Shown: positions 1 to 64,000 of the stretch, in pieces | Layout: every line of letters starts with the position of its first letter | Position numbering within the stretch: the first letter of the stretch is position 1 | DNA from: an uncultured Alphaproteobacteria bacterium | Lineage (GTDB): Bacteria; Pseudomonadota; Alphaproteobacteria; Micavibrionales; UBA1664 | Length of the DNA stretch: 64,000 bases | Reading direction: 5' to 3' | Assembly (NCBI GenBank): GCA_943789475.1 | Contig: CALSUG010000001.1 | Coordinates: forward strand, 62,001-126,000 | Made by a program: the position numbers and the translations under genes | Notes under the pieces: model-generated | Database searches by the model: none | Told to the model about the DNA's origin: nothing | The model's input: the letters and a program-made list of their open reading frames with translations, nothing else

Positions 1-140
1 ATTTGACCATATATCAATAAAACAGCGACAATAGATAACGCTGTCATTTCTAAAGATATCTTTTCTTTGGCAAAGCTGTATACAGCCATCAATGTGACAA
101 TAATGCCAAACCACATATGAAATTCAATGGGCATTATCAT
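1..140 (-). CDS. SLC13-type membrane permease, N-terminal fragment
   Basis: Only the first 46 codons lie in the window; the gene continues beyond base 1. The start ATG overlaps the lptD stop as ATGA, so it is probably translationally coupled to lptD. The visible peptide begins MIMPIEFHMWFGII and has two hydrophobic stretches split by a short charged loop (AKEKISLEM). This resembles the start of SLC13/DASS-family anion permeases, which often open with a helix and then a 'rLPLDvTAL'-like stretch. That family call rests on a short segment and is inference; another polytopic membrane protein is possible. A second in-frame ATG lies two codons downstream. Confidence 0.5.
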   Translation of the reverse strand, partial: MIMPIEFHMWFGIIVTLMAVYSFAKEKISLEMTALSIVAVLLIYGQ

Positions 141-2329
141 TCATTTAAATCCGATGTTGTTGAATGATCGTAGGCCTTTGTTTCAAACTCACCCAAATTT
201 TTAAGGAACAATCTTATAAATACGCTTGTATCACTTGCCCCCGTTGAATCACGTTGCAAGTCGCGTTCAACTTCTGTTGTCACGCCAAAACAATCATCGT
301 TATAGGTTATGCCAACACGCCCTTCTCTCATCCCTTCATCTTGACCAAGGTCATATAAAATGGATGAAGACGTAGACCAAGTTTCATTAATTTTATGGTT
401 TGCACTCACTTGAACTTGCTCACGACTATCTTCAAATTCTGACCCAACAGCCCCTTTTTCAAATAAATACACTGCTGATAAATCAGTATCATAAATAGAT
501 GTTCCACCATAAAGTTCATGACGTTCAACACCCAATTTACGCCCGTTTAATTGAAAACGATAATTCAAATTATGTTTATGACTGTTAAAACTTGCGCCAA
601 TTTGTCCTACAATGTCCGATGATTGCTGATCTAAACCAGATCCCGCCGAGAATGGATTATCATCGTTGTCAAAGCGATAGCTTTGTCCTAAACCAAATGT
701 GAATTCATCACCATTCTCATGATAATATCCACCTTCTAAACCATAATTAACACGTGTACGATCTTCCACACGGTCCAATCCTGGAAAACGGTCTATTGCA
801 AAGAGATTGTTATAATCAATTTGTGCATCGCTACTATCTTCATTGGGAATATCACTGTCATTATTAACATCTGGCCGTGCGGTAAACGAAATCCGTGGCT
901 TTAAAGCTAGGACAGCATTTTTAATTTCATTTTGTAATGGATAAGTTAACTCAAGATTAGCCGTTGGAATAAAACGAGTATCTAGTTTTGAATTATCTTC
1001 GGCTGGATTGGTTTTGGCAACATCACGGTCACTTGTATAATAACTGTCCCCGCGAACTGACAAATCTAACTGGGAAACAACGCCCGCAGGCAATACACCA
1101 CGCGTCTTCCACCCAAGAGATGAATTAAGTCTGCTCATATCTTGTTCATCACCGTCACGATATAGCGATAGAAATGATGTATCCCATTGCCAACGTCCAC
1201 CTAATGTCCCATCTGGTTTTCCTACAAAATGCATATTTGCATACGGTAATGCATTTGGTTGATCTACATTTTTATCAAGGCGCAAATCCTGGAATGCTAA
1301 CAATTCAACAGATGCGTAATCACGGTCATCAAACCGTTCAACATATAATCTATTTTCCAAAACATCTTTACCATCGATGTTATATTGATCTAAATACTGT
1401 TCATCAGATGCTAACGCTATTTCAGCACCAGAACGCCATTTATCCGTCATATTCCACAACGCATCAACATCAATATGTCCGCGAAATTCCTCTTCAACCC
1501 TTGTGTCAATACCATTAATGCTATCAGTACGTTCAGACGATGTTGCAGATGTATTAACCTGAACAAACGCATTTTCAAATCGTTTACGCATTTCAAGGTT
1601 CAATTGTGGTTTTTCCTTCGTAAATACACGAATCCCTGCGGTAACATCTAAACTTGGCGATATTGCCCAATAATATGGGGCCATAAAATTAAAACCATAA
1701 TCGCTGCCAAATTGAATATCTGGCGTTAAAAAACCTGATTTTTGTTTTACTGACCCATCGGGATGAGCAAAATATGGTGTATAAAATACAGGCACGCCCC
1801 ATGCCTCAAATGTTGCATTCTCGTATAAAATGATTGCTTCGTCTTTATCATGAGTAACGTCCGTTGCCTTCAATGCCCATGCGGGTGTTTTATCTGGATC
1901 ATTCTTACATTCACGACACGGTGTATAACGCGCATCCTTTAACACATGTTTTTGTGATGTTTCACGAATAGCCTTTGCCGCCCACAAACGTGATCCATCA
2001 TTCAATCTAGAAACAAGATTATCTACAACTCCTTGCCTCATTTGATCACTGAGTTCCAAAACATCTGCCGAATGAACATCTCCATTTTTATCCGTCAAAC
2101 GTACATCGCCCTCGGCATAAGCCAAGTCATCTGCAAAATTGTAAATAATCTTGTTCGCTTCCAGTGTTTGATAAGCCTGCGCAACCTTTACATGACCTTC
2201 AGCGACAACGACAGAACGACCTTGATCATATGTTATACGATCTGCCTCCATATCCGTTGGTGCATTAGCAAGGGAAGCCCCCGTAACGACCACTGTCGAA
2301 AAAATACTAGCTAAAATTAATAAGCGCAT
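137..2329 (-). CDS. lptD: LPS-assembly protein LptD
   Basis: Outer-membrane beta-barrel that inserts lipopolysaccharide into the outer leaflet with LptE. The 730-residue length is normal for alphaproteobacterial LptD. There is a signal peptide (about residues 1-23), an OstA/LptA-like N-terminal domain (about 25-130, 'DMEADRITYDQG'), then the LptD core with the segment around 'GVPVFYTPYFAHPDGSVKQKSGFL' region and an aromatic-rich C-terminal barrel. Cysteines occur as a CREC pair near residue 140 and as a single Cys near residue 680, plausible disulfide partners. It lies downstream of rlpA and mltB on the same strand and overlaps the next permease start by four bases, suggesting an envelope-related transcription unit. 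Confidence 0.93.
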   Translation of the reverse strand: MRLLILASIFSTVVVTGASLANAPTDMEADRITYDQGRSVVVAEGHVKVAQAYQTLEANKIIYNFADDLAYAEGDVRLTDKNGDVHSADVLELSDQMRQGVVDNLVSRLNDGSRLWAAKAIRETSQKHVLKDARYTPCRECKNDPDKTPAWALKATDVTHDKDEAIILYENATFEAWGVPVFYTPYFAHPDGSVKQKSGFLTPDIQFGSDYGFNFMAPYYWAISPSLDVTAGIRVFTKEKPQLNLEMRKRFENAFVQVNTSATSSERTDSINGIDTRVEEEFRGHIDVDALWNMTDKWRSGAEIALASDEQYLDQYNIDGKDVLENRLYVERFDDRDYASVELLAFQDLRLDKNVDQPNALPYANMHFVGKPDGTLGGRWQWDTSFLSLYRDGDEQDMSRLNSSLGWKTRGVLPAGVVSQLDLSVRGDSYYTSDRDVAKTNPAEDNSKLDTRFIPTANLELTYPLQNEIKNAVLALKPRISFTARPDVNNDSDIPNEDSSDAQIDYNNLFAIDRFPGLDRVEDRTRVNYGLEGGYYHENGDEFTFGLGQSYRFDNDDNPFSAGSGLDQQSSDIVGQIGASFNSHKHNLNYRFQLNGRKLGVERHELYGGTSIYDTDLSAVYLFEKGAVGSEFEDSREQVQVSANHKINETWSTSSSILYDLGQDEGMREGRVGITYNDDCFGVTTEVERDLQRDSTGASDTSVFIRLFLKNLGEFETKAYDHSTTSDLNE

Positions 2330-2363
2330 GCTGTTATCAGTTTGATCGTGTTACGTGAGAGAG

Positions 2364-3344
2364 TCAACGATCTGCCATTACGATTTTGGCATCTCTCCCC
2401 TGTTTTTGAAGATTTGAGACAATTTCACTGGCTTTGTTTTTTGAATTTACAGGGCCAATTTTCACACGATACATGTTAATTCCACCAACATCCACACGGT
2501 GAATGGATACAGGTTCACTAACATTATAAAGTGCCATTTTCATCGTCATCGCATTATCTTCACTTTCAAACACACCAGCCTGAACAAATACATTATCTTC
2601 AACTACTGGTAAAACTTGGCGTGGCTTACGTACTGGTTCTGCCGCGTTCACTTGCTTAACAATAATATCGTCAAACATGCGCGATTGCGGTTCAAGATTG
2701 GCTTGTCTTACAACAGGTGTGTTTGAATATGGTTTTCGCACAGGTTCTGCAATTTGCAATGGCATATCACTGTCCAATGACAATCCACGATTAAGGGCAA
2801 TTTCCGCCCCCCGTGTACTTTTTCCTGCGCGCGCGGCACTCGCAACTTGGCGACTCGGTTTTTCCAACACATCAACCCTAACGCGTGCCGTACCCTTATG
2901 TTTCATGCCCAATATTTCAGCCGCTTTATCCGACAAATCAATAATGCGATCATGCGCAAATGGCCCACGATCATTCACACGCACAATAATTGATTTACCA
3001 TTTGTCAAATTCGTAACGCGTACGATTGATGGCATTTGTAATGTACGATGCGCCGCGGTTAATTCATAACGATTGAAGATTTCCCCATTGGCCGTCATTT
3101 TCCCATGAAATCCAGGGCCATACCATGATGCAACGCCTGTTTCACTGCCATTATATGTTTCTTTTGGTGTGTAATACCGTCCTTTAATTTTATAAGGACT
3201 TCCTGTTTTAAAATATCCAACCTTCACCGGCACAGTCTTACTATCCGATGGTGTTAATTGTTTTACCAGATGAGATCCTAGTTCAATTTCAGCACACGCA
3301 GAAAGCAATCCAAGGCTTGCAATTAACAAAACAAATTTATTCAT
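2364..3344 (-). CDS. rlpA: RlpA-family septal-ring lytic transglycosylase lipoprotein
   Basis: Predicted outer-membrane lipoprotein that cleaves or binds denuded peptidoglycan at the septum. Lipobox LLSAC puts the lipidated Cys at residue 17. The double-psi beta-barrel domain spans about 70-165 with the family signature 'GVASWYGPGFHGKMTANGE' and 'VRVNDRGPF'. A SPOR domain (about 245-326) binds glycan strands lacking stem peptides. The linker is Arg/Pro-rich. It sits between mltB and lptD, 15 bases after mltB, so these peptidoglycan and outer-membrane genes are likely cotranscribed. Confidence 0.93.
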   Translation of the reverse strand: MNKFVLLIASLGLLSACAEIELGSHLVKQLTPSDSKTVPVKVGYFKTGSPYKIKGRYYTPKETYNGSETGVASWYGPGFHGKMTANGEIFNRYELTAAHRTLQMPSIVRVTNLTNGKSIIVRVNDRGPFAHDRIIDLSDKAAEILGMKHKGTARVRVDVLEKPSRQVASAARAGKSTRGAEIALNRGLSLDSDMPLQIAEPVRKPYSNTPVVRQANLEPQSRMFDDIIVKQVNAAEPVRKPRQVLPVVEDNVFVQAGVFESEDNAMTMKMALYNVSEPVSIHRVDVGGINMYRVKIGPVNSKNKASEIVSNLQKQGRDAKIVMADR

Positions 3345-3359
3345 ATTTTAAAATCTCGA

Positions 3360-4331
3360 TTATTGACCAGCGGCAATAGCGTCAGCCAACAAACCCACAG
3401 ATGTGGCAAAGTAAGTTGAACGGTTCCATTTCATGATAACATCATAATTTCCGTATGTCATGTATTTTGGCCCAGACATTCCATCTGGCGCAACCAAACC
3501 CGCCTTAATATTTGCAACAGGTAACGCACCACCATGTGGTAATTTTACGCCCATAGATGCCCATTGTGATAACGGCTTTTTATTCTTACGATCAACCATT
3601 GATTTTGAAAATGATGCAGGAACAGACACTTGACGCCCCCATTTTTCATCACCTTTCCATCCTGAACGAGAAAGATAATTCGCGGCCGAAGCAAAAACAT
3701 CCGCCTTCGTACCCCAAATATCTTTCTTGCCGTCTTTATTATAGTCTTGTGCATACGCTAAAAAACTCGATGGCATAAATTGGCTTTGCCCCATTGCACC
3801 TGCCCATGAACCGATCATATCCGCCGCCGTAATATGCCCCGCATCAATAATTTTCAGCGCATTCATCAATTCATCACCAAAAAATTTACTACGACGTCCT
3901 TCGAATGCCAATGTTGCCAACGAATCGACAACATCAAAACCTCCTGTATTTGATCCAAAATTTGTTTCAATCCCCCATAACGCCACAATATATTGTGGTT
4001 GAACACCATAATGTGCGCCAATTTCATTCAATAATGCACGGTGTTTTTTCAATTCATGGCGACCTTGATTAACACGCTGTTTTGAAACAATGCGTTTTTC
4101 ATACGTTGCAAAAGTGATTTTTGATTCAGGTTGTTTACGATCTAACTCAATCACACGTGGTAAAAATTTGGATCCCGCAAATGCACGATTTAATGTTGCA
4201 TCTGACACACCCTGGCTTTTCGCCTTGGCTTTAAATTGAGAAACCCATTGATTATAAGATGCCTGATCACCAGAAAAGGCGTTCAACGGAAGAATAAAGA
4301 GTGCAGATGCGATAAGTAATATTTTTTTCAT
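3360..4331 (-). CDS. mltB: Lytic murein transglycosylase, MltB family (GH103)
   Basis: Periplasmic enzyme that cleaves the MurNAc-GlcNAc bond of peptidoglycan with 1,6-anhydro product formation. It has a signal peptide (about residues 1-20) but no lipobox. The slt-type catalytic Glu is E122 in 'ALWGIETNFGSNTG', followed by the MltB core including 'GAMGQSQFMPSSF' and 'NYLSRSGW'. The length of 323 aa is typical for alphaproteobacterial MltB homologues. It is the first gene of the mltB-rlpA-lptD run. The upstream region contains the tRNA-Ser gene on the opposite strand and the 3' end of the element-1 recombinase frame, which reads into the mltB start. Confidence 0.92.
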   Translation of the reverse strand: MKKILLIASALFILPLNAFSGDQASYNQWVSQFKAKAKSQGVSDATLNRAFAGSKFLPRVIELDRKQPESKITFATYEKRIVSKQRVNQGRHELKKHRALLNEIGAHYGVQPQYIVALWGIETNFGSNTGGFDVVDSLATLAFEGRRSKFFGDELMNALKIIDAGHITAADMIGSWAGAMGQSQFMPSSFLAYAQDYNKDGKKDIWGTKADVFASAANYLSRSGWKGDEKWGRQVSVPASFSKSMVDRKNKKPLSQWASMGVKLPHGGALPVANIKAGLVAPDGMSGPKYMTYGNYDVIMKWNRSTYFATSVGLLADAIAAGQ

Positions 4332-4415
4332 GAAAATGAGTATAAGTAATTTACATCCCCGCGCAAGGATGTTAAAACCCTTTTCGAAAGATCAATCGCA
4401 AGTATCTTACACAAC

Positions 4416-4506
4416 GGACAGTTGGCAGAGCGGTTGAATGCACCGGTCTTGAAAACCGGCATAGGTTTATAGCCTATCCAGGGTTCGAATCCCTGACTGT
4501 CCGCCA
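4416..4506 (+). tRNA. tRNA-Ser (anticodon UGA), attachment site of element 1
   Basis: A complete cloverleaf of 91 nt with encoded CCA. The acceptor arm GGACAGT pairs with ACTGTCC, the anticodon stem CCGGT/ACCGG closes the loop CTTGAAA (anticodon TGA), there is a long class II variable arm (ATAGG...CCTAT), and a T arm CAGGG TTCGAAT CCCTG. The discriminator base is G, as expected for tRNA-Ser. The 3' end is the junction with a GC-richer integrative-element remnant, and TCCGCCA is repeated at 7363-7369. Confidence 0.97.
4500..4506 (+). repeat. Putative att core copy, element 1 left (TCCGCCA)
   Basis: The last seven bases of tRNA-Ser including the encoded CCA. The same heptamer recurs in the same orientation at 7363-7369 where AT-rich chromosomal sequence resumes. 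Its short length makes chance occurrence possible; the coincidence with the compositional edge is the argument. Confidence 0.55.
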
Positions 4507-6014
4507 TTATCTTCTTTTGGCAAGAAAACCCCTCTAACACCTTGAATGGTAAGGTGGTTTTTGGTGTTCGAAGTCCTTCATTTCGCGCATAGGTAATTTG
4601 CTCTGCAAAGGCCAGTCTCAGGACAGTTCGTTGGGCAATCAGATTGCCACTTTTCCAGAGTTTCCAAGGGTTTGACAGGAATTGCAGGGCGTGTTCGAAC
4701 ATTTGCTCGAAGGTATGCATTGGCTTTCCTTGGTTTTGCAGTTTTTCGTCTAAAATCAGCTTCTCACGCTCCATCTTTTCGATGCGCTTCTCGTAGGCGG
4801 TGATCAGGGTTGGGCTATCCGCGTCCACAACACGATCCAGAAGGCCTTCGATTTGCTTATCCAGTTTGTTGCGCTCCGTGCGGATCAGGCGTTTGTCAGC
4901 CTCCATTTGTCCCGCACGTTGCCCCCAAGCGTCTTTGAACATCTTTGACGCCATTGCAAACATGCCCTCGGATGGTTTGAGGCTTTGCATCAATTCGTCA
5001 AACTCACCTTCGAGCACATCACGACGGATCGATTTGCGATAGCTCGGGCATCCTTTGGCGTGGCAGAGGTAATACGGATGTTTCTTTCCCGACTTGCTGG
5101 TGGACCAGCAGGCCGTCAGAGGCGTGTTGCAGTCATCGCAGCACACGAACCCCCGCAGAGGGAAGTCCGCATTGATATCCTTGCGTGCGGGCGCTCTGGC
5201 CCCGTCCTTGATCCGTTGCTGGATCAATTCATGGGTCTCCAATGAGATCAGACCTTCATGATGGCCTTTGCGCAGCGACACATCCCACTCAGGGATTTCG
5301 ATGTAACCCGCAAAATGCGTGCGGGTCATCAGACGGATGATCCGTTCAAAACGGATCGTGCCATCAGCAAAATCTTTCGGGAACGCAGGTTTGGATTCCA
5401 GAAACCGTTTCACTTCGGCCTGTGTTTCAAAATGACCAGAGGCAAACCCTTCCAAGGCCTCTTGGATGATGGATGCCAAAGGTTCATCCCGCACCAGCAT
5501 ATTGCCATGCCCCGCAACGCGCTCATACTTGTATCCAATCGGGGCGCGGAACACCCAGTAACCATTAAGCGCACGCCCCGCATACGGTTTTTGGTTTGCT
5601 CGCCGTTTTTCTGACGTTGGTGCTGGGACACAGACGCCAGCAGGTTCTCGACCAGAATGCTGTCACTGTCCTCACCAAATTCAATCGACGGGCTTTCCAG
5701 CTTGCCGCCCGCTTCGGCCAGCAGCGCCCGCAGTTGCCAATGCCCGACCACATCCCGCGCAAAGCGGTTGATGTCGTCAATGATGACAACGCAGGTTTCC
5801 TTTTGCGCTTTCAGGTACGCCAGCAGTGCAATCATGGCAGGACGATCAGCATCACCACCCGATTTGTTGTCATTGAAGACCTCAAGCACCTCATAGCCCT
5901 TATACCGCGCATATTCGCGGCAACGGCTTTCTTGCGACGCCAACCCATCACCCTTTTTCAATTGAGCGACGCTCGAAACGCGGGCGTAAATGACGGCGTG
6001 TTGTTTTGTTTCCA

Positions 6015-6337
6015 TTAAAGACTCCCTTCCTGTTGCGCGTCAGTCTCGGGGGCTGCGGCAGTTTCAAAAGTTGTTTTGGTATTGGGTAAGTTTAGCACAT
6101 CCTGTGACGGGCATTTCTGCCAAAGACACGTCTTTTCCACAGGCCTGTTGGACGGGGTGTATACCCGAACCCAAGATCGACAAAACTGACCATGATGGAC
6201 CACAGGGCTTCGATCAGTTCGCGCTTGTGTTCGTCCGAGATATCTTCATCTTCGAAGAATGGAAGATAGGCATCCCAATCAATCGTCAGGCGCGGCGGGG
6301 CCGTTTCGGGATTAAATTCTGGGGGAATGTCGGTCAT
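6015..6337 (-). pseudogene. Small conserved ORF upstream of recombinase, frameshifted
   Basis: Starts MTDIPPEFNPET at 6337 behind GAGG on the minus strand. The first 57 or so codons read cleanly (…'EALWSIMVSFVDLGFG'), then an extra G near 6167-6171 pushes the frame. Skipping it gives 'IHPVQQACGKDVSLAEM', and a further shift is needed to reach 'TKTTFETAAAPETDAQQEG' and the TAA that overlaps the recombinase ATG (TAATG). Short acidic ORFs of this kind sit directly before serine recombinases in other alphaproteobacterial elements (recalled knowledge). Function is unknown; a directionality or regulatory factor is possible but speculative. Confidence 0.6.
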
Positions 6338-6512
6338 GGCCTGCCTCTTTCTGCCTCTCGGCGTTTCTCTGGTTCGGGGTCTCCTTTGTTGCCTCTCAAT
6401 GTGAGAGAACATAAGTGGAACAATATAGGATATTATTCCCAAGACCCGAAGCGATAATTTTCTGGCTTCGAGGTCTGGATATCCTAAAATACCACTGCAA
6501 TGGCCGTAGGTT

Positions 6513-6529
6513 GCGGGTAAAATCGGGTA
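6513..6529 (+). repeat. Tandem heptamer (G/T)CGGGTA x2, 10-bp pitch
   Basis: GCGGGTA and TCGGGTA start 10 bp apart, one helical turn, about 20 bp before the start of the 88-aa gene at 6550. A matching pair on the opposite strand occurs in element 2 (39580-39596). It is a candidate operator or accessory protein-binding site shared by the two elements. Confidence 0.45.
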
Positions 6530-6549
6530 GTTTTGAGGCAAGGATTTTG

Positions 6550-6816
6550 ATGTGGATAACAATTGGAAGATCAGCGACCAAAGCTGACCGTGCCGCCCTC
6601 TATCATGTTGCCCGTGCGGTTGCGGACACCACCAACCTGAGCGTGGAAGCCATTATGGAGCAGGCCTTTGGTCACAAGCTGATGGTTGGCACTGACTATC
6701 TGTCCAATTTCCGCAGTGGAGCCATCGGACGCCCCAAAGCCAAGCTGATCCACGCTTGGATCGCAGAACACCATTCTGAGACGGCGCATAACCTTCTTCT
6801 TGCCAGTCCAGGGTGA
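6550..6816 (+). CDS. Small element-encoded protein, unknown function (88 aa)
   Basis: ATG at 6550 has AAGGA five bases upstream. The product is helical and alanine-rich ('RAALYHVARAVADTTNLSVEAI', with 'AFGHKLMVGTDYL' and a basic 'GRPKAKLIHAWIAEHH'). I recall similar proteins in alphaproteobacterial integrative elements but know no assigned function. It is transcribed away from the recombinase operon, with about 210 bp between the divergent starts that contains the tandem heptamer. Its 3' part is antisense to the tail of the minus-strand ORF 6653-7063, so one of the two is probably shortened by a deletion junction near 6800-6816. Confidence 0.5.
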   Translation: MWITIGRSATKADRAALYHVARAVADTTNLSVEAIMEQAFGHKLMVGTDYLSNFRSGAIGRPKAKLIHAWIAEHHSETAHNLLLASPG

Positions 6817-7063
6817 TATCATCTGTATTCAGGTTCAGCGGTGGCTTTTGCGCTTTTTCAGGGATGAACTCGGCTTCGAGAGTACCGTCCTGATCTTCGA
6901 TCACAACCTTGGACTTGCCGCCGTGTGTACCGTGGATCGTGAAACTCATCGGATCAGATACGAACTTTATCTGCTCAGTTTCAGCCTGTTTTGTTGGCTT
7001 TGGTTCTTGTGGCGAAGTGGCTTTGGCAAACGCGTCTTTGCTGTTTGAGGGTGATTTATTCAT
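6653..7063 (-). CDS. Element-encoded protein, probably 3'-truncated
   Basis: Start at 7063 (MNKSPSNSKDAFAKA) is preceded by GAGG seven bases upstream. The first about 85 residues look genuine: a charged Lys/Pro/Gln-rich N-terminus and 'MSFTIHGTHGGKSKVVIED', ending near 'LNLNTDDITLDW'. The remaining codons are antisense to the plus-strand 88-aa gene and read as low-complexity Trp/Ser/Cys-rich peptide, so the natural C-terminus was probably lost at a deletion near 6805. No recognised domain. Confidence 0.4.
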   Translation of the reverse strand: MNKSPSNSKDAFAKATSPQEPKPTKQAETEQIKFVSDPMSFTIHGTHGGKSKVVIEDQDGTLEAEFIPEKAQKPPLNLNTDDITLDWQEEGYAPSQNGVLRSKRGSAWLWGVRWLHCGNWTDSQCQPSACDQRPAP

Positions 7064-7092
7064 GATGGACCTCACAAAATCAAAGAAATGAA

Positions 7093-7114
7093 ATTGGCGG
7101 GTTTCCCCGCCAAT
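7093..7114 (-). terminator. Perfect 9-bp hairpin with tetraloop
   Basis: ATTGGCGGG and CCCGCCAAT flank a TTTC loop (GAAA on the minus strand). It lies just after the stop codon (7120) of the truncated minus-strand gene and is followed on that strand by T-rich sequence, consistent with an intrinsic terminator. Confidence 0.6.
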
Positions 7115-7119
7115 CAAGA

Positions 7120-7412
7120 TCATTCAGCGGCTTGTGCCAGTACTGGTTCAGCCTGCAAATCCACACCCAAGGGCTTCAATTCAGGATCGTCATGCCAGCG
7201 CACCTTGTCGGCGCGAAGCGGATACGGGTGGGTGCCACGGTCAACAAATGGCGGTCGCTTTTGTAAGACACCCAATCAAGATCACCATCCACATTCATGG
7301 CCTTGCCGATGCGGATGCCATCTGTGCCATAGAGATCGTTTTCCTGAAGATCATCTTTTGTATCCGCCACAGTTATAATATCATTACTTGGATTAGGGAT
7401 TATTAGCCTCAC
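7120..7412 (-). pseudogene. Truncated and frameshifted gene at right end of element 1
   Basis: The reading frame enters from the AT-rich side across the putative att core and encodes 'NDLYGTDGIRIGKAMNVDGD' and 'LDWVSYKSDRH'. A single-base shift near 7230-7255 moves into the frame encoding 'RGTHPYPLRADKVRWHDDPE', 'LKPLGVDLQAEP' and 'VLAQAAE', with TGA at 7120. The second half has the base composition of the element. No domain recognised; it is a remnant whose 5' part was cut off by the element boundary. Confidence 0.5.
7363..7369 (+). repeat. Putative att core copy, element 1 right (TCCGCCA)
   Basis: Direct copy of the tRNA-Ser 3' terminus at the right edge of the GC-rich block; sequence to the right (CAGTTATAATATC...) is AT-rich like the chromosome. 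If correct, the uninterrupted chromosome had tRNA-Ser followed directly by this AT-rich sequence. Confidence 0.5.
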
Positions 7413-7485
7413 CTTGCTACAATATCTAAATATGTTTTAGATACACAAGATTAAGTGATGTACAAACTTAATTTTTGAATAAATA

Positions 7486-7512
7486 TTGACATATATTAAA
7501 ATCCTCTATAAA
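7486..7512 (+). promoter_or_regulatory. Possible promoter for the 227-aa protein gene
   Basis: TTGACA (7486-7491) and TATAAA (7507-7512) are separated by 15 bp, shorter than the optimal 17. The predicted start of transcription would be close to the ATG at 7521, giving a very short leader. Confidence 0.3.
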
Positions 7513-7520
7513 CATACCTC

Positions 7521-8204
7521 ATGAATAAATTAGACAAAATTTTATCCAACCAACTCAGAAAAGCTTTCATTTCTGCTCTATACACAGGATCACGCACACC
7601 TCTAGATAATTTTAAAATACGCGCACAATCAATGCAAGAACGGGCATTAGACAGGTATACAAACATCATTCACGAATCCGAAATGATGACATCACGAAAC
7701 ACATGCCCAAGCCTCGAACGAGAAAGAAGAAATCTATTCTTAGAAAATGACGGATCACCGGCGGAGCTTCTCAAAAAAGTTAAGGAACTAGAACACAAAC
7801 ACATAGAACATCTAAAAAAGAGAGCTATCACTGCGAAAGAAAATATGACAAAAATCGATCGCATTCAACAAGCCAGATATTTGGTAGACAACTTAGAAAC
7901 AGATAAAGAATCATTTAGCCCCATAAACAATTTAGTCAATATCTCTGCAAAGTCTATAGGCGCAAGTATTGGGATTGGTATCGCCTCCCTCATCATGACA
8001 TCCTTCGCCCCCCCACTCACCCAAATATTCACAGTGGCGGCTGTATTTCTACCCCCACAACTAATCTTACAAGCATATAAAAATAACCACGATTATCAAA
8101 ATAAAATATCTAAGGGACTCAACTTAGTAGAAAGTTCATTTCCAAGCAGAGAAAAAATATCAGATCGAGCAAAGGCTATGACTTTACCCCTATTAAAAAA
8201 GTGA
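7521..8204 (+). CDS. Hypothetical membrane-associated protein (227 aa)
   Basis: No family recognised. The N-terminal two thirds are highly charged and helical, likely coiled coil (for example 'ELLKKVKELEHKHIEHLKKR'). Residues of about 150-185 form a hydrophobic region with one or two membrane-spanning helices ('IGASIGIGIASLIMT' and 'IFTVAAVFLPPQLIL'), followed by a basic tail. Composition is AT-rich like the chromosome, so it lies outside element 1. There is no strong Shine-Dalgarno sequence before the ATG. Confidence 0.6.
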   Translation: MNKLDKILSNQLRKAFISALYTGSRTPLDNFKIRAQSMQERALDRYTNIIHESEMMTSRNTCPSLERERRNLFLENDGSPAELLKKVKELEHKHIEHLKKRAITAKENMTKIDRIQQARYLVDNLETDKESFSPINNLVNISAKSIGASIGIGIASLIMTSFAPPLTQIFTVAAVFLPPQLILQAYKNNHDYQNKISKGLNLVESSFPSREKISDRAKAMTLPLLKK

Positions 8205-8286
8205 TGACAACTCGCGCCTCACCCCTTCGCGTTTAAAAACAATTCAGGTATATTACCTTCATTGAATTTTCAGTGAGGACAGACCT

Positions 8287-10869
8287 ATGACAAACGCACA
8301 ACCAAAAACAATTTATTTAAAAGATTACGAGGCGCCAACGCACACAATTGAAAACACGTATTTAACGTTTGAATTGTTTGAAGGGCATACATTTGTCACA
8401 CAAAAAACAATCTATAAACGCGATGCGTCCAAACGTGCCGACCTTAAATTACACCACGGTAAAGACATCGACCTTGTTCATGTACACGTGAATGGTAAAA
8501 ACATCATAAATTACAAACTGAATACTGAATTTTTAACCATTCCCTGCCCTGGCGATGATTTCACATTAGAAATTAAAACAAAAATTCGCCCTGAAAAAAA
8601 TACATCACTTAACGGACTTTATAAATCAGGTGGCAATTACACAACACAGTGTGAAGCGGAAGGATTCCGCAATATTACATTTTGGATGGATCGTCCCGAT
8701 GTCATGACCATTTTTACGGTTCGTATTGAGGCTGACAAAGATAAATACCCTGTCTTACTATCCAACGGTAACTGCATCGAAAACGGCGATCTTGATGGCG
8801 GTCGTCATTTTGCCGTGTGGCATGACCCTCATAAAAAACCATGTTACCTATTCGCGCTTGTTGCCGGTGATTTAGTCATGAAAGAAGATTTTTTCAAAAC
8901 CATGTCGGGCGACAAGGTCACATTACGCATTTACACACGCGATGGCGATTTACCACAGGTTGATTTTGCGATGCAAGCATTAAAAGATTCCATGAAATGG
9001 GATGAGGAAGCATACGGCCGTGAATATGATTTGGACATTTTCAACATCGTTGCCGTTGGTGATTTCAACATGGGGGCAATGGAAAACAAATCATTGAACA
9101 TTTTCAACACTGCGCTTGTTTTGGCGGAACAAAAAACAGCAACTGATGCTGATTTCCTTCGCGTTGAACGCGTCATTGGACACGAGTATTTCCACAATTG
9201 GTCGGGAAACCGTGTCACATGCCGTGACTGGTTCCAATTATCCCTCAAAGAAGGATTTACCGTTTATCGTGAAAACCAATTTGGACAGGCGATGAATGAC
9301 GCGGTGACCGAACGCATTGACGAGGTCACATTATTGCGCGATCTACAATTTTCCGAAGATGCATCCCCCATGGCGCACCCTATTCGCCCTGAAGAATATA
9401 TCGAGATCAACAATTTCTATACCATGACTGTGTACGAAAAAGGCGGCGAAGTCATCCGCATGATTAACACACTTCTTGGTGATGATATGTATCGCAAGGG
9501 ATCGGACCTTTACTTCTCTCGTCACGACGGCGATGCCGCGACATGTGATGACTTCTTAAAAGCGATGCAAGACGCAAGCGCGAATAAATATTTGGATCAA
9601 TTCAAATTATGGTATTCGCAAGCCGGAACACCCATTGTGACCGCGAAATCAATATATGATGAGAAAAAGAAAAAGGTCACAATCACATTCACGCAAAGCA
9701 CTCCTGACACACCGGGACAGAAAAATAAAAATCCTGTCGTTATTCCGATTAAAACAGGTCTCATTGGCAAAGACGGCGTTGATATTGATGAATCACTATT
9801 AATCATGACAAAGGGTCAACAAGAATTTACTTTTGAAAATATTGATGAAGAACCAGCGATATCCTACCTACGTGGTTTTTCCGCGCCTGTTATTTTGAAC
9901 ACAGATCAAACGGAAAGTGATTTGATATTCCAACTTCGTCATGACAGTGATGGGTTTAACAAATGGGAAGCCGCGCAAAAAATTATGCTCTCTGTTTTGA
10001 ACAGTGATAGTAATGACCTGCCCGATGGTTTCATCGATGCCCTGCATAATTGTGTTCACACACTGAAAGATCACAACAAAGCCTTGCTTGTACGTTTATT
10101 AACACTACCAGGTGATAGCACTATTGCCGCAAAGCAAAAACACATTGATCCTGATAAAATTGCACGGGGCAAGGATGCATTAACAAAAGCAATCGCAAAC
10201 GCTCTATCCGATGATTTGAACATGTTATACGAAACATGTGCACCCACGGATGATTTTTCAACATCGCCCGAGGCAATGGCACGACGTGCCCTGCGCAACC
10301 TCATCCTTAAACACAAATTATCCGTTGATGAAGGTGGTGCCATCCGCGCGGCATTTGACCAATATTCAAACGCCACAACGATGACCGAAAAATTGGGATC
10401 ATTGGCGGTTTTGGTTGAAACCGATCGCCCAGAACGCGACCATGCCATCGCCAATTTTTACGAAGAATATCAACAATACCCATTGGTCATTGATAAATGG
10501 TTTTCGGTGCAGGCATGTTCCGCACGGCACGACACACCCGCGCGCGTGGCCGAATTGTTAAATCACCCTGATTTTACATTGGATAACCCAAACCGCACTC
10601 GTGCCCTCATCGGTGCATTTGCCATGCGCAATCAAAAGGGCTTCCATGTTTTATCCGGTGAAGGATACAAAATTTTGACCGACATCGTGATCAAATTAAA
10701 CGATAAAAACCCACAAATTGCATCACGCATGTTAACGCCAATGCGTGGGTGGAAATCATACACAGCTGATCGTCAAAAATTAATGAAGGCGCAATTAAAA
10801 CGCATCATGGATCAAGACAACCTATCCCCCGATGTCTTTGAAATTGTTAGCAAATGTCTCAAAGGATAA
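8287..10869 (+). CDS. pepN: Aminopeptidase N (M1 family)
   Basis: Cytosolic zinc aminopeptidase that removes N-terminal residues from peptides. The substrate-binding GAMEN motif is at residues 263-267; the zinc site HEYFH is at 299-303 with the third ligand E322 (HExxH-X18-E). At 860 aa it matches proteobacterial PepN, with the N-terminal beta domain and C-terminal helical repeat domain in place. GTGAGGA precedes the ATG. The 3' end overlaps the rnhB start by 16 bases in a different frame, suggesting coupled translation. Confidence 0.96.
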   Translation: MTNAQPKTIYLKDYEAPTHTIENTYLTFELFEGHTFVTQKTIYKRDASKRADLKLHHGKDIDLVHVHVNGKNIINYKLNTEFLTIPCPGDDFTLEIKTKIRPEKNTSLNGLYKSGGNYTTQCEAEGFRNITFWMDRPDVMTIFTVRIEADKDKYPVLLSNGNCIENGDLDGGRHFAVWHDPHKKPCYLFALVAGDLVMKEDFFKTMSGDKVTLRIYTRDGDLPQVDFAMQALKDSMKWDEEAYGREYDLDIFNIVAVGDFNMGAMENKSLNIFNTALVLAEQKTATDADFLRVERVIGHEYFHNWSGNRVTCRDWFQLSLKEGFTVYRENQFGQAMNDAVTERIDEVTLLRDLQFSEDASPMAHPIRPEEYIEINNFYTMTVYEKGGEVIRMINTLLGDDMYRKGSDLYFSRHDGDAATCDDFLKAMQDASANKYLDQFKLWYSQAGTPIVTAKSIYDEKKKKVTITFTQSTPDTPGQKNKNPVVIPIKTGLIGKDGVDIDESLLIMTKGQQEFTFENIDEEPAISYLRGFSAPVILNTDQTESDLIFQLRHDSDGFNKWEAAQKIMLSVLNSDSNDLPDGFIDALHNCVHTLKDHNKALLVRLLTLPGDSTIAAKQKHIDPDKIARGKDALTKAIANALSDDLNMLYETCAPTDDFSTSPEAMARRALRNLILKHKLSVDEGGAIRAAFDQYSNATTMTEKLGSLAVLVETDRPERDHAIANFYEEYQQYPLVIDKWFSVQACSARHDTPARVAELLNHPDFTLDNPNRTRALIGAFAMRNQKGFHVLSGEGYKILTDIVIKLNDKNPQIASRMLTPMRGWKSYTADRQKLMKAQLKRIMDQDNLSPDVFEIVSKCLKG

Positions 10870-11441
10870 TCGCAGGAATTGACGAGGTTGGACGCGGGCC
10901 ATTGGCCGGCCCCGTCGTTGCTGCATGTGTGCATATTCCAGACACGGCACAAGATATGCCATGGATGGTTGACGTTACCGATAGCAAAAAATTAACCAAG
11001 GCAAAGCGTGAACGCCTCTCACCCTTAATTGAACAACATTGCGTTTGTGCGATTGCGGAACTCTCCCCGCAAGAGATTGATGATATCAACATCCTACAGG
11101 CAACCTTCCGCGCGATGGAACGCTCTGCAAACGATCTCCCCATCACACCTGACTATCTTTATATCGATGGCAACAAGGTTCCCCCTCACCTCCCTTGCGA
11201 CGGAGAGGCGATTGTAAAGGGGGACAGCAAGGTCAAAGAAATCGCATGTGCATCTATTATCGCAAAGGTCTATCGCGACAAAATAATGGAACATTTGTCG
11301 AACGAATTCCCACATTATGGATGGGACACCAATTCAGGATACGGTACAAAAAAACATATCGAAGGAATCCAAAAATACGGCGTAACGACTCATCACCGCC
11401 ATTCCTTCGCACCCGTTCGGAATCACAAGGAATCCGCATAA
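10854..11441 (+). CDS. rnhB: Ribonuclease HII
   Basis: Removes RNA from RNA-DNA hybrids and single embedded ribonucleotides. Catalytic acidic residues are visible in 'AGIDEVGRGPLAGPVVAA' (D10, E11) and the mid-protein 'DYLYIDGNKVP'; the conserved 'KGDSKVKEIACASIIAKVYRD' region (residues about 120-141) follows. Length of 195 aa is typical. It begins inside pepN and is followed 49 bases later by ccrM; adjacent rnhB and ccrM is a common alphaproteobacterial order. Confidence 0.96.
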   Translation: MSQRIIAGIDEVGRGPLAGPVVAACVHIPDTAQDMPWMVDVTDSKKLTKAKRERLSPLIEQHCVCAIAELSPQEIDDINILQATFRAMERSANDLPITPDYLYIDGNKVPPHLPCDGEAIVKGDSKVKEIACASIIAKVYRDKIMEHLSNEFPHYGWDTNSGYGTKKHIEGIQKYGVTTHHRHSFAPVRNHKESA

Positions 11442-11462
11442 AAAATAATTTTTATTTTTTTC

Positions 11463-12654
<1,192 letters not shown>

Positions 12655-12693
12655 TTGGTTGACTTTTACATTTTAGATTGATAGATATACACC

Positions 12694-12897
12694 ATGAATA
12701 AATTACTAAAAAGCGTTACAACACGCATGCACATGGCATCAAATGCTAACCAAGATCGCATCTCAATTACACCAGATATGGTTGAGGCGACATTGAAAAT
12801 AGACATGGATACATGGCGTTATTTCGAAAATTTGGACGAAGACACACGCCAAATGATGTCACGTGTTTTAAAAGATTACGTTGAGAACCAGAAATAA
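12694..12897 (+). CDS. Hypothetical small protein (67 aa)
   Basis: Short gene between ccrM and lgt on the same strand. The product is acidic and helical, with an N-terminal basic stretch (MNKLLKSVTTRMHMAS) and a C-terminal 'RQMMSRVLKDYVENQK'. No domain recognised. Base composition and third-position pattern fit the neighbours, so it is probably real, but no strong ribosome binding site precedes the ATG. Confidence 0.5.
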   Translation: MNKLLKSVTTRMHMASNANQDRISITPDMVEATLKIDMDTWRYFENLDEDTRQMMSRVLKDYVENQK

Positions 12898-12937
12898 TTG
12901 GTTCTCACACCTCCCCCTAGCATGCTAAACAATATGC

Positions 12938-13735
12938 ATGGCACTATCATTCCCAAACATTGACCCCATTGCCCTATCCATTGGACCTATCGACATCAGG
13001 TGGTATGCCCTATCATACATGGCCGGTTTCCTCATTGGTCTTTGGGTTTTAAAAAAATTCTTACGAAAATATCCGTCACAATATTTGAATGCCGATCATA
13101 TGGATGACATTTTAACATGGATCATCATTGGCGTTATTTTGGGCGGACGATTGGGATATGTCGTATTTTATAATGCTGAATATTACCTATCTAATCCATT
13201 AGACGCGCTTAAAATTTGGCAAGGTGGTATGGCATTCCACGGTGGTTTAATTGGCGTTATCACCGCCATGATATTATTTGCATGGAAACATAAAATGCCG
13301 TTTTTCGCCCTTGCCGATCGTATCGCCGTAGCAACCCCCATTGGATTATTTTTTGGCCGTATTGCCAATTTCATCAATGGAGAATTATACGGACGCGCCA
13401 CTGATGCGTCATGGGGAATGGTATTTGTTGAGGGTGATGTCGCAAGACACCCAAGCCAACTTTATCAGGCGGCAACCGAAGGCATCGCACTCTTTATCAT
13501 TCTCGCCCTTTTGCAACGTTATGAAAGCGTTCGAAAGCATTATGGGATAATCTCTGGCGCATTCTTATCGGCTTATGCATTCATGCGATTTTTTGTTGAA
13601 TATACACGCCAACCTGATGCGCATATTGGTTTCCTCACCGCGGGATTAAGCATGGGGCAATTATTGTGCATTCCAATGTTTATGGCGGGTATTGCAATTA
13701 TCCTTTTTACCAAACGATCACATGCAACGTCTTGA
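12938..13735 (+). CDS. lgt: Prolipoprotein diacylglyceryl transferase
   Basis: Inner-membrane enzyme that transfers diacylglycerol from phosphatidylglycerol to the lipobox Cys of prolipoproteins. It is polytopic, with seven predicted helices, and carries the Lgt signature 'GRIANFINGELYGR' (around residues 145-158) and 'RHPSQLYQAATEG' near residue 171. Length of 265 aa is normal. Its last bases overlap the start of the following methyltransferase-like gene, an arrangement often seen in alphaproteobacteria. Substrates in this window include RlpA and BamE. Confidence 0.95.
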   Translation: MALSFPNIDPIALSIGPIDIRWYALSYMAGFLIGLWVLKKFLRKYPSQYLNADHMDDILTWIIIGVILGGRLGYVVFYNAEYYLSNPLDALKIWQGGMAFHGGLIGVITAMILFAWKHKMPFFALADRIAVATPIGLFFGRIANFINGELYGRATDASWGMVFVEGDVARHPSQLYQAATEGIALFIILALLQRYESVRKHYGIISGAFLSAYAFMRFFVEYTRQPDAHIGFLTAGLSMGQLLCIPMFMAGIAIILFTKRSHATS

Positions 13736-14651
13736 TACATTTATGGCCGATGCACTTGGCCAATATTATAATAACCGTGACCCATTTGGCGTTGATGGTG
13801 ATTTTACAACTGCGCCCGAAATATCCCAATTATTCGGTGAAATTATTGGGATTTGGACTGTGCAGAAATGGGTTGAGATGGGATCCCCCTCCACGTTCAA
13901 TTTAATCGAAATTGGCCCTGGTCGTGGAACATTAATGTCTGATTTACTGCGTGGGACAGAACATATAGAGCTATTTCATGAGGCCATGAATACTCACCTT
14001 GTCGAAACAAGTGAGACCTTGAAAACAAAACAACGCGACACTTTAAAAAATTATAATGTGCAATGGCACGATCATCTTTCTAAAATATCCAATGACTTAC
14101 CAAGCATCATCATTGCCAATGAATTTTTTGATGCCCTTCCCATTCGTCAATTCAAATACAACGATGGTACATGGCAGGAACATTATATAGATAATAAAAA
14201 AACAACATGGATAGATGTTAAAAATCCACCTATCAAATCAACACTTCCCTCCCCCCAACATAATGATATTTTTGAATATTCTAAAATTCAAGAAGACTAT
14301 ACACGACTGCTTTCCACCTATCATGGAGCATTCCTTTTCGTTGATTACGGGTATAAAAAATCAACCTTTGGTGACAGTTTGCAAGCCCTATACAAACATA
14401 AATCATGTGCGATAACCGATCATGTTGGCGATGCCGATTTAACGTCACACATTGACTTTGAATGGCTTTCAACATTTCTCAAAGAAAGCATTATAAAAAC
14501 ACAATCACAATTTTTATTAGAAAATGGAATTATAATCCGATATCAACATTTAAATAATCCTGAATTAACATCAGGATATGAACGTTTAATGAACCCAGAC
14601 GAAATGGGTGATTTGTTCAAGGTGTTGGAAGTTATTAATTCAAAGATTTAA
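13722..14651 (+). CDS. MidA/NDUFAF7-family SAM-dependent methyltransferase
   Basis: Class I SAM-dependent protein methyltransferase; the mitochondrial relative NDUFAF7 methylates an Arg of complex I. The N-terminal 'MADALGQYYNNRDPFGVDGD' region and 'FTTAPEISQLFGE' are typical, the SAM loop is 'LIEIGPGRGTLMSDLLR', and 'IIANEFFDALPIRQF' is the conserved motif of the family. The start chosen (MQRLDTFMADAL) overlaps lgt by 14 bases; a start at 13692 would overlap by 44. Substrate in this organism is unknown. Confidence 0.88.
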   Translation: MQRLDTFMADALGQYYNNRDPFGVDGDFTTAPEISQLFGEIIGIWTVQKWVEMGSPSTFNLIEIGPGRGTLMSDLLRGTEHIELFHEAMNTHLVETSETLKTKQRDTLKNYNVQWHDHLSKISNDLPSIIIANEFFDALPIRQFKYNDGTWQEHYIDNKKTTWIDVKNPPIKSTLPSPQHNDIFEYSKIQEDYTRLLSTYHGAFLFVDYGYKKSTFGDSLQALYKHKSCAITDHVGDADLTSHIDFEWLSTFLKESIIKTQSQFLLENGIIIRYQHLNNPELTSGYERLMNPDEMGDLFKVLEVINSKI

Positions 14652-15387
14652 ATGATTTTTTCCAGATAGGTTTTGTCATTTGTGGATCTTCATAGAATGT
14701 AATTGTGTCCAATTGCCCCTTAAAAATAGATTTTCCACGTCCCTCTTCCTGATATGAATATTTAACATCATCCATAACAATTTCAAATTTTAAAGAAACA
14801 GCACGTTTCTCCGCAAAATCAGTATATTTATATTTTTTAATTTTTTCTAGAATCAGTTGTGCTTGCGATGACGGCACAGGAATTTCTTTTAGTGAGAATT
14901 TACTATCAGCTACAAATTTTATATCCAATGGAAAGAACTTAAATGTTTCTCGATCCCCACAATAATTTTCTGAAACATCCACGGGTATTTGAATCGATCC
15001 CGCATTATTTAATGCAAATTCAGGATCAATGATAAACGCCGACCTTTCAAAATCATAGCGATCTAATGGTACAACAGCCTTGATTTCAAAACGATTTGGA
15101 TAATTTTTAGAATAGTAATCAAGTTCACGTCTCATTCCCTCACGCACTCTCTCCCATTGAAAGTCGTTTGTGCGATACAACCTGTACAAATCACAATTAT
15201 TGATCGACAAATAATGATCTAAAATTTCACTATCTTTTTGATCATGCACACCATATGTCCATAACAGTTTTGACAACGATACGTGACTAATAGGATTGTA
15301 ATGAAGCGTTGAACGCTTTTCATCCATAGCGAAGACAGGAATACTTCCCAAAAAGACAATTACAAAAAGAACATCGGTTATCTTCAT
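14635..15387 (-). CDS. Hypothetical exported protein (250 aa)
   Basis: N-terminal signal peptide (about residues 1-20, ending 'GSIPVFAM'). No lipobox. The mature part is charged and mixed alpha/beta, with two Cys (in 'NNCDLYRLYR' and 'ENYCGDRE') that could form a disulfide. No recognised domain. The start overlaps the mutY stop as ATGA, so it is translated with mutY; the 3' end overlaps the convergent methyltransferase gene by 17 bases. A functional link to mutY is not implied. Confidence 0.65.
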   Translation of the reverse strand: MKITDVLFVIVFLGSIPVFAMDEKRSTLHYNPISHVSLSKLLWTYGVHDQKDSEILDHYLSINNCDLYRLYRTNDFQWERVREGMRRELDYYSKNYPNRFEIKAVVPLDRYDFERSAFIIDPEFALNNAGSIQIPVDVSENYCGDRETFKFFPLDIKFVADSKFSLKEIPVPSSQAQLILEKIKKYKYTDFAEKRAVSLKFEIVMDDVKYSYQEEGRGKSIFKGQLDTITFYEDPQMTKPIWKKSFKSLN

Positions 15388-16397
15388 AAATCAGACTCTA
15401 TCATATTCCACACTTTTTTAAACAACGTTGGTAATCCAATTTTATCAACTTCTTTAAATTCAATCATATTATAGGTCTTTTGATTTATAATTTGAGGATA
15501 AAGCGTTAATGCAAAATGCGTAAAGACATGACGAATTTTATACGCACTCATGTCATCATCAATATTATCAACGCTATCTTCGTTCCACTCACTTGTTGGA
15601 AAACCAACCATGCCCGCCAACATTCCTTTTTCAGGGCGTTTTTCAATACCGACCTTCCCATCATGAACATAAATATACGCAACACCGTATTTTTCAGGAA
15701 TTTTAGATTTCTTACGTTTTTTTGGATATACCTGTGCATCACAATGCTCAAACGCCACACAATATTTAGATATAGGGCAAATTTCACATTTAGGCGACTT
15801 AGGTGTACAAATTGTAGCCCCTAAATCCATAAGACTTTGTGCAAAACAAGATGGACGATCCGTATTATCACCAATAAATAAATTTTGCGCATATTCACGA
15901 ATGATTGTTTTTGAATCAGGTAGCGGCGCATCAATACGATGAAGACGAGAAATAACCCTTTCTACATTTCCATCAATAACAACCGATGGAATATCAAATG
16001 CAATCGAGGCAATCGCCGCGGATGTATAATCACCAATCCCTGATAATGATTTTAGCGTTTTAACACTATTTGGAAAAATACCGTCATGCTCACTCACAAT
16101 TGCTTGCGCACATTTATACAAGTTTCGTGCACGCGAATAATAACCAAGTCCCGCCCATTCACGAAGGACATCATCTTGTGTCGCGGAGGCCAAATCATGC
16201 ACCGTTGGCCAAATCGATATGAATTTTTCAAAATATGGGACAACAGCTTGAACCGTTGTTTGCTGCAACATCACCTCTGACAACCATACATAATATGGGT
16301 CAGGCCGTTCACTCGGTTTTGACCGCCATGGTAAAACACGCGCATGGGCATCGTACCACGACAACATTTCATTACGAATTTTTACATCATTTTTCAC
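15384..16397 (-). CDS. mutY: A/G-specific adenine glycosylase
   Basis: Removes adenine mispaired with 8-oxoguanine. The HhH-GPD core includes catalytic E41 ('LSEVMLQQTTV'), the hairpin 'LSGIGDYTSAAIAS' and catalytic D142 ('VVIDGNVERV'). Four cysteines at about 197, 204, 207 and 213 (C-X6-C-X2-C-X5-C) bind the 4Fe-4S cluster. The C-terminal NUDIX-like 8-oxoG recognition domain ('KRPEKGMLAGMVGFPTSEW') is present. Length of 337 aa is normal. Confidence 0.96.
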   Translation of the reverse strand: MKNDVKIRNEMLSWYDAHARVLPWRSKPSERPDPYYVWLSEVMLQQTTVQAVVPYFEKFISIWPTVHDLASATQDDVLREWAGLGYYSRARNLYKCAQAIVSEHDGIFPNSVKTLKSLSGIGDYTSAAIASIAFDIPSVVIDGNVERVISRLHRIDAPLPDSKTIIREYAQNLFIGDNTDRPSCFAQSLMDLGATICTPKSPKCEICPISKYCVAFEHCDAQVYPKKRKKSKIPEKYGVAYIYVHDGKVGIEKRPEKGMLAGMVGFPTSEWNEDSVDNIDDDMSAYKIRHVFTHFALTLYPQIINQKTYNMIEFKEVDKIGLPTLFKKVWNMIESDL

Positions 16398-16444
16398 AAG
16401 GCAAGATTACGCGACAAGTCATAAAATGAAACCCTATAATAGTT

Positions 16445-16747
16445 TTAATTTAGCACCCTTGAAGGAGTGTCACTCATTTTTGCTTCAACCAATGGAGCGT
16501 GATCTGTATCAGGGTCCATCTCTAGCAACATATTAAACGCAAATAACGCGCGAGGCTGCCCCGTTAATTTTGATGTATATTGCATACGCTCTGCATGTTC
16601 CTCGGGTCGCCCCTTAGGGTTACGACGATCAGCCATGCGCCTAACAATTTCACCATAGTTACTAACCCCTGCGTTTTTATTACGATCAAAAGATATTCTT
16701 AATATTTTCATTACGCTTTTATCAATTGGTCCACGGCTCGTTGGCAT
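16445..16747 (-). CDS. Hypothetical protein (100 aa)
   Basis: Basic, soluble-looking small protein ('KILRISFDRNKNAGVSNYGE', 'RNPKGRPEEHAERM') with no signal peptide or membrane segment and no family recognised. It is separate from mutY by 47 bases and reads in the same direction, with an AT-rich region (16748-16878) upstream. The divergent neighbour is the TSUP permease gene. Confidence 0.5.
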   Translation of the reverse strand: MPTSRGPIDKSVMKILRISFDRNKNAGVSNYGEIVRRMADRRNPKGRPEEHAERMQYTSKLTGQPRALFAFNMLLEMDPDTDHAPLVEAKMSDTPSRVLN

Positions 16748-16908
16748 TAGCTTTTTCCCTGAAATTCTATTATTTTATTTCCCTAATAAAAGCGTAATTA
16801 TTTTATAATTTCAACACGTAATTTTCATTTTTCCACGGCATCCCCCTATCGCCTCATACATGTTTATGTTACATATCAATGAATAACACTCTATTTCAGG
16901 AAACATGC

Positions 16909-17844
16909 ATGCAAATCTATCTTCCATTGGCGGAAATGTCTGTGCAAGCAGAAACAATTGCGTTTTTAGGCGCGATTGTTGGTGTGATTTCTGGTGTTTT
17001 CGGTGTTGGTGGAGGTTTCCTCACAACACCTTTCTTAATCTTCCTTGGTATTCCACCCGCGGTCGCCGTTGGGACCCAGGCGTCTCAATTGGTTGCATCA
17101 TCAACAACAGGTGTTATTGGCCATTGGAAAAAAAATAATATCGATTTCAAAATGGCAGGAATATTACTCATTGGTGGTTTCATCGGCACCACTTCAGGTA
17201 TCTTCATTTTTAAAATTTTACAACATTTTGGACAAGTTGACTTGATGATCTCAGTTCTCTATGTCCTTTTTCTTTGCTCTATCGGTGGCATGATGTTTTA
17301 CGAAAGCGTCACAACACTCATCCATTCAAGACGCCCCTACGTAATTGATGAAACATCCTCGTCAAGTGAGCAAAAGCCAAGCCGTTACGCAATATTAAAG
17401 GAAAAATTGCCCTACAAAATGGGCTTTCCCAATTCGAAATTATATATCAGCGCAATCATCCCACTCACGATTGGAATATTAAGCGGCTTGATGGTATCCA
17501 TCATGGGAATCGGCGCTGGATTTTTAATCGTACCCGCAATGATCTATCTGCTTCGTATGCCACCATTATTGGTTGCAGGAACATCCCTTGTTCAAATAAT
17601 GGCAACGTCTGCCATCGCCTGTATATTACACGCCGTTACAAACCAAACTGTTGATATGATTCTCGCGCTTATTTTAATATTCGGCAGCGTTATTGGCGCA
17701 CAAATTGGGTTAAGACTTTCAAAATATATTAAGGGGGCAATGGCTCGTTTTGTCCTCGCGTCCATCATCCTTCTAGTTGGATTGCGATTAGGGAGCGACC
17801 TCCTCATCCCACCTGCAAATTTATACAGTGTGATTGTCAAATGA
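16909..17844 (+). CDS. TauE/SafE (TSUP) family membrane permease
   Basis: Polytopic inner-membrane protein of the sulfite/sulfonate exporter superfamily, with two homologous halves: 'GVISGVFGVGGGFLTTPFL' near residue 30 and 'GLMVSIMGIGAGFLIVPAM' near residue 195, the signature repeats of the family. The start chosen (MQIYLPLAEMSV) has AGGAAAC upstream; an earlier ATG at 16879 adds ten residues. It overlaps the TIGR02186 gene by four bases and precedes a Usp gene, a conserved alphaproteobacterial trio. The transported substrate cannot be read from sequence. Confidence 0.88.
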   Translation: MQIYLPLAEMSVQAETIAFLGAIVGVISGVFGVGGGFLTTPFLIFLGIPPAVAVGTQASQLVASSTTGVIGHWKKNNIDFKMAGILLIGGFIGTTSGIFIFKILQHFGQVDLMISVLYVLFLCSIGGMMFYESVTTLIHSRRPYVIDETSSSSEQKPSRYAILKEKLPYKMGFPNSKLYISAIIPLTIGILSGLMVSIMGIGAGFLIVPAMIYLLRMPPLLVAGTSLVQIMATSAIACILHAVTNQTVDMILALILIFGSVIGAQIGLRLSKYIKGAMARFVLASIILLVGLRLGSDLLIPPANLYSVIVK

Positions 17845-18572
17845 TTATACGTTTTGTACTTACCTTAATTTTATTTCTTATTCCTTTTCATGTTAAGGCA
17901 GAATTGGATATAGATATTTCCGAACCCATGCTTGAAATTTCAACAGGTTTTAATGGCGATACATTGACCTTATTCGGAACATCAAAACAAAAAGGTGACA
18001 TAATCATCATCGTTAAAGGTCCCCAAAAAGATACGACAGTTCGTCGGAAAACAGATGTCATTGGCCTATGGATTAATGCACGTTCCGTAACATTTAGCGA
18101 TATTCCACAATATTACAATGTTGCCAGCTCGCGCTCTATTTTTGACATCACCGATACACAAACACGCCTTGATAATCGTATAGGAATTAATAGCCTTGTT
18201 TTTGAAACACTTGATAATGTTTCAAATGAACGTCACGATCGTTTTCAAGAAGCCCTTATCCAAAACATGCAATTGGCACATTTGTATTCTCTGACTCCTG
18301 ATGCCGTTGAGTACATCAATGATAGTTTGTTTAAAACGCGTATTCACATGCCATCAAACGTGCCCGTCGGTGATTATGAAATCGAAGCATTCCTATTTAA
18401 AAATGGAAAAATGATTGACCGACAATCACGCCCATTTCATGTGAGACAAGTTGGCCTAACCGCCTCTATCCACGATTTTGCATTATCTCAACCACTTTTA
18501 TATGGCGTTATCATTATTATAATTGCTATTTTATCAAGCTTGGTCGCAATATTACTATTAAGGAGAGAGTAA
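17841..18572 (+). CDS. TIGR02186 family membrane-anchored protein
   Basis: Conserved alphaproteobacterial protein of unknown function with an N-terminal signal peptide (to 'FHVKA'), an extracytoplasmic domain ('LDIDISEPMLEISTGFNGD'…'IIVKGPQ', 'GLWINARSVTF') and one C-terminal membrane helix followed by RRE. It starts inside the TSUP permease gene (ATGA overlap), and family members are typically next to such permeases, so an accessory role in that transport system is likely. Confidence 0.85.
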   Translation: MIIRFVLTLILFLIPFHVKAELDIDISEPMLEISTGFNGDTLTLFGTSKQKGDIIIIVKGPQKDTTVRRKTDVIGLWINARSVTFSDIPQYYNVASSRSIFDITDTQTRLDNRIGINSLVFETLDNVSNERHDRFQEALIQNMQLAHLYSLTPDAVEYINDSLFKTRIHMPSNVPVGDYEIEAFLFKNGKMIDRQSRPFHVRQVGLTASIHDFALSQPLLYGVIIIIIAILSSLVAILLLRRE

Positions 18573-18576
18573 GAAA

Positions 18577-19083
18577 ATGACTGATACTTCAAGCGAATGG
18601 AAAGGAACACGTCGTGGGGACGGTGGAACCTATCTTATTATTGCCGATGGGAACGAAGAATCATCCATTGCCGCGCATTATGCATGCCGCATCGCCGATG
18701 CTCGTCGTGGTTATGTTGCGATCGCACACATAACAGACCTTGAGGAATTCGTTCACTGGGGGAAAGTTGAAGCAATGATGCGTAATGATTTACGCATCCA
18801 AGCTGAAAAAAATATCTGGCAAATGGCAAAATCAATCAATGAAGAACATAACCATCTCTACCCCAGCTTTCATATAAAAGAAGGTAATATCATTGATGAA
18901 ATCACAAATGTGATTGAAGAAGACAAATCAATTCGTGCACTTATTTTGGCTGGCTCAGCCAACACAAATAATCAAGGCCCGTTAATTAGTCACTTTGCTG
19001 GTAAAGGTATGAACAATCTACGTGTTCCCGTTATCGTTATCCCAGGACATTTAGATAAAGAAGCAATCAACGCGATTACTTAA
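18577..19083 (+). CDS. Universal stress protein family (UspA-like)
   Basis: Adenine-nucleotide-binding alpha/beta fold of about 168 aa. The N-terminal 'LIIADGNEESSIAAHYACRI' region and the C-terminal 'ALILAGSANTNNQGP' and 'VPVIVIPGHL' segments match the Usp beta-strand and loop positions, although the ATP-loop GxxGxxGS is degenerate. A Shine-Dalgarno AGGAGAGAG lies just before the ATG, inside the end of the previous gene. It is probably cotranscribed with the TSUP permease and TIGR02186 protein. Confidence 0.8.
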   Translation: MTDTSSEWKGTRRGDGGTYLIIADGNEESSIAAHYACRIADARRGYVAIAHITDLEEFVHWGKVEAMMRNDLRIQAEKNIWQMAKSINEEHNHLYPSFHIKEGNIIDEITNVIEEDKSIRALILAGSANTNNQGPLISHFAGKGMNNLRVPVIVIPGHLDKEAINAIT

Positions 19084-19384
19084 TATTTAATGCAACACCA
19101 TCAGATGTCATCCACCGTGGATTATCCAGCCTATATAATTCTGTTAATTTTTTAGCCATTGCCATTGCACCAGTTTCATCAACAGCATGTTGAAAAAACA
19201 CGGAACACCCTACATTCTCTATATCATGTTTAGGCACTGCGATTTGAACACCTTGCTTTGGATTAGGGACTTCAAAAACCAACCATGTCCCTAAACCATC
19301 CCTTTCCCACTCATGTGCAAGATCCGCCATCTTGCCAAAAGCTGTAAATGGAGCATCCGTTTCTATTCTTGTAACATTATTCAT
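19076..19384 (-). CDS. Hypothetical protein (102 aa)
   Basis: Small soluble protein without signal peptide ('DAPFTAFGKMADLAHEWERD', 'WLVFEVPNPKQGVQIAVPKH'). No family recognised. Its 3' end overlaps the convergent usp gene by eight bases. It lies 40 bases downstream of fdxA on the same strand and may be in its transcript. Confidence 0.6.
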   Translation of the reverse strand: MNNVTRIETDAPFTAFGKMADLAHEWERDGLGTWLVFEVPNPKQGVQIAVPKHDIENVGCSVFFQHAVDETGAMAMAKKLTELYRLDNPRWMTSDGVALNIK

Positions 19385-19424
19385 ATAAGTACATTGCTAT
19401 ATAAAATAACTAATGTCAAATATC

Positions 19425-19760
19425 CTAATCCCCCTCGCCCTCCTCTGGGCTAAAGAGATCCATTTTATCTTTTTTATCTTTGAATTCTTCAGCCTCGGGT
19501 AACGCATCTTTTTTACGCGTTAGGACAGGCCATTTTTCGGCATAATCACGATTTAATTTCAAAAATTTATCTGCTTCTGGTTCACTATCCGGGATAATCG
19601 CATCAATTGGACATTCGGGTTCACACACACCGCAATCGATACATTCATCAGGGTGAATAACCAACATGTTTTCACCTTCGTAAAAACAATCTACGGGGCA
19701 TACCTCTACACAATCTGTGTATTTGCACTTAATACAAATGTCTGTAACAACAAACGTCAT
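19425..19760 (-). CDS. fdxA: 7Fe ferredoxin FdxA
   Basis: Small soluble electron carrier with one 3Fe-4S and one 4Fe-4S cluster. The N-terminal half has '[18 protein letters not shown]' and '[15 protein letters not shown]', with the alphaproteobacterial-type spacing of FdxA. The acidic C-terminal extension (about residues 80-111) is characteristic of the family. Its location near carD is a recurring alphaproteobacterial arrangement. It is separated from the upstream EamA gene by only three bases, suggesting joint transcription. Confidence 0.95.
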
Positions 19761-19763
19761 TGT

Positions 19764-20771
19764 TTATTCCTTATTATTTTTCTGCACATTATCTACACCA
19801 TCAGATTTCCGTCGTCTAGGGGCTGGTGTATTTAAATCCGCCTCTGTTGGACGAATAGGTGTCAAACCATACATACTCAATCGTGCATTTCTTCCTTTAT
19901 GAATCACCTCGCGGTATAAAACAACCAATCCACCTGTGATGATAATCGCACTACCAATCCAAACATTCCATGTTGGGATATGCGCCCAAAATATCACATC
20001 AAATCCAATTGAAAATACAATAGACGCATAAGAAAACACACTAACATACGCCGCAGGTGCGGCCGCGTATGCCTTTGTTAAAAAATATTGTGCAATACCG
20101 CCCAATATTCCAACCATCAATAATGCATAAAAAACCCACACACTCACAATTGGTTGCCAGAAAAATGGACAAAGAATAAGCGCCGTTACAATCCCACAAA
20201 TAGTAAAGTAAAAAACAATCGTTAATGAATGCTCTGTGTCCCCCATACGGCGTACCAATATGGCGGCAATCGCGGCTAACAAAGCCGCAAACAATGCAAT
20301 AAAAGATCCTAAAATCTCTGTATTACCCGATGGATTGGCAATAATAATAACACCGATCAATCCAACGCCAACCGCGCTCCATCGCCAAGGCCCAACCTTT
20401 TCCTTTAAAAAAGGAACGGATAACGCTGTTAATATTAATGGTGATGCAAAATGAAGCGCCGTTGCATCACCCAATGGCAACATTTTAAAGGATAGGAAGA
20501 AACAAGCCATGGCCGAAATTCCAACCAACCCACGTGCTATATGCGAGAAAGGGCGCGCAGTCATCAATAATTTTTGACTATCGATATAACGACTGACCAA
20601 TAATAATACGACTGGAAGAGCCAACAAATTTCGAAATAAAATGATCTGCGTAATATGCACTCCACTTTCGGCCGCATATTTCACCGCTAAATTCATAAAC
20701 GAGAACAGAATCGTCGAAATAATTGCAAAAATAAATACCTGACCTGGATTTTTAACGGCTGTTTCTGACAT
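19764..20771 (-). CDS. EamA/DMT-family transporter
   Basis: Inner-membrane exporter-like protein with about ten helices and two EamA repeats; typical segments are 'ISTILFSFMNLAVKYAAESG', 'ATALHFASPLILTALSVPFL' and the second-repeat equivalent near 'AYAAAPAAYVSVFSYASIVF'. Such proteins export metabolites or amino acids, but the substrate is unknown. A cytoplasmic charged tail (about 40 residues) follows the last helix. It precedes fdxA on the same strand. Confidence 0.88.
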   Translation of the reverse strand: MSETAVKNPGQVFIFAIISTILFSFMNLAVKYAAESGVHITQIILFRNLLALPVVLLLVSRYIDSQKLLMTARPFSHIARGLVGISAMACFFLSFKMLPLGDATALHFASPLILTALSVPFLKEKVGPWRWSAVGVGLIGVIIIANPSGNTEILGSFIALFAALLAAIAAILVRRMGDTEHSLTIVFYFTICGIVTALILCPFFWQPIVSVWVFYALLMVGILGGIAQYFLTKAYAAAPAAYVSVFSYASIVFSIGFDVIFWAHIPTWNVWIGSAIIITGGLVVLYREVIHKGRNARLSMYGLTPIRPTEADLNTPAPRRRKSDGVDNVQKNNKE

Positions 20772-21097
20772 TACAATGTAACTTTTCGTGTTGTATGTAT
20801 GAGCGTGAAAGATAGAGTACGACTTAAAAAATTTAATAGCAACGATCTAAAAAAACTTATTTTTCATTACCATAATAACAATAGTTGATTTTTCGTTAAT
20901 TTTTTGTTATAGTACTTTCAGATTGAGTATCGAAATAGGCGAAGATTAGAAAATTAAACACGCTATTTCATATCATATTGATTAAAGCAGACAGAAATGA
21001 ACTGTAAATTTGGAACGGGTTTTGCAAATGCCCGCCCCGCACGAAGGATCGCGTGGTGATGTTGCATCAATATAGTAGATAAAGGAACGAAGAAGAC
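20772..21097. other. Intergenic region between EamA transporter and carD (326 bp)
   Basis: No gene recognised. It holds a strong predicted promoter (20885-20913) and a roughly 180-base carD leader. The leader contains a possible hairpin, CGGGTTTTGCAAATGCCCG at about 21018-21036, followed by a GC-rich stretch. The 100 bp nearest the EamA start are AT-rich and presumably carry that gene's promoter on the minus strand. Confidence 0.5.
20885..20913 (+). promoter_or_regulatory. Sigma-70-type promoter of carD
   Basis: TTGATT (20885-20890), 17-bp spacer, TATAGT (20908-20913). A transcript from about 20920 would have a long leader (about 180 nt) before carD. Confidence 0.6.
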
Positions 21098-21613
21098 ATG
21101 AGTAAAAAACCAGCAAACGATACATTGAACTTTAAACAAGGTGATGCGGTTGTATATCCAGCCCACGGCGTTGGACAAATCGAAGGTATCGAAACACACA
21201 AAATTGGTGATATCGAGGTTTCTCTTTATTCTATCGCGTTTGACCGTGACCGTATGCGTTTAAAAATCCCTGTTCAAAAGGCAGAAGAATCTGGCCTACG
21301 TGCATTATGCTCAAACAACCGAATGGATGATGCGTTAACAACTTTGCAAGGTAAGGCAAAGGCAAAACGCGCAATGTGGTCACGCCGTGCACAAGAATAC
21401 GAAACAAAAATTAATTCTGGTGATCCAGTATCAATCGCCGAAGTTCTTCGTGACCTTCGTCGTCCAAAAGATGATACAGAGCAATCATATTCAGAACGTC
21501 AAATTTACCAATCAGCACTAGAGCGTCTAGCACGTGAAGTTGCAGCGATTGAAAAAACATCTGAAGATGAAGCCGCAACAAAATTAGAAGATGTTTTGGC
21601 ACAAGCAGCCTAA
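21098..21613 (+). CDS. carD: CarD family transcriptional regulator
   Basis: RNA-polymerase-binding regulator that stabilises open complexes. The N-terminal RID/Tudor-like domain has the signature 'GDAVVYPAHGVGQIEGIE' followed by 'LKIPVQKAEESGLRAL'; the C-terminal helical domain follows ('KRAMWSRRAQEYETKINSGD', 'SERQIYQSALERLAREVAA'). Length of 171 aa is standard for alphaproteobacteria. AAGGAACGAAGA precedes the ATG. A strong terminator ends the unit. Confidence 0.95.
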   Translation: MSKKPANDTLNFKQGDAVVYPAHGVGQIEGIETHKIGDIEVSLYSIAFDRDRMRLKIPVQKAEESGLRALCSNNRMDDALTTLQGKAKAKRAMWSRRAQEYETKINSGDPVSIAEVLRDLRRPKDDTEQSYSERQIYQSALERLAREVAAIEKTSEDEAATKLEDVLAQAA

Positions 21614-21635
21614 TAAGGAACAAACATTCAATATC

Positions 21636-21661
21636 AAAACCACCTTCGGGTGGTTTTTTTA
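21636..21661 (+). terminator. Intrinsic terminator after carD
   Basis: AAAACCACC and GGTGGTTTT pair around a TTCG tetraloop and are followed by a T7 run. Confidence 0.9.
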
Positions 21662-21786
21662 TGCCTGTGAATAATTATTTCTAACATATTGTAACTATTC
21701 ACGATTCACAAAAATGCCCGATTTAGGTAGAATTAACATACGATGTGATTCGCATCATTCTTTTACCGCCTTATTCAGGGACATCA

Positions 21787-22644
21787 ATGACACAAAAAAA
21801 TTTATTCAGCCGCGCTCAAAAATCAATCGATTGCAGATTTGCATCACTTGGCGCCCCTGAACGAATTTTCGCAATTCCCTCTATCCACGGTAATATTCAA
21901 AAACTTCACGCCCTTCACGAAAGTATATTCAATCAATTTCGTCCTGGCGATCGCCTTGTTTACTTAGGTAATTACACAGGATACGGACAATATTCACGCC
22001 AAACGGTTGATTCAATTTTAACCTTCCGCCGCTGTCTATTATCCATCCCAGGCGTTATGCCATCTGACATTGTTTACCTACGCGGAACACAAGAAGAAAT
22101 GTGGCAAAAATTAATGCAATTACAATTTGCACCAAATCCAGCCATCGTTTTGGAATGGATGATGGATAAAGGTTTAGCTCAAACAATGGAATCCTATGGT
22201 TTGGACATTAACGAGGCAAAACGTGTATCACGCGAAGGCGTTATTCGCCTATCCCGCTGGACAGAAAATGCACGTCAGGCCGTATATTCGAACGCAGGAC
22301 ATGATGTTTTCACATCACAATACAAACGCGCGGCCTATACCGATTGCACATTCACACAAACCAACACATGCTCCCCCCTCCTTTTTGTTAACGCGGGGAT
22401 AGATGCGACAAGGTCTTTAGAAGACCAAGGTGATTGTTTTTGGTGGGGACACGCACATTTCAAATCAATGAAATTTCCCTACAATCCATATCAACGTGTT
22501 TTCCGTGGATTTGATCCTGACAATGGTGGTTTGGATGAAAGCCATGTCCACGCAACATTAGATAATAATTCAGGCCGTGGTGGCGACCTTGTTTATGCTG
22601 AAATCAATCATGTTGGCGACATCATGAATGTTGTTGGTGTATAG
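21787..22644 (+). CDS. Calcineurin-like phosphoesterase fold, apparently inactive
   Basis: The fold of serine/threonine phosphatase-like metallophosphoesterases is recognisable, but the metal-binding motifs are altered. Where active relatives have GDIHG there is 'IPSIHGN' (residues 31-36), GDYxDRG is 'GNYTGYG' (61-67), GNHE is 'GTQEE' (100-104), and the late His of 'VHAG' is Asn ('FVNAG'). Thus most metal ligands are missing and catalysis is unlikely. The start chosen (MTQKNLFSR) has AGGGAC upstream; an earlier frame start at 21745 is less likely. The frame is intact with no decay, which argues for a retained non-catalytic role. Confidence 0.65.
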   Translation: MTQKNLFSRAQKSIDCRFASLGAPERIFAIPSIHGNIQKLHALHESIFNQFRPGDRLVYLGNYTGYGQYSRQTVDSILTFRRCLLSIPGVMPSDIVYLRGTQEEMWQKLMQLQFAPNPAIVLEWMMDKGLAQTMESYGLDINEAKRVSREGVIRLSRWTENARQAVYSNAGHDVFTSQYKRAAYTDCTFTQTNTCSPLLFVNAGIDATRSLEDQGDCFWWGHAHFKSMKFPYNPYQRVFRGFDPDNGGLDESHVHATLDNNSGRGGDLVYAEINHVGDIMNVVGV

Positions 22645-23287
22645 CCTTATTTTTAGGCTGTGAAACATCCGCATCACGAATATAAAACGCATCTGGTTTT
22701 ATTGTTTTTATAGCGCCTGATTGAATAGCCGCAATGACATCATCAATAGAAATCATATCTTGCTGTTGAATTTCTTGCGTCAAATTTGATATCTCACTCA
22801 TCAAACGATCAACCGCATCCCCTGTGATTACACAATCAGGATATTTTTCGAGCATGCCCGCAACATCATTCGCAGATACACTTTGCGGATCATTCAATGC
22901 ATCATAATTTTTATCAAACACTTGTACGTAAAAATCAGATCGTTTTGTTTCCACCACAACACATCGGTCTTTATCACTTTTTACATTTGCAGAAAAAGCC
23001 TGAAAACTGGTTATGCCGTGAACAGGAATTCCAAGTGAAAAACCGATAAAACGTGCAACGCTCAATCCAACGCGCAAACCTGTAAATGATCCAGGCCCTA
23101 CACTTACATACACATTTTCAATATCTTGCGGTTTTTTACCGATACTTTGCATCAAATCTTCATAAAGCGGTAAAATTGCCTCGGCATGGCCGCGTTCGAT
23201 CGACTCTTGCACACTTGCCCAAATATTATCTTGGTCAAACAATGCAATATTGCATCCCTTTACGGCGGTATCGATATAGATATTCAT
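22622..23287 (-). CDS. tsaB: tRNA threonylcarbamoyladenosine biosynthesis protein TsaB
   Basis: Partner of TsaD in t6A formation at position 37 of ANN-decoding tRNAs. The N-terminal 'YIDTAVKGCNIALFD' and 'SVGPGSFTGLRVGLSVAR' are hallmark TsaB motifs in the ASKHA fold. At 221 aa it is normal. The 3' end overlaps the convergent phosphoesterase-like gene by 23 bases. It starts directly after the NifU-like gene on the same strand. MtaB elsewhere in the window acts on t6A, the product of this pathway. Confidence 0.94.
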   Translation of the reverse strand: MNIYIDTAVKGCNIALFDQDNIWASVQESIERGHAEAILPLYEDLMQSIGKKPQDIENVYVSVGPGSFTGLRVGLSVARFIGFSLGIPVHGITSFQAFSANVKSDKDRCVVVETKRSDFYVQVFDKNYDALNDPQSVSANDVAGMLEKYPDCVITGDAVDRLMSEISNLTQEIQQQDMISIDDVIAAIQSGAIKTIKPDAFYIRDADVSQPKNKAIHQQHS

Positions 23288-23842
23288 TTACAAAATTTGA
23301 CGAACTTCTTCGACTTCGGGAATGAAATGTTTCATCATATTTTCAATTCCATCTTTCAACGTTAATGTCGCCGATGGACATCCCGCACATGCGCCGCGCA
23401 TATGAAGATACAATATACCATCTTCAAATCGGTCGAAAACGATATCACCACCATCATTTGCAACCGCGGGACGAATACGATCATCCAAAATTTCAATAAT
23501 TTGTGCGACAACAGGATCATTTTCTTGTGCATTTACACGTTGTTGGACTGCGCTCTCATCCACAACTGGCATACCGCTCATCGCATGATCCATAATTGCG
23601 GCCAAAACGCGTGGTTTAATCAATGCCCAATCAGACGTTTCATCCTTTGTCACACTGACAAAATCACGTCCCAAATACACGCCGGTCACATCACCAATTT
23701 CAAACAACATTTTACCAAGGGGCGATACCGCCATGGCTTCTTCTGGCGTTCTAAAATCAAATGTCCCATTTGGTGATACTTCGTTACCTGGAATGAACTT
23801 CACCGCATTTGGGTTTGGTGTGCTTTCAGTTTGTATAAACAT
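23288..23842 (-). CDS. NifU-family Fe-S scaffold/carrier protein
   Basis: N-terminal Nfu domain ('TESTPNPNAVKFIPGNEV', about residues 5-95) and C-terminal NifU domain with 'NDGGDIVFDRFEDGILYLHM' and the cluster-binding CAGCP (CxxC). This two-domain form is the alphaproteobacterial/mitochondrial NFU1 type, which delivers 4Fe-4S clusters to target enzymes. Located directly upstream of tsaB without a gap; the order nfu-tsaB is common in alphaproteobacteria. Confidence 0.94.
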   Translation of the reverse strand: MFIQTESTPNPNAVKFIPGNEVSPNGTFDFRTPEEAMAVSPLGKMLFEIGDVTGVYLGRDFVSVTKDETSDWALIKPRVLAAIMDHAMSGMPVVDESAVQQRVNAQENDPVVAQIIEILDDRIRPAVANDGGDIVFDRFEDGILYLHMRGACAGCPSATLTLKDGIENMMKHFIPEVEEVRQIL

Positions 23843-23871
23843 TTCTTATCCTTATATTCTCAAAAAAGACG

Positions 23872-25062
23872 TTACTCTTCTTCATCCATCATTTCAAGCG
23901 CAGCAATGGCAGGAAGATCTTTTCCTTCCAACCATTCTAAAAATGCGCCGCCCGCAGTTGAAACATATGTCATATCATCAACAACACCTGCATGTGCCAA
24001 TGCGGAAACAGTATCACCGCCACCTGCAATCACTTTTAAATCACCTGATTTAACCTTAGCCGCGGCATATTGTGCGATTGCGTTTGTTCCCTCGTCAAAT
24101 GGCGACATTTCAAAAACGCCTAATGGACCATTCCACACAATTGTTTTTGCATGACCCAAAATCCCTTTAATCGATTCAATTGATTGCGCACCAATATCCA
24201 AAATCATTCGATCCGATGGCACTGCGGTCACAGATACCTCATCATAAGTTGTACCTGCTTTAAATTCTACTGCTGCCTTTGCATCACTGGGCAAAAATAT
24301 TGCACATCCACTTTCTTCCGCCTTTTCAAAAATAGTGATCGCCTGATCCTTCATATCCTTTTCACACAATGATGCACCTAAATCACATCCCGCTGCATGT
24401 AAAAATGTATTCGCCATTCCACCACCGAGGATCAAAACATCCACACGAGATACAAGATTGTTTAACACATCCAGTTTTGTTGAAATTTTGGCACCACCAA
24501 CAATGGCAACCACAGGACGTTCTGGTTCACCCAATGCCATTTCTAATGCGTCCAATTCACGTTGTAATGCACGACCGGCATAGGCTGGTAAAGCGTGCGC
24601 CAATCCTTCTGTTGATGCATGCGCACGGTGTGACGCGGAAAAGGCATCATTCACAAATACGTCCCCTGCTCCACCAGCCAGTTTCGCAACAAATTCAGGA
24701 TCACACGCCTCTTCCCCCTCATAAAAACGAACATTTTCCATCAGGGTAATTTCACCATCGGAAAGTTCCGGATCACACAAGCAATCATCCGAGAATAATA
24801 CAGGAACACCCCATTGTTTTTCCAATACAGATGGTAAAAATGATAATGAATAATCCAAATCACATGTGCCCTTTGGGCGGCCAAAATGTGATAAAATCGC
24901 AACCTTTGCACCTTTATCACGTAATTCAACAACTGTGTCTTTGACACGATCAATACGCGTTGTGTCCGTTACGTTACCCGCCTCATCCACAGGAACGTTC
25001 AGGTCAAATCGGCACAAGACCAACTTACCCTTAACATCTTTTAAATCATCTAATGTCTTCAT
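23872..25062 (-). CDS. pgk: Phosphoglycerate kinase
   Basis: Glycolytic enzyme converting 1,3-bisphosphoglycerate and ADP to 3-phosphoglycerate and ATP. N-terminal substrate motif 'LCRFDLNVPVDEAGNVTD', 'ILSHFGRPKG' and C-terminal nucleotide motif 'VIAGGGDTVSALAHAG' are all present. Length of 396 aa is standard. No gap or tpi neighbours are visible in the window; it sits between the YceD gene and the NifU-like gene on the same strand. Confidence 0.97.
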   Translation of the reverse strand: MKTLDDLKDVKGKLVLCRFDLNVPVDEAGNVTDTTRIDRVKDTVVELRDKGAKVAILSHFGRPKGTCDLDYSLSFLPSVLEKQWGVPVLFSDDCLCDPELSDGEITLMENVRFYEGEEACDPEFVAKLAGGAGDVFVNDAFSASHRAHASTEGLAHALPAYAGRALQRELDALEMALGEPERPVVAIVGGAKISTKLDVLNNLVSRVDVLILGGGMANTFLHAAGCDLGASLCEKDMKDQAITIFEKAEESGCAIFLPSDAKAAVEFKAGTTYDEVSVTAVPSDRMILDIGAQSIESIKGILGHAKTIVWNGPLGVFEMSPFDEGTNAIAQYAAAKVKSGDLKVIAGGGDTVSALAHAGVVDDMTYVSTAGGAFLEWLEGKDLPAIAALEMMDEEE

Positions 25063-25070
25063 TATATCTC

Positions 25071-25634
25071 TTATTTTTCTGTTTTTAATTCAGCTAATTT
25101 TGCAAATGGGTTTGGTTTTGCGTCTTCTGGTTTCACCTCGATATAATCGGTTCCTGCCTGTTTTTCAGCGTCTGTTTTTGGATAGTCATCAATGCCCAAA
25201 GCAAAAAATTGAACCGCGACTTCTCCAAAATCAATGACACCATCGACAATCATTTCTGGATCATCTTTTTCATCCTTGATTTCGTGTTCTTCTTCGTCAT
25301 CACCTTCACGTTTTTGTTTTTCTTTTTCAAACGATTTTACATGTTGGCTATCGGCGAACCATGTATCGATATTTTGTAAAATTGTCGATTGAATAGCATC
25401 ACCGCTAATGACGGATTCTTGTGTCACATCACCACTCACCTGCCCACTAAGGTGATATGTTACACGATCGGCCATCCGCGTGGCCTTTACATGTGCCTCA
25501 ATCTTATCCACAGACACAACGTTTAATCGTTTGGCAAGGTTTGCGCACTCATCTTGTGTTGCAACAATATCTTCGGCCTTACCTTTACGATCGATATGTT
25601 CGATTCTGACTTCACGTGAAAACTCGTAATCCAT
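25071..25634 (-). CDS. YceD/DUF177 family protein
   Basis: Family linked to 23S rRNA accumulation in bacteria and plastids. The N-terminal 'EFSREVRIEHIDRKGK' and the C-terminal 'DGVIDFGEVAVQFFALGIDD' and 'NPFAKLAEL' are typical for alphaproteobacterial members. A highly acidic insert (about residues 105-127) is unusual in density but not in position. The start abuts the end of the CBP3-like gene (one-base overlap), the usual alphaproteobacterial order, although rpmF and plsX do not follow here. Confidence 0.88.
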   Translation of the reverse strand: MDYEFSREVRIEHIDRKGKAEDIVATQDECANLAKRLNVVSVDKIEAHVKATRMADRVTYHLSGQVSGDVTQESVISGDAIQSTILQNIDTWFADSQHVKSFEKEKQKREGDDEEEHEIKDEKDDPEMIVDGVIDFGEVAVQFFALGIDDYPKTDAEKQAGTDYIEVKPEDAKPNPFAKLAELKTEK

Positions 25635-26062
25635 TAAAACAATTCCTCAATATATTTTTTAAATTCTGGTGACATTTGCGTGTCATCATTAAACACGTTG
25701 CGTGACGCAATCATGGCATGATCGGCATTTGCCGCCGCATGTGCCTGAATAACACCGTTAAAATCTTTCATATATTTTTTCATCTTCTTTGGCACGGCCA
25801 AATCACCCACGCCAATTTCACGAAATGACAATTCAATATCCAAAAATATCTTATCAAACAACGCTTGAGATTTTGCCCCCTCACCTTGTGTTGAATATTG
25901 CGCAAAATAAGGTGCGGCGTGCAATGCAATCATCTGAAATCGCATTGCAGGATTATCCTCAACACCATAATCGGTATATAATTTTACATCACGCGCGCGC
26001 GCAACGATGTCTTCGTACACATCAATAATATTATCTTTTTTTCGTTTAAACAGTGAAAACAT
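25634..26062 (-). CDS. CBP3-like ubiquinol-cytochrome c chaperone family protein
   Basis: Homologue of the mitochondrial CBP3 chaperone needed for cytochrome b / bc1 assembly. The core 'MRFQMIALHAAPYF' and 'DLAVPKKMKKYMKDFNGV' match the family. At 142 aa it is somewhat shorter than many members (about 180). It is divergent from bamE across 48 bases and overlaps the YceD gene by one base. This implies an aerobic respiratory chain with a bc1 complex. Confidence 0.85.
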   Translation of the reverse strand: MFSLFKRKKDNIIDVYEDIVARARDVKLYTDYGVEDNPAMRFQMIALHAAPYFAQYSTQGEGAKSQALFDKIFLDIELSFREIGVGDLAVPKKMKKYMKDFNGVIQAHAAANADHAMIASRNVFNDDTQMSPEFKKYIEELF

Positions 26063-26110
26063 ATTTCTTATCTCTTTTCTTCTTCTTATATAATCATTAA
26101 TATCACTGAT

Positions 26111-26533
26111 ATGAAGAAATTTTTAGCCCTAAGCCTATTTTGTACACTCCTAAGCGCATGCACGCCAACAACCGCTACACGTGGGAATTACCTCATCGAT
26201 GAAGATGTTAATTCATTACAAGCGGGACTATCAACGCAAAATGATGTTTTGAACTTGCTTGGCACCCCAACATCAAGTGCAGTTTTCGACAACACAACAT
26301 GGTATTATGTAGGGTTAAAGACAGAAAAAGAAAGCTTTTTCGACGAAAAAGTGACCGACCGCAAAGTGTACAAAATTGCCTTTGATGACACCGGCGTTAT
26401 CAGCATGATTAAACGCGTCGAAGGCGAAAACTTGGACGTTCCATTGGCATCACGCACAACCCCTACATCAGGTAACGAAATCACCTTTATCCAACAAGTT
26501 CTTGGTAATGTTGGAAAATATAATCAAAAGTAA
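26111..26533 (+). CDS. bamE: Outer membrane assembly lipoprotein BamE (SmpA/OmlA)
   Basis: Component of the BAM complex that folds outer-membrane proteins. Lipobox LLSAC places the lipidated Cys at residue 17; the SmpA/OmlA domain shows 'LQAGLSTQNDVLNLLGTPTS', 'WYYVGLKTE' and 'VYKIAFDDTG'. Divergent from the CBP3-like gene, an arrangement common in alphaproteobacteria. Confidence 0.93.
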   Translation: MKKFLALSLFCTLLSACTPTTATRGNYLIDEDVNSLQAGLSTQNDVLNLLGTPTSSAVFDNTTWYYVGLKTEKESFFDEKVTDRKVYKIAFDDTGVISMIKRVEGENLDVPLASRTTPTSGNEITFIQQVLGNVGKYNQK

Positions 26534-26544
26534 AAATGGAATAA

Positions 26545-28377
26545 TTACTGCTGTAAAAACCCGCCCGATTGCATCGACCACAACATTGCATAATGGCGGT
26601 CATTTTTGATCAATTCTTCGTGCGTACCATCCTCAACAATTTGGCCATCATCCATAACGATAATACGATCAAGGTGAGCAATAGTTGATAAACGGTGGGC
26701 AATCGCAATGACTGTCTTTCCCTCCATCAATGTTTTCAAACTATCTTGAATCGCCTTTTCGCTTTCACTATCAAGTGCCGATGTTGCCTCATCCAAAATC
26801 AAAATTGGTGCATCTTTCAATATCGCGCGAGCAATCGCAATGCGTTGACGTTGTCCACCAGAGAGTTTGACCCCGCGCTCACCAACCATCGTTTGATAAC
26901 CCTCTGGTAATTTTGAAATAAAATCATGTGCATGTGCCTTTTTCGCAGCCTCGATCACCTCGTCATCACTAGCATTCAATCGACCATAACGGATATTATC
27001 CATCAATGTACGGTGAAACATGTCTGTATGTTGTGGAATAATAGCAATTTGATCGCGAAGTGATGACCGAGAACAGTCATAAATATTTTGTTCACCAATT
27101 AATATTTCTCCTGATTGCGCATCAAACATACGAAACAAAAGTTGTGTAAGTGTTGTTTTCCCTGCACCACTTTGCCCAACAAGACCAATTTTTTGATCTC
27201 CTGATATATTTAAATTCATATCTTTAAAAACCGACGTGGTGTCATAGTTGAATGACACATTTTTTATTTTTATAGATCGATTTTTATTTATTTCTAAATT
27301 ATTTTTATTGTCATCATCTTTAAGAATTTTTCCAGATAATATCGCCTGCATTCCCTCTTGAACTTGACCAATATTTTCAAACATTCCCACCAACATGTCG
27401 GACACCCACCACGACATCTGCATAAGGCGAAGCATCATTGGTAAAACCATTGCAACCTCTCCCATGGTTAATTGCCCCTGTTGCCATTCCACAACACATA
27501 AATAAAAAACACCCCCTATAAACGCGGTAGAAAGAAGTTCTAACCACATATACATCTTGTTCATCGTATGCCATATCACAACACCAGATTGCGATGAAGT
27601 TTGCAAAGAATCTGTCAGCAATTTATCTTCATGCTTTCTACGGTTAAAGAATAAAACACCCATTATATTATTCAGGCTATCAACATATTTTCCGCGAACA
27701 ACAGACAAATCATCATACATAAGTGCCGACGATTTAATAATTTTTGGCACATAAAACAAACACATCAAAATATAGCCACTAAACCAAACCAATGTTGCAA
27801 TCAGAAAAGAAAGATCAACCATTGAAAAAAGAACCAATGACACGATAAACGTCATAAGAACGAAACCAAAACTCATAATGGTGTCAAAAACGATTTGAAT
27901 TAACGCATAAGGTGTTTCTAAAACTTTACTGGATAAGCGCCCTGCAAATTCATTCTGAAAAAATGCATAGTCATGCTTGTACATATAAAGTGATAGTTGT
28001 CGGCGTATCATATTCATAAATGGCATTCGTGTTTCCGCCATAAATGCCGTTGCAATACGGGCGGTCACGGGTTGTAATACTAGAAACAAAACAACGAATG
28101 CAGGTAATGCCCCTCCAAATGCGCTCCAGATGTCTTGTTTGTTTTCAATCGTTTGAAAACTATCGACAAGAACCTTGATGAAATAAGGACCTACAGCTTC
28201 TAAACCACTAGAAAACAGTTGTATCAAAGCCATAAAGAAAAAAGGCCATTTTGCCTGACGAACAAAAAACCATATAAATAACCACAAACCATTAGGGAGA
28301 TCTGATAAATCACAATCTTTTGGAAGTTGATCAACTTTTATGAGATCTTTGAAAGGATTAAACATGCCTACTGTCAT
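26545..28377 (-). CDS. ABC exporter, fused membrane and ATP-binding domains
   Basis: Half-transporter of 610 aa: six-helix type I exporter membrane domain (about residues 30-340) and an ATPase domain with Walker A '[13 protein letters not shown]', signature '[14 protein letters not shown]' and Walker B '[12 protein letters not shown]'. It should act as a homodimer, exporting a lipid, peptide or drug; the substrate cannot be called. The start could be at 28377 or at the Met four codons later. Convergent to bamE with only 11 bases between stops, and followed upstream by an unrelated hydrolase gene. Confidence 0.92.
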
Positions 28378-28396
28378 AGCAGGATGAGTTTAAGAA

Positions 28397-29080
28397 TTAA
28401 AGGTTAAACTCTTCACCAATGTTTGGAAGTTTAAGGTTTAATCCCACATCCTTGAATGTTTTAGACGCATTTTCATGTTCAATTGATATAGGTGGGAAGG
28501 TGTCAAAATGCATACCAATGACTTCTTTCGTGCCCACAAATTTCGCAGCCTTTGCCGCATCATCAATACCCATTGTAAAATGATCACCCAAACATAAGAA
28601 TGCAAAATCAATATGCGCCTCTTCGCCGATCAATTTCATGTCATAGTGAAGTGCCGTATCACCAGAATAATAGAATGATTGTTCCTTCCCACTCACAACA
28701 AACCCTGCAGGTTGTCCTGCATATGAACCATCCGGGAAGGATGATGTATGCACCGCATTTGTCATTTTGACCTTCACACCATCGCAATCAACAGTGCCAC
28801 CGTGGTTCATGGGAACACCATTTTCAATTCCCTTATCCCCATACCAATTGACGATTTCAAAATTTGAAATAATAGGTGCATTTGATTGTTTGGCTATCGT
28901 TTCGGCATCCAAAATGTGATCCTGATGTCCATGTGAAAGTAAAATAAAATCAGGATTAATCGTCGTAATATCAATATCACTTGCCAAATCATTGCCCGTA
29001 ATAAACGGATCAAACAATAATTTAACACCGTCAATTTTCACCATAAACGATGAATGACCGTAATACGTAATATTTGTCAT
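28397..29080 (-). CDS. UPF0173-type metallo-beta-lactamase-fold hydrolase
   Basis: Metal-dependent hydrolase of unknown substrate, 227 aa as usual for UPF0173. Metal ligands visible in 'GHSSFMVKIDG', 'LLSHGHQDHILD' (HxHxDH), 'NHGGTV', 'YSGDTALHYDM' and the late 'GMHFDTFPPI'. It lies three bases downstream of ftsY on the same strand. Confidence 0.9.
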   Translation of the reverse strand: MTNITYYGHSSFMVKIDGVKLLFDPFITGNDLASDIDITTINPDFILLSHGHQDHILDAETIAKQSNAPIISNFEIVNWYGDKGIENGVPMNHGGTVDCDGVKVKMTNAVHTSSFPDGSYAGQPAGFVVSGKEQSFYYSGDTALHYDMKLIGEEAHIDFAFLCLGDHFTMGIDDAAKAAKFVGTKEVIGMHFDTFPPISIEHENASKTFKDVGLNLKLPNIGEEFNL

Positions 29081-29083
29081 TTC

Positions 29084-30241
29084 TTATTCCAACCCAACAA
29101 GTGATCGTGCGTAACTGTCCGCCGTAAATGGTTGAAGGTCATCTATCCCCTCACCCACACCAACAGCATGAACAGGTATACCAAATTGATCCGCCAGCGC
29201 GACAACGATTCCACCCTTGGCAGAACCATCCAATTTTGTAACGACAAGACCCGACACATCGACAAGTTCTTTAAACGTTTCAACCTGCGACACCGCATTT
29301 TGTCCTGTTGTGGAATCCAACACCAACAATGTTGCGTGTGGCGCCGTTTCATCTTGTTTTTGAATGACACGAATAATTTTTTGTAATTCTTCCATCAGAT
29401 TTTTCTTGTTGTGCAAACGACCTGCTGTGTCGATAAGTAAAACATCAACACCTTCAGCCTTTGCACGTTCGATCGCTTGGAATGCAACCGATGCAGGATC
29501 AGCACCAACTTCGCCTGTAACAACTTCACAGTGGTTGCGATCACCCCAAACCTTTAACTGATCCACCGCCGCCGCGCGGAATGTATCGGCCGCAGCCATC
29601 ATAACCTTTTTACCATCACGTTGTAATTGAGCAGTCATTTTACCAATGGTCGTGGTTTTTCCTGCACCATTCACACCAGTCATTAAAATAATATTTGGTA
29701 TCGCATTTGGGCGTGTATAAAGCGGTTTTGCAACAGGATCCAAAATCGCGGTAATCAATTGTGCCAAAGTTTCTTTAATTTCTATCTCGTCGACTTCTTT
29801 TCCAAATCGAGACGCAGAAAAATCAGCAATTATTTTAGCCGCTGTTTTTGGACCTAGATCAGAAACGACCAATGCATCTTCCAAATCTTGAAGCGCGTCT
29901 TCATCTAATTTTGTCTTGGTTAATACATCACCTAATTTTTGAGAGGATTTTTTAAGACCATCCGCCAAACGAGATAACCATCCCCCCTCTTCCGTATGAT
30001 CAGAAAGTTCTTCTTCCTCTTTTGCATCTTCAGTGATTGTGTGCGATGGGACTGGTGTATCTTCCAGTTCCTCAACAATATTATTTTCAGTTTTATTAAG
30101 GTCTTGCTTTTGATCTGCGGACATATCCGCATCATAATCTGTTGAAGGTTCTATCGCAGGATCGGAATCAGAATGAAGAAGCTTGTCCTCTGCTTCTTGT
30201 TTTTCTTGCTCAGTGGTATTTTTCTTTTTTCTCCAAAACAT
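29084..30241 (-). CDS. ftsY: Signal recognition particle receptor FtsY
   Basis: SRP receptor GTPase that docks ribosome-SRP complexes at the inner membrane. An acidic A domain (residues about 1-80) leads into the helical N domain and the G domain with 'GVNGAGKTTTIGK' (G1), 'MAAADTFRAAAVDQL', 'LIDTAGRLHNKKNLMEEL' (G3) and 'VVTKLDGSAKGGI' (G4). Length of 385 aa is normal. Its partner Ffh is encoded 4.4 kb away. ftsY and mtaB are close neighbours in many alphaproteobacteria; here two small membrane proteins and an HD protein lie between them. Confidence 0.96.
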   Translation of the reverse strand: MFWRKKKNTTEQEKQEAEDKLLHSDSDPAIEPSTDYDADMSADQKQDLNKTENNIVEELEDTPVPSHTITEDAKEEEELSDHTEEGGWLSRLADGLKKSSQKLGDVLTKTKLDEDALQDLEDALVVSDLGPKTAAKIIADFSASRFGKEVDEIEIKETLAQLITAILDPVAKPLYTRPNAIPNIILMTGVNGAGKTTTIGKMTAQLQRDGKKVMMAAADTFRAAAVDQLKVWGDRNHCEVVTGEVGADPASVAFQAIERAKAEGVDVLLIDTAGRLHNKKNLMEELQKIIRVIQKQDETAPHATLLVLDSTTGQNAVSQVETFKELVDVSGLVVTKLDGSAKGGIVVALADQFGIPVHAVGVGEGIDDLQPFTADSYARSLVGLE

Positions 30242-30268
30242 GGCACCACTTTATGCCTCTAAAAATGC

Positions 30269-30616
30269 TTAGGCAAGGAAGAAATAAACACCTGCACACG
30301 TAATCATCGGCCCGATCATTTGAACAAGTGATGGTAATTTTTTAACCTTAAACAAGCCACGTATAAAAATAATTGCAAAAAACAAGATAAGAAACGACAC
30401 GTGAACAGTCAGGATAGAGATATCAAATTCAAAAACCGCTATATTTAACATCTTAGTAAAGAACAACGTAAATGGCACCGACAATACCGCCATAACCACA
30501 CATATTTTTTTTATACTTACATTTTTAAACGCCAGATGACCAAAACAAACAAATGCAAAAACTAGTGATGCAATAAACAACGGCAATAGGACTGGGAAAA
30601 TTTCAATATTAATCAT
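30269..30616 (-). CDS. Hypothetical membrane protein (115 aa, four helices)
   Basis: Four predicted membrane helices with short loops ('LLPLFIASLVFAFVCFGHLA', 'KKICVVMAVLSVPFTLFFT', 'VHVSFLILFFAIIFIRGLF', 'MIGPMITCAGVYFFLA'). No family recognised. The start overlaps the end of the upstream 173-aa membrane protein by four bases (ATGA), indicating coupled expression and perhaps a two-subunit complex. Confidence 0.65.
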   Translation of the reverse strand: MINIEIFPVLLPLFIASLVFAFVCFGHLAFKNVSIKKICVVMAVLSVPFTLFFTKMLNIAVFEFDISILTVHVSFLILFFAIIFIRGLFKVKKLPSLVQMIGPMITCAGVYFFLA

Positions 30617-31134
30617 TTTTTGCTCTTCTTATACCTGTGGACCAAACGAGAGTACGTCATCATTGCCCCAACAATAATAAGAGATACAGCGCCCATTTCT
30701 TGATAATTCAAATATTTTTCATTAAAAATGGCGCCTATAGTTAAAAATATCGATAGTGAACTAACCATATGTATTATCGTAATTTGTCCGATATTCATGT
30801 AGGCATGTGCACGCCTATTTGCTGGTGTTACCATAAACATCATCACAACCCCGCCCAACAGCACAATAAGTGTTAAAATAAAAGATGGTAATAATGTTGA
30901 GTATTCCAATGTGCCATAGAGTGTAAAAACAAAAACAGCATGGGACGATAAAATGGCCCAAATCGATTTTTCAACATCACTATTGATACGACCAATTGTT
31001 CGGCGTGCAGGACGACCAGGTAATGGTGTTTCCAAATTATCTGGGTTTTGGGCAAAGTTCATCACCCCCACAAACATAAAATATGCCCACAGCGATAAAA
31101 ACAAAACAATTGAAAAACCAATAGTAAGAATCAT
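30613..31134 (-). CDS. Hypothetical membrane protein (173 aa, about five helices)
   Basis: Membrane protein with an N-terminal helix, a cytosolic-looking basic loop ('LETPLPGRPARRTIGRINSD') and four more helices. No family recognised. Translationally coupled to the following 115-aa membrane protein. The upstream region to 31240 is AT-rich and separates it from the divergent HD/PDEase-like gene. Confidence 0.65.
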   Translation of the reverse strand: MILTIGFSIVLFLSLWAYFMFVGVMNFAQNPDNLETPLPGRPARRTIGRINSDVEKSIWAILSSHAVFVFTLYGTLEYSTLLPSFILTLIVLLGGVVMMFMVTPANRRAHAYMNIGQITIIHMVSSLSIFLTIGAIFNEKYLNYQEMGAVSLIIVGAMMTYSRLVHRYKKSKK

Positions 31135-31240
31135 AATAGATTTTAATTTTATACCTAACAGTATAAAAAATCGAATATATTCTTAATACAAGGCATCCTT
31201 TTCTTGACATTCACCATTAAAAATTGCCATAAATTACATT

Positions 31241-32152
31241 ATGTCATTATTTTTAGATCGAAATACACGCCTGAGTGGTTCTCAATTATCCGATAAATTT
31301 TGCGAGTTAACTTTAAAACAGTGGCCTCGCAAAGCACCTTATAATCTTGCCAAATATGTTTTCAATTGGGCTCTAAAGGATTTATTGACTCCATGGAATA
31401 ACAATCAAATTCGTGGTGATATCGAATTAACCAAGAACAATACACATCTTATTAGGGCAATTGGTGAAATTTCTTATGAAATAGGAATGAACGTTTTTCC
31501 TGCATATCACGATACATACCATACAGCCTCTGTCGTAATGATGAGCGCTTATTTTATAAAACAAGATGGTCGATTTAACACAACACAGTATTTAACAGGT
31601 GTCTGTGCCGCGATGGGACATGATTTGTGGCATCCTGGCAAAGGGAACCCTGAAGACAACTGTGCGTTTAACGAACGTAATTCCGTAAAAAAAGTTGCTG
31701 AGATTTTACGCAAACATGATGTTGAGGAAAAAACAATAGAACAAGTCACCGCCATTATCATTTCAACAAGCCCAAATGGCCCGCATCAATTTATCAAATC
31801 TAATTTCAAAGAAGGCACACCACAACCTGAACAGGAAATTTTACAAAACGATCCCCTGTTGCTCGAACTTACAAAAATTATATGTGACGCTGATATTTTT
31901 GCTAGTGCAGGTGTTAATCTTGCTTCATCAAAAAACACATCACAAAAACTGACTAAAGAAGCAGAAGCAGCAGGACAAAATATTGATTTTGAAACACGAG
32001 AATCATTACTTTTTTTCTTGGACAACATTGTTGGCAAAGATGGATTCGCCAGTAAAATTGCGCAAGATTTAGCTAACGTTAATTTCCATCACATCCGAGA
32101 GGCAACAAAAGACAGTTTAGCACCCGCAAACCGTCGCCTAGGATTCGATTAA
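31241..32152 (+). CDS. HD-domain protein resembling class I cyclic-nucleotide phosphodiesterases
   Basis: The metal site pattern of eukaryotic-type PDEase I is recognisable: 'YHDTYHTASVVM' (H90, H94), 'AAMGHDLWHPG' (H127, D128, H131) followed by an Asn-rich 'GNPEDNCAFNERNS', and a late 'ICDADIFASAG'. Bacterial class I PDEs are uncommon relative to class III enzymes. The first about 80 residues are unique. At 303 aa it is a stand-alone catalytic domain without GAF or membrane segments. cAMP or cGMP hydrolysis is inference; another phosphohydrolase activity is possible. Convergent with mtaB, four-base overlap at the stops. Confidence 0.7.
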   Translation: MSLFLDRNTRLSGSQLSDKFCELTLKQWPRKAPYNLAKYVFNWALKDLLTPWNNNQIRGDIELTKNNTHLIRAIGEISYEIGMNVFPAYHDTYHTASVVMMSAYFIKQDGRFNTTQYLTGVCAAMGHDLWHPGKGNPEDNCAFNERNSVKKVAEILRKHDVEEKTIEQVTAIIISTSPNGPHQFIKSNFKEGTPQPEQEILQNDPLLLELTKIICDADIFASAGVNLASSKNTSQKLTKEAEAAGQNIDFETRESLLFFLDNIVGKDGFASKIAQDLANVNFHHIREATKDSLAPANRRLGFD

Positions 32153-33396
32153 ACTACCTGCCCCTTTAAAAGGCCATCTTCATATGATGTAATTTTGATA
32201 GTGTGGAACGTGCCTGCATCCATACGTTTGTCCAATTCGACTTCGGCAAAATGTTCGGTACGCCCGTGACCATTTTGTTCAATAATCACGCTTGTTTTTT
32301 TACCGACTTGCGCTTGGTTAAATTTCTCTACTTGGCGTTCCCCTGCCTCGCGCAATAACTTTGCACGTTGCTTACGGATCGGATGATCAACCTGTGGCAT
32401 TTTCGCCGCTGGCGTTCCGTCACGTTCTGAATACGGAAAAACATGCAAGAATGTTAAATCGCATTCATCAACAATACGGTGCGTGTTTTCAAACATTTCA
32501 TCCGTTTCCGTTGGGAAACCTGCAATGATGTCCGCACCAAAAACGATATCGGGGCGCAACGTGCGCGCCTTTTGACACACATCAATCACGTCTTGTCGCA
32601 AATGGCGACGTTTCATCCGTTTTAAGACCATATCGTCGCCCGCTTGTAACGACAGATGTAGATGAGGCATAAATCGTGGTTCATTTTCAATCAACCACCA
32701 CATATCCTCGTCAATCTCAACAGGATCAAGTGAGGATAAGCGAAGACGTTTTAAATCAGGAACCAACGCCATAACACGACGTATCATTTGTCCCAATTGC
32801 GGTTTCCCTGGCAAATCAGGGCCATAAGATGTCACATCAACCCCTGTCATCACAACCTCATTAAACCCTTGTTCAACAAGATGTTTAACATTATCCGCAA
32901 TCATACCAATGGGGACAGAGCGCGAATTGCCACGGCCATAGGGAATAATACAAAACGTACATCGATGATCACATCCATTTTGCACCTGCAGGAAAGCGCG
33001 CGCACGTCCGTCAAATCCATCAACAAGATGCGATGCGGTTTCCTCAACTGTCATAATATCATTTACAATAATTCGCTCGTCCGTTTCTAATCCCCATGTT
33101 TTGGCCTCTAACTTCAAATCATTTCCGATAATGCGATCAATTTCTGGCATCGCCGCATAACTATCTGGATCAATTTGTGATGCGCACCCCGTCACAATAA
33201 TTTTCGCCTCAGGATTATCTTTACGGGCACGACGAATGGCTTGACGAACCGAACGTTCCGCCTCTTTCGTCACGGCACAACTATTGACAATAATGGCGTT
33301 ATCCAGCCCCGCATCCGTGGCATGCTTACGCATAACCTCTGATTCATACGCATTCAAACGACACCCAAAGGTCAATATTTCTGGTTCAGATTTCAT
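32149..33396 (-). CDS. mtaB: tRNA t6A37 methylthiotransferase MtaB
   Basis: Radical-SAM enzyme adding a methylthio group to t6A37 of tRNA to give ms2t6A. The UPF0004 domain begins 'ILTFGCRLNAYESE' (C12), the radical-SAM cluster motif is 'CDHRCTFCIIPYGRG', and a C-terminal TRAM-like domain follows. Length of 415 aa is typical of the alphaproteobacterial form. It depends on the t6A pathway, of which TsaB is encoded at 22.6 kb. Confidence 0.94.
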   Translation of the reverse strand: MKSEPEILTFGCRLNAYESEVMRKHATDAGLDNAIIVNSCAVTKEAERSVRQAIRRARKDNPEAKIIVTGCASQIDPDSYAAMPEIDRIIGNDLKLEAKTWGLETDERIIVNDIMTVEETASHLVDGFDGRARAFLQVQNGCDHRCTFCIIPYGRGNSRSVPIGMIADNVKHLVEQGFNEVVMTGVDVTSYGPDLPGKPQLGQMIRRVMALVPDLKRLRLSSLDPVEIDEDMWWLIENEPRFMPHLHLSLQAGDDMVLKRMKRRHLRQDVIDVCQKARTLRPDIVFGADIIAGFPTETDEMFENTHRIVDECDLTFLHVFPYSERDGTPAAKMPQVDHPIRKQRAKLLREAGERQVEKFNQAQVGKKTSVIIEQNGHGRTEHFAEVELDKRMDAGTFHTIKITSYEDGLLKGQVV

Positions 33397-33418
33397 GAAT
33401 GTTTATATGCATTTTTTC

Positions 33419-33442
33419 CCGTAAAAAAGCAAGTTTTTACGG
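33419..33442 (-). promoter_or_regulatory. Perfect 9-bp hairpin in mtaB leader region
   Basis: CCGTAAAAA and TTTTTACGG flank a six-base loop, about 25 bp upstream of the mtaB start codon. Not followed by a T run in the mtaB direction, so it is not a conventional terminator for an upstream gene; it may be an operator or a leader structure. Confidence 0.35.
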
Positions 33443-33605
33443 AATATTGTAATTATGTTGTTTTTTACAACTCTTTTGCGCAAAAAATTTGCTTTTTATA
33501 AATTTAGTTCAGTAGGATGATACATCAACAGGCACACAATTGAATGAATTGCATGCCGCGATTGATACCCAAAGAAACCGCAGACGATTTGAAAGGAGAA
33601 AGATC

Positions 33606-33839
33606 ATGCTTGTAACACACCCATATGTACAAAATGTTCACGTTGAAGAAGCCCGCCTTGCCGATGGAACGATTGACCGCGTTCTCATTGTCGAATCAAA
33701 AAAGGACAAGCCCAGCTTCCTTAACGCCTATAATGATAACAAGATGGATGAATTGGTACGCCAATTACAATCCCTTGATACATTGGCAAAAAATGGTTTC
33801 GCCGATTTCAAACGTGTTGAAATCCGTGAAATGCATTAG
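33606..33839 (+). CDS. Hypothetical protein (77 aa)
   Basis: Start at 33606 is chosen because GAAAGGAG sits 7-8 bases upstream; an open frame extends 22 codons further upstream but lacks a signal. The product begins MLVTHPYVQNVHVEEARL, is acidic/basic mixed, and ends 'FADFKRVEIREMH'. No family recognised. A strong terminator follows, so it is a monocistronic gene. Confidence 0.65.
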   Translation: MLVTHPYVQNVHVEEARLADGTIDRVLIVESKKDKPSFLNAYNDNKMDELVRQLQSLDTLAKNGFADFKRVEIREMH

Positions 33840-33877
33840 ATCCAGTTAAATACAGACTTTACGATCTCCCTGTAACT

Positions 33878-33905
33878 AAAACCGCTTTTAAGCGGTTTCT
33901 TTTTT
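33878..33905 (+). terminator. Intrinsic terminator
   Basis: AAACCGCT and AGCGGTTT pair around a short T/A loop, followed by CTTTTTT. Ends the 77-aa gene transcript. Confidence 0.85.
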
Positions 33906-33964
33906 ATCCGCTATGTAGTGATTTAAAGCAACAAACATTTATATTTTTCATATAAATCAATCGA

Positions 33965-34447
33965 TTAACTATGCAAAACTCTATGACGACGCCGAATACC
34001 ACGATTAACGTCCCGAGACAACAAACTTACTCCCTGCCCTCCAATCTCATTTGCGTTCTTAAATAAAGATGCCGTATAATCTATCTTACTCAAGTTTGTT
34101 ACCTGCACAAAAGTGGTAAAATTAAATTCAGGATACTGTCTACTTGTTTCCTGTGATCCAAAAAGCGCTATTGCGACTTGTTCATGAGCTTTTTCCTTAA
34201 AACCAGCATGATCAGTATCTTCAATTGTACCAAATTCTTCCAACGGCAAGTTAATTTCTATTGCTACATATCCTCCAAGTTGTCCTACTCCGTCTTCTAT
34301 GGAGATACTATCTTCTCCAATTTTTTTTCCATCTATCTCCATTTTTCTTCCTAGTAATTTTTGCAAATCTAGTAAATCCTGCATATCTTTGATATCCAAC
34401 ATACTGTCTGGGAACATAAAACTGCTAAATATTTTTTTTACTCTCAT
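33965..34447 (-). CDS. Hypothetical protein (160 aa)
   Basis: Start at 34447 (MRVKKIFSSFMFPDS) has AAGGAG seven bases upstream; the frame extends 17 codons upstream without a signal. Soluble, acidic product ('QDLLDLQKLLGRKMEIDGKK', 'GGYVAIEINLPLEEFGT') ending in a basic 'NRGIRRRHRVLHS'. No family recognised. Divergent from the ffh promoter region. Confidence 0.6.
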   Translation of the reverse strand: MRVKKIFSSFMFPDSMLDIKDMQDLLDLQKLLGRKMEIDGKKIGEDSISIEDGVGQLGGYVAIEINLPLEEFGTIEDTDHAGFKEKAHEQVAIALFGSQETSRQYPEFNFTTFVQVTNLSKIDYTASLFKNANEIGGQGVSLLSRDVNRGIRRRHRVLHS

Positions 34448-34511
34448 GGTTTTCTCCTTATTTGCATAAATTATACATATTTCATTTTTAAAAGTCAAAA
34501 CTTAAATTTTC

Positions 34512-34541
34512 TTGACATTTCCCCTTTAACAACGCTATAAC
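34512..34541 (+). promoter_or_regulatory. Promoter of ffh operon
   Basis: TTGACA (34512-34517), 18-bp spacer, TATAAC (34536-34541). Transcription from about 34548 gives a leader of about 90 nt before ffh. Confidence 0.65.
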
Positions 34542-34548
34542 CTGTACA

Positions 34549-34637
34549 AATTCATGAGAGCTGGAATAATTTCAGTGCTTAACGGTACACCCAAGTCGGC
34601 GAATACGCTCACTAGGGATAAAATGGTTATATAATTA
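34549..34637 (+). ncRNA. Candidate structured ffh leader RNA
   Basis: The untranslated leader between the predicted promoter and ffh can form a hairpin CTGGA/TTTCAG (within 34561-34576) enclosed by a possible GAGC...GCTC pairing (about 34557-34560 with 34610-34614 region), followed by an AT-rich single-stranded region up to the ATG. An 'ffh' cis-regulatory RNA motif upstream of alphaproteobacterial ffh genes has been described from comparative genomics; I recognise the context but cannot verify the match, so this is tentative. Confidence 0.35.
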
Positions 34638-36203
34638 ATGTTCGATAGTTTGAGCGATAAATTAGGTGGTATATTTGATGGTCTGATGGGGCGTAAATCC
34701 TTGTCGGAAGACGATGTCAATTTGGCCGCACGCGAAATCCGCATGGCGTTGTTAGAGGCCGATGTCGCCCTACCCGTCGTTAAAGATTTTATCACAAATC
34801 TAAAAGACAAGGCCGTTGGCCAAGACGTTATTAAAGGCGTTAATCCAACACAACAAATCATCAAAATCGTTAATGATGCGCTGGTCGATATGTTGGGTGG
34901 CGCAGATGGCGAAACACAACTTAATATCGATGCGGCGATTCCTGCGCCATTCCTTATGGTTGGTTTACAAGGGTCTGGTAAAACAACATCTACTGGTAAA
35001 ATTGCCAAATTATTAAAAGACAAACATAATAAAAAAATATTGATGGCGTCTTTGGACGTTTATCGCCCTGCCGCACAACAGCAATTGGCTGTCCTTGGCG
35101 AACAAGTCAATGTTGATACGTTGGACATTATCGAAGGGCAAAAGCCCGTTGATATTGCAAAACGTGCGTTGAAGGAGGCTAAATCAAGCGGATACGACAT
35201 CTTATTCCTTGATACCGCTGGTCGTTTGACCATTGATGATGAGTTAATGACAGAGGTTGAACAAGTTCGTGATGCGGTTAACCCTGTTGAAACGCTCCTT
35301 CTTGCCGATGCTATGACAGGACAAGATGCCGTAAACGTTGCGGCGGAATTTGATCGTCGTGTTGGATTGACAGGTATCATGCTTACTCGTGTAGATGGTG
35401 ACGCACGTGGCGGTGCCGCAATGTCCATGCGCGGCATTACAGGTAAACCTATTAAATTAATCGGTACTGGTGAGAAATTAGACGAGATTGAATTTTTCCA
35501 TCCTGATCGTATCGCATCACGCATTCTTGGTATGGGTGATGTTGTTTCATTGGTTGAAAAGGCCGTTGAGACAATCGATGAAAACGAAGCCAAGAAAATG
35601 GCTGAAAAATTCAAAAAGGGAAATTTTGACCTTGATGATTTTGCAAAACAATTAAAACAGCTCCGCTCAATGGGTGGTATGGGCGCCATGTTAAAAATGA
35701 TCCCTGGCCTTGGTAAAATGGCCGGTCAATTGGACGCCGCGGGCATGGATGATTCCATGATTAAAAAACAAGAAGCCATCATGTCATCAATGACAAAGGG
35801 CGAACGCGCACAGCCTAAGATTTTAAACGCATCACGCCGTCGCCGTATTGCGGAAGGTTCAGGAACCAGAGTTCAAGAAGTAAACAAACTGCTGAAACAA
35901 TTTGAGCAAATGCAAAAAATGATGAAGCAGATGAAAAAAATGGGTATGGGCGGCATGATGAAATCCATGAAGGGCCTGATGGGTGGAAACCCACAAATGG
36001 ACGACCTGATGGGACAAATGGAATCTGAAATGGGTACACAACCAGATAACACTGGCCTTGGCGCAAATCCGTTTTTGGGTTCAGGTGGCGGAATGCCACA
36101 AGGTTTTCCTGGGTTACCAGGGATGGATGGTATGGGCGGCAACGCACCATCAAAATCGAGTTTTACAAAAAGTAAAAAGAGTAAGCGTAAGAAGAAAAAG
36201 TAA
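34638..36203 (+). CDS. ffh: Signal recognition particle protein Ffh
   Basis: SRP54 homologue that binds 4.5S RNA and signal peptides. N domain (residues about 1-85), G domain with 'GLQGSGKTTSTGK', 'LDTAGRLTIDDEL' and 'TRVDGDARGGAAMS', then the Met-rich M domain (about 300-435) with 'ASRRRRIAEGSGT' for RNA binding and a 'MQKMMKQMKKMGMGGMM' cluster. The C-terminus is a Gly/Met/Pro-rich tail ending in a run of Lys/Ser, longer than in E. coli; the 521-aa total is at the upper end for the family. First gene of ffh-rpsP-rimM. Confidence 0.97.
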   Translation: MFDSLSDKLGGIFDGLMGRKSLSEDDVNLAAREIRMALLEADVALPVVKDFITNLKDKAVGQDVIKGVNPTQQIIKIVNDALVDMLGGADGETQLNIDAAIPAPFLMVGLQGSGKTTSTGKIAKLLKDKHNKKILMASLDVYRPAAQQQLAVLGEQVNVDTLDIIEGQKPVDIAKRALKEAKSSGYDILFLDTAGRLTIDDELMTEVEQVRDAVNPVETLLLADAMTGQDAVNVAAEFDRRVGLTGIMLTRVDGDARGGAAMSMRGITGKPIKLIGTGEKLDEIEFFHPDRIASRILGMGDVVSLVEKAVETIDENEAKKMAEKFKKGNFDLDDFAKQLKQLRSMGGMGAMLKMIPGLGKMAGQLDAAGMDDSMIKKQEAIMSSMTKGERAQPKILNASRRRRIAEGSGTRVQEVNKLLKQFEQMQKMMKQMKKMGMGGMMKSMKGLMGGNPQMDDLMGQMESEMGTQPDNTGLGANPFLGSGGGMPQGFPGLPGMDGMGGNAPSKSSFTKSKKSKRKKKK

Positions 36204-36236
36204 TTTAATTTTAGTAACATATAAAGGAGTAAACAA

Positions 36237-36719
36237 ATGGCACTAAAAATGAGAATGGCACGCGGTGGCCGCAAAAAAGCACCGTTTTATCGTATCGTTG
36301 TTGCGGATGCCCGCGCACCACGCGATGGTAAATTCATTGAAAAAGTAGGTACATACAACCCACTTTTAAACAAAGATGACACAAACCGTGTGACTTTGAA
36401 CACTGAATTGGTAAAAAAATGGTTGGCAGAAGGCGCACAACCTTCAGAGCGTGTTGCACGTTTCCTTGGTGAAGCAGGCCTAATCGACATGCCGAAAAAC
36501 CGTACTTCAATTGAGAAAGCTAAGCCAAAGGCAAAAGCAGTTCAAATGGCGGCGGACAAGGCTGAAAAATTAGCAGCACAAGCCGAAGCAGCAAAAGAAG
36601 CTGAAGAAGCAGCAAAGGCAGAAGCCGAAGCAGCGGCAGCAGCCCCTGCGGAAGAAGAAGCTCCAGCCGAGGAAGCATCTGCAGAAACACCAGCTGAAGA
36701 AGAGACTAAAGCTGAATAA
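36237..36719 (+). CDS. rpsP: 30S ribosomal protein S16 with long acidic tail
   Basis: The core domain (about residues 1-82, '[20 protein letters not shown]', 'GTYNPLL', '[12 protein letters not shown]') is canonical. It is followed by an approximately 75-residue Ala/Glu/Lys-rich extension, roughly doubling the usual length (about 80-90 aa). Alphaproteobacterial S16 often has such tails, but this one is long. AAAGGAG lies eight bases before the ATG. The 3' end overlaps the rimM reading frame. Confidence 0.97.
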
Positions 36720-37176
36720 TCAAATCCACATCGGAACAATACGTGGTGCGCACGGGGTGAAAGGCCTTGTGCGCATTGCTGTGTTTGCCGATGACACGTC
36801 CCTATTCGATTATGAACCAACATATAAAATCACCCTTAAAAACAAGCACAAGGGCAATGTATGGCTGGCGGATATTGATGGTATCAATAACAAAGAAGAC
36901 GCCGATGCATTAAAGGCAACAAAGCTTTATTGTGATCGTGATCAACTTACCCCTCCATCAGATGATGAAATATATTTTGCCGATATGGTTGGCATGCAAT
37001 GTGTTGATGAAGATGGCACAATCATTGGCGAGGTTACATCCGTTGATAATTTTGGTGCAGGTGATTTATTGGATATAAAACCACCACAGGGGCATAATTT
37101 CTTCCTATCCTATGATGATAACACTGTCTTATCAATCGATGATAAAATTACAGTGAGAATTCCAGAAATACTCTAA
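36712..37176 (+). CDS. rimM: 16S rRNA processing factor RimM, non-canonical start
   Basis: Ribosome maturation factor for the 30S head domain. The N-terminal RimM motif reads '[18 protein letters not shown]', followed by a PRC-barrel domain ('[20 protein letters not shown]'). The first ATG/GTG/TTG in frame is the GTG at 36757, which lies inside the conserved HGVKG motif and cannot be the true start. The open frame continues upstream through the end of rpsP with CTG codons (for example 36712) as candidate starts, or the start is hidden by a sequence error. The end coordinate is firm; the start is provisional. Confidence 0.85.
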
Positions 37177-37202
37177 AAATAAGTCATTTAAAAAAGAACA
37201 CA

Positions 37203-37673
37203 TCAAGATTTCTTAGTTAAAAAATCAACAAACTCTCTATATTTGTCTGCACTCTCAAAATAATTTTTCTCTAAAAAACAATTTCTACTTTCCAAACGAA
37301 CGACCCCATATTTACGAAAATTATGCGTGTATACATCAACTTTAATAATTTTATTGTAGTATATATTTCTCTCTTTATTGAACGGTGACGCTGGATAAAT
37401 AAAGTGATCACTTTTTACTTCTATATAACCAATTCCATTTTTACATCTATGATAAATGGGAATAAACAATGAAGCAGCTAACAAAAATGAAACAGCTCCG
37501 AATATATAGAAAATTCTCATTTCTCCATCAGGATGTAAAGAATTTTTGCTGGAAAAGGGATCTGACACCTCATATCCCATCCAAGTAAAATATGCTGACA
37601 AAGATCCAAGCATAAAAACTCCTACAATCCCAAAACTTATAGGGTAAGAATATCGGTATTTTTTATTTTGCAT
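37203..37673 (-). CDS. Hypothetical membrane protein (156 aa)
   Basis: Two N-terminal membrane helices ('SFGIVGVFMLGSLSAYFTWM' and 'IFYIFGAVSFLLAASLFIPI') followed by a cytosolic domain of about 80 residues resembling PH-like folds ('YIEVKSDHFIYPASPF', 'KIIKVDVYTHNFRKYGVVRL'). No family assigned. It lies between rimM and element 2; the trmD and rplS genes that commonly follow rimM are not present in the window. Confidence 0.55.
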   Translation of the reverse strand: MQNKKYRYSYPISFGIVGVFMLGSLSAYFTWMGYEVSDPFSSKNSLHPDGEMRIFYIFGAVSFLLAASLFIPIYHRCKNGIGYIEVKSDHFIYPASPFNKERNIYYNKIIKVDVYTHNFRKYGVVRLESRNCFLEKNYFESADKYREFVDFLTKKS

Positions 37674-37728
37674 TTTCTAAACCTTAAAACAAGTACTTAC
37701 AAAAAAATACGAACTATTTGGAAAAATC

Positions 37729-37736
37729 AATGGTGG
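37729..37736 (+). repeat. Putative att core copy, element 2 left (AATGGTGG)
   Basis: Eight-base direct copy of the tRNA-Leu terminus (minus-strand CCACCATT) exactly where AT-rich chromosome gives way to GC-rich element sequence. Confidence 0.5.
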
Positions 37737-37743
37737 ACAAGGA

Positions 37744-37917
37744 GTGCCAACGCTAGAACCACAAGACGGCCCGTCTGTGTTGGAAGAACTGGAGCGCTGG
37801 GAAGCGGTTTTGGCGGATGATAAGAAGGCGTCACATCGTCTTCGTGAGTTGGCCAAAGAAGCTGGTGATCCCGTTTCCTCCTCACAACCACCAAAATTGC
37901 GGGGGCCACGACCATGA
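37744..37917 (+). CDS. Small ORF before mobC, possibly 5'-truncated
   Basis: An open frame enters at the left att copy and ends as TGA overlapping the mobC ATG (ATGA), the arrangement expected of a coupled upstream gene. A GTG at 37744 is a possible start but has no properly spaced ribosome binding site, so the gene may be truncated by the element boundary. The peptide includes 'LEELERWEAVLADDKKASHR' and ends Pro/Arg-rich. No domain recognised. Confidence 0.35.
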   Translation: MPTLEPQDGPSVLEELERWEAVLADDKKASHRLRELAKEAGDPVSSSQPPKLRGPRP

Positions 37918-38924
37918 GCCGTCCTGCACCCTTTTCATTGCGTTTGACTGAAGACGAACGGCAGCGGTTAGAAGCGCAGGCGGGTGGGATGCCGCTTGCG
38001 TCTTATATCAAGTCGGTGGTGTTTTCGGAGGATGCGCCGAAACATCGGGCGCGGCGCAGGCCTCCGGTGGCGGAGCAGCAATTGCTGGCGGAGCTATTGG
38101 CGCGGTTGGGACAAATGCGGCATGCGAATAATCTCAACCAGATCGCGAAGCACCTTAATCAAGGCACGTTGGTGGTTGATCCGCGCGAGATCAAGCAAGG
38201 GTTCCGGCAGGCGTGGGAACACTCAGATAACCTCAAATCTTTGTCCAATGCGCTGGAAGAACGTGGTTGTTATCTGGCACGTGGGGATCGGCGTGGCTTT
38301 GTGGCGCTGGATGTGCATGGCACGGTGTTTTCGCTGGCCAAATGGTCGGGTGTGCGCAGCAAGGATGTGGCGGCCAAACTGGGAAAACCGGATGGGTTAC
38401 GGCCCGTCTCTGAGGTGCAGGATGATCTGCGCAATCGGCTGAAAGATCAGATGAAGGGCTACATTCGGCAGGTGAATGAACGTCATGCGGATGAGGCAAA
38501 ACCTTTGCGTCATGAACGTGATGAGATGGTGCAGGCACAACGCGCGGAACGTAAGATGCTCGCGTCCCGTCAGGGAAAGCGTTGGCAGGCTGAGACCAAA
38601 GCCCGTTCTGATCGGTTGAACAAAGGCCTGCGCGGGATCTGGGATCGTATGACGGGTCAGGCCAAGGCTACGCGTAAGACAAATGAGGCCCATGCAATCA
38701 AATGCGCCAAACGCGATCAGCTGCAGCGGGATCGGCTGGTTCAGGCGCAGATCAAAGACCGCAAGGCTTTGCAGAATCGCATTTCCGCCCTGCGTCAGAA
38801 ACAGAAACGAGACCGCCAGATTTTGCTGCGCGATATGGTGCGCTACATCCGACGACAGGACCCGGAACAGCAGCGAAAGGCACACACACTTAAACGGAGC
38901 CGTGGTTTGGGGCGCAGCCTGTGA
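37914..38924 (+). CDS. MobC-like N-terminus fused to relaxase C-terminal region
   Basis: Residues 1 to about 88 match plasmid mobilisation protein MobC ('SLRLTEDERQRLEAQAGGMP', 'LASYIKSVVF', 'RHANNLNQIAKHLNQGTL'). From about residue 92 the sequence matches the portion that follows the catalytic domain in MobA/VirD2-type relaxases ('SDNLKSLSNALEERGCYLAR', 'GDRRGFVALDVHG', 'RSKDVAAKLG') and ends in a long Arg/Lys/Gln coiled coil. The relaxase catalytic domain with its Tyr and HxH motifs is missing. This is best read as an in-frame deletion that joined two adjacent genes. Codon and base composition are unlike the host genes. Confidence 0.75.
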   Translation: MSRPAPFSLRLTEDERQRLEAQAGGMPLASYIKSVVFSEDAPKHRARRRPPVAEQQLLAELLARLGQMRHANNLNQIAKHLNQGTLVVDPREIKQGFRQAWEHSDNLKSLSNALEERGCYLARGDRRGFVALDVHGTVFSLAKWSGVRSKDVAAKLGKPDGLRPVSEVQDDLRNRLKDQMKGYIRQVNERHADEAKPLRHERDEMVQAQRAERKMLASRQGKRWQAETKARSDRLNKGLRGIWDRMTGQAKATRKTNEAHAIKCAKRDQLQRDRLVQAQIKDRKALQNRISALRQKQKRDRQILLRDMVRYIRRQDPEQQRKAHTLKRSRGLGRSL

Positions 38925-38926
38925 TG

Positions 38927-39217
38927 TCAGGTGGGATCAGTGATCCAGTCTTCATGAGCATGGCGCACGCGGATGATCAGGATGTCCTGATCTTCAATCT
39001 GGTAGAGGATGATATGTGAACGAAACGGATGGACGCGCACGGGTGGGTTAAACTCTGTTCTTTCGCGTCCCATCCCGGGATTGCCCGTCAGCAAATCAAA
39101 TACTGCGTAAAGTGCATTGTGATAGGCCTGCGCCTGACTTGCACCGAACATCTCAATGCCAGTTTCGGCAATTGATCTGATGTCGTCTTCGGCGGATTGC
39201 GTCAGGCGGATGTTCAT
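38927..39217 (-). CDS. parE: ParE/RelE-family toxin
   Basis: Type II toxin of 96 aa. Begins 'MNIRLTQSAEDDIRSIAET' and has the fold-typical 'LLTGNPGMGRERTEF', 'VRVHPFRSHIILYQIEDQ' and 'ILIIRVRHAHEDW'. ParE proteins usually inhibit DNA gyrase, RelE proteins cleave ribosome-bound mRNA; the sequence is closer to ParE. The start overlaps the antitoxin stop (ATGA). It is one of the few intact genes of the element. Confidence 0.9.
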   Translation of the reverse strand: MNIRLTQSAEDDIRSIAETGIEMFGASQAQAYHNALYAVFDLLTGNPGMGRERTEFNPPVRVHPFRSHIILYQIEDQDILIIRVRHAHEDWITDPT

Positions 39218-39495
39218 TCGGAGGTGGCGTTCCCGCCCTGAGCGCTGCTCTGAGCGCTGGCCTGAACACGGGCCAGTGCATCGTTGAAAATATCTTCTTT
39301 GGAACGGGTGCTGACACCACTGGCGCGGCCTTCCTCCACCAGCGCCTGCAAATGCGCAATCTTGTCATTCCGTTCCTGATCACGGCGGATCAGATCACGC
39401 ACATAGTCGCTGGCATTGCTGTAACGCCCGGTCTGACTTTGCGCCTCAACCCATTCCTTCATCGGGTCGGGTAAAGATACATTCATCGTTGCCAT
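39214..39495 (-). CDS. parD: ParD-family antitoxin
   Basis: Ribbon-helix-helix antitoxin: 'MATMNVSLPDPMKEWVEAQS', 'GRYSNASDYVRDLIRRDQE', then a flexible C-terminus that binds ParE. The start at 39495 is chosen because GGAGG lies eight bases upstream and the conserved N-terminus begins there. Overlaps parE by four bases. ParD normally represses its own promoter; a direct repeat TGGCA-N5-TGGCA overlaps the promoter spacer. Confidence 0.92.
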   Translation of the reverse strand: MATMNVSLPDPMKEWVEAQSQTGRYSNASDYVRDLIRRDQERNDKIAHLQALVEEGRASGVSTRSKEDIFNDALARVQASAQSSAQGGNATSE

Positions 39496-39516
39496 GTGCA
39501 GATCCTCCATAGGGAT

Positions 39517-39546
39517 AGTATGGCACATTTTGGCAATCTTTGTCAA
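39517..39546 (-). promoter_or_regulatory. parDE promoter with repeat operator
   Basis: On the minus strand TTGACA (39541-39546), 18-bp spacer, CATACT (39517-39522). Within the spacer TGCCA occurs twice, ten bases apart, a plausible ParD binding site. Confidence 0.55.
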
Positions 39547-39579
39547 AATCAGAAGCTGTTGCAGCGCAGCACATCCGAT

Positions 39580-39596
39580 TACCCGCAACTACCCGC
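39580..39596 (-). repeat. Tandem heptamer GCGGGTA x2, 10-bp pitch
   Basis: TACCCGC at 39580-39586 and 39590-39596 (GCGGGTA on the minus strand), lying between the divergent parDE and virD4-like genes. The same tandem arrangement occurs in element 1 at 6513-6529. Confidence 0.45.
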
Positions 39597-39635
39597 TCGT
39601 TACCTCGGGTCAGAACTGCGGTCTCTTCTTATGCC

Positions 39636-39669
39636 TTGGTCACGTTCAATTTTGTAATGGAGTGACCAA
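39636..39669 (+). promoter_or_regulatory. 8-bp inverted repeat enclosing the virD4-like ribosome binding site
   Basis: TTGGTCAC (39636-39643) and GTGACCAA (39662-39669) are perfect complements separated by 18 bp. The second arm touches the GGAG ribosome binding site and ends one base before the ATG at 39670. It could be an operator or an RNA hairpin controlling translation. Confidence 0.5.
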
Positions 39670-40450
39670 ATGAACTTTAATGGAAATGACTTTAAGCCGG
39701 GACATATCGTTCTGGCGCTGACGGGCATCATTGCCCTTCTGCTGCTGTTCCCGGCTCTTGCAGAGCTGGATCGATCCGTGTGGCAGCGTGACTATAACAA
39801 GATCCTGCCTGCGATCCGGATCTGGATGATTGTGGGGTCCAGTCTGGCCGGGTTTGCCCTTGGCTGGTTTCTCTCACCGCAGGCATCTGAACTGCGCGCG
39901 ATTGTCGGGGCCACGGTTGCGGGCCTCGCGATCTTTGTCGCCACCTTTAACAATGATGCGCTTGGATGCGCGTTGCCTGCAGAAAGAGGAAAAACTGCTG
40001 TCTGGCGTCTTTGCCACCCTGCAATCGCACACGCATTTTCTGGACAGTCCGCGTGTGCAGGACAGCCTGTCGCGCTCGGATTTTAAGTTTGAGGATCTGA
40101 AAACCAAATCCCTGTCGATCTATCTGGCCATCCCGGCGGATCGTTTGCAGGCCTTTGCACCGCTGCTGCGTATTCTGGTGCAACTGGCGATCACGGTGAA
40201 CGCCCGCAATATTGAGGTGCAGCCGGAACGTCCCATCCTGTTTATTTTGGATGAGATGCCCGCGCTTGGTCGTCTGCCCGCGATTGAACAGGCCTATGGT
40301 CTGATGGCCGGATATCCGGATGAGCTGCGCCGCATGCACAAAAGCAATCAATTGCTGTTCATCGACAACATGCCGCCTGTGATCGCCAAACGCCGCCGTT
40401 GGTTTGAGGATGCAATCCTCAAATCCAAAGGTGTGAACCTGCACAAGTGA
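39670..40450 (+). pseudogene. VirD4/TraG-type coupling protein, collapsed by deletions
   Basis: The N-terminal part (39670 to about 39965) encodes two or three membrane helices ('HIVLALTGIIALLLLFPALA', 'SLAGFALGWFLSP') like the anchor of T4SS coupling ATPases. It then joins, out of frame, to a segment read to 40450 that matches the C-terminal ATPase half: 'QKEEKLLSGVFATLQSHTHF', 'DLKTKSLSIYLAIPADRLQA', Walker B-like 'ILFILDEMPALGRL' and 'QAYGLMAG'. A second, in-frame gap joins 'AYGLMAG' to 'YPDELRRMHKSNQLLFIDNM'. Walker A and several hundred residues are lost. Function as a coupling protein is impossible. Confidence 0.75.
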
Positions 40451-40521
40451 TCTGACAGACCGCCCCGGCAGAGCATATTGTCGGGGTGGCTCCTTTCCCC
40501 AAAATACACCGGAGATCCCTC

Positions 40522-40791
40522 ATGACGTTCCATGAGATCAACAACGCCCACTGGGCTGAGGTCACGCTGCTGCTCTCTCCCAGTGATTTTATGAAAGCCG
40601 CCCGTCTTGGTGGCATGCAGATTGAACACGAAGACATTCTGGCGGTCTGGCATGCCCTGCAAAGCCAGCCAGATCAACGCAAAGACTACGCTGATACGGT
40701 CGCGTGGTTCTGTCAGGTGCTGCTGGATGAGTTCGCTTTTGAAGCCGCCTTCCGCCACCCATCTCCCTTCACAAACAACAAAAACCGCTGA
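40522..40791 (+). CDS. Small element-encoded protein (89 aa)
   Basis: Start at 40522 (MTFHEINNAHWAEVTLLLSP) is supported by GGAG about eight bases upstream. Soluble, helical and acidic with 'EDILAVWHALQSQPDQRKDY' and several aromatics. No family recognised. First of three short same-strand ORFs downstream of the virD4-like gene, in the position where conjugation elements often carry accessory genes. Confidence 0.55.
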   Translation: MTFHEINNAHWAEVTLLLSPSDFMKAARLGGMQIEHEDILAVWHALQSQPDQRKDYADTVAWFCQVLLDEFAFEAAFRHPSPFTNNKNR

Positions 40792-40806
40792 TCACAGGAG
40801 GCGTCC

Positions 40807-41103
40807 ATGTCCAATCATCCGAAAAAACCATTTAATCTGAATACTGATCCTGAACAGGATATCTTGCGCGACAAAGACAATGCAGCCCCGCGCCATGAAC
40901 CAAAGATAGAGCGCAAACCCGCCCCCAACCTCGCCCCCGGTGGAAGCATGGGCATCCGACGGGGTTTGCCTTCCAACGATAAAGGCAAAGATGGCGACAA
41001 AGCCAACAAACGCTTTGCACTGGGACAGAAAGGCGATGCATCAAAAGAGTTCAACATCGCCGCCCGAAAACCTCCGGATAAAGACCGCAGCCGGGGGCGA
41101 TAG
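40807..41103 (+). CDS. Small element-encoded protein (98 aa), charged and disordered
   Basis: CACAGGAGG lies seven bases before the ATG. The product is rich in Lys, Asp, Pro and Arg ('PKIERKPAPNLAPGGSMGIR', 'SNDKGKDGDKANKRFALGQK') with no predicted hydrophobic core; likely intrinsically disordered. Family unknown. Confidence 0.55.
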   Translation: MSNHPKKPFNLNTDPEQDILRDKDNAAPRHEPKIERKPAPNLAPGGSMGIRRGLPSNDKGKDGDKANKRFALGQKGDASKEFNIAARKPPDKDRSRGR

Positions 41104-41152
41104 GAATATCCGCCCATAGCGTCAGACGGTACAAATCTGGTATCCTGATCAC

Positions 41153-41527
41153 ATGAACCACCAGAATTATGTCCGATGGCTGCGCGAGGCCGAACATCTA
41201 TCCAAAGATTACCACGTCACCTCCCGCAGCTATCCCAATCCTCACGGCGCAGACGAGTTGATCTTCCTGCCTCAAAACTACTGGCATTACGTCGATTGGC
41301 TGGAAGCAAACACCGACATCACCTTCGCCGACTGGGTCACTCACTGCGCCCAAAATCCCCATAAGACCACCCCGATCTCCCACCTGCTGATGTACTGGCT
41401 CTGGCAGGACGAATGTTGCAGATGGATCAACAACGCCCCCCGCCCAAATGGCCCAGCACCCAAAGGCCTGAAGCTGTGGACCGCGAAATACAAGGGGCAA
41501 AACTGGCGTGTGGGCATGACGGGCTGA
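41153..41527 (+). CDS. Small element-encoded protein (124 aa)
   Basis: Trp/His/Tyr-rich protein ('MNHQNYVRWLREAEHLSKDY', 'NYWHYVDWLEANTDITFADW', 'ISHLLMYWLWQDECCRWI'). No family recognised. GC-rich codon use like the rest of element 2. No strong Shine-Dalgarno sequence is visible, so the start is less certain. Confidence 0.5.
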   Translation: MNHQNYVRWLREAEHLSKDYHVTSRSYPNPHGADELIFLPQNYWHYVDWLEANTDITFADWVTHCAQNPHKTTPISHLLMYWLWQDECCRWINNAPRPNGPAPKGLKLWTAKYKGQNWRVGMTG

Positions 41528-41829
41528 TCGACGTATTGTAGGGCGAACGAACAGACCGGGCCTTCGTGCAATTTACGTCTAACGGCAGCACCCAGCCCGG
41601 AGCAGTCATTGCCCATCTTCACCGAAAGTGAAAAGCTGACATTTAGTAAGAAATTGGTTAAGTTCTGCTTTGCGGGACAAAGCGGTCATTGGCCTCGCGA
41701 ATACAAAGGACCGTCATCAAACAAACACCAAGTCAGGAACGGTCATGATTGCCGAGGCCAAAAAATGTCCGGGCTAAATTATCATTATTGTGAGCGGTCA
41801 ACCAAAGGCCATCAGAACAAAAAGAACTG
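41528..41829. other. Noncoding stretch in element 2
   Basis: No convincing gene. Contains repeated (G/A)CGGTCA motifs at about 41681, 41739 and 41796 plus the complementary-looking CCGTCAT at about 41711, and a 7-bp inverted repeat GGCCTCG/CGAGGCC at 41691-41697 and 41753-41759. It may be decayed coding sequence or a binding-site cluster. Confidence 0.4.
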
Positions 41830-42294
41830 TCAAGAATCCTGATGCTTAATTTTTTCTTTGAGCTTTTGCAGTTCCCTAGTGCCCTGTTCATCAGCAGTAG
41901 AACTAAAGAACAATAGGCCTAAATCCATACGTTCCAAAGGCGTTTTCGCGTGGGCGCGCATCTGATACGCGTTACGGTAAATCTCTTCGCACTTGAGAGC
42001 GTCCCATATGACGTCAATGATGCGCAGTCGATCAGAGGAGACGCTCGATGATAGGCTGTCATATAGTTGACTGTCCTCGTGTGTAACTTGCAACATGAGG
42101 CAAATATATAGAAAGGAACCCAATGAGTGTTCGGATGCAAATCGGGTTAATGGAGATTTTTTCTCACATGCATAGTGTTTACTAGTCTCGCGAAGAAAGA
42201 GTTTTGTCGAGTTTGTACCGCTATATGCAAAGCTGAACTCGTCTATAGCATTGTGAAGCGCATTATCGGTACAACACCCACAAAGGCTGAGCAC
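41830..42294 (-). CDS. Hypothetical protein in decayed part of element 2 (154 aa)
   Basis: Soluble-looking frame with six or more cysteines in its first 70 residues and a helical, charged C-terminus ('RTELQKLKEKIKHQDS'-like end). No family recognised. It follows fragments of a two-component system on the same strand and may itself be a remnant. Composition is intermediate between the element and the chromosome. Confidence 0.35.
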   Translation of the reverse strand: MLSLCGCCTDNALHNAIDEFSFAYSGTNSTKLFLRETSKHYACEKKSPLTRFASEHSLGSFLYICLMLQVTHEDSQLYDSLSSSVSSDRLRIIDVIWDALKCEEIYRNAYQMRAHAKTPLERMDLGLLFFSSTADEQGTRELQKLKEKIKHQDS

Positions 42295-42311
42295 TGCAGT
42301 GCTCGAAAAGT

Positions 42312-42365
42312 TTAGCCTATGGCAACTCGTTTTGCAGGATTGTCTTCAACAAGAAGAATTTTCAT
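42312..42365 (-). pseudogene. Response regulator N-terminal fragment
   Basis: ATG followed by 'KILLVEDNPAKRVAIG' and TAA. The motif LVEDNP is the classic start of a receiver domain with its acidic metal-binding pair; the gene is cut off after 17 residues. Confidence 0.45.
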
Positions 42366-42378
42366 GCCCACATTCCTT

Positions 42379-42597
42379 CTAGATATGAAACAAACTAAAT
42401 GACATTTGAATGCAGAAGAGAGAATGTTCCTCGTCAACAGACACAACAGTATTTGGTCTACCATCCTTCACAGTAGCTCGCGCTACCTTTGGGAGACCTG
42501 AGCCCCCTTCTTTCGAAAGCTGAGCCTCATATTCCCCAGTTTGAATTCGCTGGTTTGCAATCTTAGCCTCAGATATACCCTCCTCAATATTTGAGCA
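42379..42597 (-). pseudogene. Possible histidine kinase ATPase-domain fragment
   Basis: Minus-strand frame from about 42597 to 42379 encodes 'ISEAKIANQRIQTGEYEAQL' and 'SKEGGSGLPKVARATV', resembling the G2 box (GTGLGLPxxK) and end of a HATPase domain, but with two residues missing. A response-regulator start follows 14 bases downstream on the same strand, which fits a kinase-regulator pair. The longer upstream part of this frame is antisense to the recombinase fragment and is not part of it. Confidence 0.35.
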
Positions 42598-43175
42598 AGA
42601 CCAAAAGCTGTGCCAGCTATGGAAAATCAATCCGCCGGGACACGCTTGAAGGGGATGTCGGCGATCTGCTGCGCCAGCTTGAGCCCAACCCCAGCCTGTT
42701 TGCCATGGCCAAGGAGATGTTTCGCAAGGCGTGGGATATCCGCACGGCGCAGGTGGCACATGAAACGAAGACCTATGGCCACCAGATTCTGGAGGTCGAT
42801 AAGCAGATCAGCACCCTGCTGAACAGAATTGTGGAAACCGACAGCGCCACGGTGATCAGAGCCTATGAACAGAAGATCGACACATTGGATAAAGAGAAGA
42901 TCATTCTGCAGGAAAAACAGCTCAAAAAGGCCAAACCAGCGCGTGACTTTAACGCCACGCTAGAACTCTCCCTCCATTTCCTCGCAAACCCTTGGAAACT
43001 TTGGGAAAGTGGCAATATCACCCTGCGCAGAATGGTCCTGAAACTGGCTTTTACAGACCGTCTTGCATACTGTCGGAAAACAGGAGCTAGAACACCTGAA
43101 TTTTCTATGCCTTTCAAGGCTCTGACTGCACATTCAGGGATGTACGGAACGAATGGTGGGCCCGGGGGGACTTGA
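42598..43175 (+). pseudogene. Serine recombinase, C-terminal fragment
   Basis: Begins abruptly in the zinc-ribbon end ('CASYGKSIRRDTLEGDVGDL', with one Cys left) and continues through the coiled-coil and C-terminal domain ('QISTLLNRIVETDSATVIRA', 'LHFLANPWKLWESGNITLRR', 'TPEFSMPFKAL'). It aligns along its length with the recombinase of element 1. The N-terminal catalytic domain is missing. The frame enters tRNA-Leu and uses a TGA at 43173-43175 inside the tRNA gene as stop, so the recombinase C-terminus was encoded across the attachment site. Confidence 0.85.
43152..43159 (+). repeat. Putative att core copy, element 2 right (AATGGTGG)
   Basis: Spans the encoded CCA and discriminator of tRNA-Leu on the minus strand, plus two bases beyond. 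Matches the copy at 37729-37736 in the same orientation. Confidence 0.55.
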
Positions 43176-43240
43176 ACCCCCACTCCTATACAGGAAACGG
43201 ATTTTAAGTCCGCAGCGTCTACCGATTCCGCCACGGGCCC
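43154..43240 (-). tRNA. tRNA-Leu (anticodon UAA), attachment site of element 2
   Basis: 87 nt with encoded CCA. Acceptor GGGCCCG/CGGGCCC, anticodon stem GCGGA/TCCGT with loop CTTAAAA (anticodon TAA), long class II variable arm, and a T arm GGGGG TTCAAGT CCCCC. Its 3' end abuts element 2. Confidence 0.97.
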
Positions 43241-43291
43241 AAACCATGAAATATTTTATAGTTCACACATTCGTTCGATGCAAAGGGTTTT

Positions 43292-43954
43292 TTACACTAT
43301 ATTGATTTTTTCATGAAAAATTGGTGATAAGTACCGCGCAATATCATTTCCGTACATCAATTTCAGGTGATGTACACCTACGGATAAAATATCCCTTTTC
43401 ATTATGAAATCATGACCGACCTTAATCACGTCGTCCAAAAATACGATATCTCGTATCAATCCATAAACCGTCACAGGTGGCCTATCCATAAAGAAATGAT
43501 CACCATCACTATGGATATAATGACATCCTGAAAATAATGCAGCACGACCAAACAATGTTGAAAACACCGATGGACATGAAAATTGACATCCCGTAATCAC
43601 AGCATCGGTCACATCGGTTGATGAAAAACTGGCACCATAAAAATTAGTGTTCATGAATGATCCCTGCACCAAACAAGAGTTGCTGAGATCCGCATCCGTA
43701 AAATTGGCATTATCAAATACACCTTCGGATAAATTAGCCCCATTTAAATTGGCGTTAGATAAATTAGCCCCAATCATTTGTGCATCGTCTAAATTGGCGT
43801 TGGATAAATTGGCTCCTGCCAAATCAACGCCATTAAGGCATATCCTGTCTTCCACCGCTCTTTCTACACAAGAACGAATGGAATCAAACCATCCCTCAAA
43901 TAAAATTTCGTCTGTATCCTTACAGATCAGTTGATATTTTGTCTTCGTCGTCAT
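43292..43954 (-). CDS. Pentapeptide-repeat protein
   Basis: About 15 tandem A(D/N)LXX-type pentapeptides (residues about 40-130: 'LAGANLSNANLDDAQMIGAN', 'LSNANLNGANLSEGVFDNAN') predict a right-handed quadrilateral beta-helix. The N-terminal 40 residues ('YQLICKDTDEILFEGWFDSI') and the C-terminal 90 residues form separate domains. Such proteins have varied roles, including DNA mimicry; no specific function can be assigned. It lies just outside element 2 in host-like AT-rich sequence. Confidence 0.85.
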   Translation of the reverse strand: MTTKTKYQLICKDTDEILFEGWFDSIRSCVERAVEDRICLNGVDLAGANLSNANLDDAQMIGANLSNANLNGANLSEGVFDNANFTDADLSNSCLVQGSFMNTNFYGASFSSTDVTDAVITGCQFSCPSVFSTLFGRAALFSGCHYIHSDGDHFFMDRPPVTVYGLIRDIVFLDDVIKVGHDFIMKRDILSVGVHHLKLMYGNDIARYLSPIFHEKINIV

Positions 43955-44059
43955 AACTTAATCCCCACAACTTGTTGAACGAACGAGATTATGTATACAC
44001 AACCCTCACGTGTATTGCACGATTTTTTTAGTTAAAAATGTCTTAACAAACACCTTATG

Positions 44060-44089
44060 TTGACATTTAAATCACTTAACATGTTGATA
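44060..44089 (+). promoter_or_regulatory. Possible uvrC promoter
   Basis: TTGACA (44060-44065) with TTGATA about 18 bp downstream (44084-44089). Confidence 0.4.
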
Positions 44090-44152
44090 TTACGCATTTT
44101 TAAAACATAAACTTTTGGATATATTTTTAATAAAAAACATACATTGGCACTC

Positions 44153-45997
44153 ATGAATAGACTTAATAATGGCATAGACACCATCAAAATGGTTCAAAAA
44201 ACACTGAGCGATCGTCCAGGAGTTTACCGTATGCTGTCTACAAAAGGTGATGTTTTATACGTGGGAAAGGCACGCAACCTATCCAAACGTGTTATCAATT
44301 ACACTCGCCCTGAAAAATTACCCATGCGCCTGAAACGGATGATTTCCGAAACCACGTCTATGGAGATCATCGAAACGCATACAGAATTAGAAGCTCTCCT
44401 CCTTGAGTTCAATCTGATTAAAGAATTTAATCCGCGTTATAATATACTGCTCAAAGACGATAAAGCCTTCCCACATATTTTGATGGATCGTAGCCATGAT
44501 TTTCCACGCCTTGTAAAATATCGTGGTAAACAAACCACAAAGGGTGATTATTATGGCCCATTCGCGAATGCAGGTGCCGTTAATAAAAGCATCGATACAA
44601 TTCAAAAAATATTCCAAATTCGCAATTGTACAGACAGTTACTTTGCAAACCGCAACCGCCCTTGCCTGCAATATCATATAAAGCGGTGCACCGCACCGTG
44701 CGTCAATAAGGTAAACAAAGACGAATATGCAGGCCAAATTCAAGATGCGACAGATTTCCTCAAAGGAAATTCTCAAAAATTACAAAAACAATTCGCGGAT
44801 AAGATGAAAACAGCATCCGAGAATCAAGAATATGAACAAGCCGCAAAATACCGTGATCGTATAAAGGCATTAAGTGCGATCCAATCATCGCAAATTATTA
44901 ACCTACAAAATGTTCATAATGCGGATGTCATTGCCTTGACCATGGACGCTGGCCTCACCTGCATTTCCGTGTTTTTCATCCGTAATGGGCAAAATTTTGG
45001 TAACCGCACCTATTTCCCAAATGTGGATGAGGTCGAAACACCAGAACAAATCATTTCACGATTTATCATTGAATTTTATACGCGCAACCCATTGGTTCCC
45101 GAGGTGTTAGTCAACACAACACCACATGATATCGATTTATTGGCAGAGGCCTTAACTGTGCAATTAGGTAAAAAATGCACAATCACATGCCCCAAACGCG
45201 GTGATAAACGCGAAGTTATCGAAATGGCATACCGCAATGCCGTTTCATCATTGGAACGTCACAAAAGCCAAAAAGCATCTGACGCCAAAGGGTTAGAGCG
45301 CGTACGCGGTATATTCGATTTAGATGACATCCCCAAACGGATCGAGGTGTATGATAACTCACATCATGGTGGCGAACATATGTTGGGTGGGATGATCGTT
45401 GCGTCCCCCAAAGGATTTGAAAAATCACAATATCGTAAATTCAACCTGCGTGATACGGATGCATCGGATGATTATGGAGGCATGCGCGAGGTGATGACGC
45501 GTCGATTTGGCCACGCGATTGAAGATGGAAAAGACAGCACACATGATACATGGCCTGACATTGTCCTCATCGATGGAGGAAAAGGACAATTATCGGTAGT
45601 GACAGAAGTGCTAGAGGATTTAGGAATACTGGATCAAGTCACATTGGTCGCCATTGCCAAAGGGCCCGATCGTAATGCAGGACGCGAAGATTTCTACATG
45701 AATGGACGTGCGCCATTCACCTTGCCCCCCGCCGATATTGGGTTATTCTACCTACAACGTTTGCGGGACGAGGCACATCGTTATGCCATCGGGTCAATGC
45801 GCACACGCCGCGCCAAGACGATTGAAAAATCACCATTGGATGATGTGCCAGGTATCGGGCCAAAGCGAAAGAAAGCCCTGCTCACCCATTTCGGATCAGG
45901 CAAGGCCACGGCCAATGCATCCCTGACCGATTTGCAAAAAGTGGATGGTATTTCCACCGCATTCGCACAAAAAATATACGATCATTTTCATGGGTAA
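44153..45997 (+). CDS. uvrC: Excinuclease ABC subunit C
   Basis: Dual-incision endonuclease of nucleotide excision repair. N-terminal GIY-YIG domain ('GVYRMLSTKGDVLYVGKARN'), Cys-rich 'RPCLQYHIKRCTAPC', UvrB-binding UVR motif ('YEQAAKYRDRIKAL'), RNase H-like endonuclease domain ('YDNSHHGGEHMLGGMIVA', 'DIVLIDGGKGQLS') and C-terminal helix-hairpin-helix ('LDDVPGIGPKRKKALLTHFG'). Start ATG 44153 is preferred over TTG 44144. Full length of about 614 aa. Confidence 0.97.
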   Translation: MNRLNNGIDTIKMVQKTLSDRPGVYRMLSTKGDVLYVGKARNLSKRVINYTRPEKLPMRLKRMISETTSMEIIETHTELEALLLEFNLIKEFNPRYNILLKDDKAFPHILMDRSHDFPRLVKYRGKQTTKGDYYGPFANAGAVNKSIDTIQKIFQIRNCTDSYFANRNRPCLQYHIKRCTAPCVNKVNKDEYAGQIQDATDFLKGNSQKLQKQFADKMKTASENQEYEQAAKYRDRIKALSAIQSSQIINLQNVHNADVIALTMDAGLTCISVFFIRNGQNFGNRTYFPNVDEVETPEQIISRFIIEFYTRNPLVPEVLVNTTPHDIDLLAEALTVQLGKKCTITCPKRGDKREVIEMAYRNAVSSLERHKSQKASDAKGLERVRGIFDLDDIPKRIEVYDNSHHGGEHMLGGMIVASPKGFEKSQYRKFNLRDTDASDDYGGMREVMTRRFGHAIEDGKDSTHDTWPDIVLIDGGKGQLSVVTEVLEDLGILDQVTLVAIAKGPDRNAGREDFYMNGRAPFTLPPADIGLFYLQRLRDEAHRYAIGSMRTRRAKTIEKSPLDDVPGIGPKRKKALLTHFGSGKATANASLTDLQKVDGISTAFAQKIYDHFHG

Positions 45998-46123
45998 ATA
46001 AACCACCATAGACCGATTGTTTTGCGATATAATCATTTTATTGACATTACAGAACCGTTTTTAAAAAATATAAAGAACCTAAGTCGTTTAAGTCGGAATC
46101 AACAATATCAAATACTTAAACAT

Positions 46124-46154
46124 CACTATTTAAACTTAACTGACTTAAATAGTG
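46124..46154. promoter_or_regulatory. 10-bp perfect inverted repeat upstream of purB
   Basis: CACTATTTAA (46124-46133) and TTAAATAGTG (46145-46154) separated by 11 bases, about 37 bp before the purB ATG. Possible operator or leader hairpin. Confidence 0.45.
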
Positions 46155-46190
46155 TGGACGCACGGGCGTGTCTGCTTTATAAATATCCGC

Positions 46191-47492
46191 ATGATACCAC
46201 GTTATATTACACCCGAGATGTCGGCGATTTGGGCGCCAGAAAACAAATTCAAACATTGGCTTAATCTTGAGATCATGGCCGCCGAGGCAATGGAAGATTT
46301 AGGATCAATTCCAAAGGGCACGGCGGACGAAATTCGCACCGCCAAAATCAATGTTGCCCGCATTGACGAAATTGAATTGGAAACACGCCACGATGTGATT
46401 GCTTTCCTCACCTCCATCACCGAACAAATTGGTGATAAGGGAAAATATATGCATCAAGGGATGACATCATCCGATGTTGTTGATACTGGGTTTTCAATGC
46501 TCCTACGCGATTCAGGATTACAAATTAAATCACGTTTAGAAATGCTTTTGCGTGCGCTTGAAAAACAAATACAAGCACATCGCGAAACATTATGCATTGG
46601 TCGTTCACACGGTATTCATGCCGAACCAACAACGTTTGGTTTTAAATTGGCATCACATTACATGGCATTCAAACGATGTGTGGCACGCATGGATGACGCG
46701 ATATCCGAAATATCGATTTGCGCGATGTCGGGCCCCGTGGGCACACACGCCACATGCCCACCCGCAATTCAAAATAACGTTGCAGGTAAATTAGGATTAA
46801 AGGCAGAGGATATCTCGACCCAGATCATTCCACGTGATCGCCATGCTATGTTTTTTTCTGTCCTTGGTGTGATTGCTGGATGTATTGATAATCTAGCGAC
46901 TGAAATCCGCGCATTGCAAAAATCAGAAGTACGCGAAGTAGAGGAATTTTTCCACGCAGGGCAAAAAGGGTCTTCCGCGATGCCCCATAAACGTAATCCA
47001 GTGTTGAGTGAGAACCTAAGTGGCCTATCACGTATTATACGCGCCGGCGTTATACCCGCGATGGAAAATATGACCCTGTGGCATGAACGTGACATTTCAC
47101 ATTCATCTGTTGATCGTACAACATTGCCCGATTCAATCATGGCATGTGATTTTGCACTCGACCGTTTAGCGGGTGTGATGGATAAATTAATCGTTTACCC
47201 AAAACGCATGCGGGAGAACATGAATACATTATGCGGATTAATCTACTCGCAAAAGGTACTTCTTGCCCTAACACAGGCAGGTGTATCACGTGAAGATGCT
47301 TATAAATTGGTCCAAGAAAACGCTATGAAAATTTGGGATGGAGGATGTAAGGAAAGCTTCCTCGTCCTCATTCAATCGGACACGCGTATTACACAACATG
47401 TTAATGTCGATGACCTTGCCGCCCTATTCAATCCACAAGATTATCTAACCCATATTGGGGAAATCATTGATAACGCCTTAAAATCATCATAG
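46191..47492 (+). CDS. purB: Adenylosuccinate lyase
   Basis: Catalyses two steps of purine synthesis: SAICAR to AICAR and adenylosuccinate to AMP. The family signature 'SSAMPHKRNPVLSEN' with the catalytic flexible loop is present, along with 'TSSDVVDTGFSMLLRDS' and 'RSHGIHAEPTTFGFK'. Start MIPRYITPEMSAIW matches the conserved N-terminus, so the open frame 13 codons upstream is not used. Length of about 433 aa is standard. Confidence 0.97.
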   Translation: MIPRYITPEMSAIWAPENKFKHWLNLEIMAAEAMEDLGSIPKGTADEIRTAKINVARIDEIELETRHDVIAFLTSITEQIGDKGKYMHQGMTSSDVVDTGFSMLLRDSGLQIKSRLEMLLRALEKQIQAHRETLCIGRSHGIHAEPTTFGFKLASHYMAFKRCVARMDDAISEISICAMSGPVGTHATCPPAIQNNVAGKLGLKAEDISTQIIPRDRHAMFFSVLGVIAGCIDNLATEIRALQKSEVREVEEFFHAGQKGSSAMPHKRNPVLSENLSGLSRIIRAGVIPAMENMTLWHERDISHSSVDRTTLPDSIMACDFALDRLAGVMDKLIVYPKRMRENMNTLCGLIYSQKVLLALTQAGVSREDAYKLVQENAMKIWDGGCKESFLVLIQSDTRITQHVNVDDLAALFNPQDYLTHIGEIIDNALKSS

Positions 47493-47528
47493 TGTTGGGT
47501 TAATATTTTCTCAAACAAAGGAATAAAA

Positions 47529-48092
47529 ATGAAAAAACTCTTGCAAATACCACTAATTTTCGCTTTTGTGCTGGGACTAACAATGACAGCAAAGGCACAA
47601 AATATGAGTGAAATTTTATACATCGATTTGGAACATGGACGTGTTGCAATTGAAATGAAACCAGACATCGCACCAAAACACGTGGAGCGTATCAAAACAT
47701 TGGCCGAACAAGGCTTTTATGACGGTATCGTTTTTCACCGTGTGATTGATGGATTCATGGCGCAAACTGGTGATCCAACGGGCACAGGAACAAGTGGTTC
47801 TGACATGCCAGATCTTGAGGCGGAATTCTCAAACACAAACTTTGGCCGCGGTACAATCGGTATGGCTCGTACATCGGATCCAAACTCTGCGAATTCACAA
47901 TTCTTTATCTGTTTTGATGATTGTAGCTTCCTTAACGGACAATACACAATTTGGGGACAGGTTATCGAAGGCATGGAACATGTTGATGCGATTAAACGCG
48001 GTGAACCACCACGTAATCCAGATAAAATGGTAAAAGTTTCGTTAGCATCCGCTGATGAAAAAATTTCAGAAGAAAACGAATCTGAAGATTAA
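47529..48092 (+). CDS. Peptidyl-prolyl cis-trans isomerase, cyclophilin type, exported
   Basis: Signal peptide (about residues 1-23, ending 'TMTAKAQ') and a cyclophilin core with 'DGIVFHRVIDGFMAQTGDPT', 'GTIGMARTSDPNSANSQFFI' and 'FLNGQYTIWGQVIEGMEHVD'. Probably a periplasmic PpiA-like folding catalyst. The acidic C-terminal tail is short. Followed by a strong terminator. Confidence 0.95.
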   Translation: MKKLLQIPLIFAFVLGLTMTAKAQNMSEILYIDLEHGRVAIEMKPDIAPKHVERIKTLAEQGFYDGIVFHRVIDGFMAQTGDPTGTGTSGSDMPDLEAEFSNTNFGRGTIGMARTSDPNSANSQFFICFDDCSFLNGQYTIWGQVIEGMEHVDAIKRGEPPRNPDKMVKVSLASADEKISEENESED

Positions 48093-48100
48093 AAAAATTA

Positions 48101-48124
48101 AAAGAGCTGAAAGGCTCTTTTTTT
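48101..48124 (+). terminator. Intrinsic terminator after cyclophilin gene
   Basis: AAAGAGC and GCTCTTT pair around a TGAAAG loop, followed by a T7 run. Confidence 0.85.
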
Positions 48125-48125
48125 A

Positions 48126-48515
48126 TTAATAACCGTCCATTGCCTTTTGAATATCTGATACAGGGACTTCTTTTGTAATCACTTTGTCCCCTATAGTAAT
48201 CGAAATTGTTGCCGTCTCACCTTCAATCGATTGTAGAACCTGTTTTCCTTGTGCTATTTGTTCTGGTGTTGCCTCAGGTAATGCACCTGTAGAAAACTCA
48301 TTCCCGCCCCCACCAATAAAGAATGGAAGACATGTTACAACAGATAGAACTGTAATCCATGGTAATTTACGTTTTGGTTTTGACGTCTTTGCACGCATGG
48401 CACTCAGACGTTCGTCCATCGTTTGCTGCTGAATATTAAATCCATTTTTTGCAACGTCTCTCGAGGCATCTTCAAATACCTTACGTCGCATCATATCGGA
48501 TTTTGTTTCAATCAT
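48126..48515 (-). CDS. Hypothetical membrane protein (129 aa)
   Basis: Basic cytosolic N-terminus (about 50 residues), one membrane helix ('LPWITVLSVVTCLPFFIGGG') and a periplasmic domain with 'QVLQSIEGETATISITIGDK'. Unknown family. Convergent with the cyclophilin gene across the terminator. Confidence 0.55.
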   Translation of the reverse strand: MIETKSDMMRRKVFEDASRDVAKNGFNIQQQTMDERLSAMRAKTSKPKRKLPWITVLSVVTCLPFFIGGGGNEFSTGALPEATPEQIAQGKQVLQSIEGETATISITIGDKVITKEVPVSDIQKAMDGY

Positions 48516-48563
48516 TGAATAATCATTCCCCAGTTATCTTAACACCCATTAATGATAGCCAAA

Positions 48564-49379
48564 TTACATTGATAAATTATTAATTATTTCAATTTGACTA
48601 GGATCAAAAACCTCTATAAACGGGCCATTATAATCACGTATCCAACCACGAGCTCGTATTTTTTGTCCACCTAACTGCGTTACATTAATACCCGCTTTCG
48701 AAAATTTTCGACGTAACAATGAATCCATAGACACTGTCATGTCCTCACGCCAATCGATTCCAAAATTGAGATAAATAACATTATTTTTAACCGCTATTTT
48801 TTCAACAACACCTTCGACAATAGCAAATCTGTCTTCAACACCAATTGCCGTTTCTTCATTCAGTATCTGCCACTGATCTTCGCTCCAAAATCCTATCTTT
48901 TCTTTTTTTGCAAACTCTTCGGCTTTATAGAGATCCAAAACAGTGTCTTTATGGCTTTGTGTAGGATAAGAAAATGCATAACCGAATTTCACCAATTCTT
49001 CTTGTGCCCACATTCCATCATCTGCACGCACTAAATAGGATTCTTTATGTCCCAATGCGTTAAATAGCGCACGTTCAATATTACGTACTTGATAAATACG
49101 AACAAACTTATCTAAAAATTCTGTTTCTAAAAATTCTTTCGCCCGTTTGCCGTATTCGCCTTGTGATGTTGGTGTTTCCCACGGAATATAAATTGCCGGC
49201 AGGTGAATTGTTGTTGTGTTATTTACCACCAATGTTTGTCCATCAATGACTTGCGTCACACGAGCCTTGGGCACCGTCAGGCGTAAAATATCCTTGATCT
49301 CACTTTCACCTCCAAATACATGCCCTATTTGTGCCATGGACATTGTTATAATTAATGATAGAAATAAAGTACGTAACAT
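48564..49379 (-). CDS. Exported protein with thermonuclease-like (SNase) fold
   Basis: Signal peptide (to about residue 23), then a Staphylococcal-nuclease-like OB fold ('ARVTQVIDGQTLVVNNTTTI', 'HLPAIYIPWETPTSQGEYGK', 'RAKEFLETEFLDKFVRIYQV') with a second, beta-rich C-terminal region. In active nucleases the first strand pattern is DGDT with a following RL.GIDxPE; here these are DGQT and HLPAIYIPWE, so key Asp and Arg positions are changed. Nuclease activity is therefore doubtful. Divergent to the M48 pseudogene by seven bases. Confidence 0.7.
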   Translation of the reverse strand: MLRTLFLSLIITMSMAQIGHVFGGESEIKDILRLTVPKARVTQVIDGQTLVVNNTTTIHLPAIYIPWETPTSQGEYGKRAKEFLETEFLDKFVRIYQVRNIERALFNALGHKESYLVRADDGMWAQEELVKFGYAFSYPTQSHKDTVLDLYKAEEFAKKEKIGFWSEDQWQILNEETAIGVEDRFAIVEGVVEKIAVKNNVIYLNFGIDWREDMTVSMDSLLRRKFSKAGINVTQLGGQKIRARGWIRDYNGPFIEVFDPSQIEIINNLSM

Positions 49380-49386
49380 ATATTAA

Positions 49387-50873
49387 GTGATGACAAATAT
49401 TATGCCCTTCGACAAGACTATTTTCCTAATCCTACCCATTTTAATTTTATCGGCGTGTTCTACAAATCAAGCCACAGGCAGAAACCAATTCACAGGATTA
49501 ATGCCCGCATCACAAGAGGCGCAAATCGGAACACAAGAACATCAAAAAATCCTAAAACAATTTGGCGGCGCCGTAAAAGACAAAGCCCTACGTGATTATG
49601 TTACACGTGTCGGAGAAAAAATTGTTCCACATACAGAACGTAAGGATGTTAAGTACACTTTTACATTGTTAGATAGCCCCGTCGTCAATGCCTTTGCCCT
49701 GCCCGGCGGATATGTTTACGTCACACGTGGAATTTTAACACTGGCAAATAACGAAGCTGATCTCGCTGGTGTTATAGCGCATGAAATTGGGCATGTTACC
49801 GCTCGCCATTCTGCAGAACGTTATTCAACATCTGTATTAACTTCAATCGGTGCAAGTATTTTATCCGCGGCCATTAAAGTTGATGGTGCATCGCAGGCAC
49901 TTGGCCTTGGTGCAAATTTATACCTCAGTTCATACTCAAGATCACAAGAACATGAATCCGATGATTTAGGCATTCGTTACCTATCACGTGCCGGATACGA
50001 TACAATGGGAATGGCAAATTTCTTAAAATCATTAGAAGCATCTAGCATATTAGAGAAAAAAGAAGCTGGTAAGAGTACCCAAAAGCGTACCTAACTATCT
50101 TTCAACACACCCTGTGACTGCAGATCGTGTGACGCGATCAATTACAGAAGCAAATAAATATCCAAAGGGTGAGAAAGAAACTCATCGGGTTACTTACCTT
50201 AAACAAATCAATGGAATGACCGTTGGAGATAGCGCTGAACAAGGTTTTATTGATAACAATAAATTGTGTTCACCCTGAAACTGGGTTTCATATTCAATAC
50301 GCCTAAAAATTTTAAAATTCACAACACACCAAAGGCCGTTATCGCAAAGTCAAAGACAAAAAAATGGCCCTACTTTGATATTCTCAAGCGGTAAGAAAGA
50401 TATTTCACAAACTGCAAAAGATATCTTAACACAAGTTGTTCTCAAGGGAGACACATCCACCGCTCGTGATCTTGGTACTAACATGATTAATGGTTTCAAA
50501 ACAGCAAGTGCAGAAACCAGTGGTGTTATAGGTGGCCTCAAATCAAATATTCGCCATATCGTTATTGAATGGGATAAAGAGCACGTCTATTTCTTTAGTC
50601 TTGTAATGCCTGAACGCACAAGTGTTGCAGAGATAGAAAAACTAAAATCATCAGCATATAGCTTCCAAACGTATGAAAGCCTCCGACAAATCTAAATACC
50701 TCCCAAAACGCATCCAAATCCGCGTTGCTAAATCAGGTGCAACAGCGGCAGCAATGGCAAAAAAATTTCCCTATGATGATGATTTAAATGCCATGAGATT
50801 TAACGTTATAAACGGATTAAAGTCAGGGCAACCACTACAAGAAGGTCGCGCGTATAAAATTATTAGTCAATAA
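49387..50873 (+). pseudogene. M48-family metalloprotease lipoprotein, multiply frameshifted
   Basis: The first 235 codons are intact: lipobox 'LILSAC', zinc motif 'IAHEIGHVTARHS' and 'RSQEHESDDLGIRYLSRAGY' as in YfgC/BepA-type proteases. After 50094 the homologous text continues only by changing frame: 'VPNYLSTHPVTADRVTRSIT' (about 50080-50276), 'VHPETGFHIQYA' (about 50270-50303), 'PKNFKIHNTPKAVIAKS' (about 50305-50385), 'SSGKKDISQTAKDILTQVV' to 50695, and 'KYLPKRIQIRVAKSGATAAA' to 50873. At least five small indels are needed. The C-terminal region ends in a LysM-like segment. Confidence 0.85.
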
Positions 50874-50877
50874 AAAA

Positions 50878-52023
50878 TCAAGATATTGAATCTTTCAGAA
50901 TATCTTTTGCGGTTTTGAACGTAAGCCCATCGTAATAGCGCATAGCCATACGAAGCTCATCTGCATTCACAGCTTGATGGGATCGTGCAACAGTACGGCT
51001 TAACAAGAACATTGATACAAAATTTTCTTTTGAAATTGCCATCGCACGACATGCAACAGCCAATCCTTGTCCACCGACTTGGCGCATCATATTCCACACA
51101 ATATCATTATTCAGGCCAGACTTCATTGAAAAGAGTGCAATAAAGAATCGTCCCTGACGACGACGCAATGTATTAACCAACATATGTTCGCTAATTTTAT
51201 CTTGAGCGAAATATAATCCTGCAACCTCATTCATTAATGTTGATGGTTCGCGTGTATTATCTTGTAAAATTGTATCAGAGAAATCTTGAACACAATCCTC
51301 CAGCGCTCTATTAACCTCTTCATTTACAATATCAAAGCGATTAGCGATATCATTACGCAATGCAATTGATATATGCCAATAAATTTCAACCGCCAATTGA
51401 CGCGGAAGTGTTTTATAATTCAACAATTCATCAGCAAGACTTTCATCGCAAATCGCATGTTCTTTTACTTTTTGCAAATGACGATTATCCATTTCAATGG
51501 TGTCATTACGTAGCAAGCCTACCGATGTTTTTACATCTTTTTGCGCAACAAGAGAATCAACAACACGATCTGATATCTCTGCACGCCCTGCCACGGCCTG
51601 CCAATGTCCAGCCCCTTTTGATTGAATAATCAACAAAAGGTCCATATCTTTTAATAATGGTGAAAATTTCAACACTGGCCCAGCAACATCAATGTCATCA
51701 TAAGCCAAATAATGGAGAAGTGTTGCATGCAAATCATCACGCGGCGCAAGGCGATCTGCCAAATTTTTACGCACATCTGTTTCTGCTTGTTTAATTAAGC
51801 TAACAAGAACGTCTGCGGCCAAATTTTCTTCTGAATCCGACAGATTAGCATCCAATATCGCCGCAACATTATTAATTAAATTTTGAGAGCCGTCAGAATT
51901 AGTGCGATCTTGCCTATATGCAAAAACACTATCGTGCAAGTTGACTAACAACGGATCAAAACGATCAAACGCTGTTTCTCTTCCTTCTGATGAAGGTCTG
52001 TAATGATTATCCCTATATGCCAA
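50878..52023 (-). CDS. DUF2336 family protein
   Basis: All-helical, HEAT-like protein of 381 aa characteristic of alphaproteobacteria ('RKNLADRLAPRDDLHATLLH', 'DIDVAGPVLKFSPLLKDMDL', 'ISDRVVDSLVAQKDVKTSVG', 'RRRQGRFFIALFSMKSGLNN'). Function unknown; members are often found near sensory or regulatory genes. Convergent with the M48 pseudogene, four bases between them. No signal peptide. Confidence 0.85.
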   Translation of the reverse strand: MAYRDNHYRPSSEGRETAFDRFDPLLVNLHDSVFAYRQDRTNSDGSQNLINNVAAILDANLSDSEENLAADVLVSLIKQAETDVRKNLADRLAPRDDLHATLLHYLAYDDIDVAGPVLKFSPLLKDMDLLLIIQSKGAGHWQAVAGRAEISDRVVDSLVAQKDVKTSVGLLRNDTIEMDNRHLQKVKEHAICDESLADELLNYKTLPRQLAVEIYWHISIALRNDIANRFDIVNEEVNRALEDCVQDFSDTILQDNTREPSTLMNEVAGLYFAQDKISEHMLVNTLRRRQGRFFIALFSMKSGLNNDIVWNMMRQVGGQGLAVACRAMAISKENFVSMFLLSRTVARSHQAVNADELRMAMRYYDGLTFKTAKDILKDSIS

Positions 52024-52213
52024 AATGCATTCCCAGTTTTTTTTATAATTATTATTTGTTCCTCAATTATCAGAATGCCAGAAACAGGTTACCAAACTCT
52101 TAATAGGAAAAAAGAGAGATACACACATATGCATTAAGGGTTTATTAAGAAAATATTTACTTTAATGCGATAGCCTAGTATTCTTATAGGGATATTAAGG
52201 GGACGAAATTACC

Positions 52214-52456
52214 ATGACAAATAACATTGGATCAGCGCCACAATACACACCAAGTGTTGTACAAAACAGCCCGCAACAAAGCGCGGTTAAACAACAGGTG
52301 CAAACAAAAGTGGCCCAGGGCAACAGCGAACAAACACAAAAAATAATCAACGATCAAGTCGGTGGCGTAGAAGCAGCAGTTAAAAATGTTTTAGCGCAAG
52401 CCGAATCATCCCAACAACCCGTTAGTCGCGGCCAAGTTATAGACATCGTGGTATAA
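52214..52456 (+). CDS. Hypothetical small protein (80 aa), Gln-rich
   Basis: Low-complexity Gln/Ser/Val-rich peptide ('PSVVQNSPQQSAVKQQVQTK') with 'GGVEAAVKNVLAQAESSQQP' toward the C-terminus. No family recognised. Upstream AAGGGGACGAAATTACC may serve as ribosome binding region. Convergent with the YbjN-like gene. Confidence 0.5.
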   Translation: MTNNIGSAPQYTPSVVQNSPQQSAVKQQVQTKVAQGNSEQTQKIINDQVGGVEAAVKNVLAQAESSQQPVSRGQVIDIVV

Positions 52457-52498
52457 CACGTTCCCTCTTAACTCGTTTTTAATCTTGGCTTTGAATTT

Positions 52499-53023
52499 TT
52501 AAGCGGACCCTTTTGTTTCAGAAAACATAAGGGTTAGGTTTTCTAGAGACCAATCTTCATTATCAAATAAATCCTGATCCGAATCTTCCATATCTGTGAT
52601 CGCTAACGAAATACAAAAACGATCAACTTCAGCTATTGCATGATCAATTGAATCTTCAACCATCATCAATATTTTTCCATCACCACTACCTTCTAATTGC
52701 AGTATTGATTTAAATAAGCTGTTCCCTACCCCATCAGTCATAAAAAATCCACGCCAGGCTGTTTCATTCGCCAATGCGATGGCTGTTTCTAAAATATCAC
52801 GTTCTGAATTTTGAGTAGCCTTGATAATAACTGTTGATTTCAGTGCATTATGATCCGCATTCCACTCCAAAACAAAATCATACTCCCCTTGTTTTCCACC
52901 ACATGTAAAATGTAATCGTGTTTTCGTTTCTCGGGTAAAACTATAATCAGACGCCTCGAGCAAATCATCAAGAATATCAAGAGGATTAGAGAGCGTTTTT
53001 GTTTTATGAAGCGGTATCACCAT
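52499..53023 (-). CDS. YbjN-domain protein
   Basis: Alphaproteobacterial YbjN family, a fold related to secretion-chaperone proteins; role not established. Start at 53023 (MVIPLHKTKTLSNPLDILDD) is preferred because family members start here; a frame start 16 codons upstream is unlikely. Conserved features: 'LLEASDYSFTRETKTRLHFT', 'IALANETAWRGFFMTDG'. Acidic C-terminus. Confidence 0.7.
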   Translation of the reverse strand: MVIPLHKTKTLSNPLDILDDLLEASDYSFTRETKTRLHFTCGGKQGEYDFVLEWNADHNALKSTVIIKATQNSERDILETAIALANETAWRGFFMTDGVGNSLFKSILQLEGSGDGKILMMVEDSIDHAIAEVDRFCISLAITDMEDSDQDLFDNEDWSLENLTLMFSETKGSA

Positions 53024-53074
53024 GCAAATAGGTGTAACAGGTAAACAATGTCCACTGCAAGGAAAAGTCAAAAG

Positions 53075-53671
53075 TTATAGACACATAGATAAATTTTGAA
53101 GATCTAATTTCTGCATCTCACCTAAAGCCATTTCAGCTTTTTCCCAATATGCATTTAGAGATATAATGTCAAACGTATCAAATGCAAAATCAACTGGTGT
53201 TAATGTTTCTTCACCTTCATATACAACAGTTTCTGTTAATGCATATCCTCGTTTTAAATTAATTTCCATGGGATACGATAGAGTTGAGCCATTTGCATTA
53301 TTAAAAGCAGAGCGTGCAACCTCAATTGAAACCACAGATGCTCGTGACATATGGGGGCCAGCATAATCAACACCATCCATATTTTTAATTCCATAGTATG
53401 TCATATCATCCAACATTTTTTTCAATTGCTCTTGTGTTAACAAAGGCAAATTTAAATCAGACACTCCTAAGTGACCGTCCTCTTGCGTAGAATCTGACCA
53501 CACATTAATTAACTTCCCCATATCATCACTCATCACCACGTACGCCTGGTTTTTTTGACGATCAAAAACAATTCTTTCAACAGCTAAGTCTGCAAAACAC
53601 TCCTGTGTCATTACACCTGTTGAAATTCCTATAAACATTAAAGCTATCGCAGATGTTGATTTTAAATTCAT
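53075..53671 (-). CDS. Hypothetical exported protein (198 aa)
   Basis: Signal peptide (about residues 1-27, ending 'MTQECFA') and a mixed mature domain ('YVVMSDDMGKLINVWSDS', 'MEINLKRGYALTETVVYEGE'). Family unknown. Transcribed from its own promoter at 53701-53729. Confidence 0.6.
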   Translation of the reverse strand: MNLKSTSAIALMFIGISTGVMTQECFADLAVERIVFDRQKNQAYVVMSDDMGKLINVWSDSTQEDGHLGVSDLNLPLLTQEQLKKMLDDMTYYGIKNMDGVDYAGPHMSRASVVSIEVARSAFNNANGSTLSYPMEINLKRGYALTETVVYEGEETLTPVDFAFDTFDIISLNAYWEKAEMALGEMQKLDLQNLSMCL

Positions 53672-53700
53672 TATGTCCCCTCCTCACAAAAGTAGGTGTC

Positions 53701-53729
53701 TTATAATACAAGTATATGCAATATGTCAA
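53701..53729 (-). promoter_or_regulatory. Promoter of the 198-aa exported protein gene
   Basis: On the minus strand TTGACA (53724-53729), 17-bp spacer, TTATAA (53701-53706). Divergent to the promoter at 53743. Confidence 0.6.
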
Positions 53730-53742
53730 CTTATTTTATAAA

Positions 53743-53772
53743 TTGACATACCTTACCAAAATTTGCCATAGT
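53743..53772 (+). promoter_or_regulatory. Promoter, plus strand
   Basis: TTGACA (53743-53748), 18-bp spacer, CATAGT (53767-53772). The expected start site, about 53779, coincides with the ATG of a 16-codon peptide ORF, implying a leaderless transcript. Confidence 0.5.
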
Positions 53773-53778
53773 ACTAAT

Positions 53779-53829
53779 ATGAATACTGCAACACGCACTA
53801 TTACTTCTATCATTATTATTGGCGCTTAA
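53779..53829 (+). CDS. Possible leader peptide, Thr/Ile-rich (16 aa)
   Basis: Encodes MNTATRTITSIIIIGA followed by TAA. Four Thr and five Ile in 16 residues resemble leader peptides of thr/ilv attenuators. The TAA lies in a palindrome GCGCTTAAGCGC. No downstream T-rich terminator hairpin is obvious and the next gene (53891) is hypothetical, so attenuation is unproven and the composition may be an AT-bias coincidence. Confidence 0.3.
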   Translation: MNTATRTITSIIIIGA

Positions 53830-53890
53830 GCGCTACATATTCCTATTCTCAAACCACAATTTAATACGTTTATAATAATCTAGGATCATA

Positions 53891-54322
53891 ATGATGGAAC
53901 TCCGTGTTCAAAGCATACAATTTAAAAAAGAAAAAGATGGTACATATAGCGCCTCACTCGAACTATATACAGATAATAATAAAGCAGAAATAATCAATGC
54001 ACACTGTGATGTAAGCACTCTATCTCAAACTTATTACACAAACAGCACTGAACAAATTACAGACCAATTAAAGTGCGCGTTCCATGTTGCGGGATTATTT
54101 TTAGAAAAAATATTCCCAAATATCGATTTTTGTTTCGTTATCCCTTCTGCAGGGGACGCGCCAGAATTATGGATTGATGAAAACGCTTATTATTCAAAAA
54201 AAAGATCAAATGAACACACGTTTTCTGAATGTTTACATGCCTGTGTTCACGCCATTAATGAATACACGAATGGGAATGGTGAAAAACTAAAATATGGTGG
54301 AACATCAACTCTAGCGTTATAA
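53891..54322 (+). CDS. Hypothetical protein (143 aa)
   Basis: Soluble protein with three or four Cys and several His ('NAHCDVSTLSQTYYTNS', 'FSECLHACVHAINEYTN'). No signal peptide. Family unknown. Preceded by a promoter and the small Thr/Ile peptide ORF. Convergent with the HExxH protein gene, one base between stops. Confidence 0.55.
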   Translation: MMELRVQSIQFKKEKDGTYSASLELYTDNNKAEIINAHCDVSTLSQTYYTNSTEQITDQLKCAFHVAGLFLEKIFPNIDFCFVIPSAGDAPELWIDENAYYSKKRSNEHTFSECLHACVHAINEYTNGNGEKLKYGGTSTLAL

Positions 54323-54323
54323 A

Positions 54324-55088
54324 TTAATATCCTGCTTTTTTCCTTAGTGATTTAATTTCTTGCATACGGGTGCTAATTTGCCATGTGCTTAGGTCTGCGT
54401 CCAAAATACCCGCGTAACGCCCTGCTCTTTCTGTACGATAGGCAACCAGTTCTTGTGGGTTAACTTGCACCATCTCGTGAGTGTCTTGTGCCATGTCATC
54501 ATGAAAGAATGCTGCGTATGCAAGAATTTCAAGGTCATTGTATAAAGGGTCATCTTTTGACAGCACACTATGCCCATAGGTCATGATGTGATGCATATTT
54601 TCATGCAAAACAACTTCAATAAATCTTTCAAAATCAATGCTCTGCCACTTTATTTTACTATTCAAATAGAGCGTTCTATCTTGTGGAACATACAATCCAT
54701 TCGCATCACCACGTAAAGGAATAAATTCTACATGCGGTGGTTCTAATTTATCTTTAAAATTATACGCTTCCAAATGAAATGAAATAAGGTGGTTTGCCTT
54801 ATCCGCAAGATCACCTTTATCCTCATTCCAATTTTTACGAAGATGGCTAAGCTCTTTATCTTCAATAATAACATCAATGAGATTGAGGCGTGATTGAGAT
54901 TCCCAAACCCAAAATTGTTCAGAAATTCCACGTTTTAGTGGTGAGTTCACATACGTTTGATCTGCGTTTATAACATCACCCACAACGACAACAATAGGAG
55001 TATTTTTTTTATCAAAATACCCTATCCACATGAACACCGCCCATATGGAGACACCAATTAATGTAAAAATTTGCGTCTTTGACATCAC
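54324..55088 (-). CDS. Membrane-anchored HExxH putative metalloprotease
   Basis: One N-terminal membrane helix ('TLIGVSIWAVFMWIGYF') and an extracytoplasmic domain with a zincin motif 'VVLHENMHHIMTYGH' (HENMH) near residue 175. A Glu/Asp-rich region after it ('DPLYNDLEILAYAAFFHD') could supply the third ligand. No known family was recognised. The periplasmic orientation is inferred from the helix position. Activity is inference from the motif alone. Confidence 0.6.
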   Translation of the reverse strand: MMSKTQIFTLIGVSIWAVFMWIGYFDKKNTPIVVVVGDVINADQTYVNSPLKRGISEQFWVWESQSRLNLIDVIIEDKELSHLRKNWNEDKGDLADKANHLISFHLEAYNFKDKLEPPHVEFIPLRGDANGLYVPQDRTLYLNSKIKWQSIDFERFIEVVLHENMHHIMTYGHSVLSKDDPLYNDLEILAYAAFFHDDMAQDTHEMVQVNPQELVAYRTERAGRYAGILDADLSTWQISTRMQEIKSLRKKAGY

Positions 55089-55135
55089 ACCCCTTTGTTA
55101 CAGGGTATCACACGAAAAGTCAAATTTATGTTAAT

Positions 55136-56548
55136 TTATTGAAATGCTACTTCGTTAAACGATCTTAATTTTCGAGAGTGAAGCTTTTCTGGACCAATCT
55201 CCCGCAACATGCTCATCGTTAATAAGCCAATTTGCAAATGCTGATTCACACGATCACGATAAAATTTATCTGCCATACCAGGTAATTTTAATTGCCCATG
55301 CAACGGTTTATCCGACACACACAATAATGTTCCATACGGAACACGAAAACGGAATCCATTAGCGGCAATCGTTCCACTCTCCATATCCAACGCTATCGCA
55401 CGTGATTGACTCAATGGTAAGTTTTGACTAAGTGATGGTTGCAACTCCCAATTACGATCATCAATTGTCGCAACGGTTCCTGTCCGCATGAATTTTTTAA
55501 CATCATACCCCTGTTCACCCGTAATTTGTCCTGCCGCCGCAGCCAACGCCAGTTGTATTTCAGCCAATGCTGGAATAGGAATTGATGGGTCAAGATTACG
55601 ATCCAAGATATTGTCCAAACGTAAATATGCATGAGCCAGAACGTAATCACCCAGCTTTTGAGAGTTACGAAGTCCTGCACAATGTCCTAACATCAACCAC
55701 GCATGTGGACGTAAAACCGCAATATGATCCGTTATTGTCTTTGCATTTGATGGCCCAACCCCAATGTTCACCATTGTGATACCACCACCATCTGGACGTT
55801 TCAAATGATACGCTGGCATTTGCGGTAGGCGTGACAATGGTTGCCCCTCACCCGGCTCTATAAATTCACTATATCCACTTGCACCATTTTGAACAGATTC
55901 ATTTCCAATACGAATAAACTCATCAATATAAAATTGATAATTTGTAAAGATAACGTATTTTTGAAAGTGCTTCGCAGCCGTTCCTGTATAATGCTTCAAC
56001 CGAGAAATACTGATATCAACACGAGGTCCAGTAAACAAACTCAATGGTTTTGGTTTCTCACCTGCATCATCACGGCGACCATCGGCAATTTCATCATCCA
56101 TAATCGACAAATCAGGTTGGTCAAAAATTGATGGAAATGCCGCCATGGCCTCCGTCGTTAAATCATCCTCAACGTGATAATATTCACCCAACGCAAAATG
56201 AATTGGGATCGGTGTTTCTGAATATCCAACCTCAATAAATCCACCATGATTACTTAACAGTAAATTTATTTGTTCACGGTAATAGTTTTCAAAAATATCT
56301 GGACGAGTTACGTCCATCACATAATCCCCCATATAGGGCACAAACCCATAAGATAATCGCGCATCATTGCGATGCATTGTTTTGGGAGAAAATTTAATCA
56401 ATGGATAGAATGCGGAAACAGGTCTTTTGGGGATACTTCCTTTTGCAAAGGATTCAAATTCCTCCTTCAGATATTGAACTGACTTATTATACAGACGTTC
56501 AATTTCATCAAAGGCTTTATCAGCATCTTTATATTTTTTGAATCCCAT
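55136..56548 (-). CDS. amn: AMP nucleosidase
   Basis: Hydrolyses AMP to adenine and ribose 5-phosphate. The phosphorylase-like C-terminal domain shows 'NIGVGPSNAKTITDHIAVLR', 'WLMLGHCAGLRNSQKLGDYV', 'ALDMESGTIAANGFRFRVPY' and 'GTLLCVSDKPLHGQLKLPG'; the N-terminal about 180 residues are the Amn-specific domain. Start at 56548 (MGFKKYKDAD) avoids overlap with the upstream gene. Full length of about 470 aa is typical. Confidence 0.95.
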   Translation of the reverse strand: MGFKKYKDADKAFDEIERLYNKSVQYLKEEFESFAKGSIPKRPVSAFYPLIKFSPKTMHRNDARLSYGFVPYMGDYVMDVTRPDIFENYYREQINLLLSNHGGFIEVGYSETPIPIHFALGEYYHVEDDLTTEAMAAFPSIFDQPDLSIMDDEIADGRRDDAGEKPKPLSLFTGPRVDISISRLKHYTGTAAKHFQKYVIFTNYQFYIDEFIRIGNESVQNGASGYSEFIEPGEGQPLSRLPQMPAYHLKRPDGGGITMVNIGVGPSNAKTITDHIAVLRPHAWLMLGHCAGLRNSQKLGDYVLAHAYLRLDNILDRNLDPSIPIPALAEIQLALAAAAGQITGEQGYDVKKFMRTGTVATIDDRNWELQPSLSQNLPLSQSRAIALDMESGTIAANGFRFRVPYGTLLCVSDKPLHGQLKLPGMADKFYRDRVNQHLQIGLLTMSMLREIGPEKLHSRKLRSFNEVAFQ

Positions 56549-56552
56549 ACTC

Positions 56553-57116
56553 TTAGAGCCCTCCAATTTGCTTTATATATTTTTCAATTCTGTTTTTTGC
56601 ATATCCTTGGTTCATATGATAATAAGCCGCATATATAATTCCTCCTACAAAGAAAAACAGTGTCATTCCTTCAGATATAACTTGAAACAAATCCGATCGT
56701 AATTGTAGCGCTATAAGATGAAGAATATAACCAATGACAACCGCAACAACAGCTGAATTAATTCCCATCATTATTTTAGGTATAGAAAATTTCTTATAAA
56801 GAGGTTTTCGGTAAAAACAATAATATCCACTATCTTTATTCAAAACAGCAACAACGTTTTTTCCTGAATATACGACCTCGACATTATCTTCCTTCGATAT
56901 CTTTAAAATGTCGGCATTAAGAGCGAAATACTCAACAGCCTCTTCACCAATTTGAACAGTGATGAACTTGTCACTTCCTTCTGGCGCATGAAAGTTATCA
57001 TTTTGTAAAAATCCATATTCCATAGGGCGTTCGTAACTATCAAACCCTGGAACGGTTTCACGATCAAATTTTTCTATTGAATGAATTTCGCCTTTAAAAA
57101 ATTGAAATATCGCCAT
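56553..57116 (-). CDS. Hypothetical membrane protein (187 aa)
   Basis: N-terminal cytosolic domain of about 120 residues ('GSDKFITVQIGEEAVEYFAL', 'NVEVVYSGKNVVAVLNKDSG') and two C-terminal membrane helices ('MMGINSAVVAVVIGYILHLI' and 'EGMTLFFFVGGIIYAAYYHM'). Unknown family. It ends about four bases before the amn start and may be cotranscribed. Confidence 0.6.
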   Translation of the reverse strand: MAIFQFFKGEIHSIEKFDRETVPGFDSYERPMEYGFLQNDNFHAPEGSDKFITVQIGEEAVEYFALNADILKISKEDNVEVVYSGKNVVAVLNKDSGYYCFYRKPLYKKFSIPKIMMGINSAVVAVVIGYILHLIALQLRSDLFQVISEGMTLFFFVGGIIYAAYYHMNQGYAKNRIEKYIKQIGGL

Positions 57117-57187
57117 TGTATTTATTTGTCCCCTCTGACATATACAACCATATAACAGCGAATCTTAAAAACCAATGAACAAACATA

Positions 57188-57219
57188 CAAAAAAGGAGGA
57201 ATATACCCTCCTTTTTTTT
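57188..57219 (-). terminator. Intrinsic terminator after rpsI (bidirectional)
   Basis: AAAAGGAGG (57191-57199) and CCTCCTTTT (57207-57215) form a hairpin with T/A runs on both sides, so it may stop transcription from either direction. Confidence 0.85.
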
Positions 57220-57248
57220 CAAAATTATTTTCAGCCAGTAGTAAACGA

Positions 57249-57770
57249 TTAACGCTTTGCCCACTGCTTCGTACGACGCGCTTTATGCTTACCGATTTTC
57301 TTCGGTTCAACTGTACGACTATCACGTGTGATAAATCCAGCACTCTTCAATGAAGGACGTAATTCAGGATCGAAGTTAGCAAGTGCACGTGTAATACCGT
57401 GACGAACCGCACCAGCTTGACCTGATAATCCACCACCTTTTACTGTACACATAACATCAAAACGACTTACTTGATTTGAAACCAAGAAAGGTTGGTTAAT
57501 GATCAATTGTTGTGTTTTACGCTTGAAATATACTTCTTGTTCGCGACCGTTCACGATGATTTTACCTGTACCTGGTTTAACCCAAACACGTGCAACCGCA
57601 TCTTTACGACGGCCTGTACCATATGCACGACCAAGTGAATCAATTTTTGGCTCACGCTTTGGCGCTTCTTCTTGTGCAACAGTTTCTGCTGTTTCAGCAG
57701 GAGCGTCAGCAGCCGCAGCCGTTGTCGCGTTTTTCAAATCTGCTAAGTCATTTACTTTTGTTTCTGTCAT
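57249..57770 (-). CDS. rpsI: 30S ribosomal protein S9
   Basis: Core signature '[20 protein letters not shown]' and '[20 protein letters not shown]', ending '[16 protein letters not shown]' with the C-terminal Lys/Arg tail that reaches the P site. The N-terminal 45-residue Ala/Glu-rich extension is typical for alphaproteobacteria. Located 18 bases after rplM, the universal rplM-rpsI operon. Confidence 0.97.
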
Positions 57771-57788
57771 AATCTTAATTCCTTATCC

Positions 57789-58250
57789 TTAGCGCTTGTT
57801 CTTTGGGTTCATTGCCGCAATGTCAAAAACCTCTGGCTTTTGCGCTTCATGTCCATGCTCAGTTCCCGCATAAACGTGCAATTTTTTCATTTGTGCACGG
57901 GCCAATGGACTTTCCTTTGGCATCATACGTTCAACCGCTTTTTTAACAACACGTTCAGGGTGCGCGCCGTCAAGGATTTCACCTTTTGTACGTTGCTTAA
58001 TTCCACCTGGGTGGCCTGTGTGCCAGTAAAAGATATCTGCATCACGCTTGTTACCCGTTAGCTTTACTTTTTCTGCATTGATAACGATAACGTTGTCACC
58101 TGTATCAATATGTGGAGTAAAGATCGCTTTATGCTTGCCGCGCAATACTTTTGCGATTTCGGCTGACATACGACCAAGAACGATGTCCTCAGCGTCAACG
58201 ATCCACCATTTTTTCGTCACTTCTGACGGTTTTGCTGAATATGTTTTCAT
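57789..58250 (-). CDS. rplM: 50S ribosomal protein L13
   Basis: Canonical L13 of 153 aa: '[20 protein letters not shown]', '[20 protein letters not shown]', '[20 protein letters not shown]'. First gene of the rplM-rpsI operon. 58251-58377 upstream is AT-rich and presumably holds its promoter. Confidence 0.97.
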
Positions 58251-58377
58251 GTTTATTTACCTCTTTTGTCTAAAACATGGCCTTTATGAAGGGTTTCAAA
58301 ACAAAAGTCAAATATATTTTCAACGAAAAAATGTTTAAAAACAACATGTTACAAAAAAGGTATCAAAATACCCGGTG

Positions 58378-58698
58378 TCATTTCGTGCTTTCAGATGCCA
58401 TCCAGTCCAAATAGGGTTGAAATCCTTGTGTAACAGGCAAGGCACATATACATGGGCATTCATAAGAATGAAGCGCCTTTACCGCCTTTTCAACCACTTC
58501 ATAATTCTTTGTTTGTGTTTTAAGGATAAGGACGACTTCTTGTTCTGAATTGATCTGACCATCCCACCAATACACACTTTCCATACTGTGCAAAATATTA
58601 CCACAAGCCGCCAAACGTTCGGTCACACAATGCCCTGCAATCTTTCTTGCCTCTTTAATATCACCACACGCTACATATATAAAAATTCTATCTGTCAT
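58378..58698 (-). CDS. cutA: Divalent-cation tolerance protein CutA
   Basis: Trimeric CutA1 protein: 'IYVACGDIKEARKIAGHCVT', 'ERLAACGNILHSMESVYWWD', 'EEVVLILKTQT'-like 'SEQEVVLILKTQT', and 'HSYECPCICALPVTQGFQPY'. Start at 58698 (MTDRIFIYVACGD) fits the family; an upstream extension of 12 codons is unlikely. Role is poorly defined, historically linked to copper tolerance. Confidence 0.9.
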   Translation of the reverse strand: MTDRIFIYVACGDIKEARKIAGHCVTERLAACGNILHSMESVYWWDGQINSEQEVVLILKTQTKNYEVVEKAVKALHSYECPCICALPVTQGFQPYLDWMASESTK

Positions 58699-58763
58699 AT
58701 TTTTGTTATAACACATCAAATTCAGTGGTGACATATATTATCTAAATCGTTACAACATAAAGG

Positions 58764-60752
58764 ATGGAAGCGATAAAAACACAAGATAACAACGATATGA
58801 TTACAATTACATTGCCTGATGGCGCAACACGCGAATACGAAACCAATACAACGGGTATGCAAATTGCAGAATCCATTTCAAAATCATTGGCCAAGGCGTG
58901 CGCCATGATCGCGGTTAATGATGAATTGTGGGATTTATCACGCCCTATCGATGCCGATGCATCCATTCGCCTGATCAAACGTGACGATGCCGAAAGCATT
59001 GAATTTATTCGCCATGATTGTGCACATGTTTTGGCCGAAGCGGTTCAAGAACTGTTCCCCGATACACAAGTTACAATTGGACCAAATATTGAAGATGGTT
59101 TCTTCTATGACTTTGCACGTCCAGAACCGTTCACGACGGAAGACCTTCCTAAAATCGAAAAAAAGATGCGTGAAATCATTCAACGTGGTTCAAAATTTGA
59201 ACGCGAAGTATGGAATCGTGATGACGCTATCAAATTCTTCGAAGATAAGGGGGAGGCATATAAGGCCGAATTAATCCGTGATTTACCTGCGGATCAAACA
59301 ATTACACTATATCGTCAGGGTGATTGGATCGACCTCTGCCGTGGCCCTCACATGCCCTCAACAAAACAAGTTGGAACAGCTTTCAAATTGATGAAGGTTG
59401 CCGGCGCATATTGGCGTGGAGATTCAAATAATGCAATGCTGACCCGTATTTATGGAACTGCGTGGCATAATCAAGATGATTTGGACGCTTATTTACACCG
59501 TTTGGAAGAGGCCGAAAAACGCGATCACCGTAAATTGGGTAAAGAAATGAACCTTTTCCATCTACAAGAGGAAGCTCAAGGTTCTGTATTTTGGCATCCA
59601 AAAGGATTTACAATTTTTAATCAATTGGAACAATATGTCCGTCGTCGCATTACTGATGGTGGCTATGTCGAGGTTAAAACCCCACAATTAATGCATTCTA
59701 AATTTTGGAAAACATCTGGGCATTGGCAAAAGTATCGTGAAGATATGTTTGTTGTCCCTGATTGTATTCAAGAAGGACAAGATGACGCCCCTGTCGAAAT
59801 GGCAAAGAATGTTGACTGGCTTGCGTTAAAACCTATGAACTGTCCTGCTCATGTTCAAATTTTCAACCAAGGCATAAAATCTTATAAAGACCTTCCTATC
59901 CGCATGGCGGAATTTGGATGTTGTCACCGTAACGAAGCACATGGCGCTCTACACGGTCTAATGCGCCTACGTCAATTCACACAAGATGACGCACATATTT
60001 TCTGTCGTGAGGATCAAATCCTTTCCGAATCCGTTGAATTTTGCCAACTTGTGAAAAAGATGTATGATGATTTGGGTTTCCAAGATTATTACATCACGCT
60101 TGAAACACGTCCCGAACAACGTGTTGGATCGGATGAATTATGGGACAAGGCCGAAAAAGGTCTGATGGATGCCATGGATGAAATGGGTTTAGAATATAAA
60201 TTATGCCCAGGGGACGGTGCATTTTATGGCCCTAAACTAGGATACATTATTCGTGATGCGATCGGTCGTGAATGGGGTTGTGCGACATTACAACTTGATT
60301 TTAACTTACCAGAACGCTTTGATGCAACCTATGTTGCCGAAGATGGATCAAAACAGCGCCCCGTTATGTTACACCGTGCGGTGATGGGATCAATGGAACG
60401 TTTCATTGGTATTATGATTGAAAACTATGCTGGTAAATTGCCACAATGGCTTGCCCCAACACAATGTGTTGTTACACCAATCACGGACGAGGCAAAAGAA
60501 TATGCCCAAGACGTTCATAAACAATTGAAAGACGCAGGATTACGCGTAAATATTGACACACGTAACGAGAAAATCAATTATAAAATCCGTGAACATTCTG
60601 TTGGTAAAGTGCCATACATCTTTGTTGTTGGTAAACGCGAGGCAGAGGAAGGCACTGTCGCCATCCGCACATTAGGATCACAAGATCAGACAATCTTACC
60701 TATCAAAGATGCCGTCATGATGATGAATAAAGTGTGCAAGGCACCCTTTTAA
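58764..60752 (+). CDS. thrS: Threonine-tRNA ligase
   Basis: Class II aminoacyl-tRNA synthetase. Domains in order: TGS ('ITITLPDGATREYETNTTGM'), editing/SAD domain with 'RHDCAHVLAEAVQELFPDTQ' (HxxxH zinc-like motif), catalytic core with 'LKPMNCPAHVQIFNQG' and 'GDGAFYGPKLGYIIRDAIGR' and the C-terminal anticodon-binding domain ('DAGLRVNIDTRNEKINYKIR'). The conserved N-terminus starts at 58797 (MITITLPDGA); the upstream ATG at 58764 adds 11 residues and neither start has a good ribosome binding site. The stop overlaps the next start (TAATG). Confidence 0.97.
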   Translation: MEAIKTQDNNDMITITLPDGATREYETNTTGMQIAESISKSLAKACAMIAVNDELWDLSRPIDADASIRLIKRDDAESIEFIRHDCAHVLAEAVQELFPDTQVTIGPNIEDGFFYDFARPEPFTTEDLPKIEKKMREIIQRGSKFEREVWNRDDAIKFFEDKGEAYKAELIRDLPADQTITLYRQGDWIDLCRGPHMPSTKQVGTAFKLMKVAGAYWRGDSNNAMLTRIYGTAWHNQDDLDAYLHRLEEAEKRDHRKLGKEMNLFHLQEEAQGSVFWHPKGFTIFNQLEQYVRRRITDGGYVEVKTPQLMHSKFWKTSGHWQKYREDMFVVPDCIQEGQDDAPVEMAKNVDWLALKPMNCPAHVQIFNQGIKSYKDLPIRMAEFGCCHRNEAHGALHGLMRLRQFTQDDAHIFCREDQILSESVEFCQLVKKMYDDLGFQDYYITLETRPEQRVGSDELWDKAEKGLMDAMDEMGLEYKLCPGDGAFYGPKLGYIIRDAIGREWGCATLQLDFNLPERFDATYVAEDGSKQRPVMLHRAVMGSMERFIGIMIENYAGKLPQWLAPTQCVVTPITDEAKEYAQDVHKQLKDAGLRVNIDTRNEKINYKIREHSVGKVPYIFVVGKREAEEGTVAIRTLGSQDQTILPIKDAVMMMNKVCKAPF

Positions 60753-61102
60753 TGACCATCGCCGTTTACGGGATTAAAAATTGCGACACCATGAAAAAAG
60801 CCTTTAAATGGCTCGATGAACATGGTGTCGATTACGATTTTCATGATTACAAAAAGATCCCCCCTGATAACGATGTTTTAAAACAAGCGATAGAGCAACA
60901 CGGGTGGGAAAATGTTATTAACCGCCGTGGAACAACATGGCGCAAACTATCCAATGATGAAAAATCAAACATAAACACAGGTAACGCCGCTGATCTCGCC
61001 TTTGAGACCCCATCTATCATTAAACGCCCCCTTATCACATATAATGATTCGATTATTTTGGGGTTTGATATGGACAAATATGAACAGGCGTTTATAAAGT
61101 AA
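60752..61102 (+). CDS. ArsC/Spx-family thioredoxin-fold reductase (YffB-like)
   Basis: Arsenate-reductase-like protein of 116 aa. 'YGIKNCDTMKKAFKWLDEHG' has a single Cys in the active-site position, and 'NRRGTTWRKL' and 'IIKRPLI' match the YffB/Spx-like group, which lack the full ArsC catalytic set and have uncertain activity. Starts one base inside the thrS stop codon (TAATG), so it is translationally coupled to thrS. Confidence 0.87.
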   Translation: MTIAVYGIKNCDTMKKAFKWLDEHGVDYDFHDYKKIPPDNDVLKQAIEQHGWENVINRRGTTWRKLSNDEKSNINTGNAADLAFETPSIIKRPLITYNDSIILGFDMDKYEQAFIK

Positions 61103-61122
61103 AAAAGACCTTAAAAGGAAAA

Positions 61123-61344
61123 ATGACAATGTCACCAAATGAAATTCAAAAAGTACAAAAATATCTTCAACAAAAATTTGGACAACCTGACCTTATTTTG
61201 CGCACGCGTAAAACAAACGATTCTGTTGAAGTCCTTTTAAAAGGTGAATTCCTAGGTGTTTTGTACAAAGATGAAGACGAAGGTGAAACATCATACGACT
61301 TCAACATGGCGATCCTTGATATCGATTTAGACGAGGTTGCATAA
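61123..61344 (+). CDS. DUF3126 family protein
   Basis: Alphaproteobacterial small protein of 73 aa: 'EIQKVQKYLQQKFGQPDLIL', 'VEVLLKGEFLGVLYKDEDEG', 'SYDFNMAILDIDLDE'. AAAAGGAAAA precedes the ATG. Function unknown. Confidence 0.85.
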   Translation: MTMSPNEIQKVQKYLQQKFGQPDLILRTRKTNDSVEVLLKGEFLGVLYKDEDEGETSYDFNMAILDIDLDEVA

Positions 61345-61460
61345 TCTCTCTTCTATTTTATTGGGATAAAACGTGACTTTACCCTCTACAAAACGCACGA
61401 ATTAATATAAAATTTTATAAATTATTAATATCTTCTTTGCTATACTGGAAAGGTATAACT

Positions 61461-62000
61461 ATGTGCGTATTAAAAAAAGGGGTCAACGTGAGGTTCAAAT
61501 TCTCCATCATCATAATTATGGCGGCTGCTGTTTTTTTAACAACGGCTCTAGTGAGCGATGCTGGGGCCCAACAAAGCAAACCAAAACTATCCCCCATCAT
61601 TTTGGATAAAGATACTAGCGACCCTGAGGCTACTAAAATCGTAAAAAAACTGACCGCCAGTCTTTTTAAAAACCAATCCATAAAAATTAGTGACATTTAC
61701 GCACAATATGTACCTTTAGAAAAAAAAGGTTCTCACGATAAATTCATAATCTCACATCTCTATGAACCTCCCCAAGGATGTTATGCTGCAGGTTGCCGTA
61801 CCGCTATATTCAAATCCTCTGGAAACAATAAATGGAAACTTGTTTTTTTAGCTTTTAGTGAAAATATTTGGTTTGATAAAACCTCTACAGAAACGAAAAT
61901 AGCCAATTTAATATTTAAAAGCTCAGATAGAAGAAAACCTATCGCTGTTTGGATGTGGAATGGTGAAAAATATGAGTTAATTAAGGGAAAATATGAATAA
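61461..62000 (+). CDS. Small exported protein with FG-GAP/WxWNG-type fold (cluster gene 1)
   Basis: Start at 61461 is supported by GGAAAGG upstream; a GTG at 61488 with GGGG upstream would still leave the signal peptide intact (hydrophobic 'FSIIIIMAAAVFLTTALVS', cleavage after 'DAGA'). Mature region shows 'GCYAAGCRTAIFKSSGNNKW' (two Cys) and ends 'IAVWMWNGEKYELIKG', a pattern found in beta-propeller-blade-like secreted proteins. The protein at 63385 shares the layout. Overlaps the lysozyme-like gene by eight bases. Function unknown. Confidence 0.65.
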   Translation: MCVLKKGVNVRFKFSIIIIMAAAVFLTTALVSDAGAQQSKPKLSPIILDKDTSDPEATKIVKKLTASLFKNQSIKISDIYAQYVPLEKKGSHDKFIISHLYEPPQGCYAAGCRTAIFKSSGNNKWKLVFLAFSENIWFDKTSTETKIANLIFKSSDRRKPIAVWMWNGEKYELIKGKYE

Positions 62001-63378
62001 AAAACTTTTATCACTTTTTTTTACAATCTCTTTATTAACTTTTGGTTCCGCAGAAACACGCGCAAGCAGCTGTTTATCTGGTGTAGATTGTAACTCATCA
62101 CTGTCTGGCGCTGCCGGAGAACAATGTAGTATGAGCGCATGGGTGGATGCTTTAATTGGAATGGAAAGTGGCGACAACTATGGAGCAGAGGCTCCAAACA
62201 CATCTGCGGCAGGACGATACCAGTTTATTAACGGAACCAGATCAACTATTGGTAGCAACTACGGCCTCCCCTGTTCTGGAGGAAGTGAAGGAAGTGCAGA
62301 ATACAATGCTTTCTTAAATTGCCCTGGATTACAAGATCAATATTTTCTTGCACTTGTCGAAGAAAACACTTCTATTTTACAAAGTCAATGTAATCAATAT
62401 TGCGGTCAAACCCGTGATGGTGTTGAAGTGACAATGTCAGGATTACTTGCTATGGCACACAACGTAGGGCCTGGCTGCGCACAACAATGGGCTGCCGGTG
62501 GGCGAGCAAATATGACACACGATATTGGAGGAACACAACCCTGTCACGATGCCAATGGTACAGATCCCGTGCAGCATTACGCTGCAGATATGGGAGGATT
62601 TGATGTTGCTGGCGCTGGACAAGATGGAACATGTGGACAAGGAACCGCTCACCCCAATGCCGTCCCCTATCAAAATCACCTCCTTGGCTGTGACACAGCT
62701 GTACTAGATCAAAACAAAACAATTGTTGATGCGATGAATGAACGTGACATGCAAGTTGCTAAATCTATGATTACTCAACCTGCATCCATTGCACAAACAA
62801 CATGTACAGATCAACATATTCAAACACAATCTGCCGCAGGTGGTATTTTGTCCAATCTTCCAGGTGGAAATATTAGTGAAACCATGGGGCCGTTAATTGA
62901 ACAACCCTTCATTAAAAATTTAACTTCTAATTTCATGAGTGCAAATCCTTTAGGAAGCTTACAATCCATGATCAACAACAGTTACGCTCAAGTGACGGAA
63001 CAGTTTAACACCATGATGAGCGGATTAAGCGGTGGTCTCTTAGGTGGACTTGGCGGTGGCGGAGCTGGTGATACATCTGGGGGATGCGATATGATGAATG
63101 AATCATGGTTACTATCCCAATGCATCCAAATGCCTAAATTCCCATCTGTTAACGATATTTTGAATGGAGCCATGAACGAAGTCACGGGCGCCGTAACAGA
63201 TCTCATCAATTCACCTTTCAAGGCCTTAGATCAAGTCTGTCAGGGAATGTCCGATAAATTGGGCGATTTCAGCAGTAAGGCAGAAAACATTTTTGAGGAT
63301 GCGGTAAGCAGTGCCACATCACCAATCACAGATAGCCTAAATCAAGCAACAGGCACAATCACGGATATAGGAAACTAG
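61993..63378 (+). CDS. Exported Cys-rich lysozyme/transglycosylase-like protein (cluster gene 2)
   Basis: Signal peptide (about residues 1-25, ending 'ETRA'). Residues of about 40-200 resemble a lysozyme-like or T4SS VirB1-type domain: 'MSAWVDALIGMESGDNYGAE' (possible catalytic Glu), 'SAAGRYQFINGTR', 'GLLAMAHNVGPGCAQQWAAG', with more than a dozen Cys suggesting several disulfides. The C-terminal 200 residues are Gly/Asn/Ser/Ala-rich and amphipathic ('SGGLLGGLGGGGAG', 'DAVSSATSPITDSLNQATG'). Peptidoglycan cleavage is inferred. It resembles components of conjugation-type secretion machines, but no secretion genes are visible here. Confidence 0.6.
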   Translation: MNKKLLSLFFTISLLTFGSAETRASSCLSGVDCNSSLSGAAGEQCSMSAWVDALIGMESGDNYGAEAPNTSAAGRYQFINGTRSTIGSNYGLPCSGGSEGSAEYNAFLNCPGLQDQYFLALVEENTSILQSQCNQYCGQTRDGVEVTMSGLLAMAHNVGPGCAQQWAAGGRANMTHDIGGTQPCHDANGTDPVQHYAADMGGFDVAGAGQDGTCGQGTAHPNAVPYQNHLLGCDTAVLDQNKTIVDAMNERDMQVAKSMITQPASIAQTTCTDQHIQTQSAAGGILSNLPGGNISETMGPLIEQPFIKNLTSNFMSANPLGSLQSMINNSYAQVTEQFNTMMSGLSGGLLGGLGGGGAGDTSGGCDMMNESWLLSQCIQMPKFPSVNDILNGAMNEVTGAVTDLINSPFKALDQVCQGMSDKLGDFSSKAENIFEDAVSSATSPITDSLNQATGTITDIGN

Positions 63379-63384
63379 ATAAAA

Positions 63385-63864
63385 ATGAAAAAATATAAAT
63401 TTATTTTAAGTCTTATTTGCGCAACCTCCTTGTTCGTTGGTATTAATGCACATTCTCAAGATATCAAGATGGTAGAATTCACAACACAGCCGTCAACAGT
63501 ATTAAAAAAAGCTATTCGTAAAACACTTAAAAACAAAATCGATAAATTCTACAAAGAGTATCAATACATCCCCTACCTACAATACGGTTTCGTTGATTTA
63601 AATTCCGATCGTAAAAATGAAATCGTTGTTCGATTTGCAGAAGAATACGAATTTAGAGACCGTCACAACAATATAGACACACATGTGTTCGCACAAACAT
63701 CAAAGGGATTGGTTCAGATACTAGAAACACAAGCCTTTTCAATTGGTATTGGCCCACGTGATCATACTGCTCTTAATCAAATATATGCCTATAAGGGTAA
63801 ATCGCAACGTCGATATGAACGGTTTGGTTGGGATGGAAAACGGGAGTACAAAAAAACAAAATGA
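63385..63864 (+). CDS. Small exported protein related to cluster gene 1 (cluster gene 3)
   Basis: Signal peptide to about residue 24 ('INAHS'), then 'YLQYGFVDLNSDRKNEIVVR', a calcium-binding-like DxNxDxxxE stretch typical of FG-GAP/VCBS-like blades, and an end 'YERFGWDGKREYKKTK' reminiscent of the WNG/WDG ending of the 61461 protein. Six bases after the lysozyme-like gene and overlapping the next start as ATGA, so all are probably one operon. Confidence 0.6.
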   Translation: MKKYKFILSLICATSLFVGINAHSQDIKMVEFTTQPSTVLKKAIRKTLKNKIDKFYKEYQYIPYLQYGFVDLNSDRKNEIVVRFAEEYEFRDRHNNIDTHVFAQTSKGLVQILETQAFSIGIGPRDHTALNQIYAYKGKSQRRYERFGWDGKREYKKTK

Positions 63865-64000
63865 TAAATACCTCTAAAAAAATACTATCCTTATTTTTTA
63901 TTACAGCACTTGTCATTGCCGATGTAGCGCTAGCATCCTCTCTTGTCGGAAACCCCACAGGAAACCACCGTGAAACTAGCCCATTCGGCTGGAGATCATC
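63861..64000 (+). CDS. Exported M23-type peptidase, N-terminal fragment (cluster gene 4)
   Basis: Signal peptide (about residues 1-25, ending 'DVALA') followed by 'NHRETSPFGWRS', which resembles the SPFGWR start of lysostaphin/M23 LytM-type peptidase domains. The gene continues beyond base 64000. It begins inside the stop of the preceding gene (ATGA). A second peptidoglycan hydrolase beside the lysozyme-like protein would fit a cell-wall-targeting cluster. Confidence 0.6.
   Translation, partial: MINTSKKILSLFFITALVIADVALASSLVGNPTGNHRETSPFGWRS

Follow-up and report, generated by a model that had tools for sequence, protein, structure and literature searches.

Large serine recombinases at the 3' ends of tRNA genes: one register, many isotypes and a displaced C-terminal tail

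Two GC-rich blocks carry remnants of a family of large serine recombinases (LSRs) whose members mostly adjoin the 3' ends of tRNA genes of many isotypes, in a single fixed register, and whose C-terminal tail is found at the opposite end of the element. The window, i.e. the whole stretch of DNA that was analysed, is 64 kb of one contig from a genome of 1.97 Mb in 9 contigs. It contains two tRNA genes, tRNA-Ser(UGA) and tRNA-Leu(UAA), and a block with a GC content of about 0.46-0.57, against about 0.33-0.45 in most of the remaining window, begins at the 3' end of each. An earlier note on this DNA had placed two such blocks at these termini, in agreement with the tRNA calls and the GC profile, and had assigned to each a related serine recombinase aimed at the tRNA. 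Indeed, the LSR of block 1 (tRNA-Ser side) contains the domains PF00239 and PF13408, it is 45% identical over 185 amino acids to that of block 2 (tRNA-Leu side), and both frames are antisense and head into their tRNA. The best explanation, which as a whole and with the mechanism proposed below we regard as very probable, is that both blocks are decayed integrative and mobilizable elements of one family, block 1 being judged by its recombinase only.

The family was followed at several scales. Of 94 genomes searched, comprising that of the window and those of relatives within its order, 30 gave matches, as did 24 of 385 genomes in a sample of the class. A scan with one genome per species found more than 400 relatives; the best 80, which were kept, come mostly from Alphaproteobacteria, and also from Gamma- and Betaproteobacteria, Nitrospirota, Cerasicoccus (which we take to be a member of the Verrucomicrobiota) and a bin labelled Bacteroidetes. 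Within Alphaproteobacteria such recombinases are common, and they occur in further phyla too. From strong scores, keeping one member per distinct C-terminal DNA, a set of 128 was formed. An intact tRNA gene stands at 101 of these, always in the same register antisense to CCA, while 2 lie at contig ends and 25 elsewhere. Thus, the check that the earlier note had proposed, namely whether the recombinase family as a whole is associated with tRNA genes, came out in favour of the association, for many isotypes.

Members lacking an intact tRNA were considered as contradictions, a view that was dropped since most of them adjoin a tRNA 3' fragment: about 15-17 of the 25 begin with a broken or masked fragment, reaching to the anticodon loop or the T-loop, and about 7-8 have no tRNA at the junction. 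L145 and L158, both among the 25, are succeeded by the far end of an element. In two fragment cases from genome G059, matching tRNA-Ser 3' ends are found 44-45 kb off, as would be expected if another tRNA-targeting element had entered later. Such apparent second elements, splitting tRNAs occupied by this family, may be of the tyrosine-integrase type. Some members have neither an intact tRNA nor an explanation, for example L031, L130, L138, L174, L177, L179 and L184.

tRNA genes are general hot spots for islands (PMC12424338), and decayed recombinase genes might come to lie near them by chance or by preferred residence. This is hardly credible in view of the exact register, kept in many species, and of the displaced tail located at a matching core (see below). 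In addition, distant serine recombinases submitted to the same searches (n=86) lie mostly away from tRNAs: 67 were classified as 'other', 10 were at contig ends and 9 were next to a tRNA, some of the latter being N-terminal pieces of true members. Another possibility is that tRNA-targeting tyrosine integrases, which typically occupy tRNA 3' ends (PMC5704250, PMC8371274), made the islands and that the serine recombinases are mere passengers. This is highly improbable: one codon register is kept against the tRNA in more than 100 loci, the recombinase gene resumes at the far core, and in the family elements listed it is the serine recombinase that stands next to the tRNA, no other integrase having been identified among the ORFs, which were searched in part.

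The intact sites are in tRNA genes of many isotypes, among them Arg, Ser, Leu, Ala, Tyr, Thr, Val, Glu and Phe. Recombinases that are 97-98% identical are found at tRNA-Tyr and tRNA-Ala (genome G034) and at tRNA-Val (genome G016); therefore, the target is not one tRNA. Likewise, 95% identical recombinases are found at tRNA-Leu and at tRNA-Ala, and a tree of 98 members requires 22 changes of isotype and 49 of anticodon. The last six nucleotides of the target take five states only, GCGCCA, CCGCCA, CCACCA, GCACCA and ACGCCA; a Val tRNA ending in TGCGCCA clusters with Arg tRNAs, and the discriminator base is A or G throughout the non-redundant set. From these comparisons, the enzymes appear to match the last six bases rather than the identity of the tRNA. 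The proposal that one recombinase family serves differing tRNA genes through short cores at the CCA end thus holds well beyond the two blocks, given the register at 101 of 128 members and, in elements whose far end is known, cores of 6-10 bp.

The far ends are marked by direct copies of the tRNA end, 6-10 bp long; longer repeats occur in tandem arrays. Near-identical elements at the Tyr, Ala and Val sites have the element side of both ends in common and differ in the outside DNA, a comparison that defines the boundaries in much the same way as an empty site. As for empty sites proper, at the tRNA-Leu locus genomes G001, G003, G004 and G005 keep the side tRNA-Leu - pentapeptide gene - uvrC, with no match to the window on the opposite side, and neither G034 nor Ancylobacter yielded a clean site in searches at the DNA level, the available species having different tRNA 3' flanks.

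A second feature of the far ends is the sequence GTTCGAA, which begins exactly 29 nt before the end of CCA in 18 cases, compared to 30 cases spread over 47 other offsets. In the tRNA, the T-loop GTTCGAA is 5 nt nearer to CCA than this far-end copy. Most far ends were first found via the core or the motif, and the invariance of the motif is partly circular because many far ends were selected by it. For the Listeria LI integrase, the distance between the crossover and the motif of the zinc domain is greater by 5 bp in attP than in attB (PMC3783163). Since the shift of +5 at the far end equals this offset, the tRNA T-loop would be read as the attB motif of the zinc domain, and the far end would be an attP half-site; we infer that the zinc ribbon domain does this reading. 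The 5-bp shift is seen for the tRNA-side half-site. For the other half-site, a symmetry analysis aimed at the crossover dinucleotide gave no clear counterpart motif or symmetry centre.

In the circular form of the element, the recombinase frame crosses the core (attP) into the far end, which encodes a conserved tail with its own stop (consensus (S/T)SN.LFE.L..WE..LK). Such a free-form frame can be followed past the core in 19 elements as well as in block 2, and the Cerasicoccus genome carries an unbroken gene of this form (L158). After integration, the frame enters the antisense tRNA instead, which adds a median of 31 residues. A profile of the tail, built without the junction codons, gave 19 matches above 20 bits in the loci, all 19 starting at a 6-7 nt copy of their own tRNA end; matches below 20 bits have 0-3 nt in common with the tRNA end of the locus. 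Two of the 19 (L050 and G066) were outside the training set. The far-end motif doubles as the Ser-Asn codons of the tail, with Ser as TCG in 14/14 and Asn as AAC in 16/16, counts that are partly circular; this circularity affects the profile and the two cases from outside its training set less.

We propose the following mechanism. The attB site would be the tRNA 3' end, made of a generic part, the T-loop GTTCGAA situated 17-23 nt before the final A, and of a part specific to each subfamily, the last 6 nt ending in RCCA, which would have to match the element core. With attP inside the recombinase gene, the circular element would encode the full enzyme. Integration would then shift the last ~30-60 codons to the far end, the integrated enzyme ending instead in residues encoded by the antisense strand of the tRNA gene. 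What has been observed of this scheme is the fixed register, near-identical enzymes at different tRNAs, cores of 6-10 bp, the shifted motif and the displaced in-frame tail. We further infer that loss of the tail would affect the activity or the direction of the enzyme. That the universal T-loop is the attB motif, that any tRNA with compatible last 6 nt can be targeted, and that removal of the tail is the switch from integration to a locked state, all of these together, is a proposition to which we give nearly even chances.

Alternatively, recognition might need no T-loop but just the last 6-10 bp with the DNA around them, the far-end TTCGAA being kept for coding Ser-Asn. The motif does lie where the conserved SN of the tail is encoded, and target isotype clusters by the last 6 nt. 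We find this rather unlikely, since the +5 shift is exactly that of LSR zinc-domain motifs, the same Ser and Asn codons recur throughout (the partly circular counts given above), and block 2 has a related motif at the same offset in another frame. Moreover, the six bases alone occur in 434 copies in the regions, yet the insertions are at tRNAs.

The exchange of tails, for its part, might be a functionless by-product of having attP at the 3' end of the gene, any read-through tail being good enough. Integrated tails vary from 4 to 133 amino acids, streptococcal rumA-targeting serine integrases also swap 3' ends with their target (PMC4701971), and the displaced tail was modelled as a helix with low confidence, all of which favour this reading. 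On the other hand, divergent members conserve the free-form tail (SN.LFE.L..WE) and keep it open, which points to a role in the free enzyme. A by-product is a serious possibility, although we lean somewhat against it.

Block 2 matches the pattern of the family in full, including the far boundary and the displaced tail. Its features are as follows.

37729..37736, minus strand: far-end core, CCACCATT (AATGGTGG on the plus strand), duplicating the tRNA-Leu 3' end
37729..37917, plus strand: displaced recombinase C-terminal tail, NGGQGVPTLEPQDGPSVLEELERWEAVL...PRP*, in the recombinase frame
37753..37758, minus strand: TTCTAG, resembling the T-loop motif and placed 28 nt from the end of CCA, as expected for attP
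37914..38924, plus strand: MobC-like start and MobA-type relaxase end, fused in frame, from comparison with intact relatives
38927..39217, minus strand: ParE-type toxin (PF05016), cargo
39214..39588, minus strand: ParD-type antitoxin (PF03693), cargo
39830..40450, plus strand: fragment of a VirD4/TraG-type coupling protein (PF02534)
42591..43151, plus strand: C-terminal fragment of the block 2 recombinase, whose frame continues through the antisense tRNA-Leu to 43175
43152..43159, minus strand: near-end core, CCACCATT, the last nucleotides of tRNA-Leu including CCA, plus TT
43154..43240, minus strand: tRNA-Leu(UAA), target of block 2

Of this LSR, the C-terminal part alone is kept; the resolvase part with the catalytic serine is absent. 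Across the window, the tail profile scores highest (11.7 bits) at the tail that begins at 37729, and the stop codon of this tail shares the sequence ATGA with the start codon of the mobC-like gene. TTCTAG agrees with the motif at just 4 of 6 positions and stands at the expected offset, yet in a frame different from the usual Ser-Asn coding of the tail. Because the tail starts there, as the best profile match, and the motif is at its offset, AATGGTGG at 37729-37736 is a real attachment core. A MobC-like start joined to the end of a relaxase, itself similar to the relaxases of intact relatives, means that an internal deletion has occurred. From the tail, this deletion, the ParDE pair and the VirD4 fragment, we conclude that block 2, about 5.4 kb long, is an integrative and mobilizable element that has decayed.

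Block 1 shows the same arrangement on the tRNA side.

4416..4506, plus strand: tRNA-Ser(UGA), target of block 1, whose 3' end TCCGCCA is the junction
4507..6015, minus strand: LSR of block 1, with a frameshift at ~5550-5580 and its C-terminus flush with the tRNA 3' end
6016..7369: remainder of block 1, part of which recurs on contig C4 as a second copy with 87% identity

The C-terminal end of the LSR is 2 nt from the end of tRNA-Ser, and its Resolvase (PF00239) and zinc ribbon (PF13408) domains are in two frames because of the frameshift. No relaxase was seen in the block. The earlier note had bounded both blocks by far-edge copies of the tRNA end. This stands for block 2, with its in-frame tail and its motif, and was given up for block 1: TCCGCCA at 7363-7369, the sole downstream copy within the 11.6 kb scanned and close to the GC step, has neither, although both a recombinase tail and a T-loop-like motif were sought at that edge. 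The far end of block 1 has probably been lost or has decayed. Candidates on other contigs of the same genome were also rejected, that on C1 being without a tail-like frame and that on C4 having a tail that fails the profile. The copy at 7363-7369 coincides with the beginning of a reading frame. The targeting rule is independent of this rejected boundary.

PF00239 was also found in relatives, and the catalytic Ser of YxRVS is invariant in the alignments; PF07508 is above cut-off in 2 of the 3 first relatives, and weak or absent in others. A structure model of L158 (pLDDT 79) has 9dxh, 9iu2, 9tep and 4kis as best fold matches; that to the SPbeta integrase (9dxh) has an E value of 4e-18, and the Bxb1, PhiC31 and LI integrases are matched as well. 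Relatives carry a relaxase (PF03432), MobC and a VirD4-type protein, while some members have no visible relaxase. Integrase and relaxase thus lie between two att sites, probably with no complete conjugation set, as in integrative and mobilizable elements.

Large serine integrases such as those of Listeria A118/LI, Bxb1, PhiC31 and SPbeta likewise have the order resolvase - recombinase - zinc ribbon and a short core, and that of LI has the same 5-bp shift between attP and attB as the tRNA-side half-site here. Those with known sites use other loci, whereas the present family targets the 3' ends of tRNA genes from many isotypes and, unlike these, has attP inside the recombinase gene. The serine integrases of streptococcal ICEs and IMEs that target rumA come close in having short repeats, one of them inside the integrase gene, and in exchanging 3' ends with the target (PMC4701971); they differ in having a single protein-coding target, read in another frame, with no tRNA and no generic motif. 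The archaeal SSV-type 'suicidal' tyrosine integrases (SSV1, pTN3, pT26-2) also combine attP in the gene, tRNA targets and a split gene, and one group of them uses up to 14 different tRNA genes (PMC8371274). They belong to an unrelated class of enzymes, with cores of 40-50 bp compared to 6-10 bp here, and their gene is cut into two large parts, whereas the present family loses the C-terminal tail only. The present family works like these enzymes and, by its serine domains and fold, is not one of them. Tyrosine integrases of bacterial islands similarly target tRNA genes and leave them intact; they are of an unrelated class and usually have longer blocks of tRNA identity.

A search of the literature, covering open papers, found no description of this tRNA-end rule for serine integrases, and a large LSR survey of 2022 never mentions tRNA (PMC10083194). 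The rule would put an end to the common assumption that serine integrases avoid tRNA genes, and would amount to a simple, testable recognition code, T-loop plus last 6 nt. It would make available integrases that can be directed to tRNA loci of many bacteria, and would provide a bacterial, serine-type counterpart to the self-splitting integrases of archaea. The displaced tail can also serve to delimit islands of this kind; with cores of just 6-10 bp, they would escape ordinary searches for direct repeats.

Among isolated phages, no close relative of the recombinase was found, the identity being about 27% or less among the matches listed. Plasmids hold C-terminal remnants of the family recombinase, and on the four plasmids examined (from Phaeobacter, Tritonibacter, Devosia and Paracoccus) all of these remnants are at plasmid tRNA genes.

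The tRNA-Leu(UAA) gene that carries block 2, a decayed integrative and mobilizable element, has been used more than once. In G004, a genome of the same genus as that of the window, another member of the serine recombinase family lies at the same tRNA-Leu, the one adjoining uvrC; the tRNA is therefore a repeated target. Block 2 itself includes an in-frame fusion that apparently arose by internal deletion.

Window, 37914-38924: MobC-like start fused in frame to a relaxase end
G004, contig C99, 3174-3943: L302, family member at the tRNA-Leu next to uvrC

Tandem insertion is seen in G034 (loci L047, L089, L093 and L053), where a more recent element has, after its far end, C-terminal remnants of the recombinase, all at the same tRNA. 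In G059, two second elements, related to each other and about 44-45 kb each, appear to have inserted within the T-loop of tRNA-Ser genes already used by serine-recombinase elements, and the 3' tRNA fragment carried by the latter appears to have been left behind by this entry.

G059, contig C2, near 250160: L079, tRNA-Ser with an apparent second element
G059, contig C2, near 788882: L042, tRNA-Ser with an apparent second element

The source genome holds at least four copies of the recombinase. Since its contigs C1 and C4 both start inside further copies (L062 and L063, respectively), the assembly is probably broken at these elements. C-terminal remnants of the family (L344-L347) also occur on large plasmids, where they adjoin tRNA genes; these plasmids come from Phaeobacter, Tritonibacter, Devosia and Paracoccus.

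C-termini annotated for these recombinases, GFEPAT for example, are codons of the antisense tRNA (T-loop), read as protein, and can mislead protein annotation. The conserved tail is present in an uninterrupted gene of Cerasicoccus frondis.

Cerasicoccus frondis contig, 6894-8516: L158, free-form recombinase gene, uninterrupted, not situated at a tRNA

Follow-up and report, generated by a model that had tools for sequence, protein, structure and literature searches.

Two genes for putative peptidoglycan hydrolases, each preceded by a gene for a small exported protein, lie at the end of the window, that is, the whole stretch of 64,000 nucleotides analysed here (G000:C1:62001-126000, from a genome, G000, of 1.97 Mb). 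The question raised by this locus is at what the two wall-cutting enzymes are aimed and what the small proteins, called P3 and P4 below, do beside them. The features are as follows; neighbour names without a Pfam call rest on sequence recognition.

61123..61344, + strand: DUF3126 gene, the upstream neighbour (Pfam E 1.3e-26)
61461..62000, + strand: P3, an exported protein of ~180 aa, by gene order the partner of the lysozyme-type hydrolase (ORF with a signal-like N-terminus; no Pfam family)
61993..63378, + strand: SLT/lysozyme-like hydrolase, 461 aa, exported, with a Cys-containing tail
62068..62676, + strand: SLT/lysozyme-like catalytic domain (from homologue alignment and an order-wide profile search)
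62677..63375, + strand: tail domain of the SLT-like hydrolase (C-x37-C ... C-x11-C ... C; predicted helical)
63385..63864, + strand: P4, an exported, P3-related protein of 159 aa (N-terminal helices, then a beta meander)
63861..65213, + strand, of which the window holds 63861..64000: M23 protein, 450 aa (M23 domain and the shared tail)

As the first-pass annotation had described, the genes of these four exported proteins are packed closely together, and the cluster indeed runs off the window: the M23 gene ends at 65213 (G000:C1:127213; full ORF, L003:8862-10214). By ORF coordinates the last 8 nt of P3 lie within the SLT-like gene, 6 nt lie between the latter and P4, and the P4 stop and the M23 start share an ATGA. 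Since the start and stop codons of the four genes overlap or are no more than 6 nt apart, a single coupled transcript of the unit is likely. A hydrophobic signal-like segment can be read at the N-terminus of all four proteins; P3 may instead begin at the GTG codon at 61488, which is in frame and follows AAGGGG. A scan for promoters and terminators performed no better than shuffles, and PADLOC gave no match. Upstream of P3 are thrS, an ArsC-like gene and the DUF3126 gene, which also flanks the locus in relatives and is conserved there in the order. Most loci have the arrangement plsC-like, DUF3126, P4, tail protein, tail protein, waaA, and in most of the order the locus is found between DUF3126 and waaA.

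Lytic transglycosylases are typical components of secretion and conjugation machines, and the wall-penetrating part of such a machine had been one of the two readings proposed at first. The genes beyond the M23 gene, however, are waaA, lpxK, a lauroyl acyltransferase gene and a glutathione-reductase-like (gor-like) gene, ordinary lipid A/LPS genes, so the machine reading is unsupported. Downstream genes of an unrelated pathway had been named beforehand as a ground for rejection. No secretion genes adjoin the locus, a VirB4-type ATPase (the one family tested) was not found in G000, and neither P3 against plasmids nor a tail in tblastn against plasmids and phages gave a match. Furthermore, a type III or IV system was not in evidence in Micavibrio aeruginosavorus ARL-13 according to its genome paper (PMC3189940). 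A secretion or conjugation machine is thus a highly improbable explanation.

What, then, are the two enzymes? The first has no Pfam match to an SLT or lysozyme family; it shares similarity with the tail lysozymes of phages (31% identity, E 3e-8) and, at a weak level, with the phage transglycosylase 3bkh (E 0.009). A catalytic-type Glu and a G-[RK]-Y-Q-F motif are kept across eight homologues, in which E33 and G49-Y51-Q52-F53 (alignment numbering) are invariant, as expected of the SLT/lysozyme core. The enzyme is thus like the KZ144-type lytic transglycosylase (3bkh) and phage tail lysozymes in its catalytic domain and differs from them in carrying an order-specific tail and in having P3 encoded beside it. 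The long Gly-rich tail of the initial description is a domain found on both hydrolases. The second enzyme has an M23 domain (PF01551, E 2.3e-11; 44.2 bits, above the curated cut-off of 28.7), and the M23-type start seen at the window's edge is thereby borne out by the full gene. Its active-site set is incomplete: HLGVD (HxxxD), YSHL (the central His) and the first His of HxH are present, but HLDY replaces HxH, so that the last His, which is His in all seven compared relatives, is Asp. The Asp of HLDY may still bind zinc. By profile the protein belongs to the M23 fold family, from whose usual members this Asp and the shared tail set it apart; its enzyme activity is uncertain because of the replaced His.

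The C-terminal ~230 residues of both hydrolases are one and the same domain. At the DNA level the tail of the SLT-like gene and that of the M23 gene (G000:C1:126513-127213) are 94% identical over 705 bp, with identity near 100% for about 540 bp and then, abruptly, about 60%. Neither Pfam (74 tails searched) nor a PDB profile search gave a match, and the structure model is all-helical with low confidence (pLDDT 66). Profile matches of the Gly-rich tail to CoV_S2 and tape-measure families (E 0.002-0.07) were set aside as driven by composition. Across the order C-x37-C is present in 73 of 74 tail rows and C-x11-C in 72 of 74, against averages of 7 and 8 rows after shuffling. The tail occurs in 120 of the 142 genomes of the window's order and in none of the 333 genomes sampled from the rest of the class (the class sample comprised 337 genomes, and the four with a tail all belong to this order), and it appears from these searches to be specific to the order. 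In the scan of genome contigs the window's own tail found nothing as a query, and tails of family f4 gave matches. The order contains Micavibrio aeruginosavorus, and several of the named tail loci are from Micavibrio sp. Two proteins of 1009 and 1053 aa (L087:7779-10808 and L089:2027-5188) have the tail domain interrupted by an insertion of ~700 residues, and in genome G016 a CHAP-domain protein (L084:6980-8167; PF05257, E 1e-8) adjoins a tail protein.

In cellulosomes, enzymes with different catalytic domains from one genome end in a common module, the dockerin. The two hydrolases are similar in that different catalytic domains carry a common terminal module, but unlike dockerins the tail has no Pfam match and no cohesin-like partner was identified. 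The tail probably serves to target both enzymes to a single shared partner.

In five related genomes the tails evolve in concert, because tails within a genome resemble each other at least as much as they do the tails of other species: identity is 92% in G000, 82% in G002, 46% in G003, 84% in G005 and 68% in G006 within the genome, and 16-46% between genomes. G003 is the weakest case, yet its two tails cluster together in the tree. Catalytic domains, unlike tails, group by type; the SLT domain of the window is 61% identical to that of G001 and 51% to that of G003, whereas the tails are only 34-35% identical. Such near-identical tails might be nothing more than a recent duplication or a neutral gene conversion of neighbours without any function, since neighbouring repeats convert readily and the identical block in the window stops abruptly. 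This explanation is improbable: the pattern is shown by five genomes; in one of them, G005, some 64 kb separate the two copies, and their differences fall mainly at the third position of codons (11/7/58 for the three positions); and the Cys spacing is fixed order-wide. In family f4 the two tail proteins of each locus form distinct groups (33% identity within a locus and, for the second copy, 52% between loci); therefore homogenisation belongs to the window's family and not to the order as a whole. That the tails evolve in concert suggests a common, fast-changing binding partner.

The small proteins are related to each other, as had been noticed at first (hhalign 96%, E 2.9e-9), and their placement before hydrolases recurs in relatives, so the pairing is not chance. 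In nine genomes (G000, G001, G002, G003, G005, G006, G007, G050 and G430) a P3 homologue immediately precedes the gene of an SLT-type hydrolase, as it does in all eight genomes with SLT matches at E<1e-50 in the order-wide profile search. In G050 and G430 the P3-preceded hydrolase has no tail; therefore P3 tracks the cutting domain. The G050 enzyme (L036:7788-9485) has a polysaccharide lyase 14-like C-terminus instead of the tail. Beside SLT ORFs of the distant family f3 are ORFs with weak similarity to P3 (E about 1e-4); these SLT ORFs include large SLT-bearing proteins of about 600-1200 aa (L176-L191), usually with the P3-like ORF downstream. In G036, G057 and G087, P3-like lipoprotein ORFs have no adjacent SLT gene, and the wider P3 family is therefore not confined to the role of a hydrolase partner. 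A recurring exported family with an 'AHKDYHPS' motif (paralogues of 429-985 aa, no Pfam family, no match in a plasmid search) adjoins a tail protein in G050 (L098:4882-11902) and large SLT-bearing proteins in other genomes (L187-L195).

For P4 the picture is different. Within the window's family, f1, P4 is present with M23 in G000, G002 and G005, and in G001, G003 and G006 there is neither P4 at the locus nor M23, with the tails retained; hydrolase fusions are gained or lost between close relatives. SLT-tail fusions are found in family f1 and M23 fusions in several families of the order. In other families, 31 of the 33 P4 loci fetched have as the next gene one for a tail protein in which no M23 domain was recognised, and in f4 P4 adjoins M23-less tail proteins in most loci; in those loci P4 is therefore not an M23 inhibitor, and there it may bind the tail. 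The proposal that the locus encodes hydrolases with cognate exported partners is supported for P3 and the lysozyme-type enzyme, even without a tail, and is weakened in its strict form for P4 and M23. Homologues without hydrolases, which had also been named beforehand as a ground for rejection, do occur for P4 and tail proteins; they count against the machine reading and weaken the idea that P4 inhibits M23, whereas the P3 pairing is untouched. Gene order gives good support for P3 as the cognate partner of the lysozyme-type domain and weaker support for P4 as that of M23.

The AlphaFold model of P4 consists of helices and a beta meander (pLDDT 87.7), and a fold search of it against PDB and BFVD gave no significant match and none to any known inhibitor; matches to DDB1 were scattered and at chance level. 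Pfam over 34 P4 proteins gave nothing meaningful. A DxNxDGxxE-type loop that recalls calcium-binding repeats is conserved in the P4 family (DLNSDRKNE in the window). This loop, the translation of P3 and P4 just ahead of their partners and the occurrence of P4 beside tail proteins without a hydrolase domain would all suit chaperones of folding or export, or else activators that may depend on calcium, instead of inhibitors. The retention of P3 with tail-less lysozyme-type enzymes makes it a partner of the cutting domain, which inhibitor and chaperone fit alike, and is not decisive; we regard the chaperone or activator role as rather unlikely.

An inhibitor role is preferred for P3 and P4 by analogy with the predatory Bdellovibrio, in which the ankyrin self-protection protein Bd3460 inhibits the DD-endopeptidase of the adjacent gene (PMC4686830). 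As with Bd3459/Bd3460 (PMC4686830), the unit in the window places an exported wall hydrolase and a small exported partner side by side, and P3 and P4 share with Bd3460 both the adjacency to a wall hydrolase and the export. The systems differ in several respects: P3 and P4 have no ankyrin repeats by Pfam, and the P4 model is helix and beta meander; the partner gene is upstream in the window and downstream in Bdellovibrio; and, compared with Bd3459, the hydrolases here belong to the SLT and M23 types and share a tail. The synteny of Bd3459/Bd3460 has been reported to be missing from related epibiotic strains (PMC4686830).

The explanation favoured here, tentatively, since it falls a little short of being probable, is that of a pair of hydrolases aimed by their tails, each with a cognate exported inhibitor, P3 or P4. 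Two exported peptidoglycan hydrolases that differ in their cutting domain (lysozyme/transglycosylase-like and M23 endopeptidase-type) would be docked by the same order-specific tail on one common target, a receptor or a structure either of the cell envelope or of the contact between predator and prey. The gene for P3 or P4 precedes its hydrolase gene and is probably translationally coupled to it, and its product would bind the cognate hydrolase and block its activity in the periplasm of the producing cell until the enzyme is delivered. We infer the binding, the inhibition, the docking and the use against the wall of another cell; a use in predation is suggested only by membership of the order. 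Polymorphic toxins have an N-terminal constant delivery part, a C-terminal toxin and a downstream immunity gene. The locus resembles them in combining a constant module, swappable effector domains and adjacent small proteins, but its polarity is reversed, with the constant part C-terminal, the effector N-terminal and the partner gene upstream, so it does not have the polymorphic toxin layout.

The same enzymes could also serve the cell itself, the tail siting P3- or P4-regulated hydrolases on its own envelope for division, shape or a surface structure, with none used against other cells. In favour of a housekeeping role are the place of the locus, which most of the order keeps between DUF3126 and waaA, and the near universality of tail proteins (120/142), and there is a precedent in that Bdellovibrio also uses a wall hydrolase for the curvature of its own cell (PMC8938487). 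Quick divergence of the tails across species together with homogenisation within genomes is unusual for a housekeeping enzyme, and hydrolase fusions appear and disappear among close relatives; we consider this explanation unlikely.

Returning to hydrolases aimed by their tails and restrained by P3 and P4, a more specific and doubtful version is that of an undescribed system of the Micavibrio order, in which a fast-diversifying Cys-containing tail, homogenised within each genome, would dock interchangeable wall-cutters at the predator-prey junction, each with a periplasmic inhibitor of a new family (P3/P4). If true, the P3/P4 system would be the epibiotic counterpart of the self-protection of Bdellovibrio. 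We found no account in the literature of how Micavibrio opens the walls of its prey and spares its own, and an undescribed exported domain present order-wide, with fused wall hydrolases and cognate partners, offers concrete candidate genes.

Elsewhere on the contig, about 20-25 kb past the window, a Cas1 homologue (PF01867, E 6.4e-40) is located ~2 kb from an ORF for a family-B DNA polymerase (L004:9796-15324). Terminal inverted repeats were not clear at this region, which adjoins P2-like prophage genes and is casposon-like in its content.
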